A stretch of DNA of 59,443 nucleotides from Bacteroidaceae bacterium (GTDB lineage Bacteria > Bacteroidota > Bacteroidia > Bacteroidales > Bacteroidaceae). Both the position numbers and the translations under genes were made by a program. A model generated the notes under the pieces. The model was not told the origin of the DNA, searched no databases, and saw nothing but the letters and a program-made list of their open reading frames with translations. Every line of letters starts with the position of its first letter. The stretch's first letter is position 1. Location: positions 1-59,443 of the forward strand of contig JAFRNY010000078.1 of the NCBI GenBank assembly GCA_017429945.1, written 5' to 3'. Positions 1 to 59,443 of this stretch are shown here, one piece after another.

Positions 1-28
1 GAACTTTGAACTTTGAACTTTGAACTTT
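1..28. repeat. Tandem heptamer GAACTTT x4
   Basis: Four perfect copies of GAACTTT (AAAGTTC on the minus strand) lie at the window start. The xseA frame stays open through them and would read a repeating Lys-Val-Gln-Ser-Ser-Lys-Phe pattern. Similar AT-rich heptamer runs occur in several gaps of this window. Because seven is not a multiple of three, gain or loss of a unit would change the xseA C-terminus. Confidence 0.8.
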
Positions 29-1135
29 CAGCTGTGTGGCCTGCAACAGGCGCGAACGCAGCAGTTGTAGATTGTGGGATGCGCCGAGCAGCTTCTGCTG
101 AGGCGACGTGGCCAGGCGCAGGGCCAGGCGTTCCAAGCTGTGGCTTTGGCGCTCACGCATAAGGGCAAAAGAGCGGGGCAACTGAGCTAGCAGGCGCGCC
201 AGTTGCTGTTTCGAATTCTCCAGCCTAAGGTGCGCGGCCTGAAGGATCGTGCTCTGCCATTCGTCGAGCCGTGCCAGCTGCTCGGCGCCGTGAGCGATGA
301 GAAAGGCGGCAGCAGCCGTGGGCGTCTTCACGCGGGTGTGGGCCACAAAGTCGAGGACGGTCTCGTCGCGTTCGTGGCCTATTCCCACAATCACTGGCAG
401 GGGCATCTGTGCCACGGCGGCAGCGAGAGCGTACGAGTCGAAGTCGGAGAGATCCGTAGTGGCTCCGCCGCCGCGGATGATGACGACGCAGTCCCAGCGC
501 TCGGCTTCATCGCAGATGGCTGCCAAGGCTGCCAGCACGCTGTCCTCGACGTTGGCGCCCTGCATCACGGCCGGGAAGAGGCGCAGCTCATAGGCGAGAC
601 CATAGTCGTTGTGCAGGAGCTGATCGCAGAAATCGCCATAGCCGGCTGCGCCGGCCGACGAGACAACGGCCACACGCTTCAGCAGCGCTGGCAGCGCCAG
701 GAGCTTATTGTCCTCAAGAATACCGTCGGCCTCCAGCTGCGCCAAGATCTCGCGCCGGCGGCGCGCCATATCACCCAGGGTGTACGTGGGGTCGATATCG
801 ATGATGTTGAGCGAGAAACCATACTGCTCGTGGAACGACACCTCCACGCGCACGCGCACCTTCAGCCCCGCTCGCAGCCGTTCGCCCGTGGCGCGCTCAA
901 ACAGTGGGGCTAATATATTATATGTACGCGCCCACGCGGTGGCACGCGCACGCGCGATGACGCTGATGCCTCGCGCATCTTTCTCCACAAACTCGCCGTA
1001 GAAATGCCCGTTCTGTGCCACGCGAGCCTCGGCCAGTTCGGCCTCGAGCCAGTAGCTGTCGGGGAACGTCAGCGCAAGGGCGTCGCGCACCATCGAAGTG
1101 AGTTCATATAGTCGAAGAGTCTCTTCCATCGGCAT
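1..1135 (-). CDS. xseA: Exodeoxyribonuclease VII large subunit (partial, 3' end beyond window)
   Basis: Large subunit of exonuclease VII, which degrades single-stranded DNA to oligonucleotides in the cytoplasm together with XseB. The minus-strand frame is open from ATG at 1135 (MPMEETLRLYEL) to the window edge, giving about 378 residues; the family is usually 400-460, so only the C-terminus is missing. The N-terminal OB-fold part (FPDSYWLEAELAEA, GHFYGEFVEK) is followed by the catalytic-region signature RGGGATTDLSDFDS and GIGHERDETVLDFVAHTR, then a helical region rich in Leu, Gln and Arg typical of the family's coiled C-terminal half. A second in-frame ATG lies two codons later. The frame continues into a tandem AAAGTTC heptamer at the very edge. 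Identification is confident; the true end is not visible. Confidence 0.93.
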   Translation of the reverse strand, partial: MPMEETLRLYELTSMVRDALALTFPDSYWLEAELAEARVAQNGHFYGEFVEKDARGISVIARARATAWARTYNILAPLFERATGERLRAGLKVRVRVEVSFHEQYGFSLNIIDIDPTYTLGDMARRRREILAQLEADGILEDNKLLALPALLKRVAVVSSAGAAGYGDFCDQLLHNDYGLAYELRLFPAVMQGANVEDSVLAALAAICDEAERWDCVVIIRGGGATTDLSDFDSYALAAAVAQMPLPVIVGIGHERDETVLDFVAHTRVKTPTAAAAFLIAHGAEQLARLDEWQSTILQAAHLRLENSKQQLARLLAQLPRSFALMRERQSHSLERLALRLATSPQQKLLGASHNLQLLRSRLLQATQLKVQSSKFKV

Positions 1136-1206
1136 TATGGTTGTTTTCCGTCGGCAAAGATAATGCTTTTCACGGGGATAAGCTATCGAAACGCTTTTTT
1201 TTCAAT

Positions 1207-1243
1207 AAAAAAAACTCCGGGCACCCTTCACGGATGCCCGGAG
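1207..1243 (-). terminator. Rho-independent terminator of the first giant secreted protein
   Basis: On the minus strand a GC-rich stem CTCCGGGCA/TGCCCGGAG with a short loop is followed by a run of eight T. It lies 56 bases past the stop of the gene at 1299-6815. The stem is the same as that of the terminator at 6971-7007. Confidence 0.9.
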
Positions 1244-1298
1244 CATTATCTTAGTTCTGTTTGTTGCGATATATCGCAACAAACTCAACTAGCGGCTA

Positions 1299-4200
1299 TT
1301 ACTTCACTGAAACCTTTTTACCGTTGACGATGTAGATGCCAGCACGCTGGATCTTCTCAACCTTACGGCCAGAGAGATCGAAGATGGTGCCGTCGGTGCC
1401 AAGGGCATTCACGCCATTGATGGCAGTGACGATGGCCTTGTCGATGGTCTTCTCATCCGGACCGAACCATACGGTGTCGACGACAGAGTTGTCGAGCACG
1501 AGCTTCAGTACGGGGATAGCCTCGGCATTCTCCTGAGTGCCTTCGAAGGCAACCTTGTAAGTCACGGTGCCTGTACCGCGGTCGATGACGACAGAAGGCT
1601 GTTCGCCATCCTCGTTCTCCTCGAGGAGGTAGCTGATGGAGCCATCCTCGTTCTCGGTGACGGTGACACCTTCGACGGTGAACTCAGGAATCACAGCGCC
1701 TGTGACAGGCATCGTGAAGCCAGAGTAGGTGATGTTGACCTTGCCGTCCTCAGCAGGAGTGATCGTAACGGTCTGCTCGCCGGTAGCCTGGCCCTGAACG
1801 CCGGTATCCGGGTGCGAGAGGATTTGCTTGATCATACCAGCGAACTCTGCGGGCTCGGGAGTGGGCTCGGTTGAGTTGGGATTGAAGACAATCTCATTAG
1901 CCATACCTGACTTCTGAGCGAGTACGAGAGTCAGTGTTGGGCCCTCGCCTTCGGCCTGAGTACCCGTGAGGGTAGCTGAGTAGGTTAATGTCATTCCAGT
2001 CGTGGCTGTGACTACTACTTCACCCTCAAAGCTGTAGCTCTTTGAGCCATCCTCATTCTCGTTAACAACGACGTTCTCAAGAGTGAAGTCGGAAAGAGGT
2101 ACAGCTGGAGCTGCCATAGTGAAGCCAGCGTAGGTAATGTTTACAGTGCCATCCTCATTCTCAGTGATTGTTAGTGTCTCTTCAACACCTGTCGAAGTGG
2201 CAACAGGATCGGGTACACCAGGTATAGTCACCGTCTGGTCAAGAGTGCCTTCGTAAGTAAAGCTCTCCGGGCCCTCACCATAGATGAGGTTGACGCGCAG
2301 GATAACAGCTTCGTTCGTACCGGTCTTGATGAAGGCATAGGTAGCGGTGAACTTAGCGGGCTCGTCGGTGTGGCCGGGATAGCCGCCAATTTCATAAAGC
2401 TGAGCACTTGCACGTGTGAAGTCGGCCTTGACGTAGAAGTACGGGCAGTTGGGCAGGTTCTCGTTGTTATCGCCTGGGACTGTCCAACCCTTCCACGAGC
2501 CGTCGGCATCGCGCCAACCGTCGGTGGTACCGAGGTTATACTGGCTGTCGAGAGTGCCATCGGGCAGCACAGCAGCAATCGTAGCTTCGCCAATCGAAGT
2601 AATACCAAGGTAGCGGAGCACATTGCGCACGGGAGCCTCAGCCGACAGGCCTTCGTAAGCTTTACCGAGTTCAGACTTAACATCGACGTCCATGAACATA
2701 ACCTTGTCGAGTTCGTCGTAGGTGAGGTCGAACTGTTCGGGCTCAACGAATGTCACGTTGACACTGTATACAACAGACTTATCGTTAGCCTTCAGGGCCC
2801 ACTTCACAGCGTAGGTCTTGCCTACCTCGTCAGCACCGTTCATATCGCAGATAGAGAAGACGCCATCGGGAATAGCTTCGAAGAACTTAACGTTAATCAT
2901 TGTCGTTTCGCCCCACTGAGCAGCAGCTCCTTCTGCATCGCACCAACCGTCATATGTAAAGTCGGGATCGGGCGATACTGCATAGGTAGCGTAGTCAATC
3001 CAAGTACCGTCGGGATTGACGAAGTAGAGCATGTCTGAGGTCACTTCTTCTACGCCGAGGAATTCCTTAGCCTCTGCAAAGTCAACCTCTGCATAGGTGG
3101 GAGTATAACCCTGACCGATAACGCGCTCAACATCGATAGCGAGTTCGAGTGCTTCGGGCTCTTCAATCTCAACAGGATAGATGCGGAGTACAGAGCCACC
3201 GTCGTTGCGAGCATTGCCGCTGTTCCAGATGCTGAAGGGGCCAGAGGCGCCACCATTCTGGTTGACGTACATGTTATCGCCACTGCCTACCTGACGGATT
3301 ACGAAGCCATCGGCGCTGGAGAATGCTTCCCAAGCGGTCTGGCCGTCGCGCATTGCAACAAGAGGCTTGTTGTTGCTGTCGTTCTCGCCTGTGTACTTGA
3401 GCGACTTGTCGGCACCGGCTGCGCGGTTCCAGATGACAATCTGCTCGGAGGTAGCACCTTCCACTAATCCGAAGGCCCACATGCTGGCATCAGCCGTGAG
3501 GTCCTTACCGGTCGTCGGGTAGTAAGGCTCGGTCTCGTCCATGTTAACCCAGTAGCTGCCACGGATGTTCATGTTGAACCACTTAGCATTAGCGAAGCTC
3601 TCGGAGATAGCGCTCAGGGCGGTGAAGTTGATTTCTGTAGTACCTTCTTCAATGGTGTCTACATCTTTCTCGAAGTAGACAAGGCCCTTGTAAGCTGCCA
3701 CGACGTCAGCATTCGACTTGAAGGCGGCGGGGAGTGCAGGAGCAGGCAGGCCAACGGCGAGAGTAGCCTTCTCGGTAGCGATAACCTTCTCCTCGAGGAC
3801 GAGGTTCAAGGCCACGTCTACAGTCTGATTCTCCTCAAGCTGCCAGATGTAGTTAGGCTCCCACTGGTACTCTGCCAGAGGACCTTCTTCGCCTGCATTG
3901 GCTGTCCAGTAGGTGTTGCCAATCCAAGCCCATCCGCTGGTTTCGCCATTGTACTTCGCATTGGTAGCACGAACAGCATACTTGCCATCAGTATTCTGGA
4001 AGAACACCTGAGCTTCCCAGTCTGCACGGTTGTTGGTAGATATGTTCAGGCTGCCATTGGTCAGAGCAGCTTCGGTTGTGGTGTAAGGATTGCTGAAACG
4101 AGTGTTGTTCTGCGAGTTGAGCAGGAAGCCCTCAGCATACTGTGCACCATTCACTTTCTGGAAACCAAAGGCGCCGCGAGCGCTCTCATCGGTTGTAAGC

Positions 4201-6815
4201 TTACCGTCAGCCGTTACGTAGTACTTCTGACCGTCAACCTCTGTGAAGACGCTGTAGTTCTTGCCGTCCTCGATGGAAACGAGAGCACGGTCGTAGTCCG
4301 AAGCGCCGCCGAGATATTTCAGGCGGAAGTTGTCCATGACTACCCAGTCGCCGAAAGCAACCTTCTCGTCGACACCTACGCCGAGCGTGAGCGTGCCGTC
4401 ATCCTCAACAATGACATTGAGTGATGTCTTGAAGGCACCGACCTCGAAGTACTCGAGACCTTCAGCCGGCCAGTTGGGGAAGTTGCCCTTGACGGAAGCC
4501 TGAGTAGCAAAGCCAGGAGCGAAGTCGGGGCAGCTGGCTATGTTCTTGAGCAGAGCCTGCTGGTCATTGGCATAGAGGTATGCCTTCTGCTGCAGGGCAC
4601 CGTCGTTGTTGACGATGGCAGCCTGGTTCGGGCCGTCGCCTTCACGCCAGAAGCCGCTTACGCTGACCTCATAGAGTCCGGGCTTCAGGCCTTCGATGGT
4701 CTGATGGATCTTGAAGTCGTCGGCGTTCCATACTTCGTAGCCGTGGTTTTCGGTGTTGTTGACCCAAGCGCCGCCATTGCCGCCATTGACCTCACGCGTC
4801 CAGTCGGCATCGCGGTTGTCCTGAGCGTTCATGCTGGCACTCTTGATGAGGTAGCTGACGTCGACAGGATTCTCCTTGCTGGCCTTAGCGAGCAGAGCCT
4901 CACGCTCCTCGGCGGTGATGATCTTCCACTGGTTGTTGGGATCGGCAGCGTCTTCGCGCTTGATACCGATAGAGCCCCAGAAGGTGCCAGTGTTGTTGTC
5001 GTTCTGGCTGTGGGGGTTGTATCCCAAGAGGTTCGTAGCAGTGCCGTCGAAGCTGATGTTGTAGACACCTTCCTGACCATCAACGGGAATGAACTGCCAT
5101 ACCTGATCGGCATTCCAGCTGTCAACGTATGCGCTGGCCTCGGCATTACCCTTGGCGAGCCATCCGCCGCCGCGGTTTGTCTTCATCTTGAAGCCTTCGC
5201 CGCTGGCGATGAGTTCGACCTCAATACCAACCTGGTCAACAGCGCAGTGGGTGTTGTAGCTTGAGCCGGTGCCGAGGAACATGCCTGTGCCGAGGTTGTA
5301 GATGTAAACCTTACCTTCGGCAGGAGCAGAACCTGTGTAGATGTCGGGCAGAGCCTGAGCCTTAACCTTGCGTGCTGCACGCAGGTCGAAGAGGGCGTCG
5401 TTGACAGCCCCAGACTCCACAGCATTTGCTATCACTTCATCAGCAGCGCCAGTATCAATGCCTTCAGCTTTGGCAAGTTCAGCTGTTGCCTTAAGCACTG
5501 ATACATCAACAGCCTTAGCTGAACTAAGGGCTTGGTTCAAAGCCGTCGTAGCAGCAATAATCTCGTCCTGACTCTGTGAGGTACGCTTGCTTTGTGCATC
5601 AGCAAGAGCTGTTGACAAAGCCTCTTGCAGTGCGGTAGAGGTCTTAGAACCATCAAATGCTTCTGCAGCAGCGATAGCCTCTTCGAGTGCTGCGACGAAT
5701 TCCGACAGGTCTATCTCATTGCCGAGATACTTAATACGGAAATCATCGAAAGCAAACCAGTCACTGGCGTTAGCTTCAATCTTCTCGACACCGATAATGA
5801 GAGTGCCATCGGAGACGATGCCGACTACACCTTTATTAGTATATGCGTCGGGATAATCCTGGAAAATACGGTTGAATGCTCCTGCATTGTCCGGATAGTA
5901 ACCGTAGGGTGCTTCAGCATTTTCCTGGTCAGGATAATAGAATAAATTATCAGAGCGTGTTTCAGCGGCGCCATCAAGAATGGACATCACAGGGGCCTTT
6001 GTTTCCCCAACGAAATAATTGGCAAGCAAACGTTCGGTGCCTGCAGTACGGCGGGCTGCCACGTCGTCACGGTTGCCATCGCGATAGTAGCCCTTGATGG
6101 TCATTTCATACTTTCCGTTAGGCACGCCGGAAATAGTCTGCTTGAGGGTGAAATCCGAAGTATTCCACACGGCGTAGGAACGGCGGCAACGGTAGGTGCC
6201 ATCGTCAACGCGAACATCGTCGAGGTTACCTCCGTTACGAGCCCATTGCCAAGCGCTGGCACGGGAGTTCTCATGAGCGAAGCCGGGGTCATTGATGAGG
6301 AACGTTGCGTCGATAGGGTTATCGGCCGAAGCGTTCTCCTCCAAATAAGCGATGCGCTCATCACGAGTCACCAATTGCCAAGTGTTGGCGTCAGCTCCAA
6401 AGGCGAGCTTGTTGTCTGCATCAACACTCAGCACTTGATCGCCCGATTTGATGGTGTAAGCATTAGCAACGCCATCAACTGTCTTAGCCTCGATGGTCCA
6501 TACGGTGAGAGCGTCACCTGTGTCGAGATAGAAGTTGCTGGCGTTCATGCTCTGGTTATGGCCGAACTTGGGGTTCAGCTGATAACCACCCTCAACGGCA
6601 GTGATAGCAAAATCGAAGCCGTAAGTGCCTACAGCACCACGTGTGTTCCAATCTCCCTTGTTGATACCATCGTTGTTCTGAAGCCAAAGGCCCGTCTCAA
6701 CGTTGTAGAGGAAGAAGTCGCCATCAGCCAATGCCGCGCCCGTATAGGGCGAGGTCTGTGCCTGCACGCCGATGAAGGCGATCAGGCCCAGCAAGAAAAG
6801 AAAAGCTTTCTTCAT
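1299..6815 (-). CDS. Giant secreted multidomain protein with two calycin-like domains and C-terminal GIYIVNGKK tail
   Basis: An 1838-residue exported protein of unknown function. Residues 1-20 are a signal peptide (MKKAFLFLLGLIAFIGVQAQ). Visible blocks are a ricin-like beta-rich segment (about 25-150), a galactose-binding-like segment (165-367), an alanine-rich helical FIVAR-like spacer (370-492), a second ricin-like (497-640) and second galactose-binding-like block (648-838), and further beta-rich modules. Two related calycin-like beta-barrel domains follow at about 1519-1650 and 1655-1790 (VNITYAGFTM and VNITYSGFTM, then TVTYKVAFEGT). It ends with FDLSGRKVEK and GIYIVNGKKVSVK, the short C-terminal tail common on exported proteins of Prevotella relatives. 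It is a tandem paralogue of 7060-12699. The many carbohydrate-binding-like folds suggest a surface adhesin or glycan-binding role, but no catalytic motif was seen, so function is inferred only. Confidence 0.85.
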   Translation of the reverse strand: MKKAFLFLLGLIAFIGVQAQTSPYTGAALADGDFFLYNVETGLWLQNNDGINKGDWNTRGAVGTYGFDFAITAVEGGYQLNPKFGHNQSMNASNFYLDTGDALTVWTIEAKTVDGVANAYTIKSGDQVLSVDADNKLAFGADANTWQLVTRDERIAYLEENASADNPIDATFLINDPGFAHENSRASAWQWARNGGNLDDVRVDDGTYRCRRSYAVWNTSDFTLKQTISGVPNGKYEMTIKGYYRDGNRDDVAARRTAGTERLLANYFVGETKAPVMSILDGAAETRSDNLFYYPDQENAEAPYGYYPDNAGAFNRIFQDYPDAYTNKGVVGIVSDGTLIIGVEKIEANASDWFAFDDFRIKYLGNEIDLSEFVAALEEAIAAAEAFDGSKTSTALQEALSTALADAQSKRTSQSQDEIIAATTALNQALSSAKAVDVSVLKATAELAKAEGIDTGAADEVIANAVESGAVNDALFDLRAARKVKAQALPDIYTGSAPAEGKVYIYNLGTGMFLGTGSSYNTHCAVDQVGIEVELIASGEGFKMKTNRGGGWLAKGNAEASAYVDSWNADQVWQFIPVDGQEGVYNISFDGTATNLLGYNPHSQNDNNTGTFWGSIGIKREDAADPNNQWKIITAEEREALLAKASKENPVDVSYLIKSASMNAQDNRDADWTREVNGGNGGAWVNNTENHGYEVWNADDFKIHQTIEGLKPGLYEVSVSGFWREGDGPNQAAIVNNDGALQQKAYLYANDQQALLKNIASCPDFAPGFATQASVKGNFPNWPAEGLEYFEVGAFKTSLNVIVEDDGTLTLGVGVDEKVAFGDWVVMDNFRLKYLGGASDYDRALVSIEDGKNYSVFTEVDGQKYYVTADGKLTTDESARGAFGFQKVNGAQYAEGFLLNSQNNTRFSNPYTTTEAALTNGSLNISTNNRADWEAQVFFQNTDGKYAVRATNAKYNGETSGWAWIGNTYWTANAGEEGPLAEYQWEPNYIWQLEENQTVDVALNLVLEEKVIATEKATLAVGLPAPALPAAFKSNADVVAAYKGLVYFEKDVDTIEEGTTEINFTALSAISESFANAKWFNMNIRGSYWVNMDETEPYYPTTGKDLTADASMWAFGLVEGATSEQIVIWNRAAGADKSLKYTGENDSNNKPLVAMRDGQTAWEAFSSADGFVIRQVGSGDNMYVNQNGGASGPFSIWNSGNARNDGGSVLRIYPVEIEEPEALELAIDVERVIGQGYTPTYAEVDFAEAKEFLGVEEVTSDMLYFVNPDGTWIDYATYAVSPDPDFTYDGWCDAEGAAAQWGETTMINVKFFEAIPDGVFSICDMNGADEVGKTYAVKWALKANDKSVVYSVNVTFVEPEQFDLTYDELDKVMFMDVDVKSELGKAYEGLSAEAPVRNVLRYLGITSIGEATIAAVLPDGTLDSQYNLGTTDGWRDADGSWKGWTVPGDNNENLPNCPYFYVKADFTRASAQLYEIGGYPGHTDEPAKFTATYAFIKTGTNEAVILRVNLIYGEGPESFTYEGTLDQTVTIPGVPDPVATSTGVEETLTITENEDGTVNITYAGFTMAAPAVPLSDFTLENVVVNENEDGSKSYSFEGEVVVTATTGMTLTYSATLTGTQAEGEGPTLTLVLAQKSGMANEIVFNPNSTEPTPEPAEFAGMIKQILSHPDTGVQGQATGEQTVTITPAEDGKVNITYSGFTMPVTGAVIPEFTVEGVTVTENEDGSISYLLEENEDGEQPSVVIDRGTGTVTYKVAFEGTQENAEAIPVLKLVLDNSVVDTVWFGPDEKTIDKAIVTAINGVNALGTDGTIFDLSGRKVEKIQRAGIYIVNGKKVSVK

Positions 6816-6909
6816 AGGTTAAAGAATTAGTTAATAAATAGGGTTAATTATGATTGTTCAGATGTAGTGAGCGGCCCGGTAAAGAGCTTATACCGCGCCA
6901 ATTCGGGAA

Positions 6910-6939
6910 CAAAATTACATCATTCTGCGGAATAAGCAA
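6910..6939 (-). promoter_or_regulatory. Bacteroidetes-type promoter for the 1299-6815 gene
   Basis: On the minus strand TTG (6939-6937) is followed after 19 bases by TAATTTTG (6917-6910), matching the -33 TTG and -7 TAnnTTTG pattern. The start codon is about 95 bases downstream. Confidence 0.7.
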
Positions 6940-6970
6940 GAAAAAAAGTTGTTTTTTTATAAAAAAGGCA

Positions 6971-7007
6971 AAAAAAACTCCGGGCACCCCTGCTGGGATG
7001 CCCGGAG
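6971..7007 (-). terminator. Rho-independent terminator of the second giant secreted protein
   Basis: Minus-strand hairpin CTCCGGGCA/TGCCCGGAG, extended inward by CCC/GGG pairs and followed by seven T. It lies about 50 bases past the stop of the 7060-12699 gene and has the same outer stem as the terminator at 1207-1243. Confidence 0.9.
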
Positions 7008-7059
7008 AAGTATTTACGTTTCTAACGTTCGGCCATTTGGAAGCAAGCTTTCATGGCGC

Positions 7060-10000
7060 TCACTTCACCGAAACCTTTTTGCCATTGACGATGTAGATGC
7101 CACCGCGCTGTACCTTCTCAACCTTACGGCCGGAGAGGTCGAATACGGTGCCTGCTTCGTTGATGCTGTTGATGCCGCTGATAGCAGTAGCCTCATCAGC
7201 CTCGATGGCAGCGTCGATGGTCTCTTCGTCAGCGCCGAAGTATACGTCGTCGACAACGGAGTTGGTGAGAGTGAGCTTAAGCACGGGAGCGTCTTCGCCG
7301 CTCTTGGTGCCTTCGAGCTTGACGTCGTAGGTCACGGAACCGGTACCGCGGTCGATGGTGATCGTCTGCGGAGCCCATACGGGCAGTGAGTAGGTGGCTG
7401 TGCCGCCGTCCTCGCTGACCTCAGCCTCTACGCCTGTCACAGTGAACTCGGGCAGTACGGCGCCAGTGACGGGCATCGTGAAGCCAGAGAAGGTGATGTC
7501 GTAGGTGCCTTCCTCCTCGCCTTCGGCGATGGTGACAGTCTGCTCACCCTTAGCCTCGCCTTGCTTACCCGTCTGCGGGTGGCTGAGAATCTGCTTGATC
7601 ATACCGTCGAAGGTGCCTGTGATCTGTACGGGAACAACGGGCTCGGGCACTTCGAAGCTGATGGGCTGGAAGTAGGTCAAGAGGCCGAAGTAGTCAACGA
7701 TGTAGCCGCGGGCGGTCATCTCAACTTCCGTTTCGGGATAGTCTTCCTCGGTGAGGGCCTGGAGTGCGTCCATCATCGGGAATTCCTGACCCATGACGGG
7801 CAGATTGATGGTAGCTTCGCCATCCTCGCTGATGCTGTAGGTGGCATCGGCAAACTCTACGTAGTAGTAGTCGTAGTTCTCAGCGTAAGCTTCAACGTTG
7901 TCATCGGTGACGGCGAGCGGTGTAGCTTCGCCCTCAGTGATTTCGAGCGCTGTGAGGCTCTCGGCAGTGAAGTCGTTGGCTACATATTCGCTGCCGAACA
8001 TTCCGCTTACAACAGTGAAACGAATATCACCGGTAACGGTGTCGCCAGCCTTAAGGGCCTCATTGAGGCCAAGACCCTGCAGGAGCGTAGCTGCTGAAGC
8101 GTCTTCCATCACTACGTTATCCTTTGTGATGGTGATTTCTTCGAAGGTATCCCAATCGATGTCGGTCTGCTCGACGGTGTTGACGAATGTTACCTTAGCA
8201 TCGGTGAGACGGAGTGTCACGTTAGCAGACTCGGAATCAGGATCGAGCTCGAAGCTCTTCAGAGCTGCTATGCCTTCGAGGATGGGTTCCTCTGCGGGAT
8301 GGAAGAATGCATCGAGGGCAGCAATAGCTTCTGTGGGATCGAAGTCAGACGACTCGATGAAGTAGTACTGGTTGCCCGGGTCGGCGTTCATCCATGTGTT
8401 GATGACGTATCCGTAAGGATCGTTGCCGTTGGTGTTGAAGCCATAGTTGGTACCGCCGGCGGTGAAGTAAGTGAGGAAGTAAGGCTCAGCCTTAGCCTCA
8501 AGCTTGATAGCATCCTCGATGCCGTGGGTGGGCTGGTCGGCCAGCGGTCCGCGAGAACCGTCGCCCTCGACCGTAGGATCGAAGTTCATGAACTTGTGGT
8601 CGGCCACGCTGTAGAGGTAGAAGTTGTCCTCGTAGCTGATTACGGCGAACTCAGCAGGCGCTGCGCCAGCATTAGAGCCGTGTGCCGTTGAAGCTACGTA
8701 GCCGTCCTTGGTCAGGAGCGAGCCACGGTCGCAAGCTACAGTGTAAGCCTTGTTGTTCGAGAAGTCTTCGAGCTTGAGCACGATGCCGTCGACATAGTCG
8801 CGGGTAACATTAATAGTGACGTCTTCCTCGCCGATGTAGGCGTCGTCGTCCATGACATACTTGTAGAAGGGCTTCGTCTTGAGCACGCTGGGAACGACGG
8901 GCTCGCTGCCAGCATCCTGGATAACGGTAGCGCTACCGACAGGCTCTGTGGAGCCGGCGGGATAGACTACGTAGGTTACGTTCACGGGATTCTCAATCTC
9001 CTCGAGTTGCCATACGTATGAGGGATCCCACTGGTACTGGGCGATGGGCGTTGCAGCCTCTTCGACATACCAGTAGGAGCTTCCTACCCAACCCCAGCTG
9101 CTTGTTGCAGCTGCTGCGTTGGTGCTGCGGACAGCATAGTAGCCCTCTTCGTTGAGGAACCACACCTGAGCTTCCCAAGTGTTGCGTCCACTGGTGCTGG
9201 TGCTGATCTTTCCGCTCTTGAGGTTGCTCTCGTTGGTTCCGGGAGGATTGCTAAAGAATGTGCCGCTGTTGTTGAGCTTGAAGCCATACTCATACTCTTC
9301 GCCAGCCACTTTCTCGAACTTGAAGGCCGTGGCGCCAGCTTTGTCGAGCGTGCCGTTGCCGGTGAGATAGTACTTCTCGCCACCGACCTCAGTGAACACA
9401 TTGTAGTACTTGCCATCCTCGATCTTAGCGAGAGCTGCCTCGTACGGACTGAGCGGTTCGGGCAGGTCGGCAATCTTGTTGGCCGTGAATGTGCCAGAGG
9501 AATAGCGGTCGGCGACATAGAACCAGCCGCTGTAGGGATAGAAGCCCCACGTGTCGTTGGTGTACATCGTGAAGGCGGCGTCAGTGCCAGCTGTCTGGAT
9601 CTCCATTGGCGTACCTTCGGCTGCCACCGCGGCATAGCCACCTCCTTCGAGAGCGGTAATCATACCGCCGTAGTTATTGGTGAGCTGCACAGTCTCGTAA
9701 GGATTACCTGTTACAGTCCAGAGGTACCAGTCCTCCTCGCCCGTCTCGCCGCTCTGGAGAGCGCCTTCGAGGACGTTGCCGTTACCATAGAGGAAGTTTT
9801 CACCGCGCTTGATCTGATAGACGCCACCCATTGCCTTGACGGTAGCTGTCCAAGTATACTCTCCGGCTTCGGTGATTGCGGGAGCCTCAGTCATTTCGTA
9901 AGTTACGAACGGGCGGAGCACCTCTGGAGCGAACTCGGTGACCTGTGCGCCAACGTTGACGCTCTGCACCGTGGATGCCAGTTCGGCACCTTCCTTGTCG

Positions 10001-12699
10001 ACGACCTTGAAGGTGACATCAGCCGTGCCGACCTCTTCGTAATCGATGCAGATGCTCGAAACAGCCAGACCGGTGTTGGAGCCTGAGAGCACGAACTCGA
10101 AGGTGTTGTCGGTGCCATCGGGGTCTGCCATGTAGAACTCAGTGACAGCCTCAGCATTGAACTCCTTGGAGATATCGCCACAGGCGACAGTCTGAGCGCC
10201 GGAAGCAGCTGTAGCGGTGATGGTCACGCCCTTGATGGCGAAGCCCATAGGCAGCGTGATGTCGTAGGGACTGGAGAGAGCCCTTCCGCTGTACATCATA
10301 AAGTTCTTCTCGGTGACGCGCTTGTCCATATTGTTGATGCCACCGGGAACGGTAATCTCAACAGCGGGGCTAAAGCTTTCGCCCGAAGTCCACTGATATA
10401 CGAAGTTGCCTGTTGCCTCCATGAAGGCGCCGTCCTCTACGCTGACGCATGCTGCGGGCACGATCTTCTTATACTTAATGTTCTTGAAGCTGAGCCAGTG
10501 TACGTTGTTGGTATTTACGGATACGTAGATCGTGAGCACGCCCTGGTCGTCTACAGTACCTACCGCTGTCACCTCCTTGAGATAGAGGTTGCTCGAGAGG
10601 AACTCAGCATCGGCACAAGCGTCGACGGGCTCGCCACCTTCAGCACCGAAGGAGATACCATAAGGTGCCTCGCTTTGCTCGCTTGCAGCTTTATTGAGCT
10701 GTGTGCGGATGAGTGCCGACACTTCGTACATATCGCCAGGCGTGAGGCCTTCTATCCTGGTCTCGAAACGGTTCTCGGCGAGCGACTGGTCGTCGCCTAT
10801 GAAGTTCTCATAGAATGGCACCTTGAAGTTGGAGCCGTCATTCTCGCCTTCTACCGACCATGTGTTGACGTAGAGCGGTACGTTAAAGTTGCCATTGGGC
10901 AAATCGAAAGCGCTCTCGAGGAACTTCACTGACTCGCCGTTGGCGCCTGCACGCCATTCGGTGACAGCAGTGCCGAGCGTTGCAGCGGCGTTGGCAGCCT
11001 CTTCGTCCGACAGATTGCCTGCTTCGTAGCCGTCCTCGAAGATCTCGATGGCGCCGGCGAAGCCTTGTGTGGCCTCTTCAGTCGGGACGTTGGTGCTATT
11101 GAGGATTTCCTTGGCAGCGGCGATAGCGTCGGCAGCCTTGGCATAAGCCTCGATGGACTTCTTGGCCACAGCCACAGCGTCGAGCAGCTGTACAACATCG
11201 CCCGAAGCCTTGGCTGTCTCGAGGCCTTCCTCTGCAGCCAAACTCATCTTGCCTTCGGGAATCTCAACATCGTCGATGCTGGGCAGAGCCTCGAGGTAGG
11301 TGAGGCGGAAGTTGTCGCACTTGTACCAATAGTAGCCGTCCTCGCGATAGGAACCGTCGGTGTTGCCGCCTACGACGCCAATTGTAGCGGTGCCGTTGGT
11401 TACCAGGAATTCGATGGTGCCTTCAGCGAAGGTGCCCTTTGAGGTGCCTGCCACAGGGCCTGCATGTTCGCCATTGGCGAGGATATAGATGCAGGGCTTG
11501 TCGGCATTGCCCTCGCCGGCATCGTTGGCCACGAGGACTTTCAGCTCATACTTGCCGTTGGGCAGTCCGGTTACGGTCTGCGTGATGGGGTTACCCTTCC
11601 ACCATGTGTTGAAGAGGTACTGTCCGTCGCAGCCATTGGTGGCATAAGTACCATTGCTGTTAGGCTTAACGCCGGTGTCAGAACTATTCACCGTGGTCCA
11701 GCCCGTCATGTCGCCCGTCTCGAAGCTCGGGTTGACGATGAAGGAGGTGAGGTCGTCGCCGGGCTTAGCGTTGGCAGCCATGATGGCCTTGATGCCTTCA
11801 GAGGCGTCGAAGTCAGCAGCCTCGATGAGCATGTTCATATTGCCGGCATCGTGAGCTGTCCAACCATCAATAATGATAACTCCGCCACTGAGGTTGACGT
11901 TGTGCGACTCATCGAAGTTGAAGAACCAATGGTAGTTGGCATCGGCCGTCTCAGCGATAGTGATGGGCGTTGGAGCACCTAAGACACTGTTGTCGCGGCC
12001 CTTCTCATCATCATAGCCAAGGAACTTCTTTGTTCCGAGGTTGTAGATGTAGAGCTTTTCTTCGTAGTTGACAAGAGCGAACTGCTGGTTGACATTGGTC
12101 TGATCCAGACTTACGCCCTGAATCTTCGAGCCATCGGCTGCAGCGCACCATGCGCCACGGCTGTTGCTGATGGCGTAGGCCTTGTTGGGATTAATCTCAT
12201 CGAGCGAGGTAGCGACGTTGAGCGTCTGGTCCTCAACGAGATACATCTGCAGGGGGATGCCAGTAGTCCAACCATGCATGACTCCGCTGGAGCGGTTGAT
12301 GAAATAGCCGCCGGAGCCGGCTTGAACATTGCTGCCACTGAAGGTCAGTGTCCACAGGCCGGCATCAGGACCGCCGGCAGGGAGGAACGTTCCCGTAGCA
12401 GAGCCCGTTAGCGTGCCCCAGAAGCTGCCTGTGTCCTTGCACCGCACCTTCCAGTTGCCTGTGCTGCCAGTCAATGTGAACAGCGCCGCATCGGTGATGG
12501 TGTTCTGAGCGCTAGGAGCCACATACTGCCCTTCGGACTCGGTGATGTACGAACCACCATTGACCCTGAAGGCATAGTACTTACCGCTCTCGATGGCCAG
12601 CTCACTGGTGATGAGCGTAGTCTTCACGGTGTTAATCTCCGTAGCCCAAGCCCCTACTGTTCCCAGTAGGGTGCATAGAAGTAAAAGAAATTTCTTCAT
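7060..12699 (-). CDS. Giant secreted multidomain protein with calycin-like domain and C-terminal GIYIVNGKK tail (paralogue)
   Basis: An 1879-residue exported protein, upstream tandem paralogue of 1299-6815. It has a signal peptide (MKKFLLLLCTLLGTVGAWA), ricin-like and galactose-binding-like beta segments in the first 470 residues, and an alanine-rich helical spacer (about 471-590). More beta modules follow, then a block starting KIEDGKYYNVFTE (about 1091-1236) that matches KNYSVFTE (848-995) of its neighbour. One calycin-like domain lies at about 1694-1825 (YDITFSGFTMPVTG, SVTYDVKLEGT). It ends with FDLSGRKVEK and GIYIVNGKKVSVK, almost identical to the paralogue. The middle differs more: there is one calycin domain instead of two. 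No enzymatic motif was recognised; a surface carbohydrate-binding or adhesive role is plausible but unproven. It has its own promoter and terminator. Confidence 0.85.
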   Translation of the reverse strand: MKKFLLLLCTLLGTVGAWATEINTVKTTLITSELAIESGKYYAFRVNGGSYITESEGQYVAPSAQNTITDAALFTLTGSTGNWKVRCKDTGSFWGTLTGSATGTFLPAGGPDAGLWTLTFSGSNVQAGSGGYFINRSSGVMHGWTTGIPLQMYLVEDQTLNVATSLDEINPNKAYAISNSRGAWCAAADGSKIQGVSLDQTNVNQQFALVNYEEKLYIYNLGTKKFLGYDDEKGRDNSVLGAPTPITIAETADANYHWFFNFDESHNVNLSGGVIIIDGWTAHDAGNMNMLIEAADFDASEGIKAIMAANAKPGDDLTSFIVNPSFETGDMTGWTTVNSSDTGVKPNSNGTYATNGCDGQYLFNTWWKGNPITQTVTGLPNGKYELKVLVANDAGEGNADKPCIYILANGEHAGPVAGTSKGTFAEGTIEFLVTNGTATIGVVGGNTDGSYREDGYYWYKCDNFRLTYLEALPSIDDVEIPEGKMSLAAEEGLETAKASGDVVQLLDAVAVAKKSIEAYAKAADAIAAAKEILNSTNVPTEEATQGFAGAIEIFEDGYEAGNLSDEEAANAAATLGTAVTEWRAGANGESVKFLESAFDLPNGNFNVPLYVNTWSVEGENDGSNFKVPFYENFIGDDQSLAENRFETRIEGLTPGDMYEVSALIRTQLNKAASEQSEAPYGISFGAEGGEPVDACADAEFLSSNLYLKEVTAVGTVDDQGVLTIYVSVNTNNVHWLSFKNIKYKKIVPAACVSVEDGAFMEATGNFVYQWTSGESFSPAVEITVPGGINNMDKRVTEKNFMMYSGRALSSPYDITLPMGFAIKGVTITATAASGAQTVACGDISKEFNAEAVTEFYMADPDGTDNTFEFVLSGSNTGLAVSSICIDYEEVGTADVTFKVVDKEGAELASTVQSVNVGAQVTEFAPEVLRPFVTYEMTEAPAITEAGEYTWTATVKAMGGVYQIKRGENFLYGNGNVLEGALQSGETGEEDWYLWTVTGNPYETVQLTNNYGGMITALEGGGYAAVAAEGTPMEIQTAGTDAAFTMYTNDTWGFYPYSGWFYVADRYSSGTFTANKIADLPEPLSPYEAALAKIEDGKYYNVFTEVGGEKYYLTGNGTLDKAGATAFKFEKVAGEEYEYGFKLNNSGTFFSNPPGTNESNLKSGKISTSTSGRNTWEAQVWFLNEEGYYAVRSTNAAAATSSWGWVGSSYWYVEEAATPIAQYQWDPSYVWQLEEIENPVNVTYVVYPAGSTEPVGSATVIQDAGSEPVVPSVLKTKPFYKYVMDDDAYIGEEDVTINVTRDYVDGIVLKLEDFSNNKAYTVACDRGSLLTKDGYVASTAHGSNAGAAPAEFAVISYEDNFYLYSVADHKFMNFDPTVEGDGSRGPLADQPTHGIEDAIKLEAKAEPYFLTYFTAGGTNYGFNTNGNDPYGYVINTWMNADPGNQYYFIESSDFDPTEAIAALDAFFHPAEEPILEGIAALKSFELDPDSESANVTLRLTDAKVTFVNTVEQTDIDWDTFEEITITKDNVVMEDASAATLLQGLGLNEALKAGDTVTGDIRFTVVSGMFGSEYVANDFTAESLTALEITEGEATPLAVTDDNVEAYAENYDYYYVEFADATYSISEDGEATINLPVMGQEFPMMDALQALTEEDYPETEVEMTARGYIVDYFGLLTYFQPISFEVPEPVVPVQITGTFDGMIKQILSHPQTGKQGEAKGEQTVTIAEGEEEGTYDITFSGFTMPVTGAVLPEFTVTGVEAEVSEDGGTATYSLPVWAPQTITIDRGTGSVTYDVKLEGTKSGEDAPVLKLTLTNSVVDDVYFGADEETIDAAIEADEATAISGINSINEAGTVFDLSGRKVEKVQRGGIYIVNGKKVSVK

Positions 12700-12816
12700 A
12701 CGCTTAGGATTTTAGTTAGTAAATAAAGTTAATTATTGTTTTTTGCGAGTTCGATTGCTTGCGCGGGTACATATAATTATTTATCCGCACGATGGCATAA
12801 TGCACCCACAGCGGTA

Positions 12817-12846
12817 CAAAGGTAATAATTCTTGTGTGCCGCGCAA
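12817..12846 (-). promoter_or_regulatory. Bacteroidetes-type promoter for the 7060-12699 gene
   Basis: On the minus strand TTG (12846-12844), a 19-base spacer and TACCTTTG (12824-12817) match the Bacteroidetes consensus. The start codon lies about 115 bases further on, so the leader is long. Confidence 0.75.
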
Positions 12847-12905
12847 GTTTTTGCGCCTTTTTTACTTAAAAAATGTCGCTTTTTTGCCGCGAAGGGTTAC
12901 GAAAA

Positions 12906-13415
12906 CTAAAAAAGTTCGCTCTTCGGCCGCGGAATTTCAATCACTTCGAGGTCGCGGAAGGCGCCGGCATCGATGGTGAAGCGCACAAGCGTCCGCACGC
13001 AGTGCCAGCCCTGCAGTCCTGCTGCTCCGGGATTTATGTGCAGGAGTCCGAGCTGACGGTCGTACTGGACCTTCAGTATATGGCTGTGCCCGCAGATAAA
13101 GAGCTTTGGCGGACGCTCCTGCAACTGCCTTATGATGCTGCGGTCGTAGCGGCCCGGGTAGCCGCCGATATGCGTCATCAGCACGTCGGCGCCCTCGCAC
13201 GTCCAACGCAGCAACTTCGGAAACATACGGCGCAAGTCGCCGCCGTCGCAGTTGCCAACCACGGCGCGCAAGGGGCGGAAGGCTGCAAGGCGGTCGGCCA
13301 CTTCTGTGCTGCCTATGTCGCCGGCGTGCCACACCTCGTCGCACTCCTCGAAGTACTCCAGGTATTTATCGTCCCAAAAACTATGGGTGTCGCTCAACAA
13401 ACCTATTCGCTTCAT
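12906..13415 (-). CDS. YfcE/MJ0936-type metallophosphoesterase
   Basis: A 169-residue cytoplasmic calcineurin-like phosphodiesterase. It shows the full set of metal ligands in order: SDTHS (D9, H11), AGDIGS (D33), GNCDGG (N55), THIGG (H82) and CGHSH (H110, H112). Length fits the small YfcE family, which hydrolyses phosphodiesters in a two-metal site; the physiological substrate is unknown. The gene stands alone, with the minus-strand 7060-12699 gene 206 bases downstream and a palindromic repeat (13445-13600) just upstream. No signal peptide is present. Confidence 0.9.
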   Translation of the reverse strand: MKRIGLLSDTHSFWDDKYLEYFEECDEVWHAGDIGSTEVADRLAAFRPLRAVVGNCDGGDLRRMFPKLLRWTCEGADVLMTHIGGYPGRYDRSIIRQLQERPPKLFICGHSHILKVQYDRQLGLLHINPGAAGLQGWHCVRTLVRFTIDAGAFRDLEVIEIPRPKSELF

Positions 13416-13444
13416 AAATTTTGACTACAGATTGATATTTTCTT

Positions 13445-13600
13445 AAACTACGGATTGTACGGATTATACGGTTTTCACTGCAACGAGAGCGTAGGAACTT
13501 TTTTAAACTGCGGAGTTTACGGATTATACGGTTTTTCTTTTCGCTGATAATTTTAGGGCTCTGCAGGAACGGAACCGTAAAATCCGTATAATCCGTAGTT
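13445..13600. repeat. Composite palindromic repeat, copy A (3' side of GxxExxY gene)
   Basis: About 155 bp. The left end (13445-13471) and right end (13575-13600) are inverted repeats of about 26 bp built from a 9 bp word (TACGGATTA repeated). A second direct copy of the left word is inside (13505-13531). The middle holds GCAACGAGAG and GATAATTTTAGGGCTCTGC, both conserved in copy B at 14071-14219. By eye the two copies are roughly 85-90% identical and in the same orientation. Confidence 0.85.
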
Positions 13601-13625
13601 GATAATTAAAAAAATCTACTGCAGT

Positions 13626-14003
13626 TTAATACAAGTGTACTCGTCGTTTCACTTGAATAGATTCAGTCCCGAAGTTTATGAGCAAACCAACAGGTAAATC
13701 GGCTGCTTTCAAGTAGTTAATCAGCTGTGCCTCGTGTTCAGGCAGAAGATTTGACACTGCCTTTAATTCTAGAATAATGTGAGAGTAGCATACAAAATCA
13801 GGTCTTAAGAGGTTTATAAACTCCTTGCCTTTATAAAAGAAAGGGATGTAGTCCTCCCTTACGAATGGAATCTGACGTAGTGTTAACTCCTCAGCTAATG
13901 CAGCTTGATAGAGAGGCTCTGTAAAACCACGCCCCAGAACGCGATGTACCTCATAACACGCACTAATAATACTCTTCGTTTCCTGTTCAAATAAAAGTTC
14001 CAT
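13626..14003 (-). CDS. GxxExxY protein (PD-(D/E)XK-like fold)
   Basis: A 125-residue protein of the GxxExxY family, which belongs to the PD-(D/E)XK nuclease superfamily; its biological role is not established. The family motif is GFTEPLY (G26, E29, Y32). The nuclease-like residues are PDF (D69) followed by ELKA (E79, K81), and the conserved helix QLINYLK comes next, with GLLINFG near the end. It is complete and of normal length, with no signal peptide. It sits exactly between two direct copies of a ~155 bp palindromic repeat (13445-13600 and 14071-14219), leaving only short unique flanks of about 25 and 67 bases. That arrangement suggests the gene and repeats are one genetic unit, which is inference. 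Base composition is more AT-rich than its neighbours, suggesting acquisition. Confidence 0.9.
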   Translation of the reverse strand: MELLFEQETKSIISACYEVHRVLGRGFTEPLYQAALAEELTLRQIPFVREDYIPFFYKGKEFINLLRPDFVCYSHIILELKAVSNLLPEHEAQLINYLKAADLPVGLLINFGTESIQVKRRVHLY

Positions 14004-14070
14004 GACAAGGTAAGTTTTATAGAATAATTGAACTATTGATATACATTTGCAACTACAGATTGTTTTTTTA

Positions 14071-14219
14071 AAACTACGGATTATACGGCTTTCATTGCAA
14101 CGAGAGAGTGCCGGAACTTTTTTAAACTACGGTTTTTACGGATTATACGGTTGTTCTTTTCACTGATAATTTTAGGGCTCTGCTAGAACGGAACCGTAGA
14201 ATCCGTATAATCCGTAGTT
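14071..14219. repeat. Composite palindromic repeat, copy B (5' side of GxxExxY gene)
   Basis: Direct copy of the element at 13445-13600. The left word is 14071-14088, shorter by one 9 bp unit than in copy A; the internal word is 14124-14150 and the inverted right end 14194-14219. It begins about 67 bases upstream of the GxxExxY start, so any promoter of that gene lies in or next to it. Confidence 0.85.
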
Positions 14220-14273
14220 TTTATATTATCAAAGCTGTAGTCATAACGAGTGTGGCCAGAGAAGGATTCATCT

Positions 14274-15773
14274 TCAATCCTCTTCTTTTTCTTTAGTTTG
14301 GAAGAGTGAAAAGAGGGGGATGTAAGGGGCTACGCGGTTGACGGCAAAATAGTGGATGCGATGCGGCAGGCGAAGCAGGTTGAATCGATGAAATGGGGAA
14401 AAATTGACGGGTCGGCCTTGGAATTCGCGTATCTGCCAATATAGAAGCACGGCGGCATTGAGGGCTGCGAGACCATCGCTCACAGGCAGCGACCACCACA
14501 CGCCATCGAGCGCCGGGAGGCCAATGGCCGGCACTACCTGTGGCAGCAGTATGAGGCAGGGAACGAGGAAGATGAGCTGTCGCGTGAGCGAGAGGTAGAT
14601 GCTCTTGCCAGCCTGTCCTATGCTTTGGAAAAAGTTGCCGGTGACCATCTGAAATCCTATGACGGGAAAGAGAGCCACGTCAATACGCAAACCATGGGCC
14701 GCCATACGCATCAGCCGCAGGTCCTGAGTGAAGGCCCTGACGATAGTCTCGGCAAAGAGCTCGCAGAGGATGAAACCGGCGGTCATCACAACGGTGGCAT
14801 ACGTGATGGTGCGCCAGAGTACCTCGCGCACGCGGTCGTGCTGCTGAGCCCCATAGTTGTAGCCGGCGATGGGCTGCATGCCCTGGTTGAAGCCCATGAC
14901 TATCATCACGAAGAGGAAGAGCACTCGGTTGTCAATGCCATAGGCCCCTACGGCCAGGTCGCCGCCGTAGCGCACCATCCCTTTGTTTATAAGCAGGACT
15001 ACCAGACATGAGCAGGCATTCATCAAGAAGGGTGAGAGCCCGATTGAGAGTATGCCGCCCACGATGCGACGGCGCAGCGCCAGCGTGTCGCGCCGCAGAT
15101 AAACGACCTCAGTGGGCCGCGAGAAAATCCACATCTGCCACGCCAGCGAGACGCACTGCGAGAGCACCGTAGCTATGGCGGCGCCCTTAATGCCCAGGCC
15201 AAAGCCGTAGATAAAGAGCGGGTCGAGAGCCGTGTTGAGTGCTACGGTGAGGATGGTTGCCGCCATGGCTGTGCGCGGATGTCCGGCCGAGCGCAGCACA
15301 GCGTTCATGCCGAAGTAGAGATGCGTGAAGACGTTGCCATAGAGAATCCACTCCATATATTCGCGGGCGTAGGGCAGCGTATGGCTTGAGGCTCCGAAGA
15401 AATGCAGTATCTTGTCGAGGAAGGCCAGCACTATGGCCATAAACACGACACCCATGACCACGTTCAGCGTCATCGAGTTGCCGAAGAAGAGTTGTGCCTC
15501 CTCGCGGTTCTTCTGCCCCAGGCGCACGCTGATCATCGTAGAAGCGCCCACGCCCACCATTGCGCCGAAGGCCGCCGAGAGGTTCATCAGCGGGAAGGTG
15601 ATGGCGAGGCCGGCGATGGCCATCGCGCCTACGCCCTGCCCTATGAAGATGCTGTCCACCATGTTATACAGCGACGAGGCCGTCATAGCGATGATGGCCG
15701 GCACGGCGTACTGCATCAGCAGCTGCCCGATGGGTTTCGTTCCGAGTTCCTTTGTACGGTCGTGTTGTGACAT
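14274..15773 (-). CDS. MATE family efflux transporter
   Basis: A 499-residue inner-membrane protein with about twelve hydrophobic segments in two related halves, typical length for multidrug and toxic compound extrusion transporters. The N-terminal region GTKPIGQLLMQYAVPAIIAMTASSLYNMVDSIFIG is the usual MATE start, and GFNQGMQPIAGYNYGA is the matching element in the second half. The family exports cationic drugs or metabolites using Na+ or H+ gradients; the substrate here cannot be told. A TACCTTTG promoter element lies 22 bases upstream of the ATG. The C-terminal tail after the last membrane segment is basic then acidic (QTKEKEED). It is not in an operon. Confidence 0.92.
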   Translation of the reverse strand: MSQHDRTKELGTKPIGQLLMQYAVPAIIAMTASSLYNMVDSIFIGQGVGAMAIAGLAITFPLMNLSAAFGAMVGVGASTMISVRLGQKNREEAQLFFGNSMTLNVVMGVVFMAIVLAFLDKILHFFGASSHTLPYAREYMEWILYGNVFTHLYFGMNAVLRSAGHPRTAMAATILTVALNTALDPLFIYGFGLGIKGAAIATVLSQCVSLAWQMWIFSRPTEVVYLRRDTLALRRRIVGGILSIGLSPFLMNACSCLVVLLINKGMVRYGGDLAVGAYGIDNRVLFLFVMIVMGFNQGMQPIAGYNYGAQQHDRVREVLWRTITYATVVMTAGFILCELFAETIVRAFTQDLRLMRMAAHGLRIDVALFPVIGFQMVTGNFFQSIGQAGKSIYLSLTRQLIFLVPCLILLPQVVPAIGLPALDGVWWSLPVSDGLAALNAAVLLYWQIREFQGRPVNFSPFHRFNLLRLPHRIHYFAVNRVAPYIPLFSLFQTKEKEED

Positions 15774-15794
15774 ATTAGTTTACGTTTGCGGCTG

Positions 15795-15802
15795 CAAAGG
15801 TA
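15795..15802 (-). promoter_or_regulatory. -7 promoter element for the MATE gene
   Basis: TACCTTTG on the minus strand, 22 bases before the ATG at 15773. No clear -33 TTG was found at the right distance. Confidence 0.55.
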
Positions 15803-15912
15803 AGAAGAAATGATGAATGATGAGTTACGAGTTACGATTTTATTTGAAAAAGTGAACAATGAAAGGTGAAAAGCGGAAGGAGGAAAGTCGAAAGGATAGT
15901 GAATGATTTTTG

Positions 15913-16198
15913 AAAAGTTTTTCAAAAAAGGGTTCATCTTACATCGCAACGCACTGATAATCAGCAATGGCATTAATCAGACTCACGTAAAAAGGCCAAA
16001 ATATGCGAGAGAGCCTCGACTAAGACGCCCATACTGCATAAGAAATATTTGCGGCCGTTTTATTCTAAACGAGAACCGACCATGCTTAATTCAGGCTGCT
16101 TAGGACCACACTATGCAAAGGGCAAATGCCCATTTTGGTGCTGCAATTGATTATCAAACACTTGCAATGTAAGATGAACCCTTTTTCGAAAAACATTT
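15913..16198. mobile_element. MITE-like element with ~55 bp inverted arms
   Basis: The left arm (15913-15966) and right arm (about 16146-16196) are inverted copies sharing AAGGGTTCATCTTACAT, a GTTTTTC stretch before it and TGATAATCA after it, with few mismatches. About 180 bp lie between and hold no gene; a small GGGCAAATGCCC hairpin is inside the right part. This is the layout of a non-autonomous miniature inverted-repeat element. No transposase and no clear target duplication were seen. Together with the array at 16236-16345 it fills the 563-base gap between the MATE gene and the amylase. Confidence 0.65.
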
Positions 16199-16235
16199 TG
16201 TTTTTTGGTGTGGGATACCCGGTAGTTATCAAAAA

Positions 16236-16345
16236 TACGACCGGTCGCATGAGGTTATACGACCGGCCGTGTAGCGCTATACGCCCGTATGTGTTGGCTC
16301 TTGCGCCCGTATGTATAGGCACTTGCGCCCGTATGTCTATTGTGC
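16236..16345. repeat. 22 bp tandem array 3' of the amylase gene
   Basis: Five units start at 16236, 16258, 16280, 16302 and 16324, exactly 22 bases apart. The anchors are TACGACC, TACGACC, TACGCCC, TGCGCCC and TGCGCCC. The first two contain the palindromic cores CGACCGGTCG and CGACCGGCCG. The last unit overlaps the amylase stop codon (16337-16339), so the array begins at the gene end and runs into the 3' region. The core is shared with the array after rodA. Confidence 0.8.
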
Positions 16346-18097
16346 GTAGTCGGCCGTGATGTCGCGGAAGGTGAATTTGCCGTCGACACGGTTGCCGATC
16401 TCATAGTAGCGGTCGGAGGTGATTCCGGTTATGTCCACCGTCTGAGCCTCTGAAGAGCCTTGGTCGAAGATGACGTTCATCGAGTAGCCGGTTTCAGCCG
16501 AGACGTTGAAGGTGCGGTAGTAGAACGTAGCGCCCTTGACATCTTTGGTGGCTGTCACTTGCACGCCGGGCCACGCGTCGTCGATATAGAGGTTGCCGTC
16601 CCAGGCGTAGAAGTAAACCTGTGGCCATCCGGGGTCTTTGAGGTGAATGGTGATGTCCTTCTTCTCCACGGTGTCCTCCTTGAAGGTTGGCGTGGGCATA
16701 GCCTGCCAGGCAGCAACGAGTGCATCGGCGAGCCAGTAGCTGTATTGGGGCCCTTCGAGGATCTTGGTGAAGCCCTCGCCTATCTCGGTGGCGGCGTTGG
16801 CCTGGTCGCCAAGCCACACGACGAGCTGTCCGTTGGAGCCCTCGACCTTGGCGGCATAGAATGCGGCGTTGGAGCGGTACTGCACAGCGGCGCTGGTGTT
16901 CTTGATGCCAGCTACCTGACGAGCTTGTATCATGCGTGCAATCTCGTGCTTGTAGGCTTTCCAGTGTTTCGAGAATACACAAGGTGTGCCGGGCATGGCA
17001 AGGAGGTAAGCGTTGGCAGCGAGGGTGTCGCGGCGGATGGGGTCTTGCGGCGACGATGCCGAGCGGTACTCAGTGTCGTGGTTCTCAACGAAGGTGACTG
17101 CATACTGGCGGTAGGCGCCACCATTGTAATTGGAATAGGCGAGAGGCCAGTTGCCATCGTTCTGCTGACCGAGGCGTGCCCAGTTCTGATTGTTTACGGC
17201 GTTGCGCACGACGTAGCGGAACTGGAAGTCGAAGGCTGCCGAGGACTTCTCGGTGGCGTCGATCCATGCGCGTATGGTGGAGGTGCCGTCCCAGCACTCG
17301 CCTACGCTGAACTCGGGGCGTGCGCTCTCGTTGTAGAGCTTGGTGAACGAGCCGGAATAGCCTTTGACCATATCGTAGCGGAAACCGGTGTAGCCGAGGT
17401 CCTTAAGCAGGAAGCCTAGGTAAGCCTTGACGATAGTCTGGACGTTCTCGCTCTTGTGGTCGAGGTCGCGCATTCCGCCCCACCCTTCGCCGGTGTCGAG
17501 ATTTGAGGAGAGGCTGTAGCCGTTGTTCTGCGCCCACACGGCTGTCTCACCGCCATCGTCGTTGGCGCAGATATCGGTCGAAACCATCTCGTAAGTTACA
17601 CCGTTGTACGTCTCCTTTGGGAAATCGACCCAGTTGCTGACGTTGCGACGGTGGTTGATGACCACGTCGGCAATGGTGCCTATGCCTTTCTGTTTGAAGG
17701 TGCGGATGAGCGAGCGCAGCTCAGCTTCGGTGCCGAAGGAACTGTTGTAGTCGTTGAACCACCAGAGGTCGTCGTAGCCCATGCTGGTGCCACCGCAGTT
17801 GCCGCTCTGCGGAATCCACACGAGCGAGAAGTAGGGCGCGAAATCATCGGCCTGAGCCTCGAGGCGCGTCCACTGGGCATCGCCAAAGCCGTCCCAGTAG
17901 AAGCCTTGGAGCATGACGCCGCCATAGTCGGCAGGCCAGCCTACGATGGGTTCGGGGGTAGGCTCAGGTGTGGGAGTTGGAGTGGGCGTGGGTGTGGGCT
18001 CGGGTGCGGGCGTCACAGGGTCGTCGCCGCCACAACCTACGGCCATGAAAGCCGTTAAACTGAGTGCAAGCAGCGAGAGAAGAAAATGCTTTTTCAT
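16337..18097 (-). CDS. Outer-membrane GH13 alpha-amylase lipoprotein (SusG-like role)
   Basis: Endo-acting alpha-amylase that cleaves alpha-1,4 bonds of starch at the cell surface. The 586 residues start with a lipoprotein signal ending at C22 (MAVGC), followed by a Pro-Thr linker of about 28 residues. The GH13 barrel shows region I DVVINH (144-149), the nucleophile D242 in GFRYDMVKGY, the acid/base E267 in SVGECWDG and the transition-state Asp D341 in FVENHDTE. A C-terminal module of about 100 residues (DITIHLKDPGWPQVYFYAW) resembles a starch-binding domain. It lies 121 bases after the susF-like gene, in the same direction, and probably belongs to the sus operon as the SusG counterpart, although its linker and domain order differ from classical SusG. 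22 bp arrays lie on both sides of the gene. Confidence 0.92.
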   Translation of the reverse strand: MKKHFLLSLLALSLTAFMAVGCGGDDPVTPAPEPTPTPTPTPTPEPTPEPIVGWPADYGGVMLQGFYWDGFGDAQWTRLEAQADDFAPYFSLVWIPQSGNCGGTSMGYDDLWWFNDYNSSFGTEAELRSLIRTFKQKGIGTIADVVINHRRNVSNWVDFPKETYNGVTYEMVSTDICANDDGGETAVWAQNNGYSLSSNLDTGEGWGGMRDLDHKSENVQTIVKAYLGFLLKDLGYTGFRYDMVKGYSGSFTKLYNESARPEFSVGECWDGTSTIRAWIDATEKSSAAFDFQFRYVVRNAVNNQNWARLGQQNDGNWPLAYSNYNGGAYRQYAVTFVENHDTEYRSASSPQDPIRRDTLAANAYLLAMPGTPCVFSKHWKAYKHEIARMIQARQVAGIKNTSAAVQYRSNAAFYAAKVEGSNGQLVVWLGDQANAATEIGEGFTKILEGPQYSYWLADALVAAWQAMPTPTFKEDTVEKKDITIHLKDPGWPQVYFYAWDGNLYIDDAWPGVQVTATKDVKGATFYYRTFNVSAETGYSMNVIFDQGSSEAQTVDITGITSDRYYEIGNRVDGKFTFRDITADYAQ

Positions 18098-18130
18098 TAC
18101 GTTGTGTCTCTTTATGTTTAGAAAAGTAAA

Positions 18131-18212
18131 CCCTTAAGAGTTCATTGCAGAACCCTTAAGGGCTTTGGCCAAAAGTCTCAAGAGTCTCATGAGGGAACCC
18201 TTAAGACTTCAG
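18131..18212. repeat. 22 bp tandem array (CCCTTAAG) 3' of the susF-like gene
   Basis: Anchors CCCTTAAG at 18131 and 18153, GTCTCAAG at 18175 and CCCTTAAG at 18198, spaced 22, 22 and 23 bases. The core CTTAAG is a perfect dyad. The array fills most of the 121-base gap between the stop of the susF-like gene (18219) and the amylase start (18097). It has the same period as the arrays at 16236 and 41829 but an unrelated sequence. Confidence 0.75.
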
Positions 18213-18218
18213 TGAAAA

Positions 18219-19643
18219 TTACTCGATAGTACAGTAGATATTGTCGCTTGTCTTACGCGTAGGATACAACTTGATGGTCGCCCCAACAGCCGAGATATTA
18301 TCTCCATTGCCGACAAGATTGTTCAGTTCGCCACCAAGGTTAATTCCCCAATCGTTGTTGGCCGTGAATTTCCAGCCATTGGCTGTCACGCCGGCACCTG
18401 TTATTACATAGCAGAAGTTAGCGGCATCCCATGTCATCTGTTGGGCATCGTCACCAGGATTCCATCCATTGAAGTCACCTACCAGATTCATGTTAGTGAT
18501 GCGCACGGCGTTGAGTGTGAATGCTGACAAGTCGAGGCTGACGAAATAGACGCCTTCACCAGCCGTAGCCTTGATGTTGCCACCGCCGTCAGCAAAATCG
18601 CCACTGATGCCACCCGTAAAGGTGCCGCTGTTAATCTCGTTGTCCCAAGAGCCTGCTTCACGTTGGAATTTGAACTCGTTGCCCCAACCGTTCGGATCGG
18701 CGCAATAGACATAGCCCGTATAGAGGCCGTCGCCCTGATGTGCCAACTTCTGGTCGGCTACGCTCCAACCATCTGTAGCGCCGATGAAGTAGACAAATGG
18801 TTTGAAGTTGACTGCGGTATAGGCCCATGTGAGGTCTAACATATTAAAGGTAAGGTCGTAGAAGAGTGCACCTTCGACCGCCGTAATGACGAAGTTACCG
18901 CCGACATTATGGTAGGCGAATGTGCCATCCGCTTCACCAGCCGCCAGGCACTCACTCCAGTCTCCGCCGAGACCACTCTCAGGTGTCAACTTGAACTCGA
19001 CATTACTTCCGTCTTCGGGTGCAGGAATACGCAAAGTGAAGGTCGGGTTATCATAAGGATCGGAACCGTCGTTAGTAAGTTTGTAAGTAACGTCGGTGTT
19101 GTTCCAGCCATTAATGCTTCCAGTAAGGTAATAGGCGGGCTCGATGACTGGAGCCACAGGCGTCACCGTGAGAGCTGAAGTCACCGTGTTGGACTTCAGA
19201 CACGTTGTCTTTGCTTCTGAAGTGAACACCTTGGCATAGACGTAGAGCACAATGCTACGTGCTGATGGGCGCATACCATAGAAAGCATTTGTAGCGTCCT
19301 GAAGATCAGCGACAGCAACAAAACCATTACTTGCGATATCGACATCATATGTGGCTTCGATGGTTTCTTCGCCACTTTCATCTGTGGTGATCTTGGCCAG
19401 TTTGCCCACGAGGGAGTCAAACACATAGCCATCTGGGGCGGCAATCTCTGGCGTTACGACTTGAATGCTGTCACTTGCCACCTCGGCGAGATTTACCTCC
19501 ACGGCTCCTAATGAAGAAGACAGGAGGACCTCCACGGCTTCTTCGGGCTCGTTGCTCTGAGGACTCGACCAGTTGTCGAAGTCCTCGTTGCAAGAGATTG
19601 TCAGAGCTGCTATTGCACAGCCATATAATAATTTCTTATACAT
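18219..19643 (-). CDS. SusF/SusE family starch-binding outer-membrane lipoprotein
   Basis: A 474-residue surface lipoprotein with its lipobox ending at C18 (AALTISC). The N-terminal part is beta-rich with two Ig-like stretches. Three repeated carbohydrate-binding modules follow, each with a glycine- and aromatic-rich core: YYLTGSINGWNN, VYFIGATDGWSV and MNLVGDFNGWNP. Such modules bind alpha-glucans in SusE and SusF. The protein ends in DNIYCTIE. It is fourth in the susC-D-E-F order, 41 bases after the susE-like gene. It has no catalytic role; it holds starch at the cell surface. The family assignment is strong, and naming it SusF rests on position and on the number of modules. Confidence 0.88.
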   Translation of the reverse strand: MYKKLLYGCAIAALTISCNEDFDNWSSPQSNEPEEAVEVLLSSSLGAVEVNLAEVASDSIQVVTPEIAAPDGYVFDSLVGKLAKITTDESGEETIEATYDVDIASNGFVAVADLQDATNAFYGMRPSARSIVLYVYAKVFTSEAKTTCLKSNTVTSALTVTPVAPVIEPAYYLTGSINGWNNTDVTYKLTNDGSDPYDNPTFTLRIPAPEDGSNVEFKLTPESGLGGDWSECLAAGEADGTFAYHNVGGNFVITAVEGALFYDLTFNMLDLTWAYTAVNFKPFVYFIGATDGWSVADQKLAHQGDGLYTGYVYCADPNGWGNEFKFQREAGSWDNEINSGTFTGGISGDFADGGGNIKATAGEGVYFVSLDLSAFTLNAVRITNMNLVGDFNGWNPGDDAQQMTWDAANFCYVITGAGVTANGWKFTANNDWGINLGGELNNLVGNGDNISAVGATIKLYPTRKTSDNIYCTIE

Positions 19644-19684
19644 ATTCTAATAAATGTAAAATGTGAAATGTAAAATGTTAATGA

Positions 19685-20875
19685 CTAATTGCTAACTCTC
19701 ACGAAGCGGAAGAGACCAGTAATGTCATTGAAGTAGATGTTGAAGTTTCCGCCCTCGGAGATATAGAGGTTATCGCCATTGCCGACTCCTGTGCCATAGT
19801 AACCGTAGGAGAGGGTAGAGAGCTTGCCACCCCAGTTGAAGTCCCATGAGCCAGACTGCTTGAACTTCACTTCGGCACCTGTCTCGAGATCGATATTGAT
19901 GAACCAGTCATGGTTCTCACAGACAGTTGTGGCAGGAGCCAATGCCGTGTCACCCCAGCCATTGAACGATCCTGAGATTGCGATGCCATCAAAGACTTTG
20001 GCAGAGCCAGAGTACTCTGTGATGACGGGCGTGTTGGTCTTGGTGTCAAGCGTGATAAGATAAACGCCATCGCTCGGCACGCTGATATTGGCAGAGCCGC
20101 CATCGTTGACCTTATACTTGCCGAAGCTGTCGCCCTGACCGATTTGCACAGCCCAGTTATCATCGGGCGAGCCGCGGAATTTGAAGCCAGCGGAGGTAAG
20201 ATAGCCAGCCCAGAGAATCTCGCCAGTTCCAGTAGCATAATCATAGTCGCTGTTCTGGCTGAGGTACATGGGCAGACAGCCCGTAGGAACTGCATTACCC
20301 CAAGATCCGTCGCCAATGCAAGATCCAGTCAGATACCACAAGATCGGGTCGGCAGCGACGAGAGTCTGGAAATAAGGAGATGTCTGTACCTTGACGACAT
20401 TAGAGTAGATAACATCGGTGGATGGTGTCTGAGCCGAAATGCGGAAAAAGACATTAACAAGTGCAGGCACGTCAGCTGCAGATGAAGCCCCAAGCAACGT
20501 CATAAGGTTACGGTTGATATCGGCGACATCAATGGAATCGCGGCACACGCTGAGCGGTTCGTCCTCCTGAATGTAGTTGGGAACGGTATTGCCTTCCTCA
20601 TCAACAGTTGATGTAAACTGTTCATCGAGCGCATATTGGACGTAGTAAGTCACAGCAGCGGGGAAGCCACCATAGTCTGGTTGCGACCAAGTGATGACGA
20701 GCGGATCTTTAGTATTTTCAAGATCCAGCACGGAAGCTGCCACATACGGAGTGTTAAGCACGAAGCTCTCTGGCATATGGAGGGTTGGATTGGAACCGTT
20801 GTCGTCAGAACATGACGAGAAAGCGACCAGACCGAGCCCAACAAGCATAGGTGCAATGATATATTTAAGTTTCAT
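19685..20875 (-). CDS. SusE-like starch-binding outer-membrane lipoprotein
   Basis: A 396-residue lipoprotein with lipobox ending at C22 (LVAFSSC). Residues 30-160 form the fibronectin/Ig-like N-terminal domain of the SusE family (FVLNTPYVAASVLDL, LVITWSQPDYGG, VTYYVQYALDE). Two starch-binding modules follow: WYLTGSCIGDGSW and IAISGSFNGWGD. It ends in TGLFRFVRVSN. It is third in the sus operon, 21 bases after susD. It is shorter than the susF-like protein because it has two binding modules rather than three. Its role is non-catalytic starch binding next to SusC/SusD. Confidence 0.88.
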   Translation of the reverse strand: MKLKYIIAPMLVGLGLVAFSSCSDDNGSNPTLHMPESFVLNTPYVAASVLDLENTKDPLVITWSQPDYGGFPAAVTYYVQYALDEQFTSTVDEEGNTVPNYIQEDEPLSVCRDSIDVADINRNLMTLLGASSAADVPALVNVFFRISAQTPSTDVIYSNVVKVQTSPYFQTLVAADPILWYLTGSCIGDGSWGNAVPTGCLPMYLSQNSDYDYATGTGEILWAGYLTSAGFKFRGSPDDNWAVQIGQGDSFGKYKVNDGGSANISVPSDGVYLITLDTKTNTPVITEYSGSAKVFDGIAISGSFNGWGDTALAPATTVCENHDWFINIDLETGAEVKFKQSGSWDFNWGGKLSTLSYGYYGTGVGNGDNLYISEGGNFNIYFNDITGLFRFVRVSN

Positions 20876-20896
20876 AGTTGTTACTGTTTTTTCTGA

Positions 20897-22489
20897 TTAA
20901 TAACCAGCATTCTGCTTGAGATTCGTATTCACGTCGAGGTCTGTTGCGGGCAAACCATAGACATTGAAGTTAGAAGAGAAGGAACCACCTGTGGGAACGC
21001 CATTCATGAATTCCCAGAGGTACTCGGATTGCCCGCCAAATCGTCCAAAGCGTACGAGGTCCATACGACGACGTCCTTCGAACCAGAATTCACGTGACCA
21101 CTCATCGAGGACATCGTCGAGTGTATAGGTGGCTTCCTGCTTTGCATTGGCGCGTTCACGCAGCTTGTTGATATAGGCTGTGGCCGTCGGGTTCTGTCCG
21201 TTCTTGCGGATAGAAGCCTCAGCGTATGTAAGGTAAGCCTCAGCAACACGAAGCAACGGCAGGTCAGTGTCTACGAAATTAATAGCGCTGGCAGCCTTGC
21301 CGTCGGAACGCACATTACGGAACTTGACGCAACTAAAGCCTTCGTCGGCCTTCTCTTCCGTGAGATACTGCTTATAGCCCTTGCTGTAGAAGAGAGCGCG
21401 GTCATCATTGGCCTTAGCTATCATCTCGGCGAGGTCGTCGGTCTGTGGTGCTTCAGTACTGCCAAAGAATTTCTCGACGAGTTTACCTTTCACGCGAGCA
21501 CACTTGGTCCAGCTGTGATTGGTTCCAGAAGGAACGGCCATATCTTCATTCTCGCCATAGCTTGCGAACACGAGGAAGTTCATCGCGTCATAGCTTTGGG
21601 TCTGCAGTCCGTCCATCAGGGTAGGAAGAACAGCTTCGTACTGTGCACCATTCTCGTTGTTGTCAGCAAGGAAGAGAAGTTGGTAAGCCGAGTAACCGTT
21701 CTTACCATTCATGTTGAGGTGGTAGTAGGAACTATTGATTACTTTCTCTGCATATTCCATAGCCTCGGCCCATTTCTCGGCACCAGTGTAAACCTGAGCA
21801 TTGAGGTAGAGGCGGGCCAGAAGCAGGTTGGCAGCAGCCTTGTCCACACGGCCATAAGTGTTGGTGCCATCGTCGGCCAAGTCATTATAGACAGCTTTCA
21901 ACTCAGACTCGCAGAAGGCGAACAGTTCGGGACGGGTGTAGTAAGGAGCAAGTTCTGCCGAAACTTTCGTCGACATGGGGCCTGCACCATAGAGGTCCAT
22001 CACGTACATATAATTGAGCGCACGGATGAGCCGAACCTCAGCCACCTTACGCGCATCGCTGACCTGCTCGATGTATGAATTGCACAATGTAATCGTGAAG
22101 TACAAACGATAGTACATGGCAAACGAAAAAGTATTGCTCGCCGAGAAGTCGTTGTGAAGCAACTCAGGCACACCAGCGTCAGACCAAAGCCATCCTGCCT
22201 CATCGGAAGTGAACTCGTTGAGCGACCAAGCCATACGATAGAAACCCGACATACCCTCGTTATCGAAAATCTCACGTGGGATATCACCGTTGCCTGCGCC
22301 ACCCGCCTGACCCGTGAGGGCAAAGCTGGCATAAATCTTGTTGAAGAGGGCATCCTCGTCAAGCACCATTGTCTGCTGAGGGTTGATGGGTGTGACATCA
22401 AGGTCGCCTACGCATGAGGTCAAAGTCCCACCAACAGCCATCGCAACGATGGTTGCAGACAGAAAAGATTTCTTTATACTGATTTTCAT
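20897..22489 (-). CDS. susD: SusD/RagB-type starch-binding outer-membrane lipoprotein
   Basis: A 530-residue lipoprotein (lipobox LTSC, C26) that caps the SusC channel and binds the glycan. Family features are the N-terminal DLDVTPINPQQTM segment, the TPR-like helices (VAEVRLIRALNYMYVMDLYG; AAANLLLARLYLNAQVYTG) and the C-terminal LPLLRVAEAYLTYAEA, EFWFEGRRRMDLVRFG and GLPATDLDVN. It follows susC by 27 bases and precedes the susE-like gene by 21. Together with SusC it forms the transport lid-and-barrel unit. Starch specificity is inferred from the amylase, the SusE/F-like proteins and malQ around it. Confidence 0.93.
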   Translation of the reverse strand: MKISIKKSFLSATIVAMAVGGTLTSCVGDLDVTPINPQQTMVLDEDALFNKIYASFALTGQAGGAGNGDIPREIFDNEGMSGFYRMAWSLNEFTSDEAGWLWSDAGVPELLHNDFSASNTFSFAMYYRLYFTITLCNSYIEQVSDARKVAEVRLIRALNYMYVMDLYGAGPMSTKVSAELAPYYTRPELFAFCESELKAVYNDLADDGTNTYGRVDKAAANLLLARLYLNAQVYTGAEKWAEAMEYAEKVINSSYYHLNMNGKNGYSAYQLLFLADNNENGAQYEAVLPTLMDGLQTQSYDAMNFLVFASYGENEDMAVPSGTNHSWTKCARVKGKLVEKFFGSTEAPQTDDLAEMIAKANDDRALFYSKGYKQYLTEEKADEGFSCVKFRNVRSDGKAASAINFVDTDLPLLRVAEAYLTYAEASIRKNGQNPTATAYINKLRERANAKQEATYTLDDVLDEWSREFWFEGRRRMDLVRFGRFGGQSEYLWEFMNGVPTGGSFSSNFNVYGLPATDLDVNTNLKQNAGY

Positions 22490-22516
22490 TGTTGTAGTTA
22501 TTTAGGATGGGACGTT

Positions 22517-25500
22517 TTAGAAGTTAAGATTCACACCAAGAATGCCAATGAATGGACGCGGATAGATAGCTCCATCATAGCCTCCGCTGACTTCGGGGTC
22601 GATTCCCTTATACTTGGTGATTGTGAATACGTTCTGTGCCGTTGCATAGACGCGGCCATTGATGCTACTCTTGCCAATATGGTTAAACGAATAGCCCAGC
22701 GTGATATTATCACACTTGAGGAAAGAGGCATTCTGGACGAAATAGTCGGACTGTGACGCGACGTTGTTCATTGCCTGCCAATTCTTATCAAGCTGATATT
22801 TGACGACGTTGTGCCAGGTGTTGCCGTAGTAGACGTATGGCTTAGATACATCGGCACGATCGCCAGCTTCGATGGAATTGTACATATAGTTGTTCAGGCT
22901 TGCACGCAGTGAGAAGCCGAAATCCCAATTCTTGTAGGTCACCTTGGAGGAGAGTCCCATGATGACATCTGCATCGCCCTTCTTGTAGAAATACTTATCC
23001 TGTTCATTGATGACGCCATCAGCATTGCGGTCGACATACTCGCCGTAGCGTGGCTGACCATTTTCGCCGTAGACCTGTTGATAAACATAGAACGCACTGA
23101 CTGGATGACCTTCGGCGTAAGCCATTACGGCTCCAGAACCACCCGAGCCAATGGCTGCAAAGGCGTGGCCTATAGGAGCGCCATCGGTGGAAATGAGCTC
23201 ATCAATTTTGTTCTTATTCCACGTGAGGTTGTATCCGATTTCCCAATACCAATCCTTCGTCTGGATGGGGCGATAGACAAGTTGGGTTTCAACGCCCTGA
23301 TTGTGGAGCGAACCGATGTTGCTCATAATGCGAGTTGAGAAGTTGGAACCCGCAGCAAGATTAACCGTATTCAGAAGGTCTGTCGTCTTACGATAGTAGT
23401 AGTCGACACTGGCCGTAAAGCGATTCTTGAAGAATCCGAGGTCTATTCCTGCATTATAGGTCGTTGTCTTTTCCCACGTCAGTTCGGGGTTATAACCCTC
23501 GGGGCGATAGGTAATGCCTGTTCCTGTTATAGGATAATAGGCCCCTGAGCCGCTGACTGTATAGTTTGCGATGTACTTGTAGTCGCCAATGCCTTCCTGC
23601 TGGCCAGTGATACCCCAGCCGAGACGCAGTTTGGCATCAGATACATTCTTGGCATCTTTGAGGAAGTTCTCTTCGTTGATTCTCCATGCAAAAGCTGCAG
23701 AGGGGAAGAGTCCCCAGCGGTTGCCTTTGCTGAAACGAGATGAACCATCGTCACGAAGGGTGAAGGTGACAAGGTAGCGGTCGAGCAGACCGTAGTTCAC
23801 GCGGCCGAAGAATGAGACGAGGTAGTTCTCTGACTTATAGAGTGAGTTCTTGGTATCGAAGTAGTCGGGATTAACAAGTTCGCCTGGATGTGTCAGATGA
23901 GTATGCGGATAGTAGAGGGGATAGGAGTAGTCCGTCTTGATATGGAAATGCTGCCACTCATAACCAGCCATGACATCAATGTGATGAACGTCTTTGATAT
24001 CTTTCAGATACTGAGCGTAAGCGCTGAGCGAGAGGTTAGAGCGATCTTTCTCGTTCCAGCCCTTGCTGCCATAGTAGATATTGTTGGAGTAGTCATAAGG
24101 TAGCACTTCCTTGTCGCTGTGGCCATGGCCAAGGTTCATGCCGCCGTTGACGTGGAGATGCAAATCCTCGAAGCCATGAATCTTATAGTCGATTTCCAAA
24201 TTGCCAAGAATATCACGACCTTTTCCGATATTACTCTGGTTCAGAAGAGTGGCCACGGGGTTAGAGGCCGCAGTGTTAATGTAGCTGTGCGTCCAAGTTG
24301 CATCGCCGAAATCGGCTGTCGTTGGCCACTGCCAGAATCCTCCATACTCAGCGGCCTCGGGGCGGTTGTCATAGACAGGCTTTGTAGGATCCATAAAGAG
24401 AGCCTTACCTACAGCATCGGTATTGGCAAATGAATTGCGTTCAAAAGCCACCTTGGCATTGAGGTTGACGCGGAGATGATCATCGAGGAAACTCGGTGCA
24501 AGGTTCACGCTGGCCGTGTAACGATTGTAGTTAGAGGTTTTGAGCGTACCTTCCTGATGTGTATAACCAACACTCACGCGGTAAGGCATGTTCTTGAAAC
24601 CACCCGTCAGCGTGACATTGTGGTCAGTGTTGACACCTGTGCGGTAGATTTCGTTCTGCCAATCGGTGTTAGCGAACAGGTGCTTTCCAGAGACATCGTA
24701 ATAGCCGAGATTGGCGTATTCATCAGTAGCCTGCCAACCCGAATCGTCGCCTTCAAAGCCCGAAATGCGTTGCGTGAACTTCATATATTCACTTGCGCTC
24801 AGAACGTCAAGCTTCTTCACGTTCTTGCTGAAGCTGACATTGCCGCTATACGAAACCTTCGGAGCAGAGTTAGCACGACCTTTTTTCGTGGTGATAATAA
24901 TCACGCCATTAGAGGCGCGGCTACCGTAGATGGCAGTTGCCGAAGCGTCTTTCAGCACGGTGAAACTCTCAATGTCGGCGGGATTCACCATGGAGAGTGC
25001 GTTGGCTGAGCCTTCGTTACCGCCATAGGCATCGAGTGCTAAGCCGTCAATCACAATCAGAGGATCTCTAGAGGCATTAAGCGACGAGCCACCGCGTATG
25101 CGGATAGTAGCGCCACCACCAGGTGTACCATCACCAGGGATTACGCTTACACCAGCAATCTTGCCCTGAATCATGTCCTGAGCGCTTGTCTGCAACCCAT
25201 GGTTCATCTCGTCGGGCTTAATTGCAATAACAGAACCCGTCAGGTCATTCTTCTTGACGGTACCGTAGCCGATGACAACCACGTCCTCAAGGACTTTGGA
25301 ATCCTCCTGAAGTGTGACATTCACTACAGGGCGGGCTGCTACGGTCACCGTCTTAAAGCCCATGAACGAGATGGTAAGCTGGCTGCCTTGAGGCGCCGTG
25401 ATAGCAAAATTACCGTCGAAGTCTGATGTAGTGCCGCCTTCTTGTCCAATCACGCGGACGGTAGCACCCATGACGGGTTCGCCGGTATCATCCTTGACAT

Positions 25501-25603
25501 TACCTTTGACCTGAATCTGGGCAAAGGTGCCAAGTGAGATGAAAAGCCCACAAATGAGGGCGAGAATCCGAAGTGGAATTCTGGTGTTTACCTGCTTCAT
25601 CAT
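22517..25603 (-). CDS. susC: SusC-type TonB-dependent outer-membrane transporter
   Basis: A 1028-residue beta-barrel importer for starch oligosaccharides. It has a signal peptide (to about residue 28, GTFAQ), a carboxypeptidase-D-like domain (VKGNVKDDTGEPVMGATV), a TonB box (LEDVVVIGYGT), a plug with IRGGSSLNASRDPLIVIDG, and a 22-stranded barrel ending in aromatic LGVNLNF. The ATG at 25603 is directly followed by a second at 25600, and either may start translation. It is the first gene of the sus operon, with a -7 element TACATTTG (25714-25707) about 105 bases upstream and a LacI-type palindrome at 25771-25782. It is divergent from the lacI-type regulator. Confidence 0.95.
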   Translation of the reverse strand: MMKQVNTRIPLRILALICGLFISLGTFAQIQVKGNVKDDTGEPVMGATVRVIGQEGGTTSDFDGNFAITAPQGSQLTISFMGFKTVTVAARPVVNVTLQEDSKVLEDVVVIGYGTVKKNDLTGSVIAIKPDEMNHGLQTSAQDMIQGKIAGVSVIPGDGTPGGGATIRIRGGSSLNASRDPLIVIDGLALDAYGGNEGSANALSMVNPADIESFTVLKDASATAIYGSRASNGVIIITTKKGRANSAPKVSYSGNVSFSKNVKKLDVLSASEYMKFTQRISGFEGDDSGWQATDEYANLGYYDVSGKHLFANTDWQNEIYRTGVNTDHNVTLTGGFKNMPYRVSVGYTHQEGTLKTSNYNRYTASVNLAPSFLDDHLRVNLNAKVAFERNSFANTDAVGKALFMDPTKPVYDNRPEAAEYGGFWQWPTTADFGDATWTHSYINTAASNPVATLLNQSNIGKGRDILGNLEIDYKIHGFEDLHLHVNGGMNLGHGHSDKEVLPYDYSNNIYYGSKGWNEKDRSNLSLSAYAQYLKDIKDVHHIDVMAGYEWQHFHIKTDYSYPLYYPHTHLTHPGELVNPDYFDTKNSLYKSENYLVSFFGRVNYGLLDRYLVTFTLRDDGSSRFSKGNRWGLFPSAAFAWRINEENFLKDAKNVSDAKLRLGWGITGQQEGIGDYKYIANYTVSGSGAYYPITGTGITYRPEGYNPELTWEKTTTYNAGIDLGFFKNRFTASVDYYYRKTTDLLNTVNLAAGSNFSTRIMSNIGSLHNQGVETQLVYRPIQTKDWYWEIGYNLTWNKNKIDELISTDGAPIGHAFAAIGSGGSGAVMAYAEGHPVSAFYVYQQVYGENGQPRYGEYVDRNADGVINEQDKYFYKKGDADVIMGLSSKVTYKNWDFGFSLRASLNNYMYNSIEAGDRADVSKPYVYYGNTWHNVVKYQLDKNWQAMNNVASQSDYFVQNASFLKCDNITLGYSFNHIGKSSINGRVYATAQNVFTITKYKGIDPEVSGGYDGAIYPRPFIGILGVNLNF

Positions 25604-25706
25604 GCTTGTTGTTTAATTTAGTTAGTTAAATATGTTTGTATTCATTCTTGCTGCCGAAAGCCTGCCCTCAAAACGTGCAGGGGCGGATTACGTCAATTTG
25701 ATGCTG

Positions 25707-25714
25707 CAAATGTA
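25707..25714 (-). promoter_or_regulatory. -7 element of the sus operon promoter
   Basis: TACATTTG on the minus strand matches TAnnTTTG. The leader to the susC ATG is about 100 bases. No convincing -33 TTG stands at 19-21 bases, which would fit an activated promoter. Confidence 0.55.
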
Positions 25715-25770
25715 AGTGAGAGTTTGTAAAGGCGAAAACAACGTTGACACAAATCAATCAAAAGAATTGC

Positions 25771-25782
25771 GCAAACGTTTGC
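25771..25782. promoter_or_regulatory. LacI-family operator candidate GCAAACGTTTGC
   Basis: A perfect 12 bp palindrome with a central CG, the form typical of LacI/GalR operators. It lies between the divergent susC and lacI genes, about 57 bases upstream of the sus -7 element and 58 bases upstream of the regulator's own -7 element. Confidence 0.7.
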
Positions 25783-25839
25783 ATACACAAGCTTGAAAAA
25801 ATATTGCTTACAAATAATAAGCAGTCGGACACATTTATA

Positions 25840-25847
25840 TATATTTG
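25840..25847 (+). promoter_or_regulatory. -7 promoter element of the lacI-type gene
   Basis: TATATTTG matches TAnnTTTG and lies 20 bases before the ATG at 25867, giving a short leader. Confidence 0.5.
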
Positions 25848-25866
25848 CAGCTGAAAGCACCCGATT

Positions 25867-26910
25867 ATGAGCGAAAAAGCCAATATAACAATGAAAGACA
25901 TAGCCCGAGAGATGGGCGTGTCGGTAGCTACCGTGTCGAGAGCGCTGCAGGACAGCCCCCGCATCAGCGCCGAGCAGCGGGAGCGCATACAGGCTTACGC
26001 GCGCGAACATAATTTTATACCTAACGCCGTAGCCGAGTCGCTCAGGCGCAGCCGCGTGGCGCCGCAGAAGATCATCGGAGTGATAGTGCCTCAAATAGCT
26101 CACTACTATTTCTCTACTATACTCTCAGGCATGGAGGAAGAGGCGTCGGCACGCGGCTACAGCATGATTGTGGCGCAGAGCGACGAGCAATATGAGCGCG
26201 AGGTGAAGATCTGCGAGTCATTCCTTGGGCATCGCGTATGCGGAGTAATAGTCTCGCAGGCGAAGGACACTCTTCGCTACGACCATTTTCAGAAACTCCT
26301 CGACAACGAAATGCCCATCGTCTTCTACGATCGCATCTGCACTGGACTGAACACCAGCCGCGTCGTGGTCGACGACTATCAAGGCGCCTTTACTGCCGTC
26401 AGCCACCTCATCGAGACTGGCTGCCGACGTATAGCCTTTTACGGTTCGGACATGCATCTCGAGATTTCAAAGAACCGCTACAACGGCTACCGCGACGCGT
26501 TGCTCAAAGGCGGCCTCACGCCCGAGGCCGACATGCGATTCGAATGCGACAACCGCGCCAAGGCCGAAGAGATCACGCCCGAGCTGCTCCAGCGCCCCGA
26601 CCGCCCCGACGCGATCTTCGCCGTCAACGACGACACGGCAATAGGCATACTCTACACCGCCAAGCGCTTAGGTCTTCACGTTCCCGACGACCTCAGCATC
26701 TGCGGTTTCACTAACGGTGAGCGCGCCATAGCCTGCGACCCGATGCTGACGACCGTAGAGCAGCGAGGCCACCGCGTAGGCATAGAAGCCGTAGATATAC
26801 TTCTCGACCACGTCGAAGGGCGCACTGCACCCGGAGCCGTAGAGCGTCGAGTGGTAAAGACCCGCCTGATCACGCGTGGAACGACAAGAGAGGTGAAAAA
26901 TGAAGAATGA
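25867..26910 (+). CDS. LacI family transcriptional regulator of the starch locus
   Basis: A 347-residue DNA-binding regulator. The N-terminal helix-turn-helix (ITMKDIAREMGVSVATVSRAL) and hinge (AVAESLRRSR) are typical of LacI, followed by a periplasmic-binding-protein-like sensor domain (IIGVIVPQIAHYYFSTIL; FAVNDDTAIGILY; SICGFTN). It presumably binds a maltose- or glucose-type ligand and the palindrome at 25771-25782. It is transcribed away from susC and 17 bases ahead of the MFS gene, so regulator, transporter and malQ appear to be one transcript. Classical Bacteroides starch loci use the membrane regulator SusR; a LacI protein here is a different wiring. Confidence 0.93.
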   Translation: MSEKANITMKDIAREMGVSVATVSRALQDSPRISAEQRERIQAYAREHNFIPNAVAESLRRSRVAPQKIIGVIVPQIAHYYFSTILSGMEEEASARGYSMIVAQSDEQYEREVKICESFLGHRVCGVIVSQAKDTLRYDHFQKLLDNEMPIVFYDRICTGLNTSRVVVDDYQGAFTAVSHLIETGCRRIAFYGSDMHLEISKNRYNGYRDALLKGGLTPEADMRFECDNRAKAEEITPELLQRPDRPDAIFAVNDDTAIGILYTAKRLGLHVPDDLSICGFTNGERAIACDPMLTTVEQRGHRVGIEAVDILLDHVEGRTAPGAVERRVVKTRLITRGTTREVKNEE

Positions 26911-26927
26911 TATAAACACATACCATT

Positions 26928-28250
26928 ATGCAAAAACCTAACTTACCTTACTGGAAACTGTTTAACCTCAGTTTCGGATTCTTCGGCGTACAGATAGCCT
27001 ACGCCTTGCAGAGCGCCAACATATCGCGCATCTTCCGCACGCTGGGCGCTGATCCGCACGACCTGAGCTACTTCTGGATCCTGCCGCCGCTCATGGGTAT
27101 CATCGTGCAGCCCATCGTAGGCTCGCTCTCCGACAACACCTGGACTCGATTCGGACGGCGCATCCCTTACCTCTTCATCGGAGCTGCCGTGGCTGTGGCC
27201 GTGATGTGTCTGTTGCCCAACTCCGGTTCGCTGGGCCTTAGTCTCTCGGCTGTCATGGTGTTCGGTCTGATCATGCTCATGCTGCTCGACACGAGCTTGA
27301 ATATGGCCATGCAACCGTTCAAGATGCTCGTAGGCGATATGGTCAACGAGGAGCAGAAAGCTAAGGCCTACTCGATTCAGTCGTTCCTCTGCAATGCCGG
27401 GAGCGTCGTAGGCTTCATCTTCCCCTTCGTGTTCACATGGATAGGACTGAAGAATGTGGCGCCCGAAGGCGTAGTGCCCGACTCTGTCATCTGGTCGTTC
27501 TACTGCGGCGCGGCTATCCTCATCATCTGTGTCATCTACACGATGTTGAAGGTGCGTGAGTGGAATCCTCAAGAATATCGGATGTATAATCCCGTCGAAG
27601 AGACTAAGGAGGAGTCAGCCAACTGGTTTACACTCCTTAAGAACGCGCCTTCGACTTTCTGGAAAGTGGGCCTCGTGCAATTCTTCTGCTGGGCAGCCTT
27701 CCTCTATATGTGGACTTACGTCGTTGACGCCGTCAGCGAGACGGTCTGGGGCACCACCGACCCGGCCTCCGAGGCCTATCAGGTGGCAGGCAACTGGACG
27801 GGCGTGCTCTACGCCATACAGGCTATGGGCAGCGTGTGCTGGGCCCTGGTGCTACCTAAGTTCAAGAGTACGAAGATGGCCTACGCCATCAGCCTCATTA
27901 TCGGAGGCATCGGCTTCGCCCTCATTCCTTTCTGCCCCGACAAATATCTCCAGATTATTCCTTTCCTCTGCATCGGATGCGGCTGGGCCGCCATGCTGGC
28001 CATGCCATTCACATTCGTGACCAACGCCCTCCAGGGCTACGGCCATATGGGCGCTTACCTCGGGCTGTTCAACGGCACCATCTGTCTGCCACAGATTATC
28101 GCAGCTCTTTGCGGCGGCACGATTCTCTCACTTATCGGACACCATCAATCGTCCATGATGATTGTCTCTGGAGTTCTCCTCTGTCTCGGAGCCCTCTGCG
28201 TAAGCTTTATAAAAGTCGGAAGGCACGATCAGGCTGTAGTTGAAAGTTAA
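26928..28250 (+). CDS. MFS sugar transporter (maltose/maltooligosaccharide type, SLC45-like)
   Basis: A 440-residue inner-membrane protein with about twelve hydrophobic segments. The start MQKPNLPYWKLFNLSFGFFGVQIAYALQ and the loop motif GSLSDNTWTRFGRRIPYL (an RFGRR variant of the MFS signature) mark the SLC45/GPH-like sugar transporters. It likely moves maltose or maltooligosaccharides from periplasm to cytoplasm. It lies between the regulator (17 bases upstream) and malQ (62 bases downstream), which supports that substrate. No enzymatic domain is present. Confidence 0.88.
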   Translation: MQKPNLPYWKLFNLSFGFFGVQIAYALQSANISRIFRTLGADPHDLSYFWILPPLMGIIVQPIVGSLSDNTWTRFGRRIPYLFIGAAVAVAVMCLLPNSGSLGLSLSAVMVFGLIMLMLLDTSLNMAMQPFKMLVGDMVNEEQKAKAYSIQSFLCNAGSVVGFIFPFVFTWIGLKNVAPEGVVPDSVIWSFYCGAAILIICVIYTMLKVREWNPQEYRMYNPVEETKEESANWFTLLKNAPSTFWKVGLVQFFCWAAFLYMWTYVVDAVSETVWGTTDPASEAYQVAGNWTGVLYAIQAMGSVCWALVLPKFKSTKMAYAISLIIGGIGFALIPFCPDKYLQIIPFLCIGCGWAAMLAMPFTFVTNALQGYGHMGAYLGLFNGTICLPQIIAALCGGTILSLIGHHQSSMMIVSGVLLCLGALCVSFIKVGRHDQAVVES

Positions 28251-28312
28251 AAACATGTATCAATCCCTAATCCACAATCTCTAATCCAAATAGGCCATAG
28301 GCCGCAAAAGCC

Positions 28313-30418
28313 ATGAATATAAGATTTGAAATTGAATACCGCACAATCTACGGTGAAGACCTTTTCCTCAACGTGCTGGAGCCCGATGGCAGCCAGACAC
28401 GTCATCCATTATCGACGCGCGACGGCGTCATCTGGGCTATAGAACTCAGCGTCGACCATGCCATCGACTATTTCTACACAGTCACCTGGCAAGGGCGCGA
28501 GAAACGCTCCGAGTGGGTCTTTTGTCCACACTCATTCGACCCCAAAGAGGTGTCGAACCCCGACCTGCCGGCCGTGCAGCGCGATGCATGGATGGACGCC
28601 CCCGAGGATTTCCGCGTGGCCGGCACGCTCATACCCGTATTCTCGCTACGCTCGCGCCGCAGCTTCGGCGTAGGCGATTTCGGCGACCTACGGCAGATGG
28701 TCGACTGGGTGGCAACGACTGGACAACGGTTGCTGCAGATTCTACCCATAAACGACACCACAAGCAGCCACACCTGGGCTGACTCCTACCCCTACTCGTG
28801 CATCAGCGTCTTCGCCCTGCACCCGCAGTACGTGGAACTGGGTGCACTGCCGGCGCTCAAGAGCGAGAAGGACCGCCGCCGCTTCGACAAGCTGCGCCAA
28901 GAGCTCAACGGGCTGCCACAAATTGATTACGAGCGTGTTAACACCGCCAAGCTCGAATACTTACAGCTGCTTTATGAGCAGGAAGGCAAGAAGACACTGG
29001 CCACAGCCGACTTCAAAGCCTTCTTTGCCGACAACGAACAATGGCTCGTGCCCTACGCACAATACTGCCACCTGCGCGACGCTTACGGCACGGGCGACTT
29101 CTCATCATGGCCCGACCACAACCAATGGAACGAGGACGACCGCAAGGTGCTAAGCAACCCGCGCAACAAAGGTTTCAAGGACGTGGCCTTCCACTACTTC
29201 GTACAATTCATCCTGGCCCAACAGCTTCGTGGCGTGCATGCCTACGCACGCTCGCGCAGCGTAATTCTCAAAGGTGACATTCCTATCGGCGTGGCACGCC
29301 ATGGCTGCGACGTCTGGCAAGAGCCGCGCTACTTCAATCTCAACGGTCAGGCTGGCGCGCCGCCCGACGACTTCGCTGAGGACGGCCAGAACTGGGGGTT
29401 CCCCACCTACAACTGGGATGAGATGCTCCGCGACGGATGCCAGTGGTGGGAGCGCCGATTCCGCAGTATGGCACGCTACTTCGACGCCTATCGCATCGAC
29501 CACGTCCTGGGATTCTTCCGCATTTGGGAGATTCCCATGCCAGCCAAGAGCGGCCTGCTCGGACAATTCTCACCCGCGCTGGCTCTCTCACGCGATGAGA
29601 TTGTCAGAGCCGGCATCAGCCTGGAGACATTGAAGGCCAACGTAGCACCAATCATAAGGGGCGGTGAGGTGCCTTCAACGAACTTCCTCTTCCTGCGCGA
29701 CCACAAGAACCCCGAACTGTTCCATCCACGCATCAGCGCACAAAAGACCGAGGCTTTCCAGCGCCTCTCAAACGACGAGCAGCAAGCCTTCAACGCCCTC
29801 TACGAGGACTATTTCTACCACCGCAACAACCAGTTCTGGTACGAAGAAGCGATGCAGAAGTTGCCTAAGCTCGTCAAGGCCACGCGTATGCTCTGCTGCG
29901 CCGAGGACCTCGGAATGGTGCCAGCCTGCGTCAAATGGGTCATGGACGAGCTCGACATCCTCAGTCTCGAACTGGAGTCGATGCCCAAAGAGCCGTGGGT
30001 GCGCTTCGGCCATGTTGAGAACAACCCCCGCCGATCGGTTGCTACCATCTCGAGCCACGACACACCGACACTGCGAATGTGGTGGGACGAGGACTACGAA
30101 CGCACGCAAGACTATTTCAATAATATCTTGCACCGCGAAGGACCCGCACCTCACCCGCTGCCCGGATGGCTCGCACAAGACATCATACAGCGCCACCTCG
30201 ACTGCCCGTCGATGCTCTGTGTCATAGCTCTGCAAGACTGGCTGGCCATAGATGAGCACCTGCGCCTGAAGGACGCCAATGCCGAACGCATAAACATCCC
30301 GGCCAACCCGAACCACTATTGGCGCTACCGCATGCACCTCAACATCGAGGACCTCAAGCACGACAAGCAGTTCACCGAGGGCATACGCAGGATGATTGTG
30401 CTGGGCAATCGCATCTGA
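28313..30418 (+). CDS. malQ: 4-alpha-glucanotransferase (GH77, amylomaltase)
   Basis: Cytoplasmic enzyme that transfers alpha-1,4-glucan chains between maltooligosaccharides. Of 701 residues, the first ~95 form one beta-rich N-terminal domain (CBM20-like, FEIEYRTIYGEDLFLNVL), after which the GH77 barrel starts at GTLIPVFSLRS. Catalytic residues are the nucleophile D396 in AYRIDHVLGFFR, the acid/base E531 in CCAEDLG and D583 in SSHDTPTLRMWW. Relatives in Bacteroides are often near 890 residues because they carry two N-terminal modules; this one has one. It is the last gene of the lacI-MFS-malQ unit and is followed by a terminator at 30478-30511. Confidence 0.93.
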   Translation: MNIRFEIEYRTIYGEDLFLNVLEPDGSQTRHPLSTRDGVIWAIELSVDHAIDYFYTVTWQGREKRSEWVFCPHSFDPKEVSNPDLPAVQRDAWMDAPEDFRVAGTLIPVFSLRSRRSFGVGDFGDLRQMVDWVATTGQRLLQILPINDTTSSHTWADSYPYSCISVFALHPQYVELGALPALKSEKDRRRFDKLRQELNGLPQIDYERVNTAKLEYLQLLYEQEGKKTLATADFKAFFADNEQWLVPYAQYCHLRDAYGTGDFSSWPDHNQWNEDDRKVLSNPRNKGFKDVAFHYFVQFILAQQLRGVHAYARSRSVILKGDIPIGVARHGCDVWQEPRYFNLNGQAGAPPDDFAEDGQNWGFPTYNWDEMLRDGCQWWERRFRSMARYFDAYRIDHVLGFFRIWEIPMPAKSGLLGQFSPALALSRDEIVRAGISLETLKANVAPIIRGGEVPSTNFLFLRDHKNPELFHPRISAQKTEAFQRLSNDEQQAFNALYEDYFYHRNNQFWYEEAMQKLPKLVKATRMLCCAEDLGMVPACVKWVMDELDILSLELESMPKEPWVRFGHVENNPRRSVATISSHDTPTLRMWWDEDYERTQDYFNNILHREGPAPHPLPGWLAQDIIQRHLDCPSMLCVIALQDWLAIDEHLRLKDANAERINIPANPNHYWRYRMHLNIEDLKHDKQFTEGIRRMIVLGNRI

Positions 30419-30477
30419 TGGCAGACTCCTTCAGGAAGCACAGTCAGCAAGGCCAATAGCAAAGCACAAGCCTTCTA

Positions 30478-30511
30478 AGTAGCCGAGACACACGTCGCGG
30501 CTACTTTTTTT
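30478..30511 (+). terminator. Rho-independent terminator after malQ
   Basis: AGTAGCCG pairs with CGGCTACT (30478-30485 and 30498-30505), followed by seven T. It lies 60 bases past the malQ stop. Confidence 0.88.
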
Positions 30512-30543
30512 GTAGCACCAAGAAGGGTTTCCAAAATCACATT

Positions 30544-30603
30544 GTGACGTCGTCGCGTCACATCGTGACGCCATCACGTCACAACGTGACGCGATGACGT
30601 CAC
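30544..30603. repeat. 21 bp tandem array of GTGACG-N6-CGTCAC dyads
   Basis: Three units, 30544-30561, 30565-30582 and 30586-30603, each an 18 bp dyad GTGACG-N6-CGTCAC, repeat every 21 bases. The six central bases differ in each unit while both arms are perfect. A half-unit TCAC stands just before the first (30537-30540). It lies in the 517-base gap between malQ and lptG, after the malQ terminator. The rest of that gap holds a second hairpin (30745-30781) and the lptG promoter, and no gene. Confidence 0.9.
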
Positions 30604-30744
30604 AACGTTATTTCATCTTTACTCCGAGAAGCAAGAGATAAGCCGTCGAGGCTTGAACATCTTATTGCCTTGCCGATAATATGAAAATGCATCTTCTCCG
30701 ACCTTAAGCCTGCGCCACACAACAGGCTAGTAAATCGCCATTGG

Positions 30745-30790
30745 CCGAAGCCGACTTCTGCACAAAAGAAGCCGGCTTCGGTTGCTTTTC
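30745..30790 (+). terminator. Strong hairpin, possible terminator
   Basis: CCGAAGCCG (30745-30753) pairs with CGGCTTCGG (30773-30781), extended inward by CTTCT/AGAAG, and is followed by the T-rich TTGCTTTTCTTC. It is oriented for plus-strand transcription in the gap after malQ, but it lies 240 bases beyond the better terminator, so its purpose is unclear. Confidence 0.5.
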
Positions 30791-30855
30791 TTCAAAAAGT
30801 ATAGACTAAGTCAAAAAAGTTAGCGCTCGATAGCCCGCAGTTCGAATATTCTTAC

Positions 30856-30863
30856 TACCTTTG
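30856..30863 (+). promoter_or_regulatory. -7 promoter element of lptG-ribBA
   Basis: TACCTTTG with an expected start of transcription near 30871. It rules out a TTG at 30861 as the lptG start, because that codon overlaps the promoter, and supports the ATG at 30936. Confidence 0.65.
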
Positions 30864-30935
30864 CGCCGCTTTTCGAGCACACACATAAATAATGTACGCT
30901 CGCGCGCAAGACCGCGCAGGCGTCAGGCCGAGAAA

Positions 30936-32390
30936 ATGAGAATATTCAAGCGCATAGATACATTCCTCCTCAAGCAGTTCTGCACGCTGTTTGCAGGCAC
31001 CTTCTTCATCTGCCTGTTTATCTTCATCATGCAGTTCCTGTGGAAATGGGTAGATGAGCTTATTGGCAAGGGCTTGTCGCTCGATGTGCTTGGGCGGTTT
31101 TTCTTCTATGCCTCGATGACACTGGTGCCGGCGTCGCTGCCGCTGGCTGTGCTGCTGGCCTCGCTCATCACTTTCGGCAATCTGGGCGAACGCCTGGAAC
31201 TGCTTGCCATGAAGGCCGTCGGCATACCACTGGTGCGAATCCTACGGCCTATTCTCATTTTTGTAGTGTGCATCACCGCTGGCTCGTTCTATTTTCAAAA
31301 CGTCATAGGTCCTAAGTCGAGCAAGAAGCTCTACGCCCTCATCTACTCCATACGCCAGAAATCCCCTGAGCTGGAAATCCCTGAAGGCGTCTTCTACAAC
31401 GACATTCCCGGCTACAACCTTTTCGTCGAGAAGAAGGACGTGGAGCGAGGCATGCTCTACGGCATAATGATCTACAACCAAGGCAGCAACTTCGACGACA
31501 CGCAGGTCGTGCTGGCCGACTCTGGGCGCCTGCAGAGCACTGCCGACCAGAAGTATCTGCAACTTACGCTCTATGACGGACAACGCTTTCGCAATATGCA
31601 GAACACGGGCAGCGCTATGGACCACGCCACAGTCCCCTATATGCGTGAGACGTTTAAGAAAGAAGTGGACCTGATTCCCTTCGACGCATCGCTCAACGAG
31701 ATGGACGCCAACCTCTTCAGCAATAATGCGCAAGCCAAAGACCTCAAGCTGCTGACTCTCGGCATCGACTCGCTCATACACCTGCTCGATTCCACCGGAC
31801 GGGCACAATATGCTCAGTACAGCTACGGCTTCCTTGCCCAGACGCGACTCGACGGTCGCAAAGACTCGGCCTCTATCGTTGCCAGTGCACAGCGCGACTC
31901 GCTCATTCTCGACAGCGTCTACGCCCACCTCACGCCAAACCAGGAAGCCCGCGTGGCCCGCATAGCACTCGACCGTGTCACCAGCGGCGAGTCGCAGACA
32001 GCTATGATGTTAGACCTCAGCGCCTATAACAACCGTAGCCTGCGTCTCCACTACGTCGAGCGCCACAAGAAGTTCACGCTCTCGCTCGCATGCATCATCT
32101 TCTTCTTCATCGGAGCACCACTCGGAGCCATCATACGCAAAGGAGGATTGGGCGTGCCCGTGGTTATCTCCGTCATAATCTTCATCCTCTACTACATCAT
32201 AAACATCAGCGGCGAGAACCTGGCCAAGAACGGCACTTGGGAGATCCCATTCGGAGCCTGGCTGAGCACGATGGCGCTCACGCCCATAGCCATCTGGCTG
32301 ACATGGAAATCCAACCAAGACTCCGCCGTATTCAATATTGAAGCATATCAAAAGATATTCAAACGCATACTCAAACGCCTTCACTTATGA
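30936..32390 (+). CDS. lptG: LptF/LptG family lipopolysaccharide export permease
   Basis: Inner-membrane component of the Lpt machine that extracts lipopolysaccharide for transport to the outer membrane. The start is taken at ATG 30936 ([15 protein letters not shown]), giving 484 residues; the frame is open further upstream but that would overlap the promoter. Three hydrophobic segments near the N-terminus ([54 protein letters not shown]) precede a large periplasmic domain, and three more lie near the C-terminus ([21 protein letters not shown]), as in the YjgP/YjgQ family. Bacteroidetes commonly carry several such permeases, so G rather than F is tentative. Its last codons overlap ribBA by four bases (ATGA). 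Confidence 0.85.
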
Positions 32391-33595
32391 TACAACTCTC
32401 AACCATACCTGAAGCCCTCGAGGACTTCAAAGCGGGCAAGTTCGTTATCGTCGTCGACGACGAGGACCGCGAAAACGAGGGCGACTTCATCACCGCAGCC
32501 CAGATGATAACCCCAGAGAAGGTCAACTTCATGCTACGCGAAGGACGCGGCGTGCTGTGCGCGCCCATCACCATAAGCCGCGCTGAAGAACTGGAGCTCC
32601 CCCACCAAGTGCAAGACAACACCTCGATGCTGGGAACACCCTTCACCGTGACCGTGGACAAGCTGGAAGGCTGCACTACGGGCGTAAGCGCCTCTGACCG
32701 CGCCGCCACAATACGCCATCTGGCCGACCCCGAGGCCAAAGCTGCCGACTTCGGCCGCCCGGGACACATCAACCCTCTCTATGCACAAGACCGCGGCGTG
32801 CTGCGCCGCGCCGGCCACACCGAAGCTGCCGTAGACCTCGCACGTCTCTCAGGCCTGCAGCCCGCCGCCGCCCTCATCGAGATTCTCAACCCCGACGGCA
32901 CTATGGCACGCATGCCCGAGCTGCAGGAGGTGGCACGCCGCCACGGCATCAGAATCATCACCATACGCGATCTCATTGCCTACCGCCTCGAGCGCGAGCA
33001 GATGGTGGAGGCTGCGCCCGAAGTGGACCTTCCCACAGCCTACGGTCACTTCCGTGACATCACATTCCGCCAGCTCTCCAACGGTCTCGAGCACGTAGCG
33101 CTCATCAAAGGGACATGGGAGCCCGATGAGCCCGTACTCGTGCGCGTGCACTCCAGCTGCGCCACGGGCGACATCTTCGGCAGCCAGCGCTGCGACTGCG
33201 GCGAGCAGCTCCACCGCGCCATGCAGATGATAGAAGCCGAAGGCAAAGGCGTGCTGCTCTACATGAACCAAGAGGGCCGTGGCATCGGACTCTTCAATAA
33301 GATGCGAGCCTACAAACTGCAAGAGCAGGGCGAGGACACTGTAGAGGCCAACGTCCACCTCGGCTTCCGCCCCGACGAGCGTGAGTACGGCGTAGGCGCA
33401 CAAATACTGCGCCAACTCGGCATACACAAAATCCGCCTGATGACAAACAATCCCGTCAAGCGTGTAGGCCTCGAAGCCTTCGGGCTCGAGATAGTAGAGA
33501 ACGTGCCCATCGAGGTCAAGCCCAACCGCTACAACGAGCGCTACCTCAAGACCAAGCAGGAGCGCATGGGACACACGTTGCACTTGAATAAGTGA
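32387..33595 (+). CDS. ribBA: Bifunctional 3,4-dihydroxy-2-butanone-4-phosphate synthase / GTP cyclohydrolase II
   Basis: Catalyses two entry steps of riboflavin synthesis: ribulose 5-phosphate to dihydroxybutanone phosphate, and GTP to the first pyrimidine intermediate. The 402 residues hold the RibB domain (acidic motif [11 protein letters not shown] at 24-34; [21 protein letters not shown]) and from about 210 the RibA domain with its zinc cysteines C258, C269 and C271 in [17 protein letters not shown] and the NQEGRGIG loop. It overlaps the lptG stop by four bases and so is translationally coupled. No FMN riboswitch is present upstream. Full length and apparently intact. Confidence 0.96.
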
Positions 33596-33647
33596 AAAGT
33601 TTCAATTATTTTTTACTTTTCATGTTACTCTTTTCATTTATAATCAC

Positions 33648-33655
33648 TACCTTTG
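33648..33655 (+). promoter_or_regulatory. -7 promoter element of the aminotransferase gene
   Basis: TACCTTTG, 28 bases before the ATG at 33684. The 88-base gap after ribBA therefore holds a separate promoter. Confidence 0.6.
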
Positions 33656-33683
33656 CCGCGGAATAACAAAACAAAAGAAACAA

Positions 33684-34877
33684 ATGAATATGTTATCTGA
33701 CCGTCTCAACCGCCTAGCACCATCTGCCACACTGGCCATGAGCCAGCGTAGCAGCGAACTCAAAGCCCAAGGCGTCGACGTCATCAACATGAGTGTCGGC
33801 GAGCCCGACTTCAACACACCAGACCACATCAAGGCCGCAGCCATCAAGGCCGTTGAGGAAAATTACTCGCGCTACTCGCCCGTGCCGGGCTACCCCGCAC
33901 TGCGCCAAGCTATCGCCGAGAAACTGAAGAACGAGAACGGACTCGATTTCGCTCCCTCGCAGATTCTCTGCTCCAACGGCGCCAAGCAGAGCGTATGCAA
34001 TGCCATCATGGCCCTGGTAAATGCAGGCGACGAAGTGATCATTCCCGCACCCTACTGGGTCAGCTACCCGCAGATGGTGCTGTTGGCAGAAGGCACGCCC
34101 GTGTTCATTGAAGCCCCCATCGAGCAAGACTTCAAGATCACGCCCGAGCAACTCGAAGCCGCCATCACTCCACGCACCCGCGCACTTATCCTTTGCTCTC
34201 CGTCGAACCCCACGGGCTCAGTCTACAGCAAGGAAGAACTGCGAGCTCTGGCCGATGTCATCGCCCGCCACGAACGCATAATAGTGCTGGCCGACGAGAT
34301 CTACGAGCACATCAACTACGTGGGCCGTCACGAGAGCATAGCTCAGTTTGAGAACATCCGCGACCGCGTCGTCATAATCAACGGCGTCAGCAAAGCCTAC
34401 GCCATGACGGGATGGCGCATCGGTTTCATTGCCGCTCCCGAATGGATTGTCAAAGGCTGCAACAAACTGCAAGGACAATACACCAGCGGACCCTGCTCCG
34501 TAAGCCAGAAGGCAGCTGAGGCTGCTTACACAGGCTCGCAAGAGTGCGTCGAACAGATGCGCCAGGCTTTCGAGCGCCGCAAGAACCTAATCGTCGGTCT
34601 GGCAAAGGAAATTCCCGGCCTCGAGGTCAACAATCCCCAGGGCGCCTTCTACCTCTTCCCCAAGTGTAGTAGCTATTTCGGCAAGCGCGACGGCGACCGC
34701 GTCATCAACAACAGCACCGATCTGGCTATGTATCTTCTCGAAGTGGGTCACGTAGCCACCGTAGGCGGCGACGCCTTCGGCTCACCCGAATGCTTCCGCA
34801 TGAGCTACGCTACCAGCGACGAGAACATCCGCGAGGCTATGCGCCGCATCAAAGAAACATTAGCAAAACTCAAATAA
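33684..34877 (+). CDS. Pyridoxal-phosphate aminotransferase, class I (aspartate aminotransferase type)
   Basis: A 397-residue cytoplasmic PLP enzyme that moves amino groups between amino acids and 2-oxo acids, most likely aspartate and 2-oxoglutarate. The cofactor lysine is K237 in NGVSKAYAMTGWRIGF; other family elements are MSVGEPDFNTPDHI, CSNGAKQSV, PAPYWVSYPQM, CSPSNPTGSVY, LADEIYEHI and the C-terminal RMSYATSDENI. Length is normal for the bacterial I-gamma aspartate aminotransferase group. It is followed after four bases by purH, so the two are probably cotranscribed. Exact substrate range is not proven by sequence. Confidence 0.9.
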   Translation: MNMLSDRLNRLAPSATLAMSQRSSELKAQGVDVINMSVGEPDFNTPDHIKAAAIKAVEENYSRYSPVPGYPALRQAIAEKLKNENGLDFAPSQILCSNGAKQSVCNAIMALVNAGDEVIIPAPYWVSYPQMVLLAEGTPVFIEAPIEQDFKITPEQLEAAITPRTRALILCSPSNPTGSVYSKEELRALADVIARHERIIVLADEIYEHINYVGRHESIAQFENIRDRVVIINGVSKAYAMTGWRIGFIAAPEWIVKGCNKLQGQYTSGPCSVSQKAAEAAYTGSQECVEQMRQAFERRKNLIVGLAKEIPGLEVNNPQGAFYLFPKCSSYFGKRDGDRVINNSTDLAMYLLEVGHVATVGGDAFGSPECFRMSYATSDENIREAMRRIKETLAKLK

Positions 34878-34881
34878 AGAT

Positions 34882-35472
34882 ATGAAACAGATTAAGACTG
34901 CACTCATCTCCGTCTTCCACAAGGACGGTCTCGACGAGCTCCTCAAGAAGCTACATGCTGAAGGCGTTAAATTCCTGTCAACAGGAGGCACGCAGGCATT
35001 CATCGAAAGTCTCGGATACCCCTGCCAGAAGGTTGAAGAAGTGACCACCTACCCCAGCATCCTGGGAGGCCGCGTCAAGACTCTTCATCCCAAAATCTTC
35101 GGTGGTATCCTCGGGCGTCGCGACCTCGAAGGCGACCGCCAGCAGATGGCTGAGTACGACATCCCAGAGATAGATCTCGTAATCGTTGACCTCTACCCCT
35201 TCGAGCAGACCGTGGCCAGCGGTGCCGGCGAGGCCGACATCATCGAGAAGATAGATATAGGTGGCATCTCGCTCATTCGCGCAGGCGCCAAGAACTTCAA
35301 CGACGTCGTCATCATACCGTCAAAAGAGCAGTACCGTCCACTACTCGACATCATCAACGCACAGGGCGCACAGACCACACTCGAGCAACGCCGCCACTTC
35401 GCCACAGAGGCCTTCGGCGTGAGCAGCCACTACGACACGGCCATACACGGGTGGTTCCAGTCCCATTCCTAA
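34882..35472 (+). CDS. purH: IMP cyclohydrolase domain of PurH, without the AICAR transformylase domain
   Basis: A 196-residue protein equal to the N-terminal IMP cyclohydrolase half of PurH, which closes FAICAR to IMP. Visible are the start KTALISVFHKDGLDELLKKL, STGGTQAFIESLG, GGRVKTLHPKIFGGIL, IDLVIVDLYPFE and IDIGGISLIRAGAKN. It stops after SSHYDTAIHGWFQSHS. Full PurH is about 510 residues with a C-terminal AICAR transformylase domain that normally continues from this point, and no trace of it lies in the 141 bases before mreB. The gene is either a truncation or a genuine stand-alone cyclohydrolase with the other activity encoded elsewhere. The conserved core is intact, so the second is plausible. 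Confidence 0.85.
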   Translation: MKQIKTALISVFHKDGLDELLKKLHAEGVKFLSTGGTQAFIESLGYPCQKVEEVTTYPSILGGRVKTLHPKIFGGILGRRDLEGDRQQMAEYDIPEIDLVIVDLYPFEQTVASGAGEADIIEKIDIGGISLIRAGAKNFNDVVIIPSKEQYRPLLDIINAQGAQTTLEQRRHFATEAFGVSSHYDTAIHGWFQSHS

Positions 35473-35560
35473 ACTTCCCTTTCAGGGAGTAGTAGTCAAC
35501 GAACAAGTATTGACTACAAGAGTATAACAATGACAATAAAGTTGCAATAACATTAAGAAT

Positions 35561-35595
35561 CTACTCCCCTCTCTCCGGGAGAGGCTGGGGAGTAG
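35561..35595. repeat. Palindrome between purH and mreB
   Basis: CTACTCCCC (35561-35569) and GGGGAGTAG (35587-35595) enclose an inner CTCTCC/GGAGAG hairpin. There is no T-run, so it is not a classical terminator. It occupies the gap where the lost 3' half of purH would be expected. Confidence 0.75.
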
Positions 35596-35613
35596 ACCCG
35601 ATTTAAAATTACT

Positions 35614-36633
35614 ATGGGATTTTTCTCTTTCACTAAAGAAATTGCGATGGACCTTGGTACAGCCAACACCATCATTATATCCGAAGGCAAGGTTGTCGTA
35701 GATGAGCCCTCCGTGGTAGCACTCGACCGCCACACCGAGAAGATGATAGCCGTAGGCGAAAAAGCCAAGCTGATGTACGAGAAGGTGCACGCCGGCATCA
35801 AGACCATACGCCCGCTGCGCGATGGCGTCATCGCCGACTTCAATGCCTGCGAGCAGATGATGCGCGGCCTCATCAAGATGGTGCCTACGGGCAAGCGTAT
35901 CTTCACACCGTCGCTCCGCATGGTCATTGGCGTGCCATCAGGCAGCACCGAAGTAGAACTGCGTGCCGTGCGCGACTCTGCCGAGCATGCCGGCGGCCGC
36001 GAGGTCTACCTCATCTATGAGCCTATGGCGGCTGCCATTGGTATCGGTCTCGATGTCGTAGCCCCTGAAGGCAACATGATCGTTGACATAGGCGGCGGCT
36101 CCACAGAGATTGCCGTCATCTCGCTCGGTGGCATCGTTGCCGACAAGAGTCTGCGCACCGCCGGCGACGATCTCACCGCCGACATTCAGGAGTACATGAG
36201 CCGCCAGCACAACGTACGCGTGAGCGAACGTATGGCCGAGCGCATCAAGATAAACGTAGGCGCCGCACTCACCGACCTGGGCGAGAACGCCCCCGAGGAC
36301 TACATAGTGCATGGACCTAACCGCATCACAGCGCTGCCTATGGCCGTGCCCGTGTGCTACCAGGAGATAGCCCACTGCCTCGAGAAGACCATCGCCAAGA
36401 TCGAGACGGCCGTGCTCAACGCCCTCGAGGAGACACCGCCAGAGCTTTATGCCGACATCGTCCGCAATGGTATCTACCTCACCGGCGGCGGCGCACTGCT
36501 GCGCGGTCTCGACAAGCGCCTGACCGACAAGCTCAACATCCCGTTCCACATCGCTGAGGACCCCCTCCACAGCGTGGCCAAGGGCACGGGCGTAGCTCTC
36601 AAGAACATCCACAACTTCTCGTTCCTGATGTAG
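35614..36633 (+). CDS. mreB: Rod shape-determining protein MreB
   Basis: A bacterial actin that forms membrane-bound filaments guiding lateral wall synthesis. The 339 residues carry the actin-fold nucleotide motifs DLGTANT (phosphate 1), DIGGGSTEIAVISLGG (phosphate 2) and the adenosine motif GGGALLRGL, plus the amphipathic N-terminal start MGFFSFTKEIAMD. It heads the mreB-mreC-mreD-mrdA-rodA run, with mreC starting six bases after its stop. Length is typical. Confidence 0.97.
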   Translation: MGFFSFTKEIAMDLGTANTIIISEGKVVVDEPSVVALDRHTEKMIAVGEKAKLMYEKVHAGIKTIRPLRDGVIADFNACEQMMRGLIKMVPTGKRIFTPSLRMVIGVPSGSTEVELRAVRDSAEHAGGREVYLIYEPMAAAIGIGLDVVAPEGNMIVDIGGGSTEIAVISLGGIVADKSLRTAGDDLTADIQEYMSRQHNVRVSERMAERIKINVGAALTDLGENAPEDYIVHGPNRITALPMAVPVCYQEIAHCLEKTIAKIETAVLNALEETPPELYADIVRNGIYLTGGGALLRGLDKRLTDKLNIPFHIAEDPLHSVAKGTGVALKNIHNFSFLM

Positions 36634-36639
36634 CAGTCC

Positions 36640-37494
36640 ATGCGTGCCCTCCTGGATTTCATAGCCAAGTACCACCATTGGATGCTGTTTGTTGTACTGG
36701 AAGTGGTAAGCCTCGTGCTGCTCTTCCAGTTCAATCATTATCAGCATAGCCTATGGCTCACGGCGACCACCGAGACCGTAAGCAAGGCCCATGAGGCCGA
36801 AGCGAGCGTCTTGCGCTACCTCACGCTCGGGCGCGAGAATGCAGCGCTGACGCGTCGTAACCTCATCTTAGAGTACAACTTGGCTGAAGCTACGCGCCAG
36901 ATAGAGATCCTCTCGCACGACTCCACGGGCACCGAGCGCCTGCAAGCCGATCGCATGGAAGGCATCGAACTGATTCCGGTCAAGGTCGTCACGAACAGCG
37001 TCATGCGTCGCGACAACCTCATCACCATAAGTGCCGGCGCCGCCGATGGTGTGCGCCAGGAGATGGGCGTGGTCTGCGGCACGGGACTTGTCGGTATCGT
37101 CTTCCTCACGTCAGAGCATTTCTCCATAGTGTTGCCGCTGCTCAACAGCCGCTCGCACATCAGCTGCCGCCTGCGTGGCTCCGACTATTTCGGCCACCTC
37201 GTATGGGACGGCATCAATCCGCTCTACGCCCAACTCGACGACATCCCACGCCACGCGCGCTTCAACATAGGCGACATTGTTGAGACCAGCGGTTTCAGCT
37301 CCGTATTCCCTCCCGGCATCTTTGTAGGTAAAGTCGAGGCCATCGGCAACAGCGACGATGGTCTGAGCTACAAACTGCGCGTTCATCTGGCCACTGACTT
37401 CACGGCTCTGCAAGACGTCAGCGTCATAGCCCAACAGTTCCAGCCTGAGGTGCGCGAGCTCGAGCATCAGGCCGACTCAATGTTGGCGCATTAA
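36640..37494 (+). CDS. mreC: Rod shape-determining protein MreC
   Basis: A 284-residue bitopic inner-membrane protein of the elongasome. A single membrane segment near the N-terminus (WMLFVVLEVVSLVLLFQF) is followed by a helical region and then the periplasmic double beta-barrel: NSVMRRDNLITISAGAADGVRQEMGVV, GLVGIVF, LNSRSHISCRLRG, FNIGDIVETSGFSSVFPPGIFVGKV. It links MreB and MreD to PBP2 and RodA. The start lies six bases past the mreB stop and the length is normal. Confidence 0.95.
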   Translation: MRALLDFIAKYHHWMLFVVLEVVSLVLLFQFNHYQHSLWLTATTETVSKAHEAEASVLRYLTLGRENAALTRRNLILEYNLAEATRQIEILSHDSTGTERLQADRMEGIELIPVKVVTNSVMRRDNLITISAGAADGVRQEMGVVCGTGLVGIVFLTSEHFSIVLPLLNSRSHISCRLRGSDYFGHLVWDGINPLYAQLDDIPRHARFNIGDIVETSGFSSVFPPGIFVGKVEAIGNSDDGLSYKLRVHLATDFTALQDVSVIAQQFQPEVRELEHQADSMLAH

Positions 37495-37566
37495 CTATTT
37501 ACTGCCGAACCTAAGGCGTAAGGATTAAACACATTAGATTAAAACATCGGATAAAGCCCCGATTCA

Positions 37567-38085
37567 ATGCTCGTCATTTTTCTTAAACGTACGTTGTGGC
37601 TCGTTGCCCTCGTGGCGGCGCAGATGATGGTGTTCAACTACATCCATCTCTTTGGCTACGCCACTCCCCTGCCCTACGTCTACCTGCTACTGCTTTTCCC
37701 CCTCGACTCGTCGCGGTGGAGCGTACTGCTATGGGGCTTTGTCTGCGGACTGCTGTGTGACTTCGCATCGCTCACGCCCGGGCTTGGTGCTGCATCGATG
37801 ACACTCACGGCCTTCATACAGCCCCTGTTGCTGCGAGCCATGGCCCCCAAGGATGCGCTCGAGGATATGCAAGCCTCCTACCACACCCTCGGCGGTTGGG
37901 GCTACGTGCGCTATGCCGCCATCCTCACGCTGCTGTTCACGCTCACTTATTTCTTACTTCTGAGTTTCTCGTTCTTCCACGCCATTGACCTGGCCATATC
38001 TTTCGCCTCAAGCTGGCTGCTGACTCTCGTGCTCTGCCTTGCCATGGAGAAGGTGAGAGGCAGGGAGGTGAAAAGTGAAAAATGA
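37567..38085 (+). CDS. mreD: Rod shape-determining protein MreD
   Basis: A 172-residue polytopic inner-membrane protein with about five hydrophobic segments (LVALVAAQMMVFNYIHLFG, LPYVYLLLLFPLD, SVLLWGFVCGLLCDF, YAAILTLLFTLTYFLLLSFSFF, WLLTLVLCLAM). Sequence is poorly conserved in this family; identity rests on the topology, the length and the position between mreC and mrdA. The gap to mreC is 72 bases. Confidence 0.88.
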   Translation: MLVIFLKRTLWLVALVAAQMMVFNYIHLFGYATPLPYVYLLLLFPLDSSRWSVLLWGFVCGLLCDFASLTPGLGAASMTLTAFIQPLLLRAMAPKDALEDMQASYHTLGGWGYVRYAAILTLLFTLTYFLLLSFSFFHAIDLAISFASSWLLTLVLCLAMEKVRGREVKSEK

Positions 38086-38218
38086 CGAACTGCTTCGCAG
38101 TCACAGAGCACACAGAGGAGACAGAGAGCACAGAGAGGAGACATAGAACAGAGATAGAGAGCATACAGGGTGGAAAGAGCAACGTGGAAAGTGGACAGTA
38201 AAAAACGTAGAATAAAGA
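38086..38218. repeat. Purine-rich imperfect repeat gap between mreD and mrdA
   Basis: The 133-base gap holds a short hairpin (ACTGC/GCAGT, 38090-38102) followed by imperfect CACAGAG-type repeats from about 38100 to 38160 (for example CACAGAGGAGACAGAGAG then CACAGAGAGGAGACATAG). No gene or clear promoter is seen. An in-frame TAA lies just upstream of the mrdA start. Confidence 0.6.
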
Positions 38219-40057
38219 GTGTCTTTCTCAGATCTGACATATAGGAAATACGTGCTTGGCACTGCGGCGCTCATCGTAGTCATCATCTACGTTGTGCGCC
38301 TTTTCTCGTTGCAGCTGCTCTCCGACGACTACCGTGCCCGCGCCGACTCCAATGCCCTGATGCGCCGCATTCAGTTCCCTGCCCGCGGCGCCATCACCGA
38401 CCGGCGCGGCAAGCTGCTCGTCTACAACCAACCAGCCTACGACATCATGGTCGTCATGCAAGAACAGGACGGCGTCGACACCCTCGGCCTGTGCCGCAGC
38501 CTCGGCATCACGCGCGAATGGTACATAAAACGAATGGATGAGATCCGCCGCACGAAAGGCTATTCGCCCTACACGCAACAGGTGTTTATGAATCAGCTGT
38601 CGATGCGCGAATTCAGCAGTTTCCAGGAGAAGCTCTTCCACTTCAGAGGTTTCTACATTCAGAAGCGCAGCATCCGGCAGTACACCTACCCTTACGCCGC
38701 ACACATCCTCGGCGACGTGGGCGAAGTGAGCCCTGCCGACATCGAGGCGGATGACTACTATCGCTCGGGCGACTACATAGGCACGCAGGGCGTGGAGCGC
38801 AGCTATGAGCGCCAGTTGCGCGGCATCAAGGGCTCCGAGATTCTCATACGCGATGTCCACGGCCGCATCAAAGGACGCTATCAGGACGGGCGCTTCGACC
38901 AGAAGCCCGTGCCAGGCAAGAACCTCACCCTGAGCATCGACCTTGAGCTGCAGAAGCTCGGCGAGCGTCTCATGAAAGGCAAGCTGGGCAGTATCGTGGC
39001 CATAGAGCCATCGACGGGCGAAATTCTTTGCATGGTGACATCACCCACCTACGACCCGCGCACCATGGTAGGGCGCCAGCGCGGCAAGCGCCATCGCGAG
39101 CTCTCGCTCGACCCGATGAAACCGCTGCTCAACCGCGCCATCATGGGCACCTACCCCCCAGGCTCCACCTTCAAGACCTCGCAGGCGCTCACCTTCCTCG
39201 AGGAAGGCATCATCACTCCGCAGACGGCTTTCCCATGCTCCCACGGTTTCCGCTTCCGCGGCCTCAAGGTTGGCTGCCACGGCCACGGCTCGCCACTGCC
39301 CCTCATCCCCGCCATAGGCACCTCGTGCAACGGCTACTTCTGCTGGGGCCTCTACTATATGCTTGGCAACCGCAGCAAATATCCCACCGTGCAGGATGCC
39401 CTCACCACGTGGAAGGACTATATGGTATCAATGGGCTTCGGCTACAAGCTCGGCGTAGACCTTCCCGGCGAGAAGCGTGGTTTCATCCCCAATGCCGACT
39501 ACTACGACAACGCCTACAAGGGCTCGTGGAACGGTCTCACAGTGATTTCCATATCCATAGGTCAGGGCGAAGTCACTCTGACGCCCCTGCAGATAGCTAA
39601 CCTAGGCGCCACTATAGCCAACCGCGGTTGGTTCATCACGCCGCACATCGTAAAGAGCGTCCAGGACGAAGACCTCGACACGCTCTACCTGAAGCGCCGC
39701 TACACCAAAGTCTCACGCACGAACTACGAGACCGTCGTCGCCGGCATGCAACGCGCCGTAGAGAACGGCACCTGCCGCGTGGCCAACAACCCGTGGTACG
39801 TCACCTGCGGCAAGACGGGCACGGCGCAGAACCGCGGCCACGACCACTCCGTCTTCATGGGCTTCGCACCGCGCGACAATCCTCAGATAGCCGTCGCCGT
39901 GTACGTTGAGAACGGCGGTTGGGGCGCCACCTACGGCGTGCCCATCGGAGCCCTCATCATGGAACAGTACATCAACGGCCACCTCTCGCCCGCCAGCGAG
40001 AAGAAAGCCGAAGTCTTCTCCAACCGAACCATCAACTATGGCAGCACCACAAGATAA
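38219..40057 (+). CDS. mrdA: Penicillin-binding protein 2, elongasome transpeptidase
   Basis: A 612-residue class B penicillin-binding protein that cross-links lateral-wall peptidoglycan with RodA. A GTG start is used because an in-frame stop lies three codons upstream and no ATG precedes the membrane anchor (YVLGTAALIVVIIYVVRLFSLQ). The pedestal holds RGAITDRRGKLLVYNQPAYDI. The transpeptidase motifs are SxxK at S316-T-F-K319 (PPGSTFK), SCN in GTSCNGYFCW, and KTGTAQ with K532. It overlaps the rodA start by 20 bases. Sequence appears complete. Confidence 0.95.
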   Translation: MSFSDLTYRKYVLGTAALIVVIIYVVRLFSLQLLSDDYRARADSNALMRRIQFPARGAITDRRGKLLVYNQPAYDIMVVMQEQDGVDTLGLCRSLGITREWYIKRMDEIRRTKGYSPYTQQVFMNQLSMREFSSFQEKLFHFRGFYIQKRSIRQYTYPYAAHILGDVGEVSPADIEADDYYRSGDYIGTQGVERSYERQLRGIKGSEILIRDVHGRIKGRYQDGRFDQKPVPGKNLTLSIDLELQKLGERLMKGKLGSIVAIEPSTGEILCMVTSPTYDPRTMVGRQRGKRHRELSLDPMKPLLNRAIMGTYPPGSTFKTSQALTFLEEGIITPQTAFPCSHGFRFRGLKVGCHGHGSPLPLIPAIGTSCNGYFCWGLYYMLGNRSKYPTVQDALTTWKDYMVSMGFGYKLGVDLPGEKRGFIPNADYYDNAYKGSWNGLTVISISIGQGEVTLTPLQIANLGATIANRGWFITPHIVKSVQDEDLDTLYLKRRYTKVSRTNYETVVAGMQRAVENGTCRVANNPWYVTCGKTGTAQNRGHDHSVFMGFAPRDNPQIAVAVYVENGGWGATYGVPIGALIMEQYINGHLSPASEKKAEVFSNRTINYGSTTR

Positions 40058-41798
40058 ACCCAAGAGCGTCTTCCAGAGTATCGACTGGATTACCATTCTC
40101 ATCTACGCCGCGCTACTCGCTTTCGGCTGGATGAGCATCTGCGGCGCATGCTACGAATACGGACAGCCGCGCGACCTGCTATCGCTGGCCTCGTTCGACA
40201 CCCGCACAGGCATGCAGCTCGTGTGGATAGGTTCGTCGATAGTCCTGGGCGCCATCATCCTACTGCTCGACGACCGAATATTCGACACCTTCGCATACTT
40301 CATCTACGGCATCTTCATCGTGCTGCTGTTCATCACGCCCTTCCTGGCCCACGACATCAAAGGCTCCCTCTCATGGATCAAGATAGGCCCCTTCAGCTTC
40401 CAGAGCGCCGAGTTCGCGAAGTTTGCCACAGCCCTGGCCCTGGCTAAATTCATGAGTCCATACGGCTTTAAGCTGCAAGGGTCGTGGAAGAACATGAGCA
40501 TCGCCATCGCCCTGATGATGCTGCCCATGGTGCTCATCGTCATGCAGAAGGAGACGGGATCTGCCCTCGTCTATTTCAGCCTCTTCCTCATGCTCTACCG
40601 CGAAGGCATGCCCGGTTTCATACTCTTTGCCGGCATCTCGGCCGCAGCCTATGTCGTCATAGGCCTGCGCTTCGACCAGACACTCATCCTGGCGCAGTCC
40701 ACCAGCCTTGGTGAAGTGCTCGTGATGCTGATGATAGTAGCCTTCGTGGCCGCCCTCATCATCATCTACTGCCGCCCCTCGGCACTCGTAGGCGAGAGCG
40801 GTGTGGACCCGCGCAACACACGGCAGCCCTATCGCCGGGCCCTCAGCTCAACGTTTGCCGTAGCCCTGCCTCTGATGCTTGCCGTACTCGCCCTGGCTTA
40901 CATCATCTTCCCCACACTGGCAGCTTACCACGAACTGACTTCGGCACTACAGCCTGAGGCCGTGGCCGAGGCTGCCGAAGCTGCCGCCGAAGCAGCGACG
41001 TCGCTCTCGGCCGAAGCCTCGCAGACCATCGCTGCCGACGCAGGCGAGGCCGCAGAGGCCGCTACTGCTGCAGGCCCCCTCTTCACCATCTCTCACGACA
41101 GCTTCCTGGCACCACTCATCGACCACATCCGCCCCTTCAACCTCTCGCCCATACTCGTAGCCATAACACTGCTGCTCGCCCTGCGCCTCTTCTGGATAGG
41201 CTTCAGCAACCAGGTCTACCGCTACGCCTACATCGCCCTCTTCGCCCTGGCCTCGATGACCGTGTTCTTCTCGGCCAACATGCTCGTTGACCACCTTGCG
41301 CCCCACCAGCAGAAGCGCATTCAAGTGCTGCTGGGCCTGCAGGACGACCCCAACGGCGTGGGCTACAACGTCATCCAGGCCAAGATAGCCATCGGCTCCG
41401 GCGGCCTCGAGGGCAAAGGCTTCCTCAACGGCACGCAGACCAAGCTTAAGTACGTGCCCGAGCAAGAGACCGACTTCATCTTCTGCACCGTAGGCGAGGA
41501 GCAGGGCTTCATTGGCTCCACGGCCGTGCTCGTGCTCTTCCTGCTGCTGATGTGGCGCCTCATCCACGTGGCCGAGCGCCAGCCCTTCGCCTTCGGGCGC
41601 GTCTATGGCTACTGCGTCTTCTCGGTCATATTCTTCCACGTGCTCATCAACATTGGCATGGTGCTCGGTCTGATGCCAGTAATCGGCATCCCCCTGCCCT
41701 TCTTCAGCTACGGCGGCAGCTCGCTCTGGGGCTTCACCCTCCTGCTGTTCATCTTCCTGCGCATCGACGCGGGCCGCAGCCGCTACGTCAGGAAATAA
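40038..41798 (+). CDS. rodA: RodA SEDS-family peptidoglycan glycosyltransferase with an alanine-rich insert
   Basis: Inner-membrane SEDS glycosyltransferase that polymerises lipid II with PBP2. The start is ATG 40038 (MAAPQDKPKS) inside the end of mrdA; the longer upstream frame is a shadow of mrdA. The 586 residues show SEDS motifs: GSLSWIKIGPFSFQSAEFAKF, QKETGSALVYF, and near the C-terminus EQETDFIFCTVGEEQGFIG and GIPLPFFSYGGSS. Between about 303 and 348 is a low-complexity loop made largely of Ala and Glu (AEAAEAAAEAA). RodA in related bacteria is usually nearer 480 residues, so this loop and its flanks are extra. A strong hairpin and a 22 bp array follow the stop. Confidence 0.93.
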   Translation: MAAPQDKPKSVFQSIDWITILIYAALLAFGWMSICGACYEYGQPRDLLSLASFDTRTGMQLVWIGSSIVLGAIILLLDDRIFDTFAYFIYGIFIVLLFITPFLAHDIKGSLSWIKIGPFSFQSAEFAKFATALALAKFMSPYGFKLQGSWKNMSIAIALMMLPMVLIVMQKETGSALVYFSLFLMLYREGMPGFILFAGISAAAYVVIGLRFDQTLILAQSTSLGEVLVMLMIVAFVAALIIIYCRPSALVGESGVDPRNTRQPYRRALSSTFAVALPLMLAVLALAYIIFPTLAAYHELTSALQPEAVAEAAEAAAEAATSLSAEASQTIAADAGEAAEAATAAGPLFTISHDSFLAPLIDHIRPFNLSPILVAITLLLALRLFWIGFSNQVYRYAYIALFALASMTVFFSANMLVDHLAPHQQKRIQVLLGLQDDPNGVGYNVIQAKIAIGSGGLEGKGFLNGTQTKLKYVPEQETDFIFCTVGEEQGFIGSTAVLVLFLLLMWRLIHVAERQPFAFGRVYGYCVFSVIFFHVLINIGMVLGLMPVIGIPLPFFSYGGSSLWGFTLLLFIFLRIDAGRSRYVRK

Positions 41799-41828
41799 GC
41801 GCCTGAAGCCATAGCCGCAAACACATAT

Positions 41829-41867
41829 CCGACCGGTCGTGTACGCCCACACGACCGGTCGGTTTTT
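41829..41867 (+). terminator. Terminator of the mre-rodA operon
   Basis: A 14 bp perfect stem CCGACCGGTCGTGT/ACACGACCGGTCGG with a six-base loop and TTTTT, 31 bases past the rodA stop. It is made from the first two units of the 22 bp array. Confidence 0.85.
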
Positions 41868-42048
41868 GCTATATGACCATTCGTATATACCTACACGACC
41901 GCAGGAATCCTTCTACACGACCAAACAGATATAACAGCACAGCCAGTCGGATTCTACATATCACGCAGTGATATATATAAATCACTTGGTGATATATAGA
42001 ATCTAACCGCAGGACTGACGCTTCCAGACCGGTCGCTTAATCCTTCAC
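41829..42048. repeat. 22 bp tandem array 3' of rodA, about ten units
   Basis: GACC anchors stand at 41831, 41853, 41875, 41897 and 41919, exactly 22 bases apart, continuing as AGCC at 41941, AACC at 42005 and GACC at 42027. In between are two ATCAC-N3-GTGAT dyads 21 bases apart (about 41960 and 41981). The first two units contain the palindrome CGACCGGTCG and together form a perfect stem (41829-41842 with 41849-41862) followed by five T, which will act as the rodA terminator. The array fills most of the 346-base gap between rodA and the convergent gene at 42146; the gap holds no gene. Confidence 0.88.
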
Positions 42049-42084
42049 GTAAGCACGTACAGACAAAGGTTTATGTGCGCATAC

Positions 42085-42123
42085 AAAAAAGAGTCCTAAG
42101 GTGATGGCCCTTAGGACTCTTTT
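42085..42123 (-). terminator. Terminator of the VTC operon
   Basis: The stem AGAGTCCTAAG/CTTAGGACTCT (42090-42100 and 42110-42120) is followed on the minus strand by a T-run. On the plus strand TTTT also follows, so it may work in both directions. It lies 26 bases past the stop of the gene at 42146. Confidence 0.88.
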
Positions 42124-42145
42124 GTATTGAGCAAACAACGAAATA

Positions 42146-43465
42146 TCAGTACTTGAACGAACCGTTGACGGTGCCGCCCTGCCCGCTGATGAAGGTGTTG
42201 TCGAGTTTGATGCCCTGGCTCTTGGTACCGGTGTTCCACACGTAGAGCACGCCGCCGGTGGCAGTGAGCGTTGCGGCTCGCACACCGCGACTTTTTTCGC
42301 CTGTAGCATCTACGGCTGCTGATCCTCCGGCCATGTGGAAGGTGAGCTCAGCCTTGATGCCCGTAGCGCGTTCCTCCTCTGTGGTTTCGGGGTCGAGGTA
42401 ATAACTTGCCATGACATTTACTCTCACTTTCGGCGATACAGTTTGATTTGGATTTATGCCATCACCTATGGTGAGGTTGCCGTCGGAGACTAAGCCCCTT
42501 GAGCCGAGGGCTGTGGAGTTGATATTAATGGTGATCTTACCCTTATAGATATACATCTCAGGCACTAATGAGGGCGCTGTAGGATCAGCGTCGAGGCGAA
42601 TGGCTTTGGCATCGACGGCATCGAGGGCGACGTCAATAGTGCCATCGTTCATAATGAATTGTCCGTTGAGCTCTTCCTCGGAGGTGGCGTCGGTCTCTAC
42701 CTGCAGGCCGTCGGCCGCCGTGCCGCTGATGGTGACGGTGCCGCCGTTCATCTGGAAGTACTCGCCCACATGTATGCCGTCGCTGGCAGCCTTGGTGACG
42801 TTGACAGTACCGACGGTTTTCTTCAGCAGGAGGTATTCGTTGGAGCGGAGGGCGTGGCGGGCATTGCCCACGAGATTGAGTGTGCCGCCGCCTGCTATCT
42901 CGAGGTGACCTTGGCAGTTGAGACAAGCTTTCTGTGCGCCGCCGGCATAGTCGGCGAGGCTGTTGACAGTTCCGTCCTCGAGGATGAGGTCGATGCGCTT
43001 GCCGCACTGTATGTCGATTGCTGCACCGGTGGTGGAGGTGAGGTCAAGGCCGTTGAGGTGGAACTTGGTCTTGTATTCGCCGTTGTAGGTGAGCGAGCCT
43101 GCAGTGCTGTTGCCTTGGAGAATGAACTCATGCTCGATTGTAGTGCAGGTGTTGGTGATGACGACATCGCCGCCGCTGATGGTGGCCGTCACGCCTTCGG
43201 CCGTCTCGGGAATGTCAACGGATGCCGTAGTGCCGTTCCAAGTGATAGTAACGGGGTTGACGACGGTGATACTGTCGATGGCTGCTGTCGAGTATGTGTC
43301 GGAGCCTATGGTGAGGGTTGAGCCTGCAGTGGCATAAGGGATGGTCGGTGCTTCGCTGATGGCATAGCGAGTGCTCTCGCCGCCGCTCCATACGCGAAGC
43401 CATTGAGCGTTGGCGCCAATGGTGGCGGCGCCAAGGAATAGTGCTGAAAGTAGTAGTTTCTTCAT
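42146..43465 (-). CDS. Secreted carbohydrate-binding beta-helix protein (Cthe_2159/DUF4353-like)
   Basis: A 439-residue exported protein with signal peptide MKKLLLSALFLGAATIGANA. After an N-terminal domain of about 100 residues comes a long right-handed beta-helix-like repeat region: FHLNGLDLTSTTGAAIDIQCGKR, LILEDGTVNSLAD, GHLEIAGGGTLNLVGNARHAL, SDGIHVGEYFQMNGGTVTISG, SRGVRAATLTATGGVLYVW. This is the pattern of the Cthe_2159 family, whose founding member binds acidic and cellulosic polysaccharides. It is the last gene of the operon that starts with the VTC polymerase, three bases after the small secreted protein. Genes of this family are often found with VTC and DUF4956 genes, which supports a shared but unknown process. 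Confidence 0.82.
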   Translation of the reverse strand: MKKLLLSALFLGAATIGANAQWLRVWSGGESTRYAISEAPTIPYATAGSTLTIGSDTYSTAAIDSITVVNPVTITWNGTTASVDIPETAEGVTATISGGDVVITNTCTTIEHEFILQGNSTAGSLTYNGEYKTKFHLNGLDLTSTTGAAIDIQCGKRIDLILEDGTVNSLADYAGGAQKACLNCQGHLEIAGGGTLNLVGNARHALRSNEYLLLKKTVGTVNVTKAASDGIHVGEYFQMNGGTVTISGTAADGLQVETDATSEEELNGQFIMNDGTIDVALDAVDAKAIRLDADPTAPSLVPEMYIYKGKITININSTALGSRGLVSDGNLTIGDGINPNQTVSPKVRVNVMASYYLDPETTEEERATGIKAELTFHMAGGSAAVDATGEKSRGVRAATLTATGGVLYVWNTGTKSQGIKLDNTFISGQGGTVNGSFKY

Positions 43466-43468
43466 GGC

Positions 43469-43918
43469 TTAGTAGATGAATTTAAGGGTTTGACGTCCGA
43501 ATCGAGCAATGTAAATGCCATGAGGCAGGTCGGAGAGATTGAGTTCACCGCGCTCGCTGCCTACGGTAAGCTGACGCATGAGCTGTCCGCCGGTGTTGTA
43601 GAGCTGCAACGTGCCGCGCCCTGAGGCAACGATGCATCCGTTCTGGAAGGATAGCGGGCGCTGCTCTTCGATGGAACCTACGCCGAGGGCGGTGTCGGAG
43701 AACGAGAGCTGCGAGAGCGTGGCAAGGGGGGCTGTCACGGTGGCGCCAGCCGTCGTGGTCACTACGGCGTTGGTGCCGTCGAAGGTAATCTTCTTGATAG
43801 TTGTGCGCGCTACGCTCTGCGTCGTTGCGCCGACGATGTTGAGATAGTTGTAGGACTCGGCCATGGCCGTGAGTGCGCCGCCGGCTGCCAGTACAACTGC
43901 AAGAATAATCTTTTTCAT
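43469..43918 (-). CDS. Small secreted protein with C-terminal sorting-like domain
   Basis: A 149-residue exported protein of unknown function. It has a signal peptide (MKKIILAVVLAAGGALTAMA) and a short domain SYNYLNIVGATTQ...TIKKITFDGTNAVV...LATLSQLSFSD that resembles the N-terminal part of the neighbouring beta-helix protein. The C-terminal segment LQLYNTGGQLMRQL...LPHGIYIARFGRQTLKFIY has the form of the secretion tails of Bacteroidetes exported proteins. It lies three bases before the gene at 42146-43465 and 43 bases after the outer-membrane barrel gene, so it is part of the same operon. Function cannot be stated. Confidence 0.75.
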   Translation of the reverse strand: MKKIILAVVLAAGGALTAMAESYNYLNIVGATTQSVARTTIKKITFDGTNAVVTTTAGATVTAPLATLSQLSFSDTALGVGSIEEQRPLSFQNGCIVASGRGTLQLYNTGGQLMRQLTVGSERGELNLSDLPHGIYIARFGRQTLKFIY

Positions 43919-43961
43919 GTTTCCTGAATAACTTTATGTCGTGAATGCGTGTATCTGAGTG

Positions 43962-45101
43962 TCAGAATTTGAACTTGTAGCCGAGGCTTAAGGCGTGGAT
44001 GTTCTGGTCGCCGTCGATATCGTTCTCGTGGTTGAAGACGTAGCCGGCCGATATCTTGTGCAGCTTGCTGACGGCATATTCTACGCCGGTGATTGTGCGC
44101 ACTTTGTCGAGCTCAAACTCGTCGCCCATGTTGTTGAAGAGCTCTATACTGACATAAGGAGTCCACTTCCAGCCCTTCTTGTCAATTTCAAAGGTAAGTC
44201 GCGAGCGTAGCACGTGTAATGTCTTACTGCTTTTCTCCTTCTCAAAAGCTTCGGTAGTGTTCAGGTACTCGCCATCGTGCTCAGCCAAATAGGAAGTGGT
44301 GTAATCCTCGGCGATAGAGTTATCGTCAGTCTTGTCGAGCCGGTAGATGGTGGAACCGTCCTGATAGTAGTAGTAAATCTCGTCGTAACCGCTGATTTCG
44401 CCATCAATACCATAGTATGCGTCACGGTATTTGGTGACGGTCTTCACGCGGTCGCGAGTGCGGCCAACCTTTTTCGCGGGAATAAAGGTGAGCTGGTAGC
44501 GTTCGCGCAACGTCAGGCGTAGAATCCCCAAAAGCTTGTAAGAATAGGCCGCATCAAATGAAACACGATGGCGCTGGCGCCAATAGGAATCAGTCACGCG
44601 TGTGAATTGCTTAGTTGCGTCGTTGTAACCGTGGTAGATATAACTTGTACCATCGTAGTCGGTGTACAGAGGAGCGCCCATGAAAGTGGAGAAGTCTGTG
44701 TTCTCAGAGGCGCTGAGGGCGCGGTACTTATACTCCTGTTCTATTTCTGTCTTATGCTCAGTTTCAATGCGATAGTGCTTCATGAGAAAAGTATAGCCTA
44801 CGCCAAAGCGCCAATGCTTGAAAGGCTTCCAGTTCAGGCCCACGCCGATGTCGGCACGGCAGGCCTCTTTGAACCATTCGTCTGTACGGAAACCTGCATC
44901 CAGACTTATGCTGAGGTCGTAGGGCAGTATCTTCGTAACGCCCAGTTCTGTCCACACGGCACCCGTCGTGCGTTCACCTTCGTCATTGACATAATCCGAG
45001 CCATCCTGTGCCGCAGCGGTTGTATTGAGCAACAAGAGAGTAATAACACAGAGAGTCGCGGAAAGGGACGGAAAAACGCGGAAATTATAGATGTTGGTCA
45101 T
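43962..45101 (-). CDS. DUF2490-like outer-membrane beta-barrel protein
   Basis: A 379-residue predicted outer-membrane barrel. A signal segment (SATLCVITLLLLNTTAAAQ) ends near residue 32. The rest alternates amphipathic strands with aromatic girdles: WTELGVTKILPYDLSISLDAGFR, IGVGLNWKPFKHWRFGVGYTFLM, YWRQRHRVSFDAAYSYKLL and a terminal ALSLGYKFKF ending in Phe, the usual barrel signal. The pattern fits the DUF2490 family, whose function is unknown. It lies between the DUF4956 gene (58 bases upstream) and the small secreted protein. In many other VTC-DUF4956 clusters a CotH-type kinase stands here; that gene is absent. Confidence 0.75.
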   Translation of the reverse strand: MTNIYNFRVFPSLSATLCVITLLLLNTTAAAQDGSDYVNDEGERTTGAVWTELGVTKILPYDLSISLDAGFRTDEWFKEACRADIGVGLNWKPFKHWRFGVGYTFLMKHYRIETEHKTEIEQEYKYRALSASENTDFSTFMGAPLYTDYDGTSYIYHGYNDATKQFTRVTDSYWRQRHRVSFDAAYSYKLLGILRLTLRERYQLTFIPAKKVGRTRDRVKTVTKYRDAYYGIDGEISGYDEIYYYYQDGSTIYRLDKTDDNSIAEDYTTSYLAEHDGEYLNTTEAFEKEKSSKTLHVLRSRLTFEIDKKGWKWTPYVSIELFNNMGDEFELDKVRTITGVEYAVSKLHKISAGYVFNHENDIDGDQNIHALSLGYKFKF

Positions 45102-45159
45102 AAATGTCTTCTTAATTTAGGTCTGTTGCGGGAGTCACCCTACTTTGGGAATGTAGCTT

Positions 45160-45876
45160 TTACATCTCCTTGGGCATACGTCCGAAGCGCGCTATGCTGT
45201 TGCCTACGTCGGCGGGGTCGTCGTAGAAGATGCGGATGAGGGGCGAGTCCTTAAGATAGTCGATCATGCCCACTTCGATGCGCGTGATCTTCAGGCCCGT
45301 GCGCTTCTCGAGGTCGGCCTTGAGTTCTTCGCGCTTCTCGGGCTTGATGAGCTCTACGTTGTCATAGCGAATAATCTTGGAGGCCTCCTGGCTCATTACC
45401 TTCGAGCTCTCGAAGATCCAAGCCATGATGATGAAGACGACGTTCACAAATAGAATTGTGACGATGCCTACGCCATCCCAGTAGTCGGCCTTCGGGTGGT
45501 AGTCGCCGTGGGCTACGGCATTGACCACGCTCAGGGCTATGAGCATGAAAAGGTAAGTCATCTCGCGAATGGGCACGGCCTCGGTGCGGAAGCGCATGAT
45601 GCCGAAGATGGCGAAGAGACCCATGGCAGCGCCGATGTTCATGCCTTCGCCCTCCATGAGGCTTACGAGCAGGAAGATGCTCATGGCCATGAGGATGAAG
45701 ATGAACGTGTAGTCGCGGCGATGGCTGCGCGGGAAATAGAAGCAGCGGGCTATGACAGTCACTACGATGAGGTTGACCAAAAATCGCAGTGACAGGGAGA
45801 TGAATTGTTGCGGGTCGAGGAGCGTGAGGCCGAATTGCTGACCAAGCTCATAGTTGATTTGGGTGAAGTCCATCAT
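45160..45876 (-). CDS. DUF4956 membrane protein
   Basis: A 238-residue inner-membrane protein of the DUF4956 family. About four hydrophobic segments are visible (ISLSLRFLVNLIVVTVIARCFYF, YTFIFILMAMSIFLLVSLM, MTYLFMLIALSVVNAVAHG, GIVTILFVNVVFIIMAWIF), with the family motif GIMRFRTEAVPIREMTYLF between them. A soluble C-terminal domain of about 75 residues follows (YDNVELIKPEKREELKADLEKRTGLKI), ending in an IRIFYDDP segment. It is next to the VTC polymerase gene (28 bases), an association seen in many bacteria. It could be the membrane partner or channel of the polymerase, which is inference. Confidence 0.88.
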   Translation of the reverse strand: MMDFTQINYELGQQFGLTLLDPQQFISLSLRFLVNLIVVTVIARCFYFPRSHRRDYTFIFILMAMSIFLLVSLMEGEGMNIGAAMGLFAIFGIMRFRTEAVPIREMTYLFMLIALSVVNAVAHGDYHPKADYWDGVGIVTILFVNVVFIIMAWIFESSKVMSQEASKIIRYDNVELIKPEKREELKADLEKRTGLKITRIEVGMIDYLKDSPLIRIFYDDPADVGNSIARFGRMPKEM

Positions 45877-45904
45877 GGGGATTTACTATTTAAATATTTA
45901 CGAT

Positions 45905-46702
45905 TTACGATTTCTGAGGCACACGGAAGGGGTGGCCGGTTAGCTTGCTGATGGTCACCATTTTGAACTTGAACGTGTTGTTCTTCAGCCGTCCGTTGGT
46001 CATCGCAGAGCCTATGCAATATTTAGAGAAGCCGTGGGGCTTGATACGCAGCTGACGCAGCATTTTGAGGATGGGCGAGAAGACGTTGCCGTCGCGCTTG
46101 AGCTCTATGATGACGAGGTCTCCCGTCTCGGCGTCGCTGTCGGTCTCGTAGTTGTGGAAGCACACGTTAAAGTCGATGGTCAGGCGCTCCGTCTTGCCGT
46201 AGTTGACGAGGGTGATGCGCTGGAACTGGTTCTCCACCGTAGGCAGTATGCTGGCGAAGGTCTCGCCCGTGAGGCCCTGCGTGAAGTCACTGCCGCCGGC
46301 GGCCACTATGTCAGCCTGCGCTGTCGAAGGCACGGTAATGCGCTTCTTCTTCGTGCGGCCGTGGTTGTTCTTCGTCTTCACCTCGAGGAAGGTCATGTCC
46401 GAGTCGAGGTAAGTTCGCACGCGGATCTTCTGGCGCGGTGCGCAGCCGTTGTGGTGGTCGGTGTAGAAACGGTGGGCAGGCGTGTCGTAGTAGAGCGTGC
46501 GATAGTTAGCAATGCGCGAGCCTTCGATCTGCTGCACATAGTACTGCCCCTGCACCAGCTCGAGCAACTGGGCCAGCTTGCCCTTGTTGGTGACGAACTT
46601 GGTGTCGGTGCGGTTCATCAGCTTTATACCACTCATCTCGTCGAGCGAGATAGGCGGCAACTGCGTGAGCCAATGGAGTATCTGCTTGTCGGTTTCTGAC
46701 AT
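45905..46702 (-). CDS. VTC-type polyphosphate polymerase domain protein
   Basis: A 265-residue cytoplasmic protein with the VTC domain, the fold that in yeast Vtc4 makes polyphosphate from ATP. The ATG at 46702 (MSETDKQILHWL) is preferred over an adjacent TTG. Conserved tunnel residues are visible: R31 and K35 in NRTDTKF, YYDT (71-74), the basic strand KIRVRTY (K92, R94, R96), E107 and K109 in FLEVKTK, the KKKR cluster (118-121), E200 and K202 in VIIELKR, and K228 in FSKYCIG. It is first in a five-gene operon. A TAAATTTG -7 element lies 22 bases upstream. Whether the product is polyphosphate or a related polymer is not known. Confidence 0.9.
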   Translation of the reverse strand: MSETDKQILHWLTQLPPISLDEMSGIKLMNRTDTKFVTNKGKLAQLLELVQGQYYVQQIEGSRIANYRTLYYDTPAHRFYTDHHNGCAPRQKIRVRTYLDSDMTFLEVKTKNNHGRTKKKRITVPSTAQADIVAAGGSDFTQGLTGETFASILPTVENQFQRITLVNYGKTERLTIDFNVCFHNYETDSDAETGDLVIIELKRDGNVFSPILKMLRQLRIKPHGFSKYCIGSAMTNGRLKNNTFKFKMVTISKLTGHPFRVPQKS

Positions 46703-46724
46703 CAATTCGTTATTTTTCCGCTTG

Positions 46725-46732
46725 CAAATTTA
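46725..46732 (-). promoter_or_regulatory. -7 promoter element of the VTC operon
   Basis: TAAATTTG on the minus strand, 22 bases before the ATG at 46702. No good -33 TTG was found. Confidence 0.5.
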
Positions 46733-46806
46733 GAAATTCATTTCACACTGACACACTCTCTTGATAGTTTTTTTCGCATTTCACATATTTTTTCATACTA
46801 AAAGCA

Positions 46807-46835
46807 TTGTAAATCGACGAAAACACTTATCTTTG
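46807..46835 (+). promoter_or_regulatory. Promoter of frr
   Basis: TTG (46807-46809), 18 bases, then TATCTTTG (46828-46835), matching the Bacteroidetes consensus. The ATG is 31 bases downstream. Confidence 0.7.
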
Positions 46836-46866
46836 CTGCCAAATAAACCTTCAAACAATAACAACT

Positions 46867-47427
46867 ATGGCAGAATTCAAGGAAATACTCTCTGGCGCCG
46901 AGGAGCGCATGGAAGAGGCTGTGATGTATCTCGAAGACTCCCTCGCGCGCATACGTGCGGGAAAAGCTAATGTGAAATTGCTCGATGGCATACGCGTTGA
47001 CAACTACGGCGCAATGGTGCCCATCAACAACTGCGCTGCCGTAACAACGCCCGACGCGCGCACCATTGCCATCAAGCCTTGGGACAAATCAATGTTCAAG
47101 GTCATCGAGAAAGCAATCATCAACAGCGACCTCGGCATAATGCCCGAGAACAACGGCGAAATCATCCGCATAGGCATACCGCCCCTCACCGAGGAGCGTC
47201 GTAAGCAACTCGTGAAGCAGTGCGGCAAGGAGGTTGAGCAGGCCAAGGTGAGCGTGCGCAATGCCCGCCGCGATGGCATCGAGGCTCTAAAGAAAGCCGT
47301 CAAGGACGGTCTGAGCGAAGACTTCCAAAAAGATGGCGAGGCCGACCTGCAGAAGAAGCATGACAAATACGTCAAGCAGATCGACGAGCTCCTCGCAGCC
47401 AAGGAGAAAGAGATTATGACAGTGTAA
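46867..47427 (+). CDS. frr: Ribosome recycling factor
   Basis: A 186-residue cytoplasmic factor that, with EF-G, splits ribosomes after termination. The long coiled-coil arms are visible at the start ([31 protein letters not shown]) and end ([27 protein letters not shown]), with the beta domain between them ([20 protein letters not shown]-like segment [27 protein letters not shown]). Length and motifs are standard. It has its own promoter, divergent from the VTC operon. Confidence 0.97.
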
Positions 47428-47439
47428 TTTCTTCGCGAA

Positions 47440-47540
47440 CGAAGAATTTAGGATTAGGGATTTAAGATTAGGGTCTGCAATCCCTAATCCCTAATCTTTG
47501 AGCAAAACAACCAAGCCCTAATCTCTAATCACTAATCCAA
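47440..47540. repeat. TTAGGGA/CCCTAAT heptamer inverted repeat before rsgA
   Basis: A GGATTAGGGATTTAAGATTAGGG-like left part faces a CCCTAATCCCTAATC right part, giving a hairpin in the 118-base gap between frr and rsgA, followed by more CTAATC words reaching the rsgA start. A related run of CTAATCC words lies at about 28262-28288 between the MFS gene and malQ. Confidence 0.65.
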
Positions 47541-47545
47541 CCAAA

Positions 47546-48562
47546 TTGACAGGAACCGTCATACGTAATACAGGAAGCTGGTACGACGTCCGCACGGACG
47601 ACGGCCAGCTTTTTGCGTGCAAGGTGAAAGGCAACTTCCGCTTGCGAGGCATCCGCTCAACCAATCCCGTAGCCGTAGGCGACCGTGTGGCAATTAAGCC
47701 GACGGACACTGGCGATAGCCCCGCGGCGAAGGTTCAGGCCTCCAATGACAAGCCCGCGGCGAAGGGTAAGATTACCGTGCCCGAAGTTTTTCCTTCGGGT
47801 CTTCCCACAGCTCTCATCACCGAGATTCTCGACCGCCGCAACTACATCATCCGCCGCGCCTCGAACCTCTCGAAGCAAAGCCACATCATCGCTGCCAACG
47901 TAGACTTGGCAGGCCTCGTAGTAACGCTGGCCCACCCAGAGACCTCCACCACCTTCATCGACCGCTTCATAGCCTCGGCCGAAGCCTACCGCGTGCCCGT
48001 AGCGCTGATAATAAATAAGGTAGACCTCTATGACGAGGCCGACCTACGCTATCTCGAAGCCATTATGTTCCTCTATCGGCAACTGGGCTACACGTGCTTC
48101 GCCGTCTCGGCCGAGACGGGCGAAGGCCTCGACGCCCTGCGCGACGAGCTACACGGCAAGACCACACTCTTCAGCGGCAACAGCGGCGTAGGAAAGTCCA
48201 CACTGCTCAACCACCTCGTGCCCGATGCACGCGCCAAGACTGCCGAGCTCAGCGCTGCACACGACCAAGGTCAGCACACCACGACCTTCTCAGAGATGTA
48301 CGACCTCGACGGCGGCGGCGGCATCATCGACACCCCTGGCATACGCGGCTTCGGCACCTTCGACTTCGACCGCGAAGAGGTGTCGCACTTCTTTCGCGAA
48401 ATATTTGCCATAGGCCACGACTGCCGCTTCGGCAACTGCACGCACACCCACGAGCCTGGTTGCGCTGTGCGCATAGCTCTCGACAATCACGAGATTGCCG
48501 AAAGCCGCTATCAGTCGTATCTCTCAATGCTTGAGGATAAGGATGAAGGAAAGTACAGGTAG
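47546..48562 (+). CDS. rsgA: Ribosome small subunit-dependent GTPase A (TTG start)
   Basis: A 338-residue circularly permuted GTPase that checks late 30S assembly. TTG at 47546 is chosen because it aligns with the conserved start [19 protein letters not shown] and no ATG is available. The OB domain ([20 protein letters not shown]) is followed by an extra Lys/Ala/Pro-rich loop of about 25-30 residues (near 52-80). The permuted G motifs are NKVDL (G4), GNSGVGKST (G1) and DTPG (G3), then a zinc site [11 protein letters not shown]. Upstream are TTAGGG-type heptamer repeats, downstream a nine-unit heptamer run. Confidence 0.93.
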
Positions 48563-48564
48563 GA

Positions 48565-48627
48565 GCTAAGAGTGAAGAATTAAGAGTGAAGAATTAAGAA
48601 TGAAGAGTTAAGAGTTAAGAATTAAGA
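48565..48627. repeat. Nine-unit heptamer repeat after rsgA
   Basis: Nine consecutive heptamers of form (A/G)T(T/G)AAGA, only the first deviating (GCTAAGA), begin three bases after the rsgA stop. Confidence 0.85.
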
Positions 48628-48638
48628 ATATACAAAAA

Positions 48639-48692
48639 TCCCGACGGGGTGACAGAGCTGCCTTTTGCAATGGCCTCTGCCACCCCGTCGGG
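48639..48692. repeat. REP-like palindrome, copy 1
   Basis: Left arm CCCGACGGGGTG, then ACAGAG; right arm CTCTG, then CACCCCGTCGGG. The 12 bp outer arms are perfectly complementary and the inner CAGAG/CTCTG pair extends the stem. It lies between the convergent rsgA and the lipoprotein gene. A second member of the family is at 52022-52077. Confidence 0.85.
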
Positions 48693-48718
48693 GTATATCT
48701 TTCAATTCAATAAATCTC

Positions 48719-49294
48719 TTATTCTTCCGCAGGAGCTTCGATGTGTCCGTCGCGGAAACTCATATTCATGGTGTGACCCGAGCGCGGAACGAGGTAAGCT
48801 GTGAAATCAACCTGCCAGTTGTCGAGCTTGAAATTCATAAAGCCGCTGGTCAGCACGATAGGATAATTGCTGACGGTGGGAGCGTCGGCCGATGGGTTGC
48901 GGTTGGGCATAGCCACGCTGTCCACTGGTGCTGAGAAATCCCAGCCGCTGCGGTCGTCGCGCAGCACAGCCTCGATAGGTTTGCTGAAGATGTAGGCCGT
49001 GTCGTTGGTCGAGATTGCCACATCGGTGATCACAGCATCACCCCACGTGGGACTCACGTAATGCAGGTTGCAACGAGTGCCGGCCACATTGGTCAGTTCT
49101 ATTGTTAGCGCATCACCTTCCGAGGGGATAAACGCAGCATAAGCATTGCTACCCCATGTCCAGCCGGTGTAGGTACCTGGAAGCGAGAGCACAGGATTAA
49201 TCTCAGGGTCTTTGGGATCGTCGTCATCGTTGCAAGCAACGAAACCGAGTGTAAGCGCAAGAGCGCATACGAAGAAACAGATGTTCTTTTTCAT
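48719..49294 (-). CDS. Putative calycin-like lipoprotein
   Basis: A 191-residue exported lipoprotein. The start is ATG 49294 (MKKNICFFVCALALTLGFVAC, lipobox at the final Cys), because the -7 element TACCTTTG at 49352-49345 places transcription start near the longer upstream ATG at 49336. The mature protein begins with an acidic stretch (NDDDDPKDPEINP), then beta strands LPGTYTGWTWGSNAY, ALTIELTNVAGTRCNLHYVSP and a C-terminal FTAYLVPRSGHTMNMSFRDG. The opening LPGTYTG strand resembles calycin-like barrels of Bacteroidales. Function is unknown. Confidence 0.75.
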   Translation of the reverse strand: MKKNICFFVCALALTLGFVACNDDDDPKDPEINPVLSLPGTYTGWTWGSNAYAAFIPSEGDALTIELTNVAGTRCNLHYVSPTWGDAVITDVAISTNDTAYIFSKPIEAVLRDDRSGWDFSAPVDSVAMPNRNPSADAPTVSNYPIVLTSGFMNFKLDNWQVDFTAYLVPRSGHTMNMSFRDGHIEAPAEE

Positions 49295-49344
49295 GTTGTT
49301 ATTTTGTGTTGATAATGTAAACACTTCTTTTTCCATTTCGGCCG

Positions 49345-49352
49345 CAAAGGTA
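49345..49352 (-). promoter_or_regulatory. -7 promoter element of the 48719-49294 lipoprotein
   Basis: TACCTTTG on the minus strand. It decides the start codon of the downstream gene in favour of 49294. Confidence 0.6.
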
Positions 49353-49449
49353 CGTCTTTTCTACTTTAATTTATCACAATAGTTTATGCATTAAGTTTTT
49401 TTAAGTGCAGAAACACGTATTTTTCTTTCGTTAACTATAGCTTTTGTAG

Positions 49450-49457
49450 TACCTTTG
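49450..49457 (+). promoter_or_regulatory. -7 promoter element of the TonB-dependent receptor gene
   Basis: TACCTTTG with an expected transcription start near 49464. It argues against the TTG at 49466 as start codon and for the ATG at 49484. Confidence 0.6.
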
Positions 49458-49483
49458 CGCTGTTTTTGAAGGACAACACTATC

Positions 49484-51994
49484 ATGAGCATACTTCTTGC
49501 TATCTTATTTTCACTGTTTACGCCCGATGTATCCGACTCGCTGCGCACGTCAGACATCGAGGAAATAGTGATTGTATCGACGCCTAAGGAGAACCAGCGC
49601 TTGCGCCAGCAACCCGTGTCGTCAACATCACTCTCGCAGGACGTCATGCGTGAGCGCGGCATCAAAGGCATAAAGGACTTCTCGGCAACGGCGCCAAACT
49701 TGTTCATCCCCGACTATGGCTCGCACCTGACCACGGCGATGTACGTCCGTGGCGTAGGTTCACGCATAGGCACGCCGGCCGTGGCGCTCTATGTCGATGG
49801 TGTGCCACAGGTGTCGGCAGCGAGCTACGATTTCAACTTCGCCAACGTCGATCGTGTGGACGTGCTGCGCGGGCCCCAGTCTACGCTTTACGGCCGCAAC
49901 TCCATGGGCGGCGTAATCCGCGTCTTCACCAAGAACCCCATGCAATATCAGGGCACAGACATCACGCTCGACGCCAGCCACGCAGCTGGACCTTCGCGCG
50001 CAGGGCATAACGACGGTGGAGGCATAGGACGCTATAGGCTCAACCTCACACACTACCACCGTATCAGCGACCGCTTCGCGTTTACAGGTCATCTCTTCGG
50101 CGACATCGACGGAGGCTATTTCCGCAACGAAGCGCGCAACGACGAGCACATCGACGACGGCCGCGACCTGGGCGCACGCATGCGTTTCATCATCAAGCCA
50201 AAGCAGACTCTCGACTTAGACCTCACACTAAGCCACGAATGGCTGAACCAAGGCGGCTACCCCTACGAGTACCGCGGAACGGTGACCCAACCTACTACGC
50301 CTGAGCCGCAGACGCCAGTAGGACATATTGCCTACAACAACCGCAGCGGCTATCGGCGCAGCCTCACAAACGTGGGACTGACGACTGCCAAGCGATGGTC
50401 GCAGGTGATGCTCACTAGTGTCACCGGCTACCAACACCTGCACGACCGCATGAAGCTCGACCAAGACTTCACCGACACCGACCTCTACACTCTGATACAA
50501 CGTCAGAATAGCAATACGTTCTCCGAGGAGTTGCTGCTCAAGCCTATAGCTACAGACCTCAGCGCCAACGACTTCAACTACTCATGGCTCGTAGGCATTA
50601 ACGCCATTCAGCAATGGACAACGACAAATGCCCCCGTGGCCTTCCACGAAGATGGTCTTGGCTGGCTCAACGGACTCATCAACCAGCAGGCCAACACCCA
50701 CCTGCCCACCATCACCAGTCACGACGAGGCTGGGAACGAGCAGTACAAGATGAACTTCATCTTCAACAATGAAATCCTCGGCACAGACCTTGCCTTCCCT
50801 GGCATCTACAAGACACCATCGACCAATCTGGCACTGTTTCACCAGAGCAATTTCAATAATATTTTCGGCGTCACGAACCTGAACCTCACAGCTGGGCTGC
50901 GCCTGGAATACGAGCGATTCGTACTCGACCACGACGCGAGCTACACCTTCGACCAGCGCTACGGCCTCAACGGTCGCCTCACCTACCCCGACGGCCACAT
51001 ACGTGAGGGCATGACACTGGTGCCCGAGCGCACTTTCAACGTCGAGGATGTCCTGGCCGGCAAGCACCATAAGGGCGATTTCGAGATTCTGCCCCGCGTG
51101 ACGTTGCAGTACGCATTCTCATGCGACGACGCCAGCCCACGTTCCAACATCTACGCCACTGTCTCCCGCGGCTACCGCTCGGGCGGCTACAACATCCAGA
51201 TGTTCAACGAACTGCTGCAATCACGCATGCAGACGGCTATCATGCACAACGTGGCCGACGCCACGATACCCGTCGTAGAGTCTGTGACGATGATCCCGGC
51301 CGACGTTAAAAAAACGGTGCGCGACATGTTGCAGACTATGGGCACACAAACAGAGACCGACGTCCAAGGCACTACCTGGTATAAGCCCGAACGCTCGTGG
51401 AACTACGAGGTGGGCGGCCATTTCAACCTCTTCGACGCCCGCCTGCAGGCCGACGTCTCCGTCTATCTGATGGACACACGCGACCAACAGGTCTCTAAGA
51501 TGACATCGGGAGGCCTCGGACGCATCACCGAAAATTCGGGCAAGAGCCGCAGCGCAGGTCTCGAAGCCAGCCTGCGCGCCATGCTCTCCGACGACCTCTC
51601 ACTCGATGCGGCCTATGGCTTCACCCACGCCAAGTTCCGCAACGACGAGCAGCGCACCTTCGTTCCGTTCGTGCCTCGCCACACTTTCTCTGTAGGCGCC
51701 ACACAGCTGTGGACACTGAACGCCGGCGCATGGCTCGACACCGTCAGCCTCCATGCCGACTACCGCGGAGCCGGACGCATCTATTGGACTGAGGACAACA
51801 ATGCCTGGCAGAATTTTGCCGGCTCACTCAACGCCCGTCTTAGCGTAACAAAAAAGGATACAGAGCTCTCGCTCTATGCCCACAACATCTTGTCAACACG
51901 CTTCCAGACATTCTACTTTGAGACCATGAAGCGCGCATTCGCCCAATACACACGTCCCTTGGAACTGGGCCTGCAGCTGCGTTTGAGATTTTGA
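49484..51994 (+). CDS. TonB-dependent outer-membrane receptor without SusD partner
   Basis: An 836-residue TonB-dependent barrel (start MSILLAILFSLFTPDVSDS, a short signal sequence). A TonB-box-like EEIVIVST follows, then the plug (LSQDVMRERGIKGIKDFSATAPNLFIPDYG, MYVRGVGSRIGTPAVALYVDGVPQ, VDRVDVLRGPQSTLYGRNSMGGVI) and the barrel ending in LGLQLRLRF with terminal Phe. It lacks the carboxypeptidase-like N-terminal domain of SusC and has no SusD next to it, so it resembles siderophore, haem or cobalamin receptors. The ligand cannot be told. It stands alone between divergent and convergent neighbours. Confidence 0.88.
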   Translation: MSILLAILFSLFTPDVSDSLRTSDIEEIVIVSTPKENQRLRQQPVSSTSLSQDVMRERGIKGIKDFSATAPNLFIPDYGSHLTTAMYVRGVGSRIGTPAVALYVDGVPQVSAASYDFNFANVDRVDVLRGPQSTLYGRNSMGGVIRVFTKNPMQYQGTDITLDASHAAGPSRAGHNDGGGIGRYRLNLTHYHRISDRFAFTGHLFGDIDGGYFRNEARNDEHIDDGRDLGARMRFIIKPKQTLDLDLTLSHEWLNQGGYPYEYRGTVTQPTTPEPQTPVGHIAYNNRSGYRRSLTNVGLTTAKRWSQVMLTSVTGYQHLHDRMKLDQDFTDTDLYTLIQRQNSNTFSEELLLKPIATDLSANDFNYSWLVGINAIQQWTTTNAPVAFHEDGLGWLNGLINQQANTHLPTITSHDEAGNEQYKMNFIFNNEILGTDLAFPGIYKTPSTNLALFHQSNFNNIFGVTNLNLTAGLRLEYERFVLDHDASYTFDQRYGLNGRLTYPDGHIREGMTLVPERTFNVEDVLAGKHHKGDFEILPRVTLQYAFSCDDASPRSNIYATVSRGYRSGGYNIQMFNELLQSRMQTAIMHNVADATIPVVESVTMIPADVKKTVRDMLQTMGTQTETDVQGTTWYKPERSWNYEVGGHFNLFDARLQADVSVYLMDTRDQQVSKMTSGGLGRITENSGKSRSAGLEASLRAMLSDDLSLDAAYGFTHAKFRNDEQRTFVPFVPRHTFSVGATQLWTLNAGAWLDTVSLHADYRGAGRIYWTEDNNAWQNFAGSLNARLSVTKKDTELSLYAHNILSTRFQTFYFETMKRAFAQYTRPLELGLQLRLRF

Positions 51995-52021
51995 AGATAG
52001 ATACTTGAAAAAAAAGGAAGC

Positions 52022-52077
52022 CCCGCCGGAGCGACAAAGTCAGCCAACAGACTGACGCTTGTAGCCCCGCCGGGGTT
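52022..52077. repeat. REP-like palindrome, copy 2
   Basis: The left part CCCCGCCGGAGCGACAAAG and right part CTTGTAGCCCCGCCGGGG form an imperfect long hairpin with inner GTCAG/CTGAC. It shares CCCGNCGGRGYGACARAG with copy 1 at 48639-48692. It lies just past the TonB receptor stop. Confidence 0.75.
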
Positions 52078-52110
52078 TCTTCATTCAAAGGCAATATTGA
52101 ACAAAAACAG

Positions 52111-52159
52111 ACGAATCAGACGAATGGCCAGGCCATGTCGTCTGATTCGTCTGATTCGT
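52111..52159. repeat. Perfect 15 bp inverted repeat between convergent genes
   Basis: ACGAATCAGACGAAT (52111-52125) faces ATTCGTCTGATTCGT (52145-52159). Each arm is itself a direct repeat of a 9 bp word (GACGAATCA), the same build as the TACGGATTA repeats around the GxxExxY gene. No T-run follows, but the place between the convergent receptor and 52183-52503 genes fits a transcription stop. Confidence 0.8.
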
Positions 52160-52182
52160 TGTAAGCAGAGGACGGTCGGTTG

Positions 52183-52503
52183 CTATTCCTCTTGCTCGCC
52201 GTATTCAAGCTCACCCTGCACCACCCAAATGAGGTCCTCGGGCGAGAAGTCGCCATATTTATCCTTGCGGGCCTTCTCGGCAATGGCCTTGGCAATGGCC
52301 TCGGTGTCAATGTCGACGTAGCCGTCGGCATCAGGTTCCTGCTCTAAAAGTCCGCTCTCTACGTAATACTCGGCCAGGAGGTCGATGAAATAGAAGAGGT
52401 CGTCGTCGCTGAAGCGCTCTTTCACTTCCTGGGGAAGGTAGGCGCGGATGAACTCCACCGTGCGGAGGTCGTCCTGAGCTTGTTCAAGGAAATCTTCTTC
52501 CAT
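52183..52503 (-). CDS. Small acidic conserved-type hypothetical protein
   Basis: A 106-residue cytoplasmic protein of unknown function, very acidic and mostly helical (FLEQAQDDLRTVEFIRAYLPQEVKERFSDDDLFYFIDLLAEYYVE), with a short IDTEAIAKAIAEKARKDKYGDFSPEDLIWVVQ segment. There is no signal peptide and no catalytic motif. It lies 56 bases downstream of trxA in the same direction, which suggests it belongs to the dnaE-trxA neighbourhood. Confidence 0.7.
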   Translation of the reverse strand: MEEDFLEQAQDDLRTVEFIRAYLPQEVKERFSDDDLFYFIDLLAEYYVESGLLEQEPDADGYVDIDTEAIAKAIAEKARKDKYGDFSPEDLIWVVQGELEYGEQEE

Positions 52504-52559
52504 AGGAGGTCTTGGTGAATTAGAGATTAAGAAATAAGAGAATAAGTAATGCCACTACT

Positions 52560-52874
52560 TTAGAGGATAGCCTTGAGCTTGTCCTCGAGAATGTTCTTGG
52601 CCACAGCCCCTATTTGCTTGTCTACGACCTGTCCGTCCTTGATGAAAAGGATTGTGGGGATATTGCGTACGCCAAACTGCATGGGGAGGTCTTGATTCTC
52701 GTCGACGTCGACCTTTCCGATAATAGCCTTGTCGGCATATTCCTCGGCCAATTGTTCGATGTACGGACCAACCTTCTTGCAGGGGCCGCACCATGTAGCC
52801 CAGAAGTCTACTACCATAGGCTTGCCCTGGGCAAGCAGTTCGCTGAAGTTGCTGTCAGTGATTTGAAGTGCCAT
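52560..52874 (-). CDS. trxA: Thioredoxin
   Basis: A 104-residue cytoplasmic thiol-disulfide reductase. The active site is WCGPCKK with C29 and C32; the fold is complete, with VVDFWATWCGPC, VDVDENQDLPMQFGVRNIPT (the cis-proline NIPT) and LFIKDGQVV. It is downstream of dnaE by 133 bases in the same direction, an order seen in related genomes. Length is standard. Confidence 0.96.
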   Translation of the reverse strand: MALQITDSNFSELLAQGKPMVVDFWATWCGPCKKVGPYIEQLAEEYADKAIIGKVDVDENQDLPMQFGVRNIPTILFIKDGQVVDKQIGAVAKNILEDKLKAIL

Positions 52875-53007
52875 AATGTCAGTTGTAAATGTTAATGGTT
52901 AATATATGATTTCTGTTGTTGCACCAGTCTCTATTATTATAATAATGTGTAGCTGCCACGCGTGCGGCTTATGATATTTGTATGGCAAAAGCTATGCCAA
53001 AGGTGAG

Positions 53008-56000
53008 TTATTCGGCATTAATTTTATAAGTCAAGTCATCGTTGGACATAATATACTCTATGAGCTGGCGTTGCACGGTAATCTTATGCGTTCGGCTATG
53101 CAGTTTTATTGGCATATGGCCTTCGGGATCGAGGATTTGGAAGTAAAGGTCTGCATTGCCGGGGCTATCATCTGTCAGGTCGTGCACGGCCTGCACGAAA
53201 TCCTCGGTTACTTTCGCAAGCGGAATGGTGATAGTGATGTTCTTTATGAGGTCGTTCTTCACAGCATCGAGATACTGTATGCGCCCGATGACTATCTCTA
53301 TGCGGTTGGGGTTATACTTGCCTGGCGTCACCTTGGCATTGACAAAGATCGACGTCCCGACATTCATATAGTTAGCCCACGTGCTCCAGTCGTTGCCCCA
53401 CAACGGCAGTTCGCCAGCTCCCGAGAAATCCTCTAAGGTCACTATTCCATAAGGCTGCCCACTCTTGCCTACGCCCTGGCGCACGGCCGTCACTATACCT
53501 CCGAACGTGATGTCTTGGTTCACCCATCGCTCCTTCTCGGCAAGCTCGGTGACGCGCGTCGTGCACACATCATTAAGCACTACTGCAAAGTCGTCGAGCG
53601 GGTGAGCCGAAAGATAGATGCCCACGAGATCACGCTCGCGATTGAGACGCTCGAGCTGGCTCCACTGCTCATAGTCTTGCGGAATGGGCGGCGTGCTAAC
53701 CTCCACAGCCCCGAAGTCGCCGAAGAGCGAAGCCTCAGCCGACTGTTTGGCCTCTTGGTAGAGCTGTCCGAAACGCACGAGAGTGTCGATGAAATGGTCG
53801 CCTTTGGAATTGCGTGCGAAGTACTGTTCGCGACAGAGATCCTTGAAACTGTCGAGGGCACCGCTCAAGACCAGACTCTCCAAGCCACTGCGCTTCACGG
53901 CAGGGATGCTCACGCGCTGCACGAAGTCGAAGATGCCAAGGAATGGTCCTCCGGCCTCACGCTCGTTGATGATAGCATCTACGGCGCTCTCACCGAGACC
54001 TTTAATAGCTCCTAAGCCAAAGCGGATGTTACCGTCGGCATCGACGCTGAACTTGTGGCGGCTCTTATTTATGTCAGGTCCAAGCACCTGCAAGCCCAAA
54101 GTCTTGCACTCGCCCATGAGCTTGGTGATTTCAGTGATGTTGTCGAGGTTGCGGCTGAGATCCGCAGCCATATACTCTGCGGGGAAGTTGGCCTTGAGCC
54201 AAGCCGTCTGATAGGCCACCCACGAGTAGCACGTAGCATGGCTTTTATTGAAAGCATAGGATGCGAAGTCCTCCCAGTCGCCCCAAATCTTCTCAAGTGT
54301 GGCCGGATTGTGCCCGTTCTCTTGGCCTTGCTTGATGAATTTAGGCTTCATGTGGTCAAGCTTATCCTTGAGTTTCTTACCCATGGCCTTACGCAACGTA
54401 TCACTCTCGCCGCGAGTGAAGTTTGCCAGCTGTCGCGAGAGCAACATCACCTGCTCCTGATAGACGGTGATGCCGTAGGTGTCCTTGAGGTATTTCTCCA
54501 TGCAAGGAATGTCATATTCCACTGGCTTGCGGCCTTGCTTACGATCGATGAAATCAGGGATATACTTCATAGGACCCGGGCGATAGAGGGCATTCATGGC
54601 TATAAGGTCCTCAAAGGTCGACGGCTGCAGCTCGCGCAGATATTTCTGCATGCCGGCCGATTCAAACTGGAATGTGCCCGTAGTCTGTCCGTTGCAATAG
54701 AGTTGGTATGTGGCAGGGTCGTCGATGTCTATACGGTCGATGTCGATGTCGATGCCCAGACTGTCGTGAATATTGCTTATGGCCTCATTGATGATGCTGA
54801 GCGTCTTCAGTCCCAGGAAGTCCATCTTGATAAGCCCGGTATCTTCGATGACCGATCCCTCGTACTGCGTACATATCATCTTCTCGCCAGTTTCCTTATC
54901 CTCGGCTGTGGAGACGGGCACCCAGTCGCTGACGTCGTCGCGACAGATGATGACGCCGCAAGCGTGCACGCCCGTATTTCGGACGTTGCCTTCGAGCATT
55001 CGGGCGTAGGTGATGGTATCGCGCAGCACCTCATTAGGCGAGACGGCGGCCTGTTGCAACTCTGGCACGCAAGCTATGGCGTTCGTCAGGTTCATCTTGC
55101 GGGCATTGCCCTTCTCGTCATCGGGCAGCTTGTCTGGTATGGCCTTACAGAGGGCGTTGCTTATGTCGAGAGGCAGTTTCTGCACGCGTGCCACATCTTT
55201 TATGGCCAGTTTCGTAGCCATAGTGCCATAAGTGATGATGTGAGCCACATTGGCCTCGCCGTATTTCTGCGTCACCCACGAAAGCACCTTGCCGCGACCG
55301 TCATCGTCGAAGTCGACGTCGATATCGGGCAGTGAGATACGGTCGGGGTTGAGGAATCGCTCGAACAGGAGATCGTATTTGATAGGGTCAACTTTAGTGA
55401 TACCGAGACAGTATGCCACGACGCTACCGGCGGCAGAGCCACGTCCGGGCCCTACGCTCACTCCGAGCTCGTAGCGTGCGGCGTTGATATAGTCTTGCAC
55501 GATGAGGAAGTATCCCGGGAAACCCATCGTCTTCATCACGTGGAGCTCAAAGCGAATGCGGTCCTCTACTTCCTGGCTCAGCGGGTCGCCGTAAATCCTA
55601 CGTGCGCCGGCGAAGGTGAGGTGAGCCAGATAGTCGGCTTCGAGCTTCAGGCGGTAGAGCTTTTCAACGCCTCCGAGCGCTTTCACTTTCTTTTCGGCTT
55701 CCTCCTGAGTGCAGACCTCATTGCCGTTCTCATCGTGCGTGAACTCGTCGATGAGTTCCTGATCGGTGAAGCGCTGCCGGTAGTCATCCTCAGTAGCAAA
55801 CGACTTCGGGATGGGAAAGTTAGGCATGATGGGAGCGTGATCGATAGAGTAAGCCTCCACCTTATCAAACACCTCCATCGTGTTGGCCAGCGCCTCGGGC
55901 ACATCGGCGAAGATGGCATTCATCTCGGCCGTAGTCTTAAACCACTCCTGCTTTGAATAGAGCATGCGCTTGGGGTCGTCGAGGTCGCGGTTCGTGCCCA

Positions 56001-56736
56001 GGCAGATAAGGCGGTCGTGGGCTTCGGCGTTGTCCTCGTCGACAAAGTGAACGTCGTTGGTACAGACGACTTTCACGTCGTACTTCTTTGCCAGTTCCAG
56101 GATGACGGCATTCGCCCGCTGCTGCAGCGGAAAGGTCTCGCGGTTGGCACGCTGATTGGGGTCGCGCACCTCGTGACGCTGTATCTCGAGGTAGTAGTCG
56201 TCGCCGAAGACGCTCTTATACCATTTTATTCGCTCTTCGGCTTTTGCGATGTTGCCTTGAAGGATGAAGCGAGGCACCTCACCGGCGATGCAGGCCGAGC
56301 ATACGATGAGGCCCTCGGCATGGCGCTGTAGCTCATTATGGTCGGTACGCGGTCGGGTGTAGAAGCCATCGACCCACGATTTCGACACGAGCTTGACGAG
56401 ATTGTGGTAGCCAGTCTGGTTCTTTGCCAGCACGATGAGGTGGTAGCGGGCATTGTCGCCGCGGTCCTTATCCTTGTCGTAGAGGGTGCGGTTGGCCACA
56501 TACATCTCGCAGCCGAAAATGGGTTTGAACGGCTCACGGCCTTCTTCCTTGAGCTTCTTGTTACGCTTGTTGACGTAGTTGAAATATTCTTTCACGCCCA
56601 TCATGTTGCCATGGTCGGTAATGGCCATGCCTGGCATGCCGTCGGCAATGGCCTTCTCCACGAGCTTGGGGATACTGGCTTGACCGTCGAGCAGCGAGTA
56701 CTGTGTATGGACGTGTAAATGGATGAAATTTTGCAT
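53008..56736 (-). CDS. dnaE: DNA polymerase III alpha subunit
   Basis: Catalytic subunit of the replicative polymerase. The start is ATG 56736 (MQNFIHLHVHTQYSLLDG), the family start; the open frame further upstream has no support. The 1242 residues hold the PHP domain (HLHVHTQYS, MAITDHGN), the palm with the catalytic aspartates in SLPDIDVDFDDDGRG near 466-480, the fingers (LYRPGPMKYIPDF, SYAFNKSHATCYSWVAYQTAWLKANFPAEYMAA), helix-hairpin-helix region (GLGAIKGLGESAVDAII) and a C-terminal OB domain (ITFGGIVTAVRQGVGKSGQPYGIVTLEDFSG). It is complete. The gene is divergent from psd. Confidence 0.97.
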   Translation of the reverse strand: MQNFIHLHVHTQYSLLDGQASIPKLVEKAIADGMPGMAITDHGNMMGVKEYFNYVNKRNKKLKEEGREPFKPIFGCEMYVANRTLYDKDKDRGDNARYHLIVLAKNQTGYHNLVKLVSKSWVDGFYTRPRTDHNELQRHAEGLIVCSACIAGEVPRFILQGNIAKAEERIKWYKSVFGDDYYLEIQRHEVRDPNQRANRETFPLQQRANAVILELAKKYDVKVVCTNDVHFVDEDNAEAHDRLICLGTNRDLDDPKRMLYSKQEWFKTTAEMNAIFADVPEALANTMEVFDKVEAYSIDHAPIMPNFPIPKSFATEDDYRQRFTDQELIDEFTHDENGNEVCTQEEAEKKVKALGGVEKLYRLKLEADYLAHLTFAGARRIYGDPLSQEVEDRIRFELHVMKTMGFPGYFLIVQDYINAARYELGVSVGPGRGSAAGSVVAYCLGITKVDPIKYDLLFERFLNPDRISLPDIDVDFDDDGRGKVLSWVTQKYGEANVAHIITYGTMATKLAIKDVARVQKLPLDISNALCKAIPDKLPDDEKGNARKMNLTNAIACVPELQQAAVSPNEVLRDTITYARMLEGNVRNTGVHACGVIICRDDVSDWVPVSTAEDKETGEKMICTQYEGSVIEDTGLIKMDFLGLKTLSIINEAISNIHDSLGIDIDIDRIDIDDPATYQLYCNGQTTGTFQFESAGMQKYLRELQPSTFEDLIAMNALYRPGPMKYIPDFIDRKQGRKPVEYDIPCMEKYLKDTYGITVYQEQVMLLSRQLANFTRGESDTLRKAMGKKLKDKLDHMKPKFIKQGQENGHNPATLEKIWGDWEDFASYAFNKSHATCYSWVAYQTAWLKANFPAEYMAADLSRNLDNITEITKLMGECKTLGLQVLGPDINKSRHKFSVDADGNIRFGLGAIKGLGESAVDAIINEREAGGPFLGIFDFVQRVSIPAVKRSGLESLVLSGALDSFKDLCREQYFARNSKGDHFIDTLVRFGQLYQEAKQSAEASLFGDFGAVEVSTPPIPQDYEQWSQLERLNRERDLVGIYLSAHPLDDFAVVLNDVCTTRVTELAEKERWVNQDITFGGIVTAVRQGVGKSGQPYGIVTLEDFSGAGELPLWGNDWSTWANYMNVGTSIFVNAKVTPGKYNPNRIEIVIGRIQYLDAVKNDLIKNITITIPLAKVTEDFVQAVHDLTDDSPGNADLYFQILDPEGHMPIKLHSRTHKITVQRQLIEYIMSNDDLTYKINAE

Positions 56737-56803
56737 ACGGGTCAGTTTTCGGGCATAAAAGTACGTTTCTTTTGGCAAACCACCAAAAAAGGCAGACTTT
56801 TTT

Positions 56804-56833
56804 TTGCCACTTAACAAATATTGTTTACTTTTG
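56804..56833 (+). promoter_or_regulatory. Promoter of psd-pssA-aroB
   Basis: TTG (56804-56806), 19 bases, then TACTTTTG (56826-56833), matching the Bacteroidetes consensus. The psd ATG is 34 bases downstream. Confidence 0.7.
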
Positions 56834-56867
56834 TCGATGAAAACAGTAAATACGTGGTAATATCATT

Positions 56868-57569
56868 ATGGTAAAGCCTCTAAAAAAGATAAGGAAAAAC
56901 ATTCGAATACACCGTGAAGGCACGCAGACGCTCATTTGGGGGGCTGTCGCTTTGGCGGCCTTTTGTCTCCTCTTTGGCTATTCCTTCGGGTTCTCAAGTC
57001 CATGGTTCTTAGGGCTCATCATTGCGTGTGCGCTTGTGTATCTTATAGTAGTGAATTTCTTCCGCTGCCCCATCCGTCTCTTCGATGGTGAGACAGAGGG
57101 CATTGTCATTGCGCCCTGCGACGGTCGCGTCGTAGTTGTCGAGGAAGTGGATGAGAACGAATATTTCCACGACCGGCGCATTATGGTGAGCATTTTCATG
57201 AGCCTCTTCAATGTGCACGCCAACTGGGTGCCGGCCGACGGACAGGTGCGCCACGTTGAGCACCAGAACGGTCGTTTCCAGGCCGCTTGGCTGCCTAAGG
57301 CCAGCACCGACAACGAGCGCTCCACGGTCCTCATCGCCACGCCCGATGGCCAGGAGATTCTCGTGCGCCAAGTAGCTGGTGCCGTGGCTCGTCGCATAGT
57401 CACCTACGTCACCCCCGGCGACGACTGCTTCATCGACGAGCACCTCGGATTCATCAAGTTCGGATCGCGTGTCGACCTCTATCTCCCGCTCGACGCCGAT
57501 GTCAAGATGCACGTTGGCCAGCGCGCCTACGGCAACGAGACCATCGTGGCGCAGCTGAGTAAGAAATGA
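56868..57569 (+). CDS. psd: Phosphatidylserine decarboxylase proenzyme
   Basis: Converts phosphatidylserine to phosphatidylethanolamine at the inner membrane. The 233 residues carry two membrane segments near the N-terminus ([41 protein letters not shown]), [13 protein letters not shown], and the self-cleavage site [10 protein letters not shown], where S200 becomes the pyruvoyl group. The short form with GSR belongs to the small PSD type of Bacteroidetes and archaea. It is followed by pssA after 49 bases, so both steps of PE synthesis lie together. Confidence 0.95.
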
Positions 57570-57618
57570 TATATACATTAAACATTATACATTAACCTAC
57601 GGGCAAGCCCGCGTACAA

Positions 57619-58326
57619 ATGCTTTTCACACTCCCTAACTTATTCACCCTCGGCAACCTCATCTGCGGTTGTATGGCCACAGGGGCGGCGTTCCACGGCC
57701 ATTTCGTCTGGGCTCTGGCAATGATTGTGGGCGGTGCCATCTTCGATTTCTTCGATGGCCTCGTGGCACGGGCTCTCGGCATAAGCGGCCCCATAGGTCG
57801 CGAGCTCGATTCGCTGGCCGACGTCGTCACTTTCGGCGTAGCCCCGTCTGCCATGCTCTTCCAGCAGTTCGGCCTCGTCGTCTACCCCGAATGGCTGCAG
57901 CCTCTGGCTCCCTACCTGCCCTACTCTGCCTTCCTCATGGCTGCGTTCTCAGCCCTGCGCCTGGCAAAATTCAATATCGATGAGCGGCAGCGCACAGGTT
58001 TCATCGGGTTGCCCACGCCGGCCAACGCCCTCTTCTGGGCTTCGCTCATCGTGGGGCAAGCCGCTTTCCTGGCTTCGCCACGCTTCAATGCGCTGTGGCT
58101 CTTCCTCTTCATGCTCATGTTCTGCTTCTTCCTTGTGGCCGAAGTGCCCCTCTTTGCGTTGAAGTTCAAGACCTTGGGGTGGGAGGAGAACCGCGTGAAG
58201 TACACATTCCTGGCCGTGGCCCTCGTCATTCTGTTCCTCGGCTACCACACCCTCGGCGTCAGCGTCATAGCAGCCATCATTCTTTGGTACATCATCTGGT
58301 CGCTGCTCGTGTGGAAAGTAAGATAA
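57619..58326 (+). CDS. pssA: CDP-diacylglycerol-serine O-phosphatidyltransferase
   Basis: Makes phosphatidylserine from CDP-diacylglycerol and serine. The CDP-alcohol phosphatidyltransferase motif is perfect: D46-G47-x2-A50-R51-x8-G60-x3-D64-x3-D68. Several membrane segments are visible over 235 residues (TLGNLICGCMATGAAF, WALAMIVGGAIFDFFDG, ALWLFLFMLMFCFFLVAEVPLF, FLAVALVILFLGYHTLG). The product is the substrate of Psd, encoded just upstream. The stop is four bases before aroB. Confidence 0.95.
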   Translation: MLFTLPNLFTLGNLICGCMATGAAFHGHFVWALAMIVGGAIFDFFDGLVARALGISGPIGRELDSLADVVTFGVAPSAMLFQQFGLVVYPEWLQPLAPYLPYSAFLMAAFSALRLAKFNIDERQRTGFIGLPTPANALFWASLIVGQAAFLASPRFNALWLFLFMLMFCFFLVAEVPLFALKFKTLGWEENRVKYTFLAVALVILFLGYHTLGVSVIAAIILWYIIWSLLVWKVR

Positions 58327-58330
58327 ATCT

Positions 58331-59440
58331 ATGCAAGACATAATAATTAGCCACAATCTGGAGGCTGACCTTACAAAGGCGGTTGGGCGTATTGCGCCCG
58401 ACCGCCTTTTCGTTTTAGCCGATGAGACCACGGCCGTTTTTTGCTGGCCCGTGATACGCGATTTCGAAGCACTGCGCAATGCGCACCTCATCACCATAGG
58501 CGCCACCGACGAAGCCAAGACGCTCGACACGCTTGCCACGGTCTGGCAGCAGTTGGGCGAGGGAGGAGCCACGCGCCACTCCGCACTCATCAACCTCGGC
58601 GGAGGCATGGTCACCGACCTCGGCGGCTTCGCAGCCTCAACCTTCAAGCGTGGAATGGCCTTCATCAACATTCCTACGACGCTACTTGCCATGGTCGATG
58701 CCAGCGTGGGCGGCAAGACGGGCATAAACTTCCGCGGACTGAAGAACGAGATAGGCGTCTTCAGCGACGCCGACACGGTCATACTCAGCACGCCGTTCCT
58801 GCGCACATTGGACAGCCATAACATTCTCTCGGGCTACGCCGAGATGCTTAAGCACGGGCTCATCAGCACGGCTGAGCACTGGAAGAAGCTGCTCACCTTC
58901 GACATCTGCGGCATCCTTCCACAAATAGGCACCGTTGGCGGCCCCGACTGCGACGACAAGCAGCCCGACAGGAGCGAGCGCTATGCAGCACTGGCCAGCC
59001 TCGTAGAAGAGAGCGTCGGCGTGAAAGAGCACATCGTGAGCGAGGACCCACACGAACAGGGCATCCGCAAGGCGCTGAACCTCGGGCACACCATCGGACA
59101 CGCCTTCGAGAGCCTGGCACTCCTAAAAGGCCGGCCCGTACTCCACGGCTATGCCGTAGCTTGGGGACTGGTGTGCGAGCTCTACCTCAGCACGAAACTG
59201 ACAGGCTTCCCTCGCGAGCGCTTTTATGCTACCATTCAGTTCATCAAGGAGAACTACGGCACAATGGCTTTGGACTGCCGCGAGTACGACCGCCTCTATG
59301 ACCTGATGACGCACGACAAGAAGAACGTGGCGGGGCGCATGAACTTCACCCTCCTCGGCGACATCGGCGACATCCGCATTAACCAGCAGGTCAGCAAGGA
59401 CGACATCTTCGAGGCGCTGGACTACTATCGGGAAAATTGA
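58331..59440 (+). CDS. aroB: 3-dehydroquinate synthase
   Basis: Second step of the shikimate pathway, DAHP to 3-dehydroquinate, NAD- and metal-dependent, in the cytoplasm. The 369 residues show the NAD-binding region LGGGMVTDLGGFAASTFKRGM, FINIPTTLLAMVDASVGGKTGIN, the metal-site region SGYAEMLKHGLI, and LNLGHTIGHAFE and HGYAVAWGL near the C-terminal half. It starts four bases after pssA, so it is probably cotranscribed although the pathways are unrelated. The whole gene is in the window; its stop TGA ends at 59440. Confidence 0.96.
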   Translation: MQDIIISHNLEADLTKAVGRIAPDRLFVLADETTAVFCWPVIRDFEALRNAHLITIGATDEAKTLDTLATVWQQLGEGGATRHSALINLGGGMVTDLGGFAASTFKRGMAFINIPTTLLAMVDASVGGKTGINFRGLKNEIGVFSDADTVILSTPFLRTLDSHNILSGYAEMLKHGLISTAEHWKKLLTFDICGILPQIGTVGGPDCDDKQPDRSERYAALASLVEESVGVKEHIVSEDPHEQGIRKALNLGHTIGHAFESLALLKGRPVLHGYAVAWGLVCELYLSTKLTGFPRERFYATIQFIKENYGTMALDCREYDRLYDLMTHDKKNVAGRMNFTLLGDIGDIRINQQVSKDDIFEALDYYREN

Positions 59441-59443
59441 AAA

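What the first reader, a model, noticed from the sequence alone, without database searches (positions are those of the whole stretch)
16236..42048. Four gene-end arrays share a 21-22 bp period but not a sequence
Seen directly: tandem arrays at 16236-16345, 18131-18212, 30544-30603 and 41829-42048 repeat every 21-22 bases. Their repeating cores are mostly dyads (CGACCGGTCG, CTTAAG, GTGACG-N6-CGTCAC, ATCAC-N3-GTGAT). Each lies 3' of a gene; three begin at or within about 35 bases of the stop codon, the fourth follows the malQ terminator. The period is two helical turns, so every dyad faces the same side of DNA. That the period is kept while the core changes suggests selection on spacing, for example for a multimeric protein laid along DNA, for a chain of RNA hairpins at 3' ends, or a replication-slippage process that builds such arrays. 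I know of no described element class that fits; this is inference.
Basis: partly seen in the sequence, partly recalled or inferred. Interest (0 to 1): 0.85.

Follow-up and report, generated by a model that had tools for sequence, protein, structure and literature searches.

The report
Palindromes laid in 22-base register
Many rumen bacteria of one family carry clusters of short mirror-image DNA words, most often between genes that face each other; the words differ between species and even within one cluster, yet keep close to the same 22-base spacing, as if something we have not identified reads the spacing along the DNA.

Summary
In 844 kb (28.5%) of this genome intergenic arrays peak at exactly 22 bp: 35, against 6 at 21 and 2 at 23. 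The peak recurs in genus and family samples and is nearly absent from the rest of the phylum sampled. Convergent gaps have most (20 of 92; tandem 33 of 438; divergent 6 of 108). The word is species-specific: CGACCGGTCG 52 times here, at most 6 in 59 of 60 congeners; CCGCACGCGG 537 times in one congener, CAACACGTTG 474 in another, neighbours mostly 22 bp apart. Different words share one register: in 15 of 16 gaps with two word families the centres lie within 1 bp of a multiple of 22; 9 of 10 after dropping related pairs. I found no RNA signature. REP/BIME tests fail; most arrays show no MITE flanks. Best reading: DNA sites for an unknown dimeric protein binding in two-turn steps. Protein and function are inferred.

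The parts
16235..16336 (-). Array A: about five 22-bp units (ACATACGGGCGCAAG.. to CGACCGGTCGTAT) directly 3' of the alpha-amylase gene stop
   Evidence: period 22, score 38, 0-102 from gap start
18128..18212 (-). Array B: CTTAAG-core units, centres about 18135.5, 18157.5, 18180.5 (degenerate), 18202.5; 3' of the SusF-like gene
   Evidence: centres counted from the sequence. Not listed by the stricter caller
30537..30608 (+). Array C: 21-bp units TCAC-NNN-GTGA, also one 37-bp-arm inverted repeat (86% complementary); 3' of malQ
   Evidence: period 21, score 37
30477..30512 (+). terminator-like hairpin and T-run after malQ, upstream of array C
   Evidence: (arms 30477-30489 and 30494-30506), sequence
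41826..41940 (.). Array D, first part: 22-bp units beginning with two CGACCGGTCG cores (22 apart)
41829..41867 (+). two-unit intrinsic terminator for rodA inside array D (14-bp stem, 6-nt loop, TTTTT)
   Evidence: arms; dG -27.7
41955..42001 (.). Array D, second part: two ATCAC-NNN-GTGAT dyads 21 bp apart; the first is 109.5 bp (5x22-0.5) from a CGACCGGTCG centre
42027..42034 (.). isolated GACCGGTC core at the far end of array D
42087..42123 (.). 15-bp perfect inverted repeat flanked by A- and T-runs between the convergent genes; called as terminator on the + strand
   Evidence: arms; dG -19.8

Best explanation
The arrays belong to a family-wide class of intergenic elements: clusters of two to about a dozen short DNA dyads whose centres lie near a 22-bp lattice (two helical turns), commonest between convergent genes. 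Shown: the sharp period, the species-specific core, different dyads in one register, and no RNA-type covariation. Inferred: each dyad is the site of a protein dimer, and neighbouring dimers touch only when they sit two turns apart on the same DNA face, so substitutions in spacers are tolerated and indels are not. The core is shared by many loci of one genome and is another in the next species because it co-evolves with the DNA-reading surface of that protein. Further inferred, and weaker: the bound array acts as a boundary where transcription units end (roadblock to read-through, or anchor for supercoils), with some arrays also supplying an intrinsic terminator.
For: Period peak: own, genus and family samples have 59 arrays at 22 against 11 at 21 and 6 at 23; one shuffle of each own gap gave 0 at 22. 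Species-specific cores in high copy: CCGCACGCGG 537 in G052; of the 100 sites listed, spacings up to 200 bp are 22 (58), 21 (7), 44 (1). CAACACGTTG 474 in G054; of 100 listed, 22 (54), 44 (2), 66, 78, 88 (1 each). CGACCGGTCG: 52 own, 22 in G016, 0-6 in the other 59 genus genomes. Different families in one register: nearest pair within 1 bp of 22n in 15 of 16 gaps (p 1e-13); without three gaps holding a dispersed element and three whose two families share ACCGGT, 9 of 10 (p 3e-8). 13 of 13 CGACCGGTCG/AAACAASTTGTTT pairs within 250 bp, at nine places, have residual -0.5 (50 of 52 and 38 of 38 sites compared). Dyads found without naming families: own 23 of 58 on lattice (uniform 6.6, shuffled 2.0), G052 7 of 29 (3.3, 1.4). 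Symmetric, operator-like consensus in own (ATtCaACCGGTCGcAT) and G052 (AAtCgCCGCnnGCGGcGaTT), weak outside the core in G054. No G-U excess (tandem GT 67, AC 96; convergent 69, 62); spacer complementarity below permutation in own, G052, G054.
Against: No protein was found or tested. Dyad symmetry is clear in only 22 of 62 arrays. The test for compensation within a unit is mixed: a changed base fits its own unit's arm against the next unit's arm 24:7 at positions 4-5 from the centre but 3:10 at positions 1-3 and 38:48 at 6-10; flanks of the core pair less than permutation within a unit too. Several cores in one genome are hard for a single protein. Odd-centred dyads use 21 or 21.5 bp and 7 of 66 listed G052 spacings are 21, so the lattice is not exact. 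Six divergent gaps have arrays, one between the starts of lon and a solute-binding-protein gene. Pairs are not all independent: six of ten AAACAASTTGTTT loci read hold one dispersed element, and flanks of other such sites are partly alike (L035 and L236 20 of 24). Of the 23 own on-lattice dyads some are degenerate or share ACCGGT. G054 gave 1 of 6 non-core dyads on lattice, the family sample 0 of 6. In G052 spacer positions are partly conserved between loci.
Confidence: 0.42

Rival explanations
1. Satellite-like DNA without a function of its own: 22-bp units multiply by slippage and ectopic recombination. The unit length was fixed in an ancestor of the family and is inherited, while sequences drift and are homogenised within each genome.
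For: Spacers are alike within an array. Many other tandem repeats fill these gaps (periods 7, 8, 9, 11). Cores are uniform within a genome, and in G052 spacer positions are partly conserved between loci. Neighbourhoods of AAACAASTTGTTT are partly related copies.
Against: Different dyads in one register in 9 of 10 gaps after dropping related pairs. In own and G054 spacers are less conserved between loci than cores (the cores were chosen by pattern). Successive spacers differ by 27-35% with few spacings other than 22n. Cluster size is narrow in G052 (19 of 34 listed clusters have three units).
Confidence: 0.29
2. RNA-level element: the transcribed array folds into a chain of hairpins at mRNA 3' ends that terminate transcription or block exonucleases.
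For: Neighbouring units can make intrinsic terminators: called inside the array at 8 of 24 convergent ends and 3 of 20 tandem ends with arrays, including rodA in the window. Arrays fold better than shuffles (median z sense/antisense: convergent -4.0/-4.4, tandem -2.3/-1.5).
Against: No G-U excess over A-C mismatches on the sense strand and no sense/antisense difference in folding energy in tandem gaps (p 0.67). Spacers do not covary to pair. Hairpins do not need an exact 22-nt pitch (reasoning). A terminator of any kind was called at 17 of 24 convergent ends with arrays and 38 of 72 without, so arrays do not replace terminators.
Confidence: 0.15
3. Cargo of a mobile element, as in BrickBuilt of P. 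gingivalis: the arrays are the inner repeats of a MITE.
For: A dispersed element of about 300 bp with inverted ends carries AAACAASTTGTTT and CGACCGGTCG-like units at six of the ten such loci read (38 sites in all). P. gingivalis has 23-nt repeats inside a MITE (PMC4596501, passages).
Against: 23 of 35 own gaps with arrays have no dispersed-repeat hit outside the array within the 844 kb searched (12 of 35 have one; other gaps 60 of 315). Arrays fill most of three gaps of 112-119 bp between two stop codons. Core sequences differ between species at the same gap.
Confidence: 0.09
4. REP/BIME elements spread by a REP-associated Y1 (HUH) transposase.
For: High copy, extragenic, clustered, near palindromic with an asymmetric centre and mixed orientation, species-specific.
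Against: No Y1_Tnp at E 0.001 in G052 or G054, which carry 537 and 474 copies. The single own copy has no 22-bp array or CGACCGGTCG-type core in its 3.3-kb locus. GTAG and GTGG are each near few units: 4 and 4 of 78 own, 0 and 1 of 31 G052, 1 and 2 of 25 G054.
Confidence: 0.05

Closest known systems
REP/BIME (repetitive extragenic palindromes, RAYT-associated)
   Same: hundreds of extragenic palindromic units per genome, clustered, regularly spaced in BIMEs, mixed orientation, species-specific; proposed roles in termination and gyrase/IHF binding (PMC2817692, abstract and passages)
   Different: no Y1 transposase found in the two richest genomes; no excess of GTAG/GTGG tags; pitch near 22 bp kept across species while the core is replaced; different dyads share the register
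BrickBuilt MITE and the 22/23/41-nt tandem repeats of Porphyromonas gingivalis
   Same: same order, intergenic, imperfect tandem repeats of similar length (PMC4596501, passages)
   Different: BrickBuilt is one 23-nt sequence inside one MITE with leader and tail; here different sequences share one period and most arrays showed no such flanks
Heptamer repeats (TAACTGA; Beggiatoaceae, Cyanobacteria, some Bacteroidetes)
   Same: short intergenic tandem repeats of one unit length (PMC4679880, abstract and passages)
   Different: period 7, one sequence, mostly close upstream of start codons in the genome studied; in the present genome the 7-bp arrays form a separate peak
Operators bound by cooperating dimers or filaments
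   Same: symmetric consensus, two-turn spacing (recalled knowledge)
   Different: dozens to hundreds of sites per genome, no identified protein, several cores in one genome
Intrinsic terminators; inverted repeats 3' of stop codons as mapped in E. coli (PMC6060812, abstract and passages)
   Same: two adjacent units followed by a T-run at some ends; inverted repeats placed after stop codons
   Different: periodic, often without a called terminator in the array, each arm itself a dyad, near-constant pitch

Membership tests
REP/BIME | high copy number (>100) and extragenic | tested here: met
   537 and 474 copies in G052 and G054; 25 of 29 and 23 of 27 sites in gaps of the 80 kb sampled from each. 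The own CGACCGGTCG count is 52
REP/BIME | Y1 (RAYT) transposase in the genome, flanked by the repeats | tested here: not met
   0 matches in G052 and G054 (drafts 89% and 97% complete); own single copy without 22-bp arrays in its locus
REP/BIME | GTAG/GTGG tag beside the palindrome | tested here: not met
   4 and 4 of 78, 0 and 1 of 31, 1 and 2 of 25 clustered units; random own gap pieces 14-15% each
BrickBuilt-type MITE | leader and tail with terminal inverted repeats around the array | tested here: not met
   23 of 35 array gaps without any dispersed repeat outside the array; six of ten AAACAASTTGTTT loci read do have such an element
RNA hairpin 3' element | compensatory pairing with G-U tolerance on the transcribed strand | tested here: not met
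   GT 67 against AC 96 in tandem gaps; spacer pairing below permutation in three genomes (own CTTAAG units gave no usable pairs)
Intrinsic terminator | GC hairpin followed by T-run | tested here: inconclusive
   inside the array at 8 of 24 convergent and 3 of 20 tandem ends
Cooperative dimer-binding array | symmetric operator-like consensus at fixed helical spacing | tested here: inconclusive
   spacing met; symmetric consensus in own and G052, weak outside the core in G054; dyad clear in 22 of 62 arrays
Cooperative dimer-binding array | a protein that binds it | not testable with these tools
   no candidate identified
Rfam RNA families | match to any described RNA family | tested here: not met
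   0 matches at gathering score in the window and in six other loci

The most novel reading that the evidence does not exclude
A family of rumen Bacteroidales marks intergenic gaps, above all between convergent genes, with a common 22-bp ruler of DNA dyads whose letters are a private, fast-changing code of each species, read by an unknown dimeric protein that assembles stepwise along the ruler. That would be a new kind of chromosome element, defined by spacing and not by sequence.
Probability: 0.34. Interest if true: 0.88.

Novelty: new variant of a known kind. Interest (0 to 1): 0.77.

Why it matters
Dozens to hundreds of copies per genome with a near-constant pitch and a species-private sequence suggest a trans-acting reader that I could not name in these gut bacteria. 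If the spacing is what is selected, searches by sequence similarity cannot find the class, which may be why my searches found no description of it. It turns how these bacteria end transcription units or separate convergent genes into a testable question, and offers a natural co-evolution series (one pitch, many cores) for finding the protein.

Tried and rejected
Whole-genome autocorrelation on a full assembly: not possible; done on 844 kb. RAYT/REP: tests against it. MITE origin: not seen for 23 of 35 array gaps, seen at six of ten AAACAASTTGTTT loci read. RNA hairpin chain: tests against it. Heptad origin of the 22-bp arrays: separate peaks, 7/14/21/28 against 22/44/66. Hidden tRNA or Rfam genes explaining divergent arrays: none in four and six loci. 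A strict rule 'pitch = 18 + loop length' (21 bp for 3-nt centres) fits four own arrays (C, second part of D, L023, L028) but fails for L076 and L157, so it is not claimed. The 11- and 33-bp peaks and the half-lattice counts (26 of 58 own, 11 of 29 G052) follow from palindromic units and are not counted as evidence. In one search, 9 of 30 rodA gaps were flagged; two (L121, L133) do not look like 22-bp arrays on reading, so I speak of seven; loci were returned for 30 of the 61 genomes. Literature searches listed no paper that I recognised as describing a 22-bp register with changing cores; most subscription papers are not in that library.
Full report
WHAT WAS CHECKED. The four arrays were read directly and by repeat finders. 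A is 22-bp and begins at the alpha-amylase stop. B has CTTAAG centres spaced 22, 23, 22. C is 21-bp, behind the malQ terminator. D is 22-bp then 21-bp between rodA and a convergent gene (Pfam names).

GENOME-WIDE TEST. The window is contig 73 of a 2.96-Mb draft of 92 contigs. Its RodA is closest to rumen Bacteroidaceae/Prevotellaceae MAGs. I analysed 844,484 bases of it: the window plus stretches. Genes were called by a simple codon-bias script, so gap types carry some error. In the first 449 kb local repeats at lag 22 number 742 against 5 in dinucleotide shuffles, all in tandem and convergent gaps; the match fraction at lag 22 was also somewhat raised in divergent gaps (z 4.7). With an array caller on all 844 kb, 35 arrays have period 22, 6 have 21, 2 have 23, 1 has 20, 3 have 24; one shuffle of each gap gave none at 22. 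A separate peak at 7 bp has 88 arrays.

PHYLOGENETIC RANGE. Samples of about 390 kb each: 20 genus genomes gave 15 arrays at 22; 20 other genera of the family 9; 20 other families of the order 2; 20 genomes from the class and phylum 0. Pooled own, genus and family: 59 arrays at 22, 11 at 21, 6 at 23. The stretches outside the own genome were chosen around rodA/ftsW matches, so they are not random.

LOCATION. Own, genus and family together: gaps with 22/44-bp arrays are 20 of 92 convergent, 33 of 438 tandem, 6 of 108 divergent. Convergent exceeds tandem (p 0.0002) and divergent (p 0.001); tandem and divergent do not differ (p 0.68). In the family sample alone convergent is not enriched (1 of 22, tandem 7 of 103). 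In tandem gaps of the own genome 15 of 22 arrays lie nearer the stop than the next start. One divergent case lies between the starts of lon and a solute-binding-protein gene, so gene ends are favoured, not exclusive.

CORE CHANGES, PERIOD STAYS: BETWEEN SPECIES. At the same gap, 3' of rodA, seven of 30 genus loci read (own included; two more were flagged by the rule and dropped on reading) have 22-bp arrays with different words, such as GCGACCGTTCGC, CCAGCACGCTG, ACGTGATATTT and an AT-rich TGATTT type. Family members show CAACACGTTG, TGGTCATGACCA, TTGCGCAA and others. Counting words in whole genomes: CGACCGGTCG 52 own, 22 in G016, 0-6 in the other 59. CCGCACGCGG is found 537 times in G052 and at most 10 in each of nine others. 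CAACACGTTG is found 474 times in G054, 65 in G090, 3-13 in the other eight. In the 100 listed sites of each, spacings of 200 bp or less are 22 (58), 21 (7) and 44 (1) in G052, and 22 (54), 44 (2), 66, 78 and 88 (1 each) in G054. Single sites also occur: 4 of 34 clusters in G052, 13 of 41 in G054, 21 of 34 for exact CGACCGGTCG in the own genome.

CORE CHANGES, PERIOD STAYS: WITHIN ONE GENOME. Six dyad families of this genome were taken as patterns. Among 43 pairs of different families within 160 bp, 39 have centre distances within 1.5 bp of a multiple of 22. Taking only the nearest pair per gap, 15 of 16 gaps lie within 1 bp (p 1e-13). Three of these gaps hold pieces of one dispersed element, leaving 12 of 13 (p 5e-11); in three more the two families share the centre ACCGGT, leaving 9 of 10 (p 3e-8). 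The palindrome GTAAAACAASTTGTTTTAC has 38 core sites and a control of 0; in 13 of 13 pairs within 250 bp, at nine places, its centre is 22n-0.5 from CGACCGGTCG. Its neighbourhoods are partly related to each other, so copying explains part of this. An analysis without named families puts 23 of 58 other dyads near own cores on the lattice (uniform 6.6, shuffled 2.0), a few of them degenerate or ACCGGT-centred, and 7 of 29 in G052 (uniform 3.3, shuffled 1.4), where a TACATGTA family in three convergent gaps has residual exactly 0; in G054 only 1 of 6. An earlier version gave 13 of 36 own, 3 of 10 genus and 0 of 6 family.

DNA OR RNA. Dyad symmetry of the unit exceeds a column-permuted control in 22 of 62 arrays (95th percentile), so many arrays are not clearly dyad. 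Where neighbours differ, the base fits its own unit's arm against the next unit's 24:7 at positions 4-5 from the centre, but 3:10 at positions 1-3 and 38:48 at 6-10, so this test is mixed. Mismatches show no G-U excess on the sense strand (tandem 67 GT, 96 AC; convergent 69 and 62); arrays fold better than shuffles on both strands alike. Both the spacers between units and the flanks within a unit pair less than permutation expects in own, G052 and G054: what symmetry there is outside the core is a fixed consensus, not covariation. That consensus is operator-like in own and G052 and weak in G054. Two units can still make a terminator: inside the array at 8 of 24 convergent and 3 of 20 tandem ends with arrays; any terminator was called at 17 of 24 and 8 of 20, against 38 of 72 and 45 of 193 ends without arrays.

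SPACING UNDER SELECTION. Successive spacers at exact 22-bp spacing differ at 27% (own), 30% (G052) and 35% (G054) of positions, yet all 51 consecutive own CGACCGGTCG-type distances up to 100 bp in sampled gaps are 22 or 44; outside the sample one is 43, where the other palindrome lies between. Bacterial indels are recalled to be roughly a tenth as frequent as substitutions, so several misplaced units would be expected without constraint. This uses a recalled ratio and should be repeated with strains.

MECHANISM. A dimer per dyad, neighbours two helical turns apart (in vivo pitch near 11 bp, recalled), explains a near-constant pitch, tolerance of substitutions, a core shared by the loci of a genome and another core in another species. 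It does not by itself explain several cores in one genome; related proteins or a reader with relaxed letters would be needed. A boundary role at convergent ends is inferred from location only.

KNOWN CLASSES. REP/BIME: same habit, but no Y1 transposase found in the richest genomes and no tag (PMC2817692 and PMC3733652 seen as abstract and passages). The latter reports a CGTC-tagged class that includes Bacteroidetes; CGTC is near 12 of 78 own units, which equals the 15% of random gap pieces. BrickBuilt: a 23-nt repeat in a MITE of P. gingivalis, whose paper also mentions earlier 22-nt repeats in strain W83 (PMC4596501, passages). In the passages seen, neither has a register shared by different sequences.

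Noticed in passing
own genome sample; in the window 48567-48629 and 1-28: A separate peak of 7-bp (heptad) tandem arrays, 88 in 844 kb, mostly in tandem gaps (68); resembles the heptamer repeats described for other bacteria.
   Followed up: partly
L248, L249, L250, L255, L256, L259 around 1300-1750: A dispersed element of about 300 bp with inverted ends (TTTTTCACCTTCACC.. / ..GAAGGTGACGGTGAA) carries GTAAAACAASTTGTTTTAC inside, with CGACCGGTCG-like units beside it in some copies.
   Followed up: partly
L146 about 1316-1990 (G000:C69): Single Y1 (RAYT-like) transposase gene of this genome, with a sequence containing GTGCTCGCTGCGCTCGTACC or its complement on both sides; no 22-bp arrays.
   Followed up: partly
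L020, L024, L033, L239, L240 gaps: 11-bp arrays (CCCTTTAACTT)n, often with an inverted copy (AAGTTAAAGGG) upstream in the same gap; 11 exceeds 10 and 12 bp in the own period counts.
   Followed up: no
window 30537-30608, 41955-42001; L023 18681, L028 8197: Own arrays of odd-centred dyads (NNN centre) use period 21 where even-centred ones use 22; L076 and L157 in other species break this rule.
   Followed up: partly
G052 (L166, L262-L264): Clusters are mostly of exactly three units (19 of 34 listed); in the six tandem gaps read the first unit has the GT centre, and several arrays start with AAAA and end with TTTT.
   Followed up: no
window about 15906-15982 and 16148-16205: Dispersed repeats beside array A with copies in gaps of L018 and L227 that also hold arrays.
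   Followed up: no
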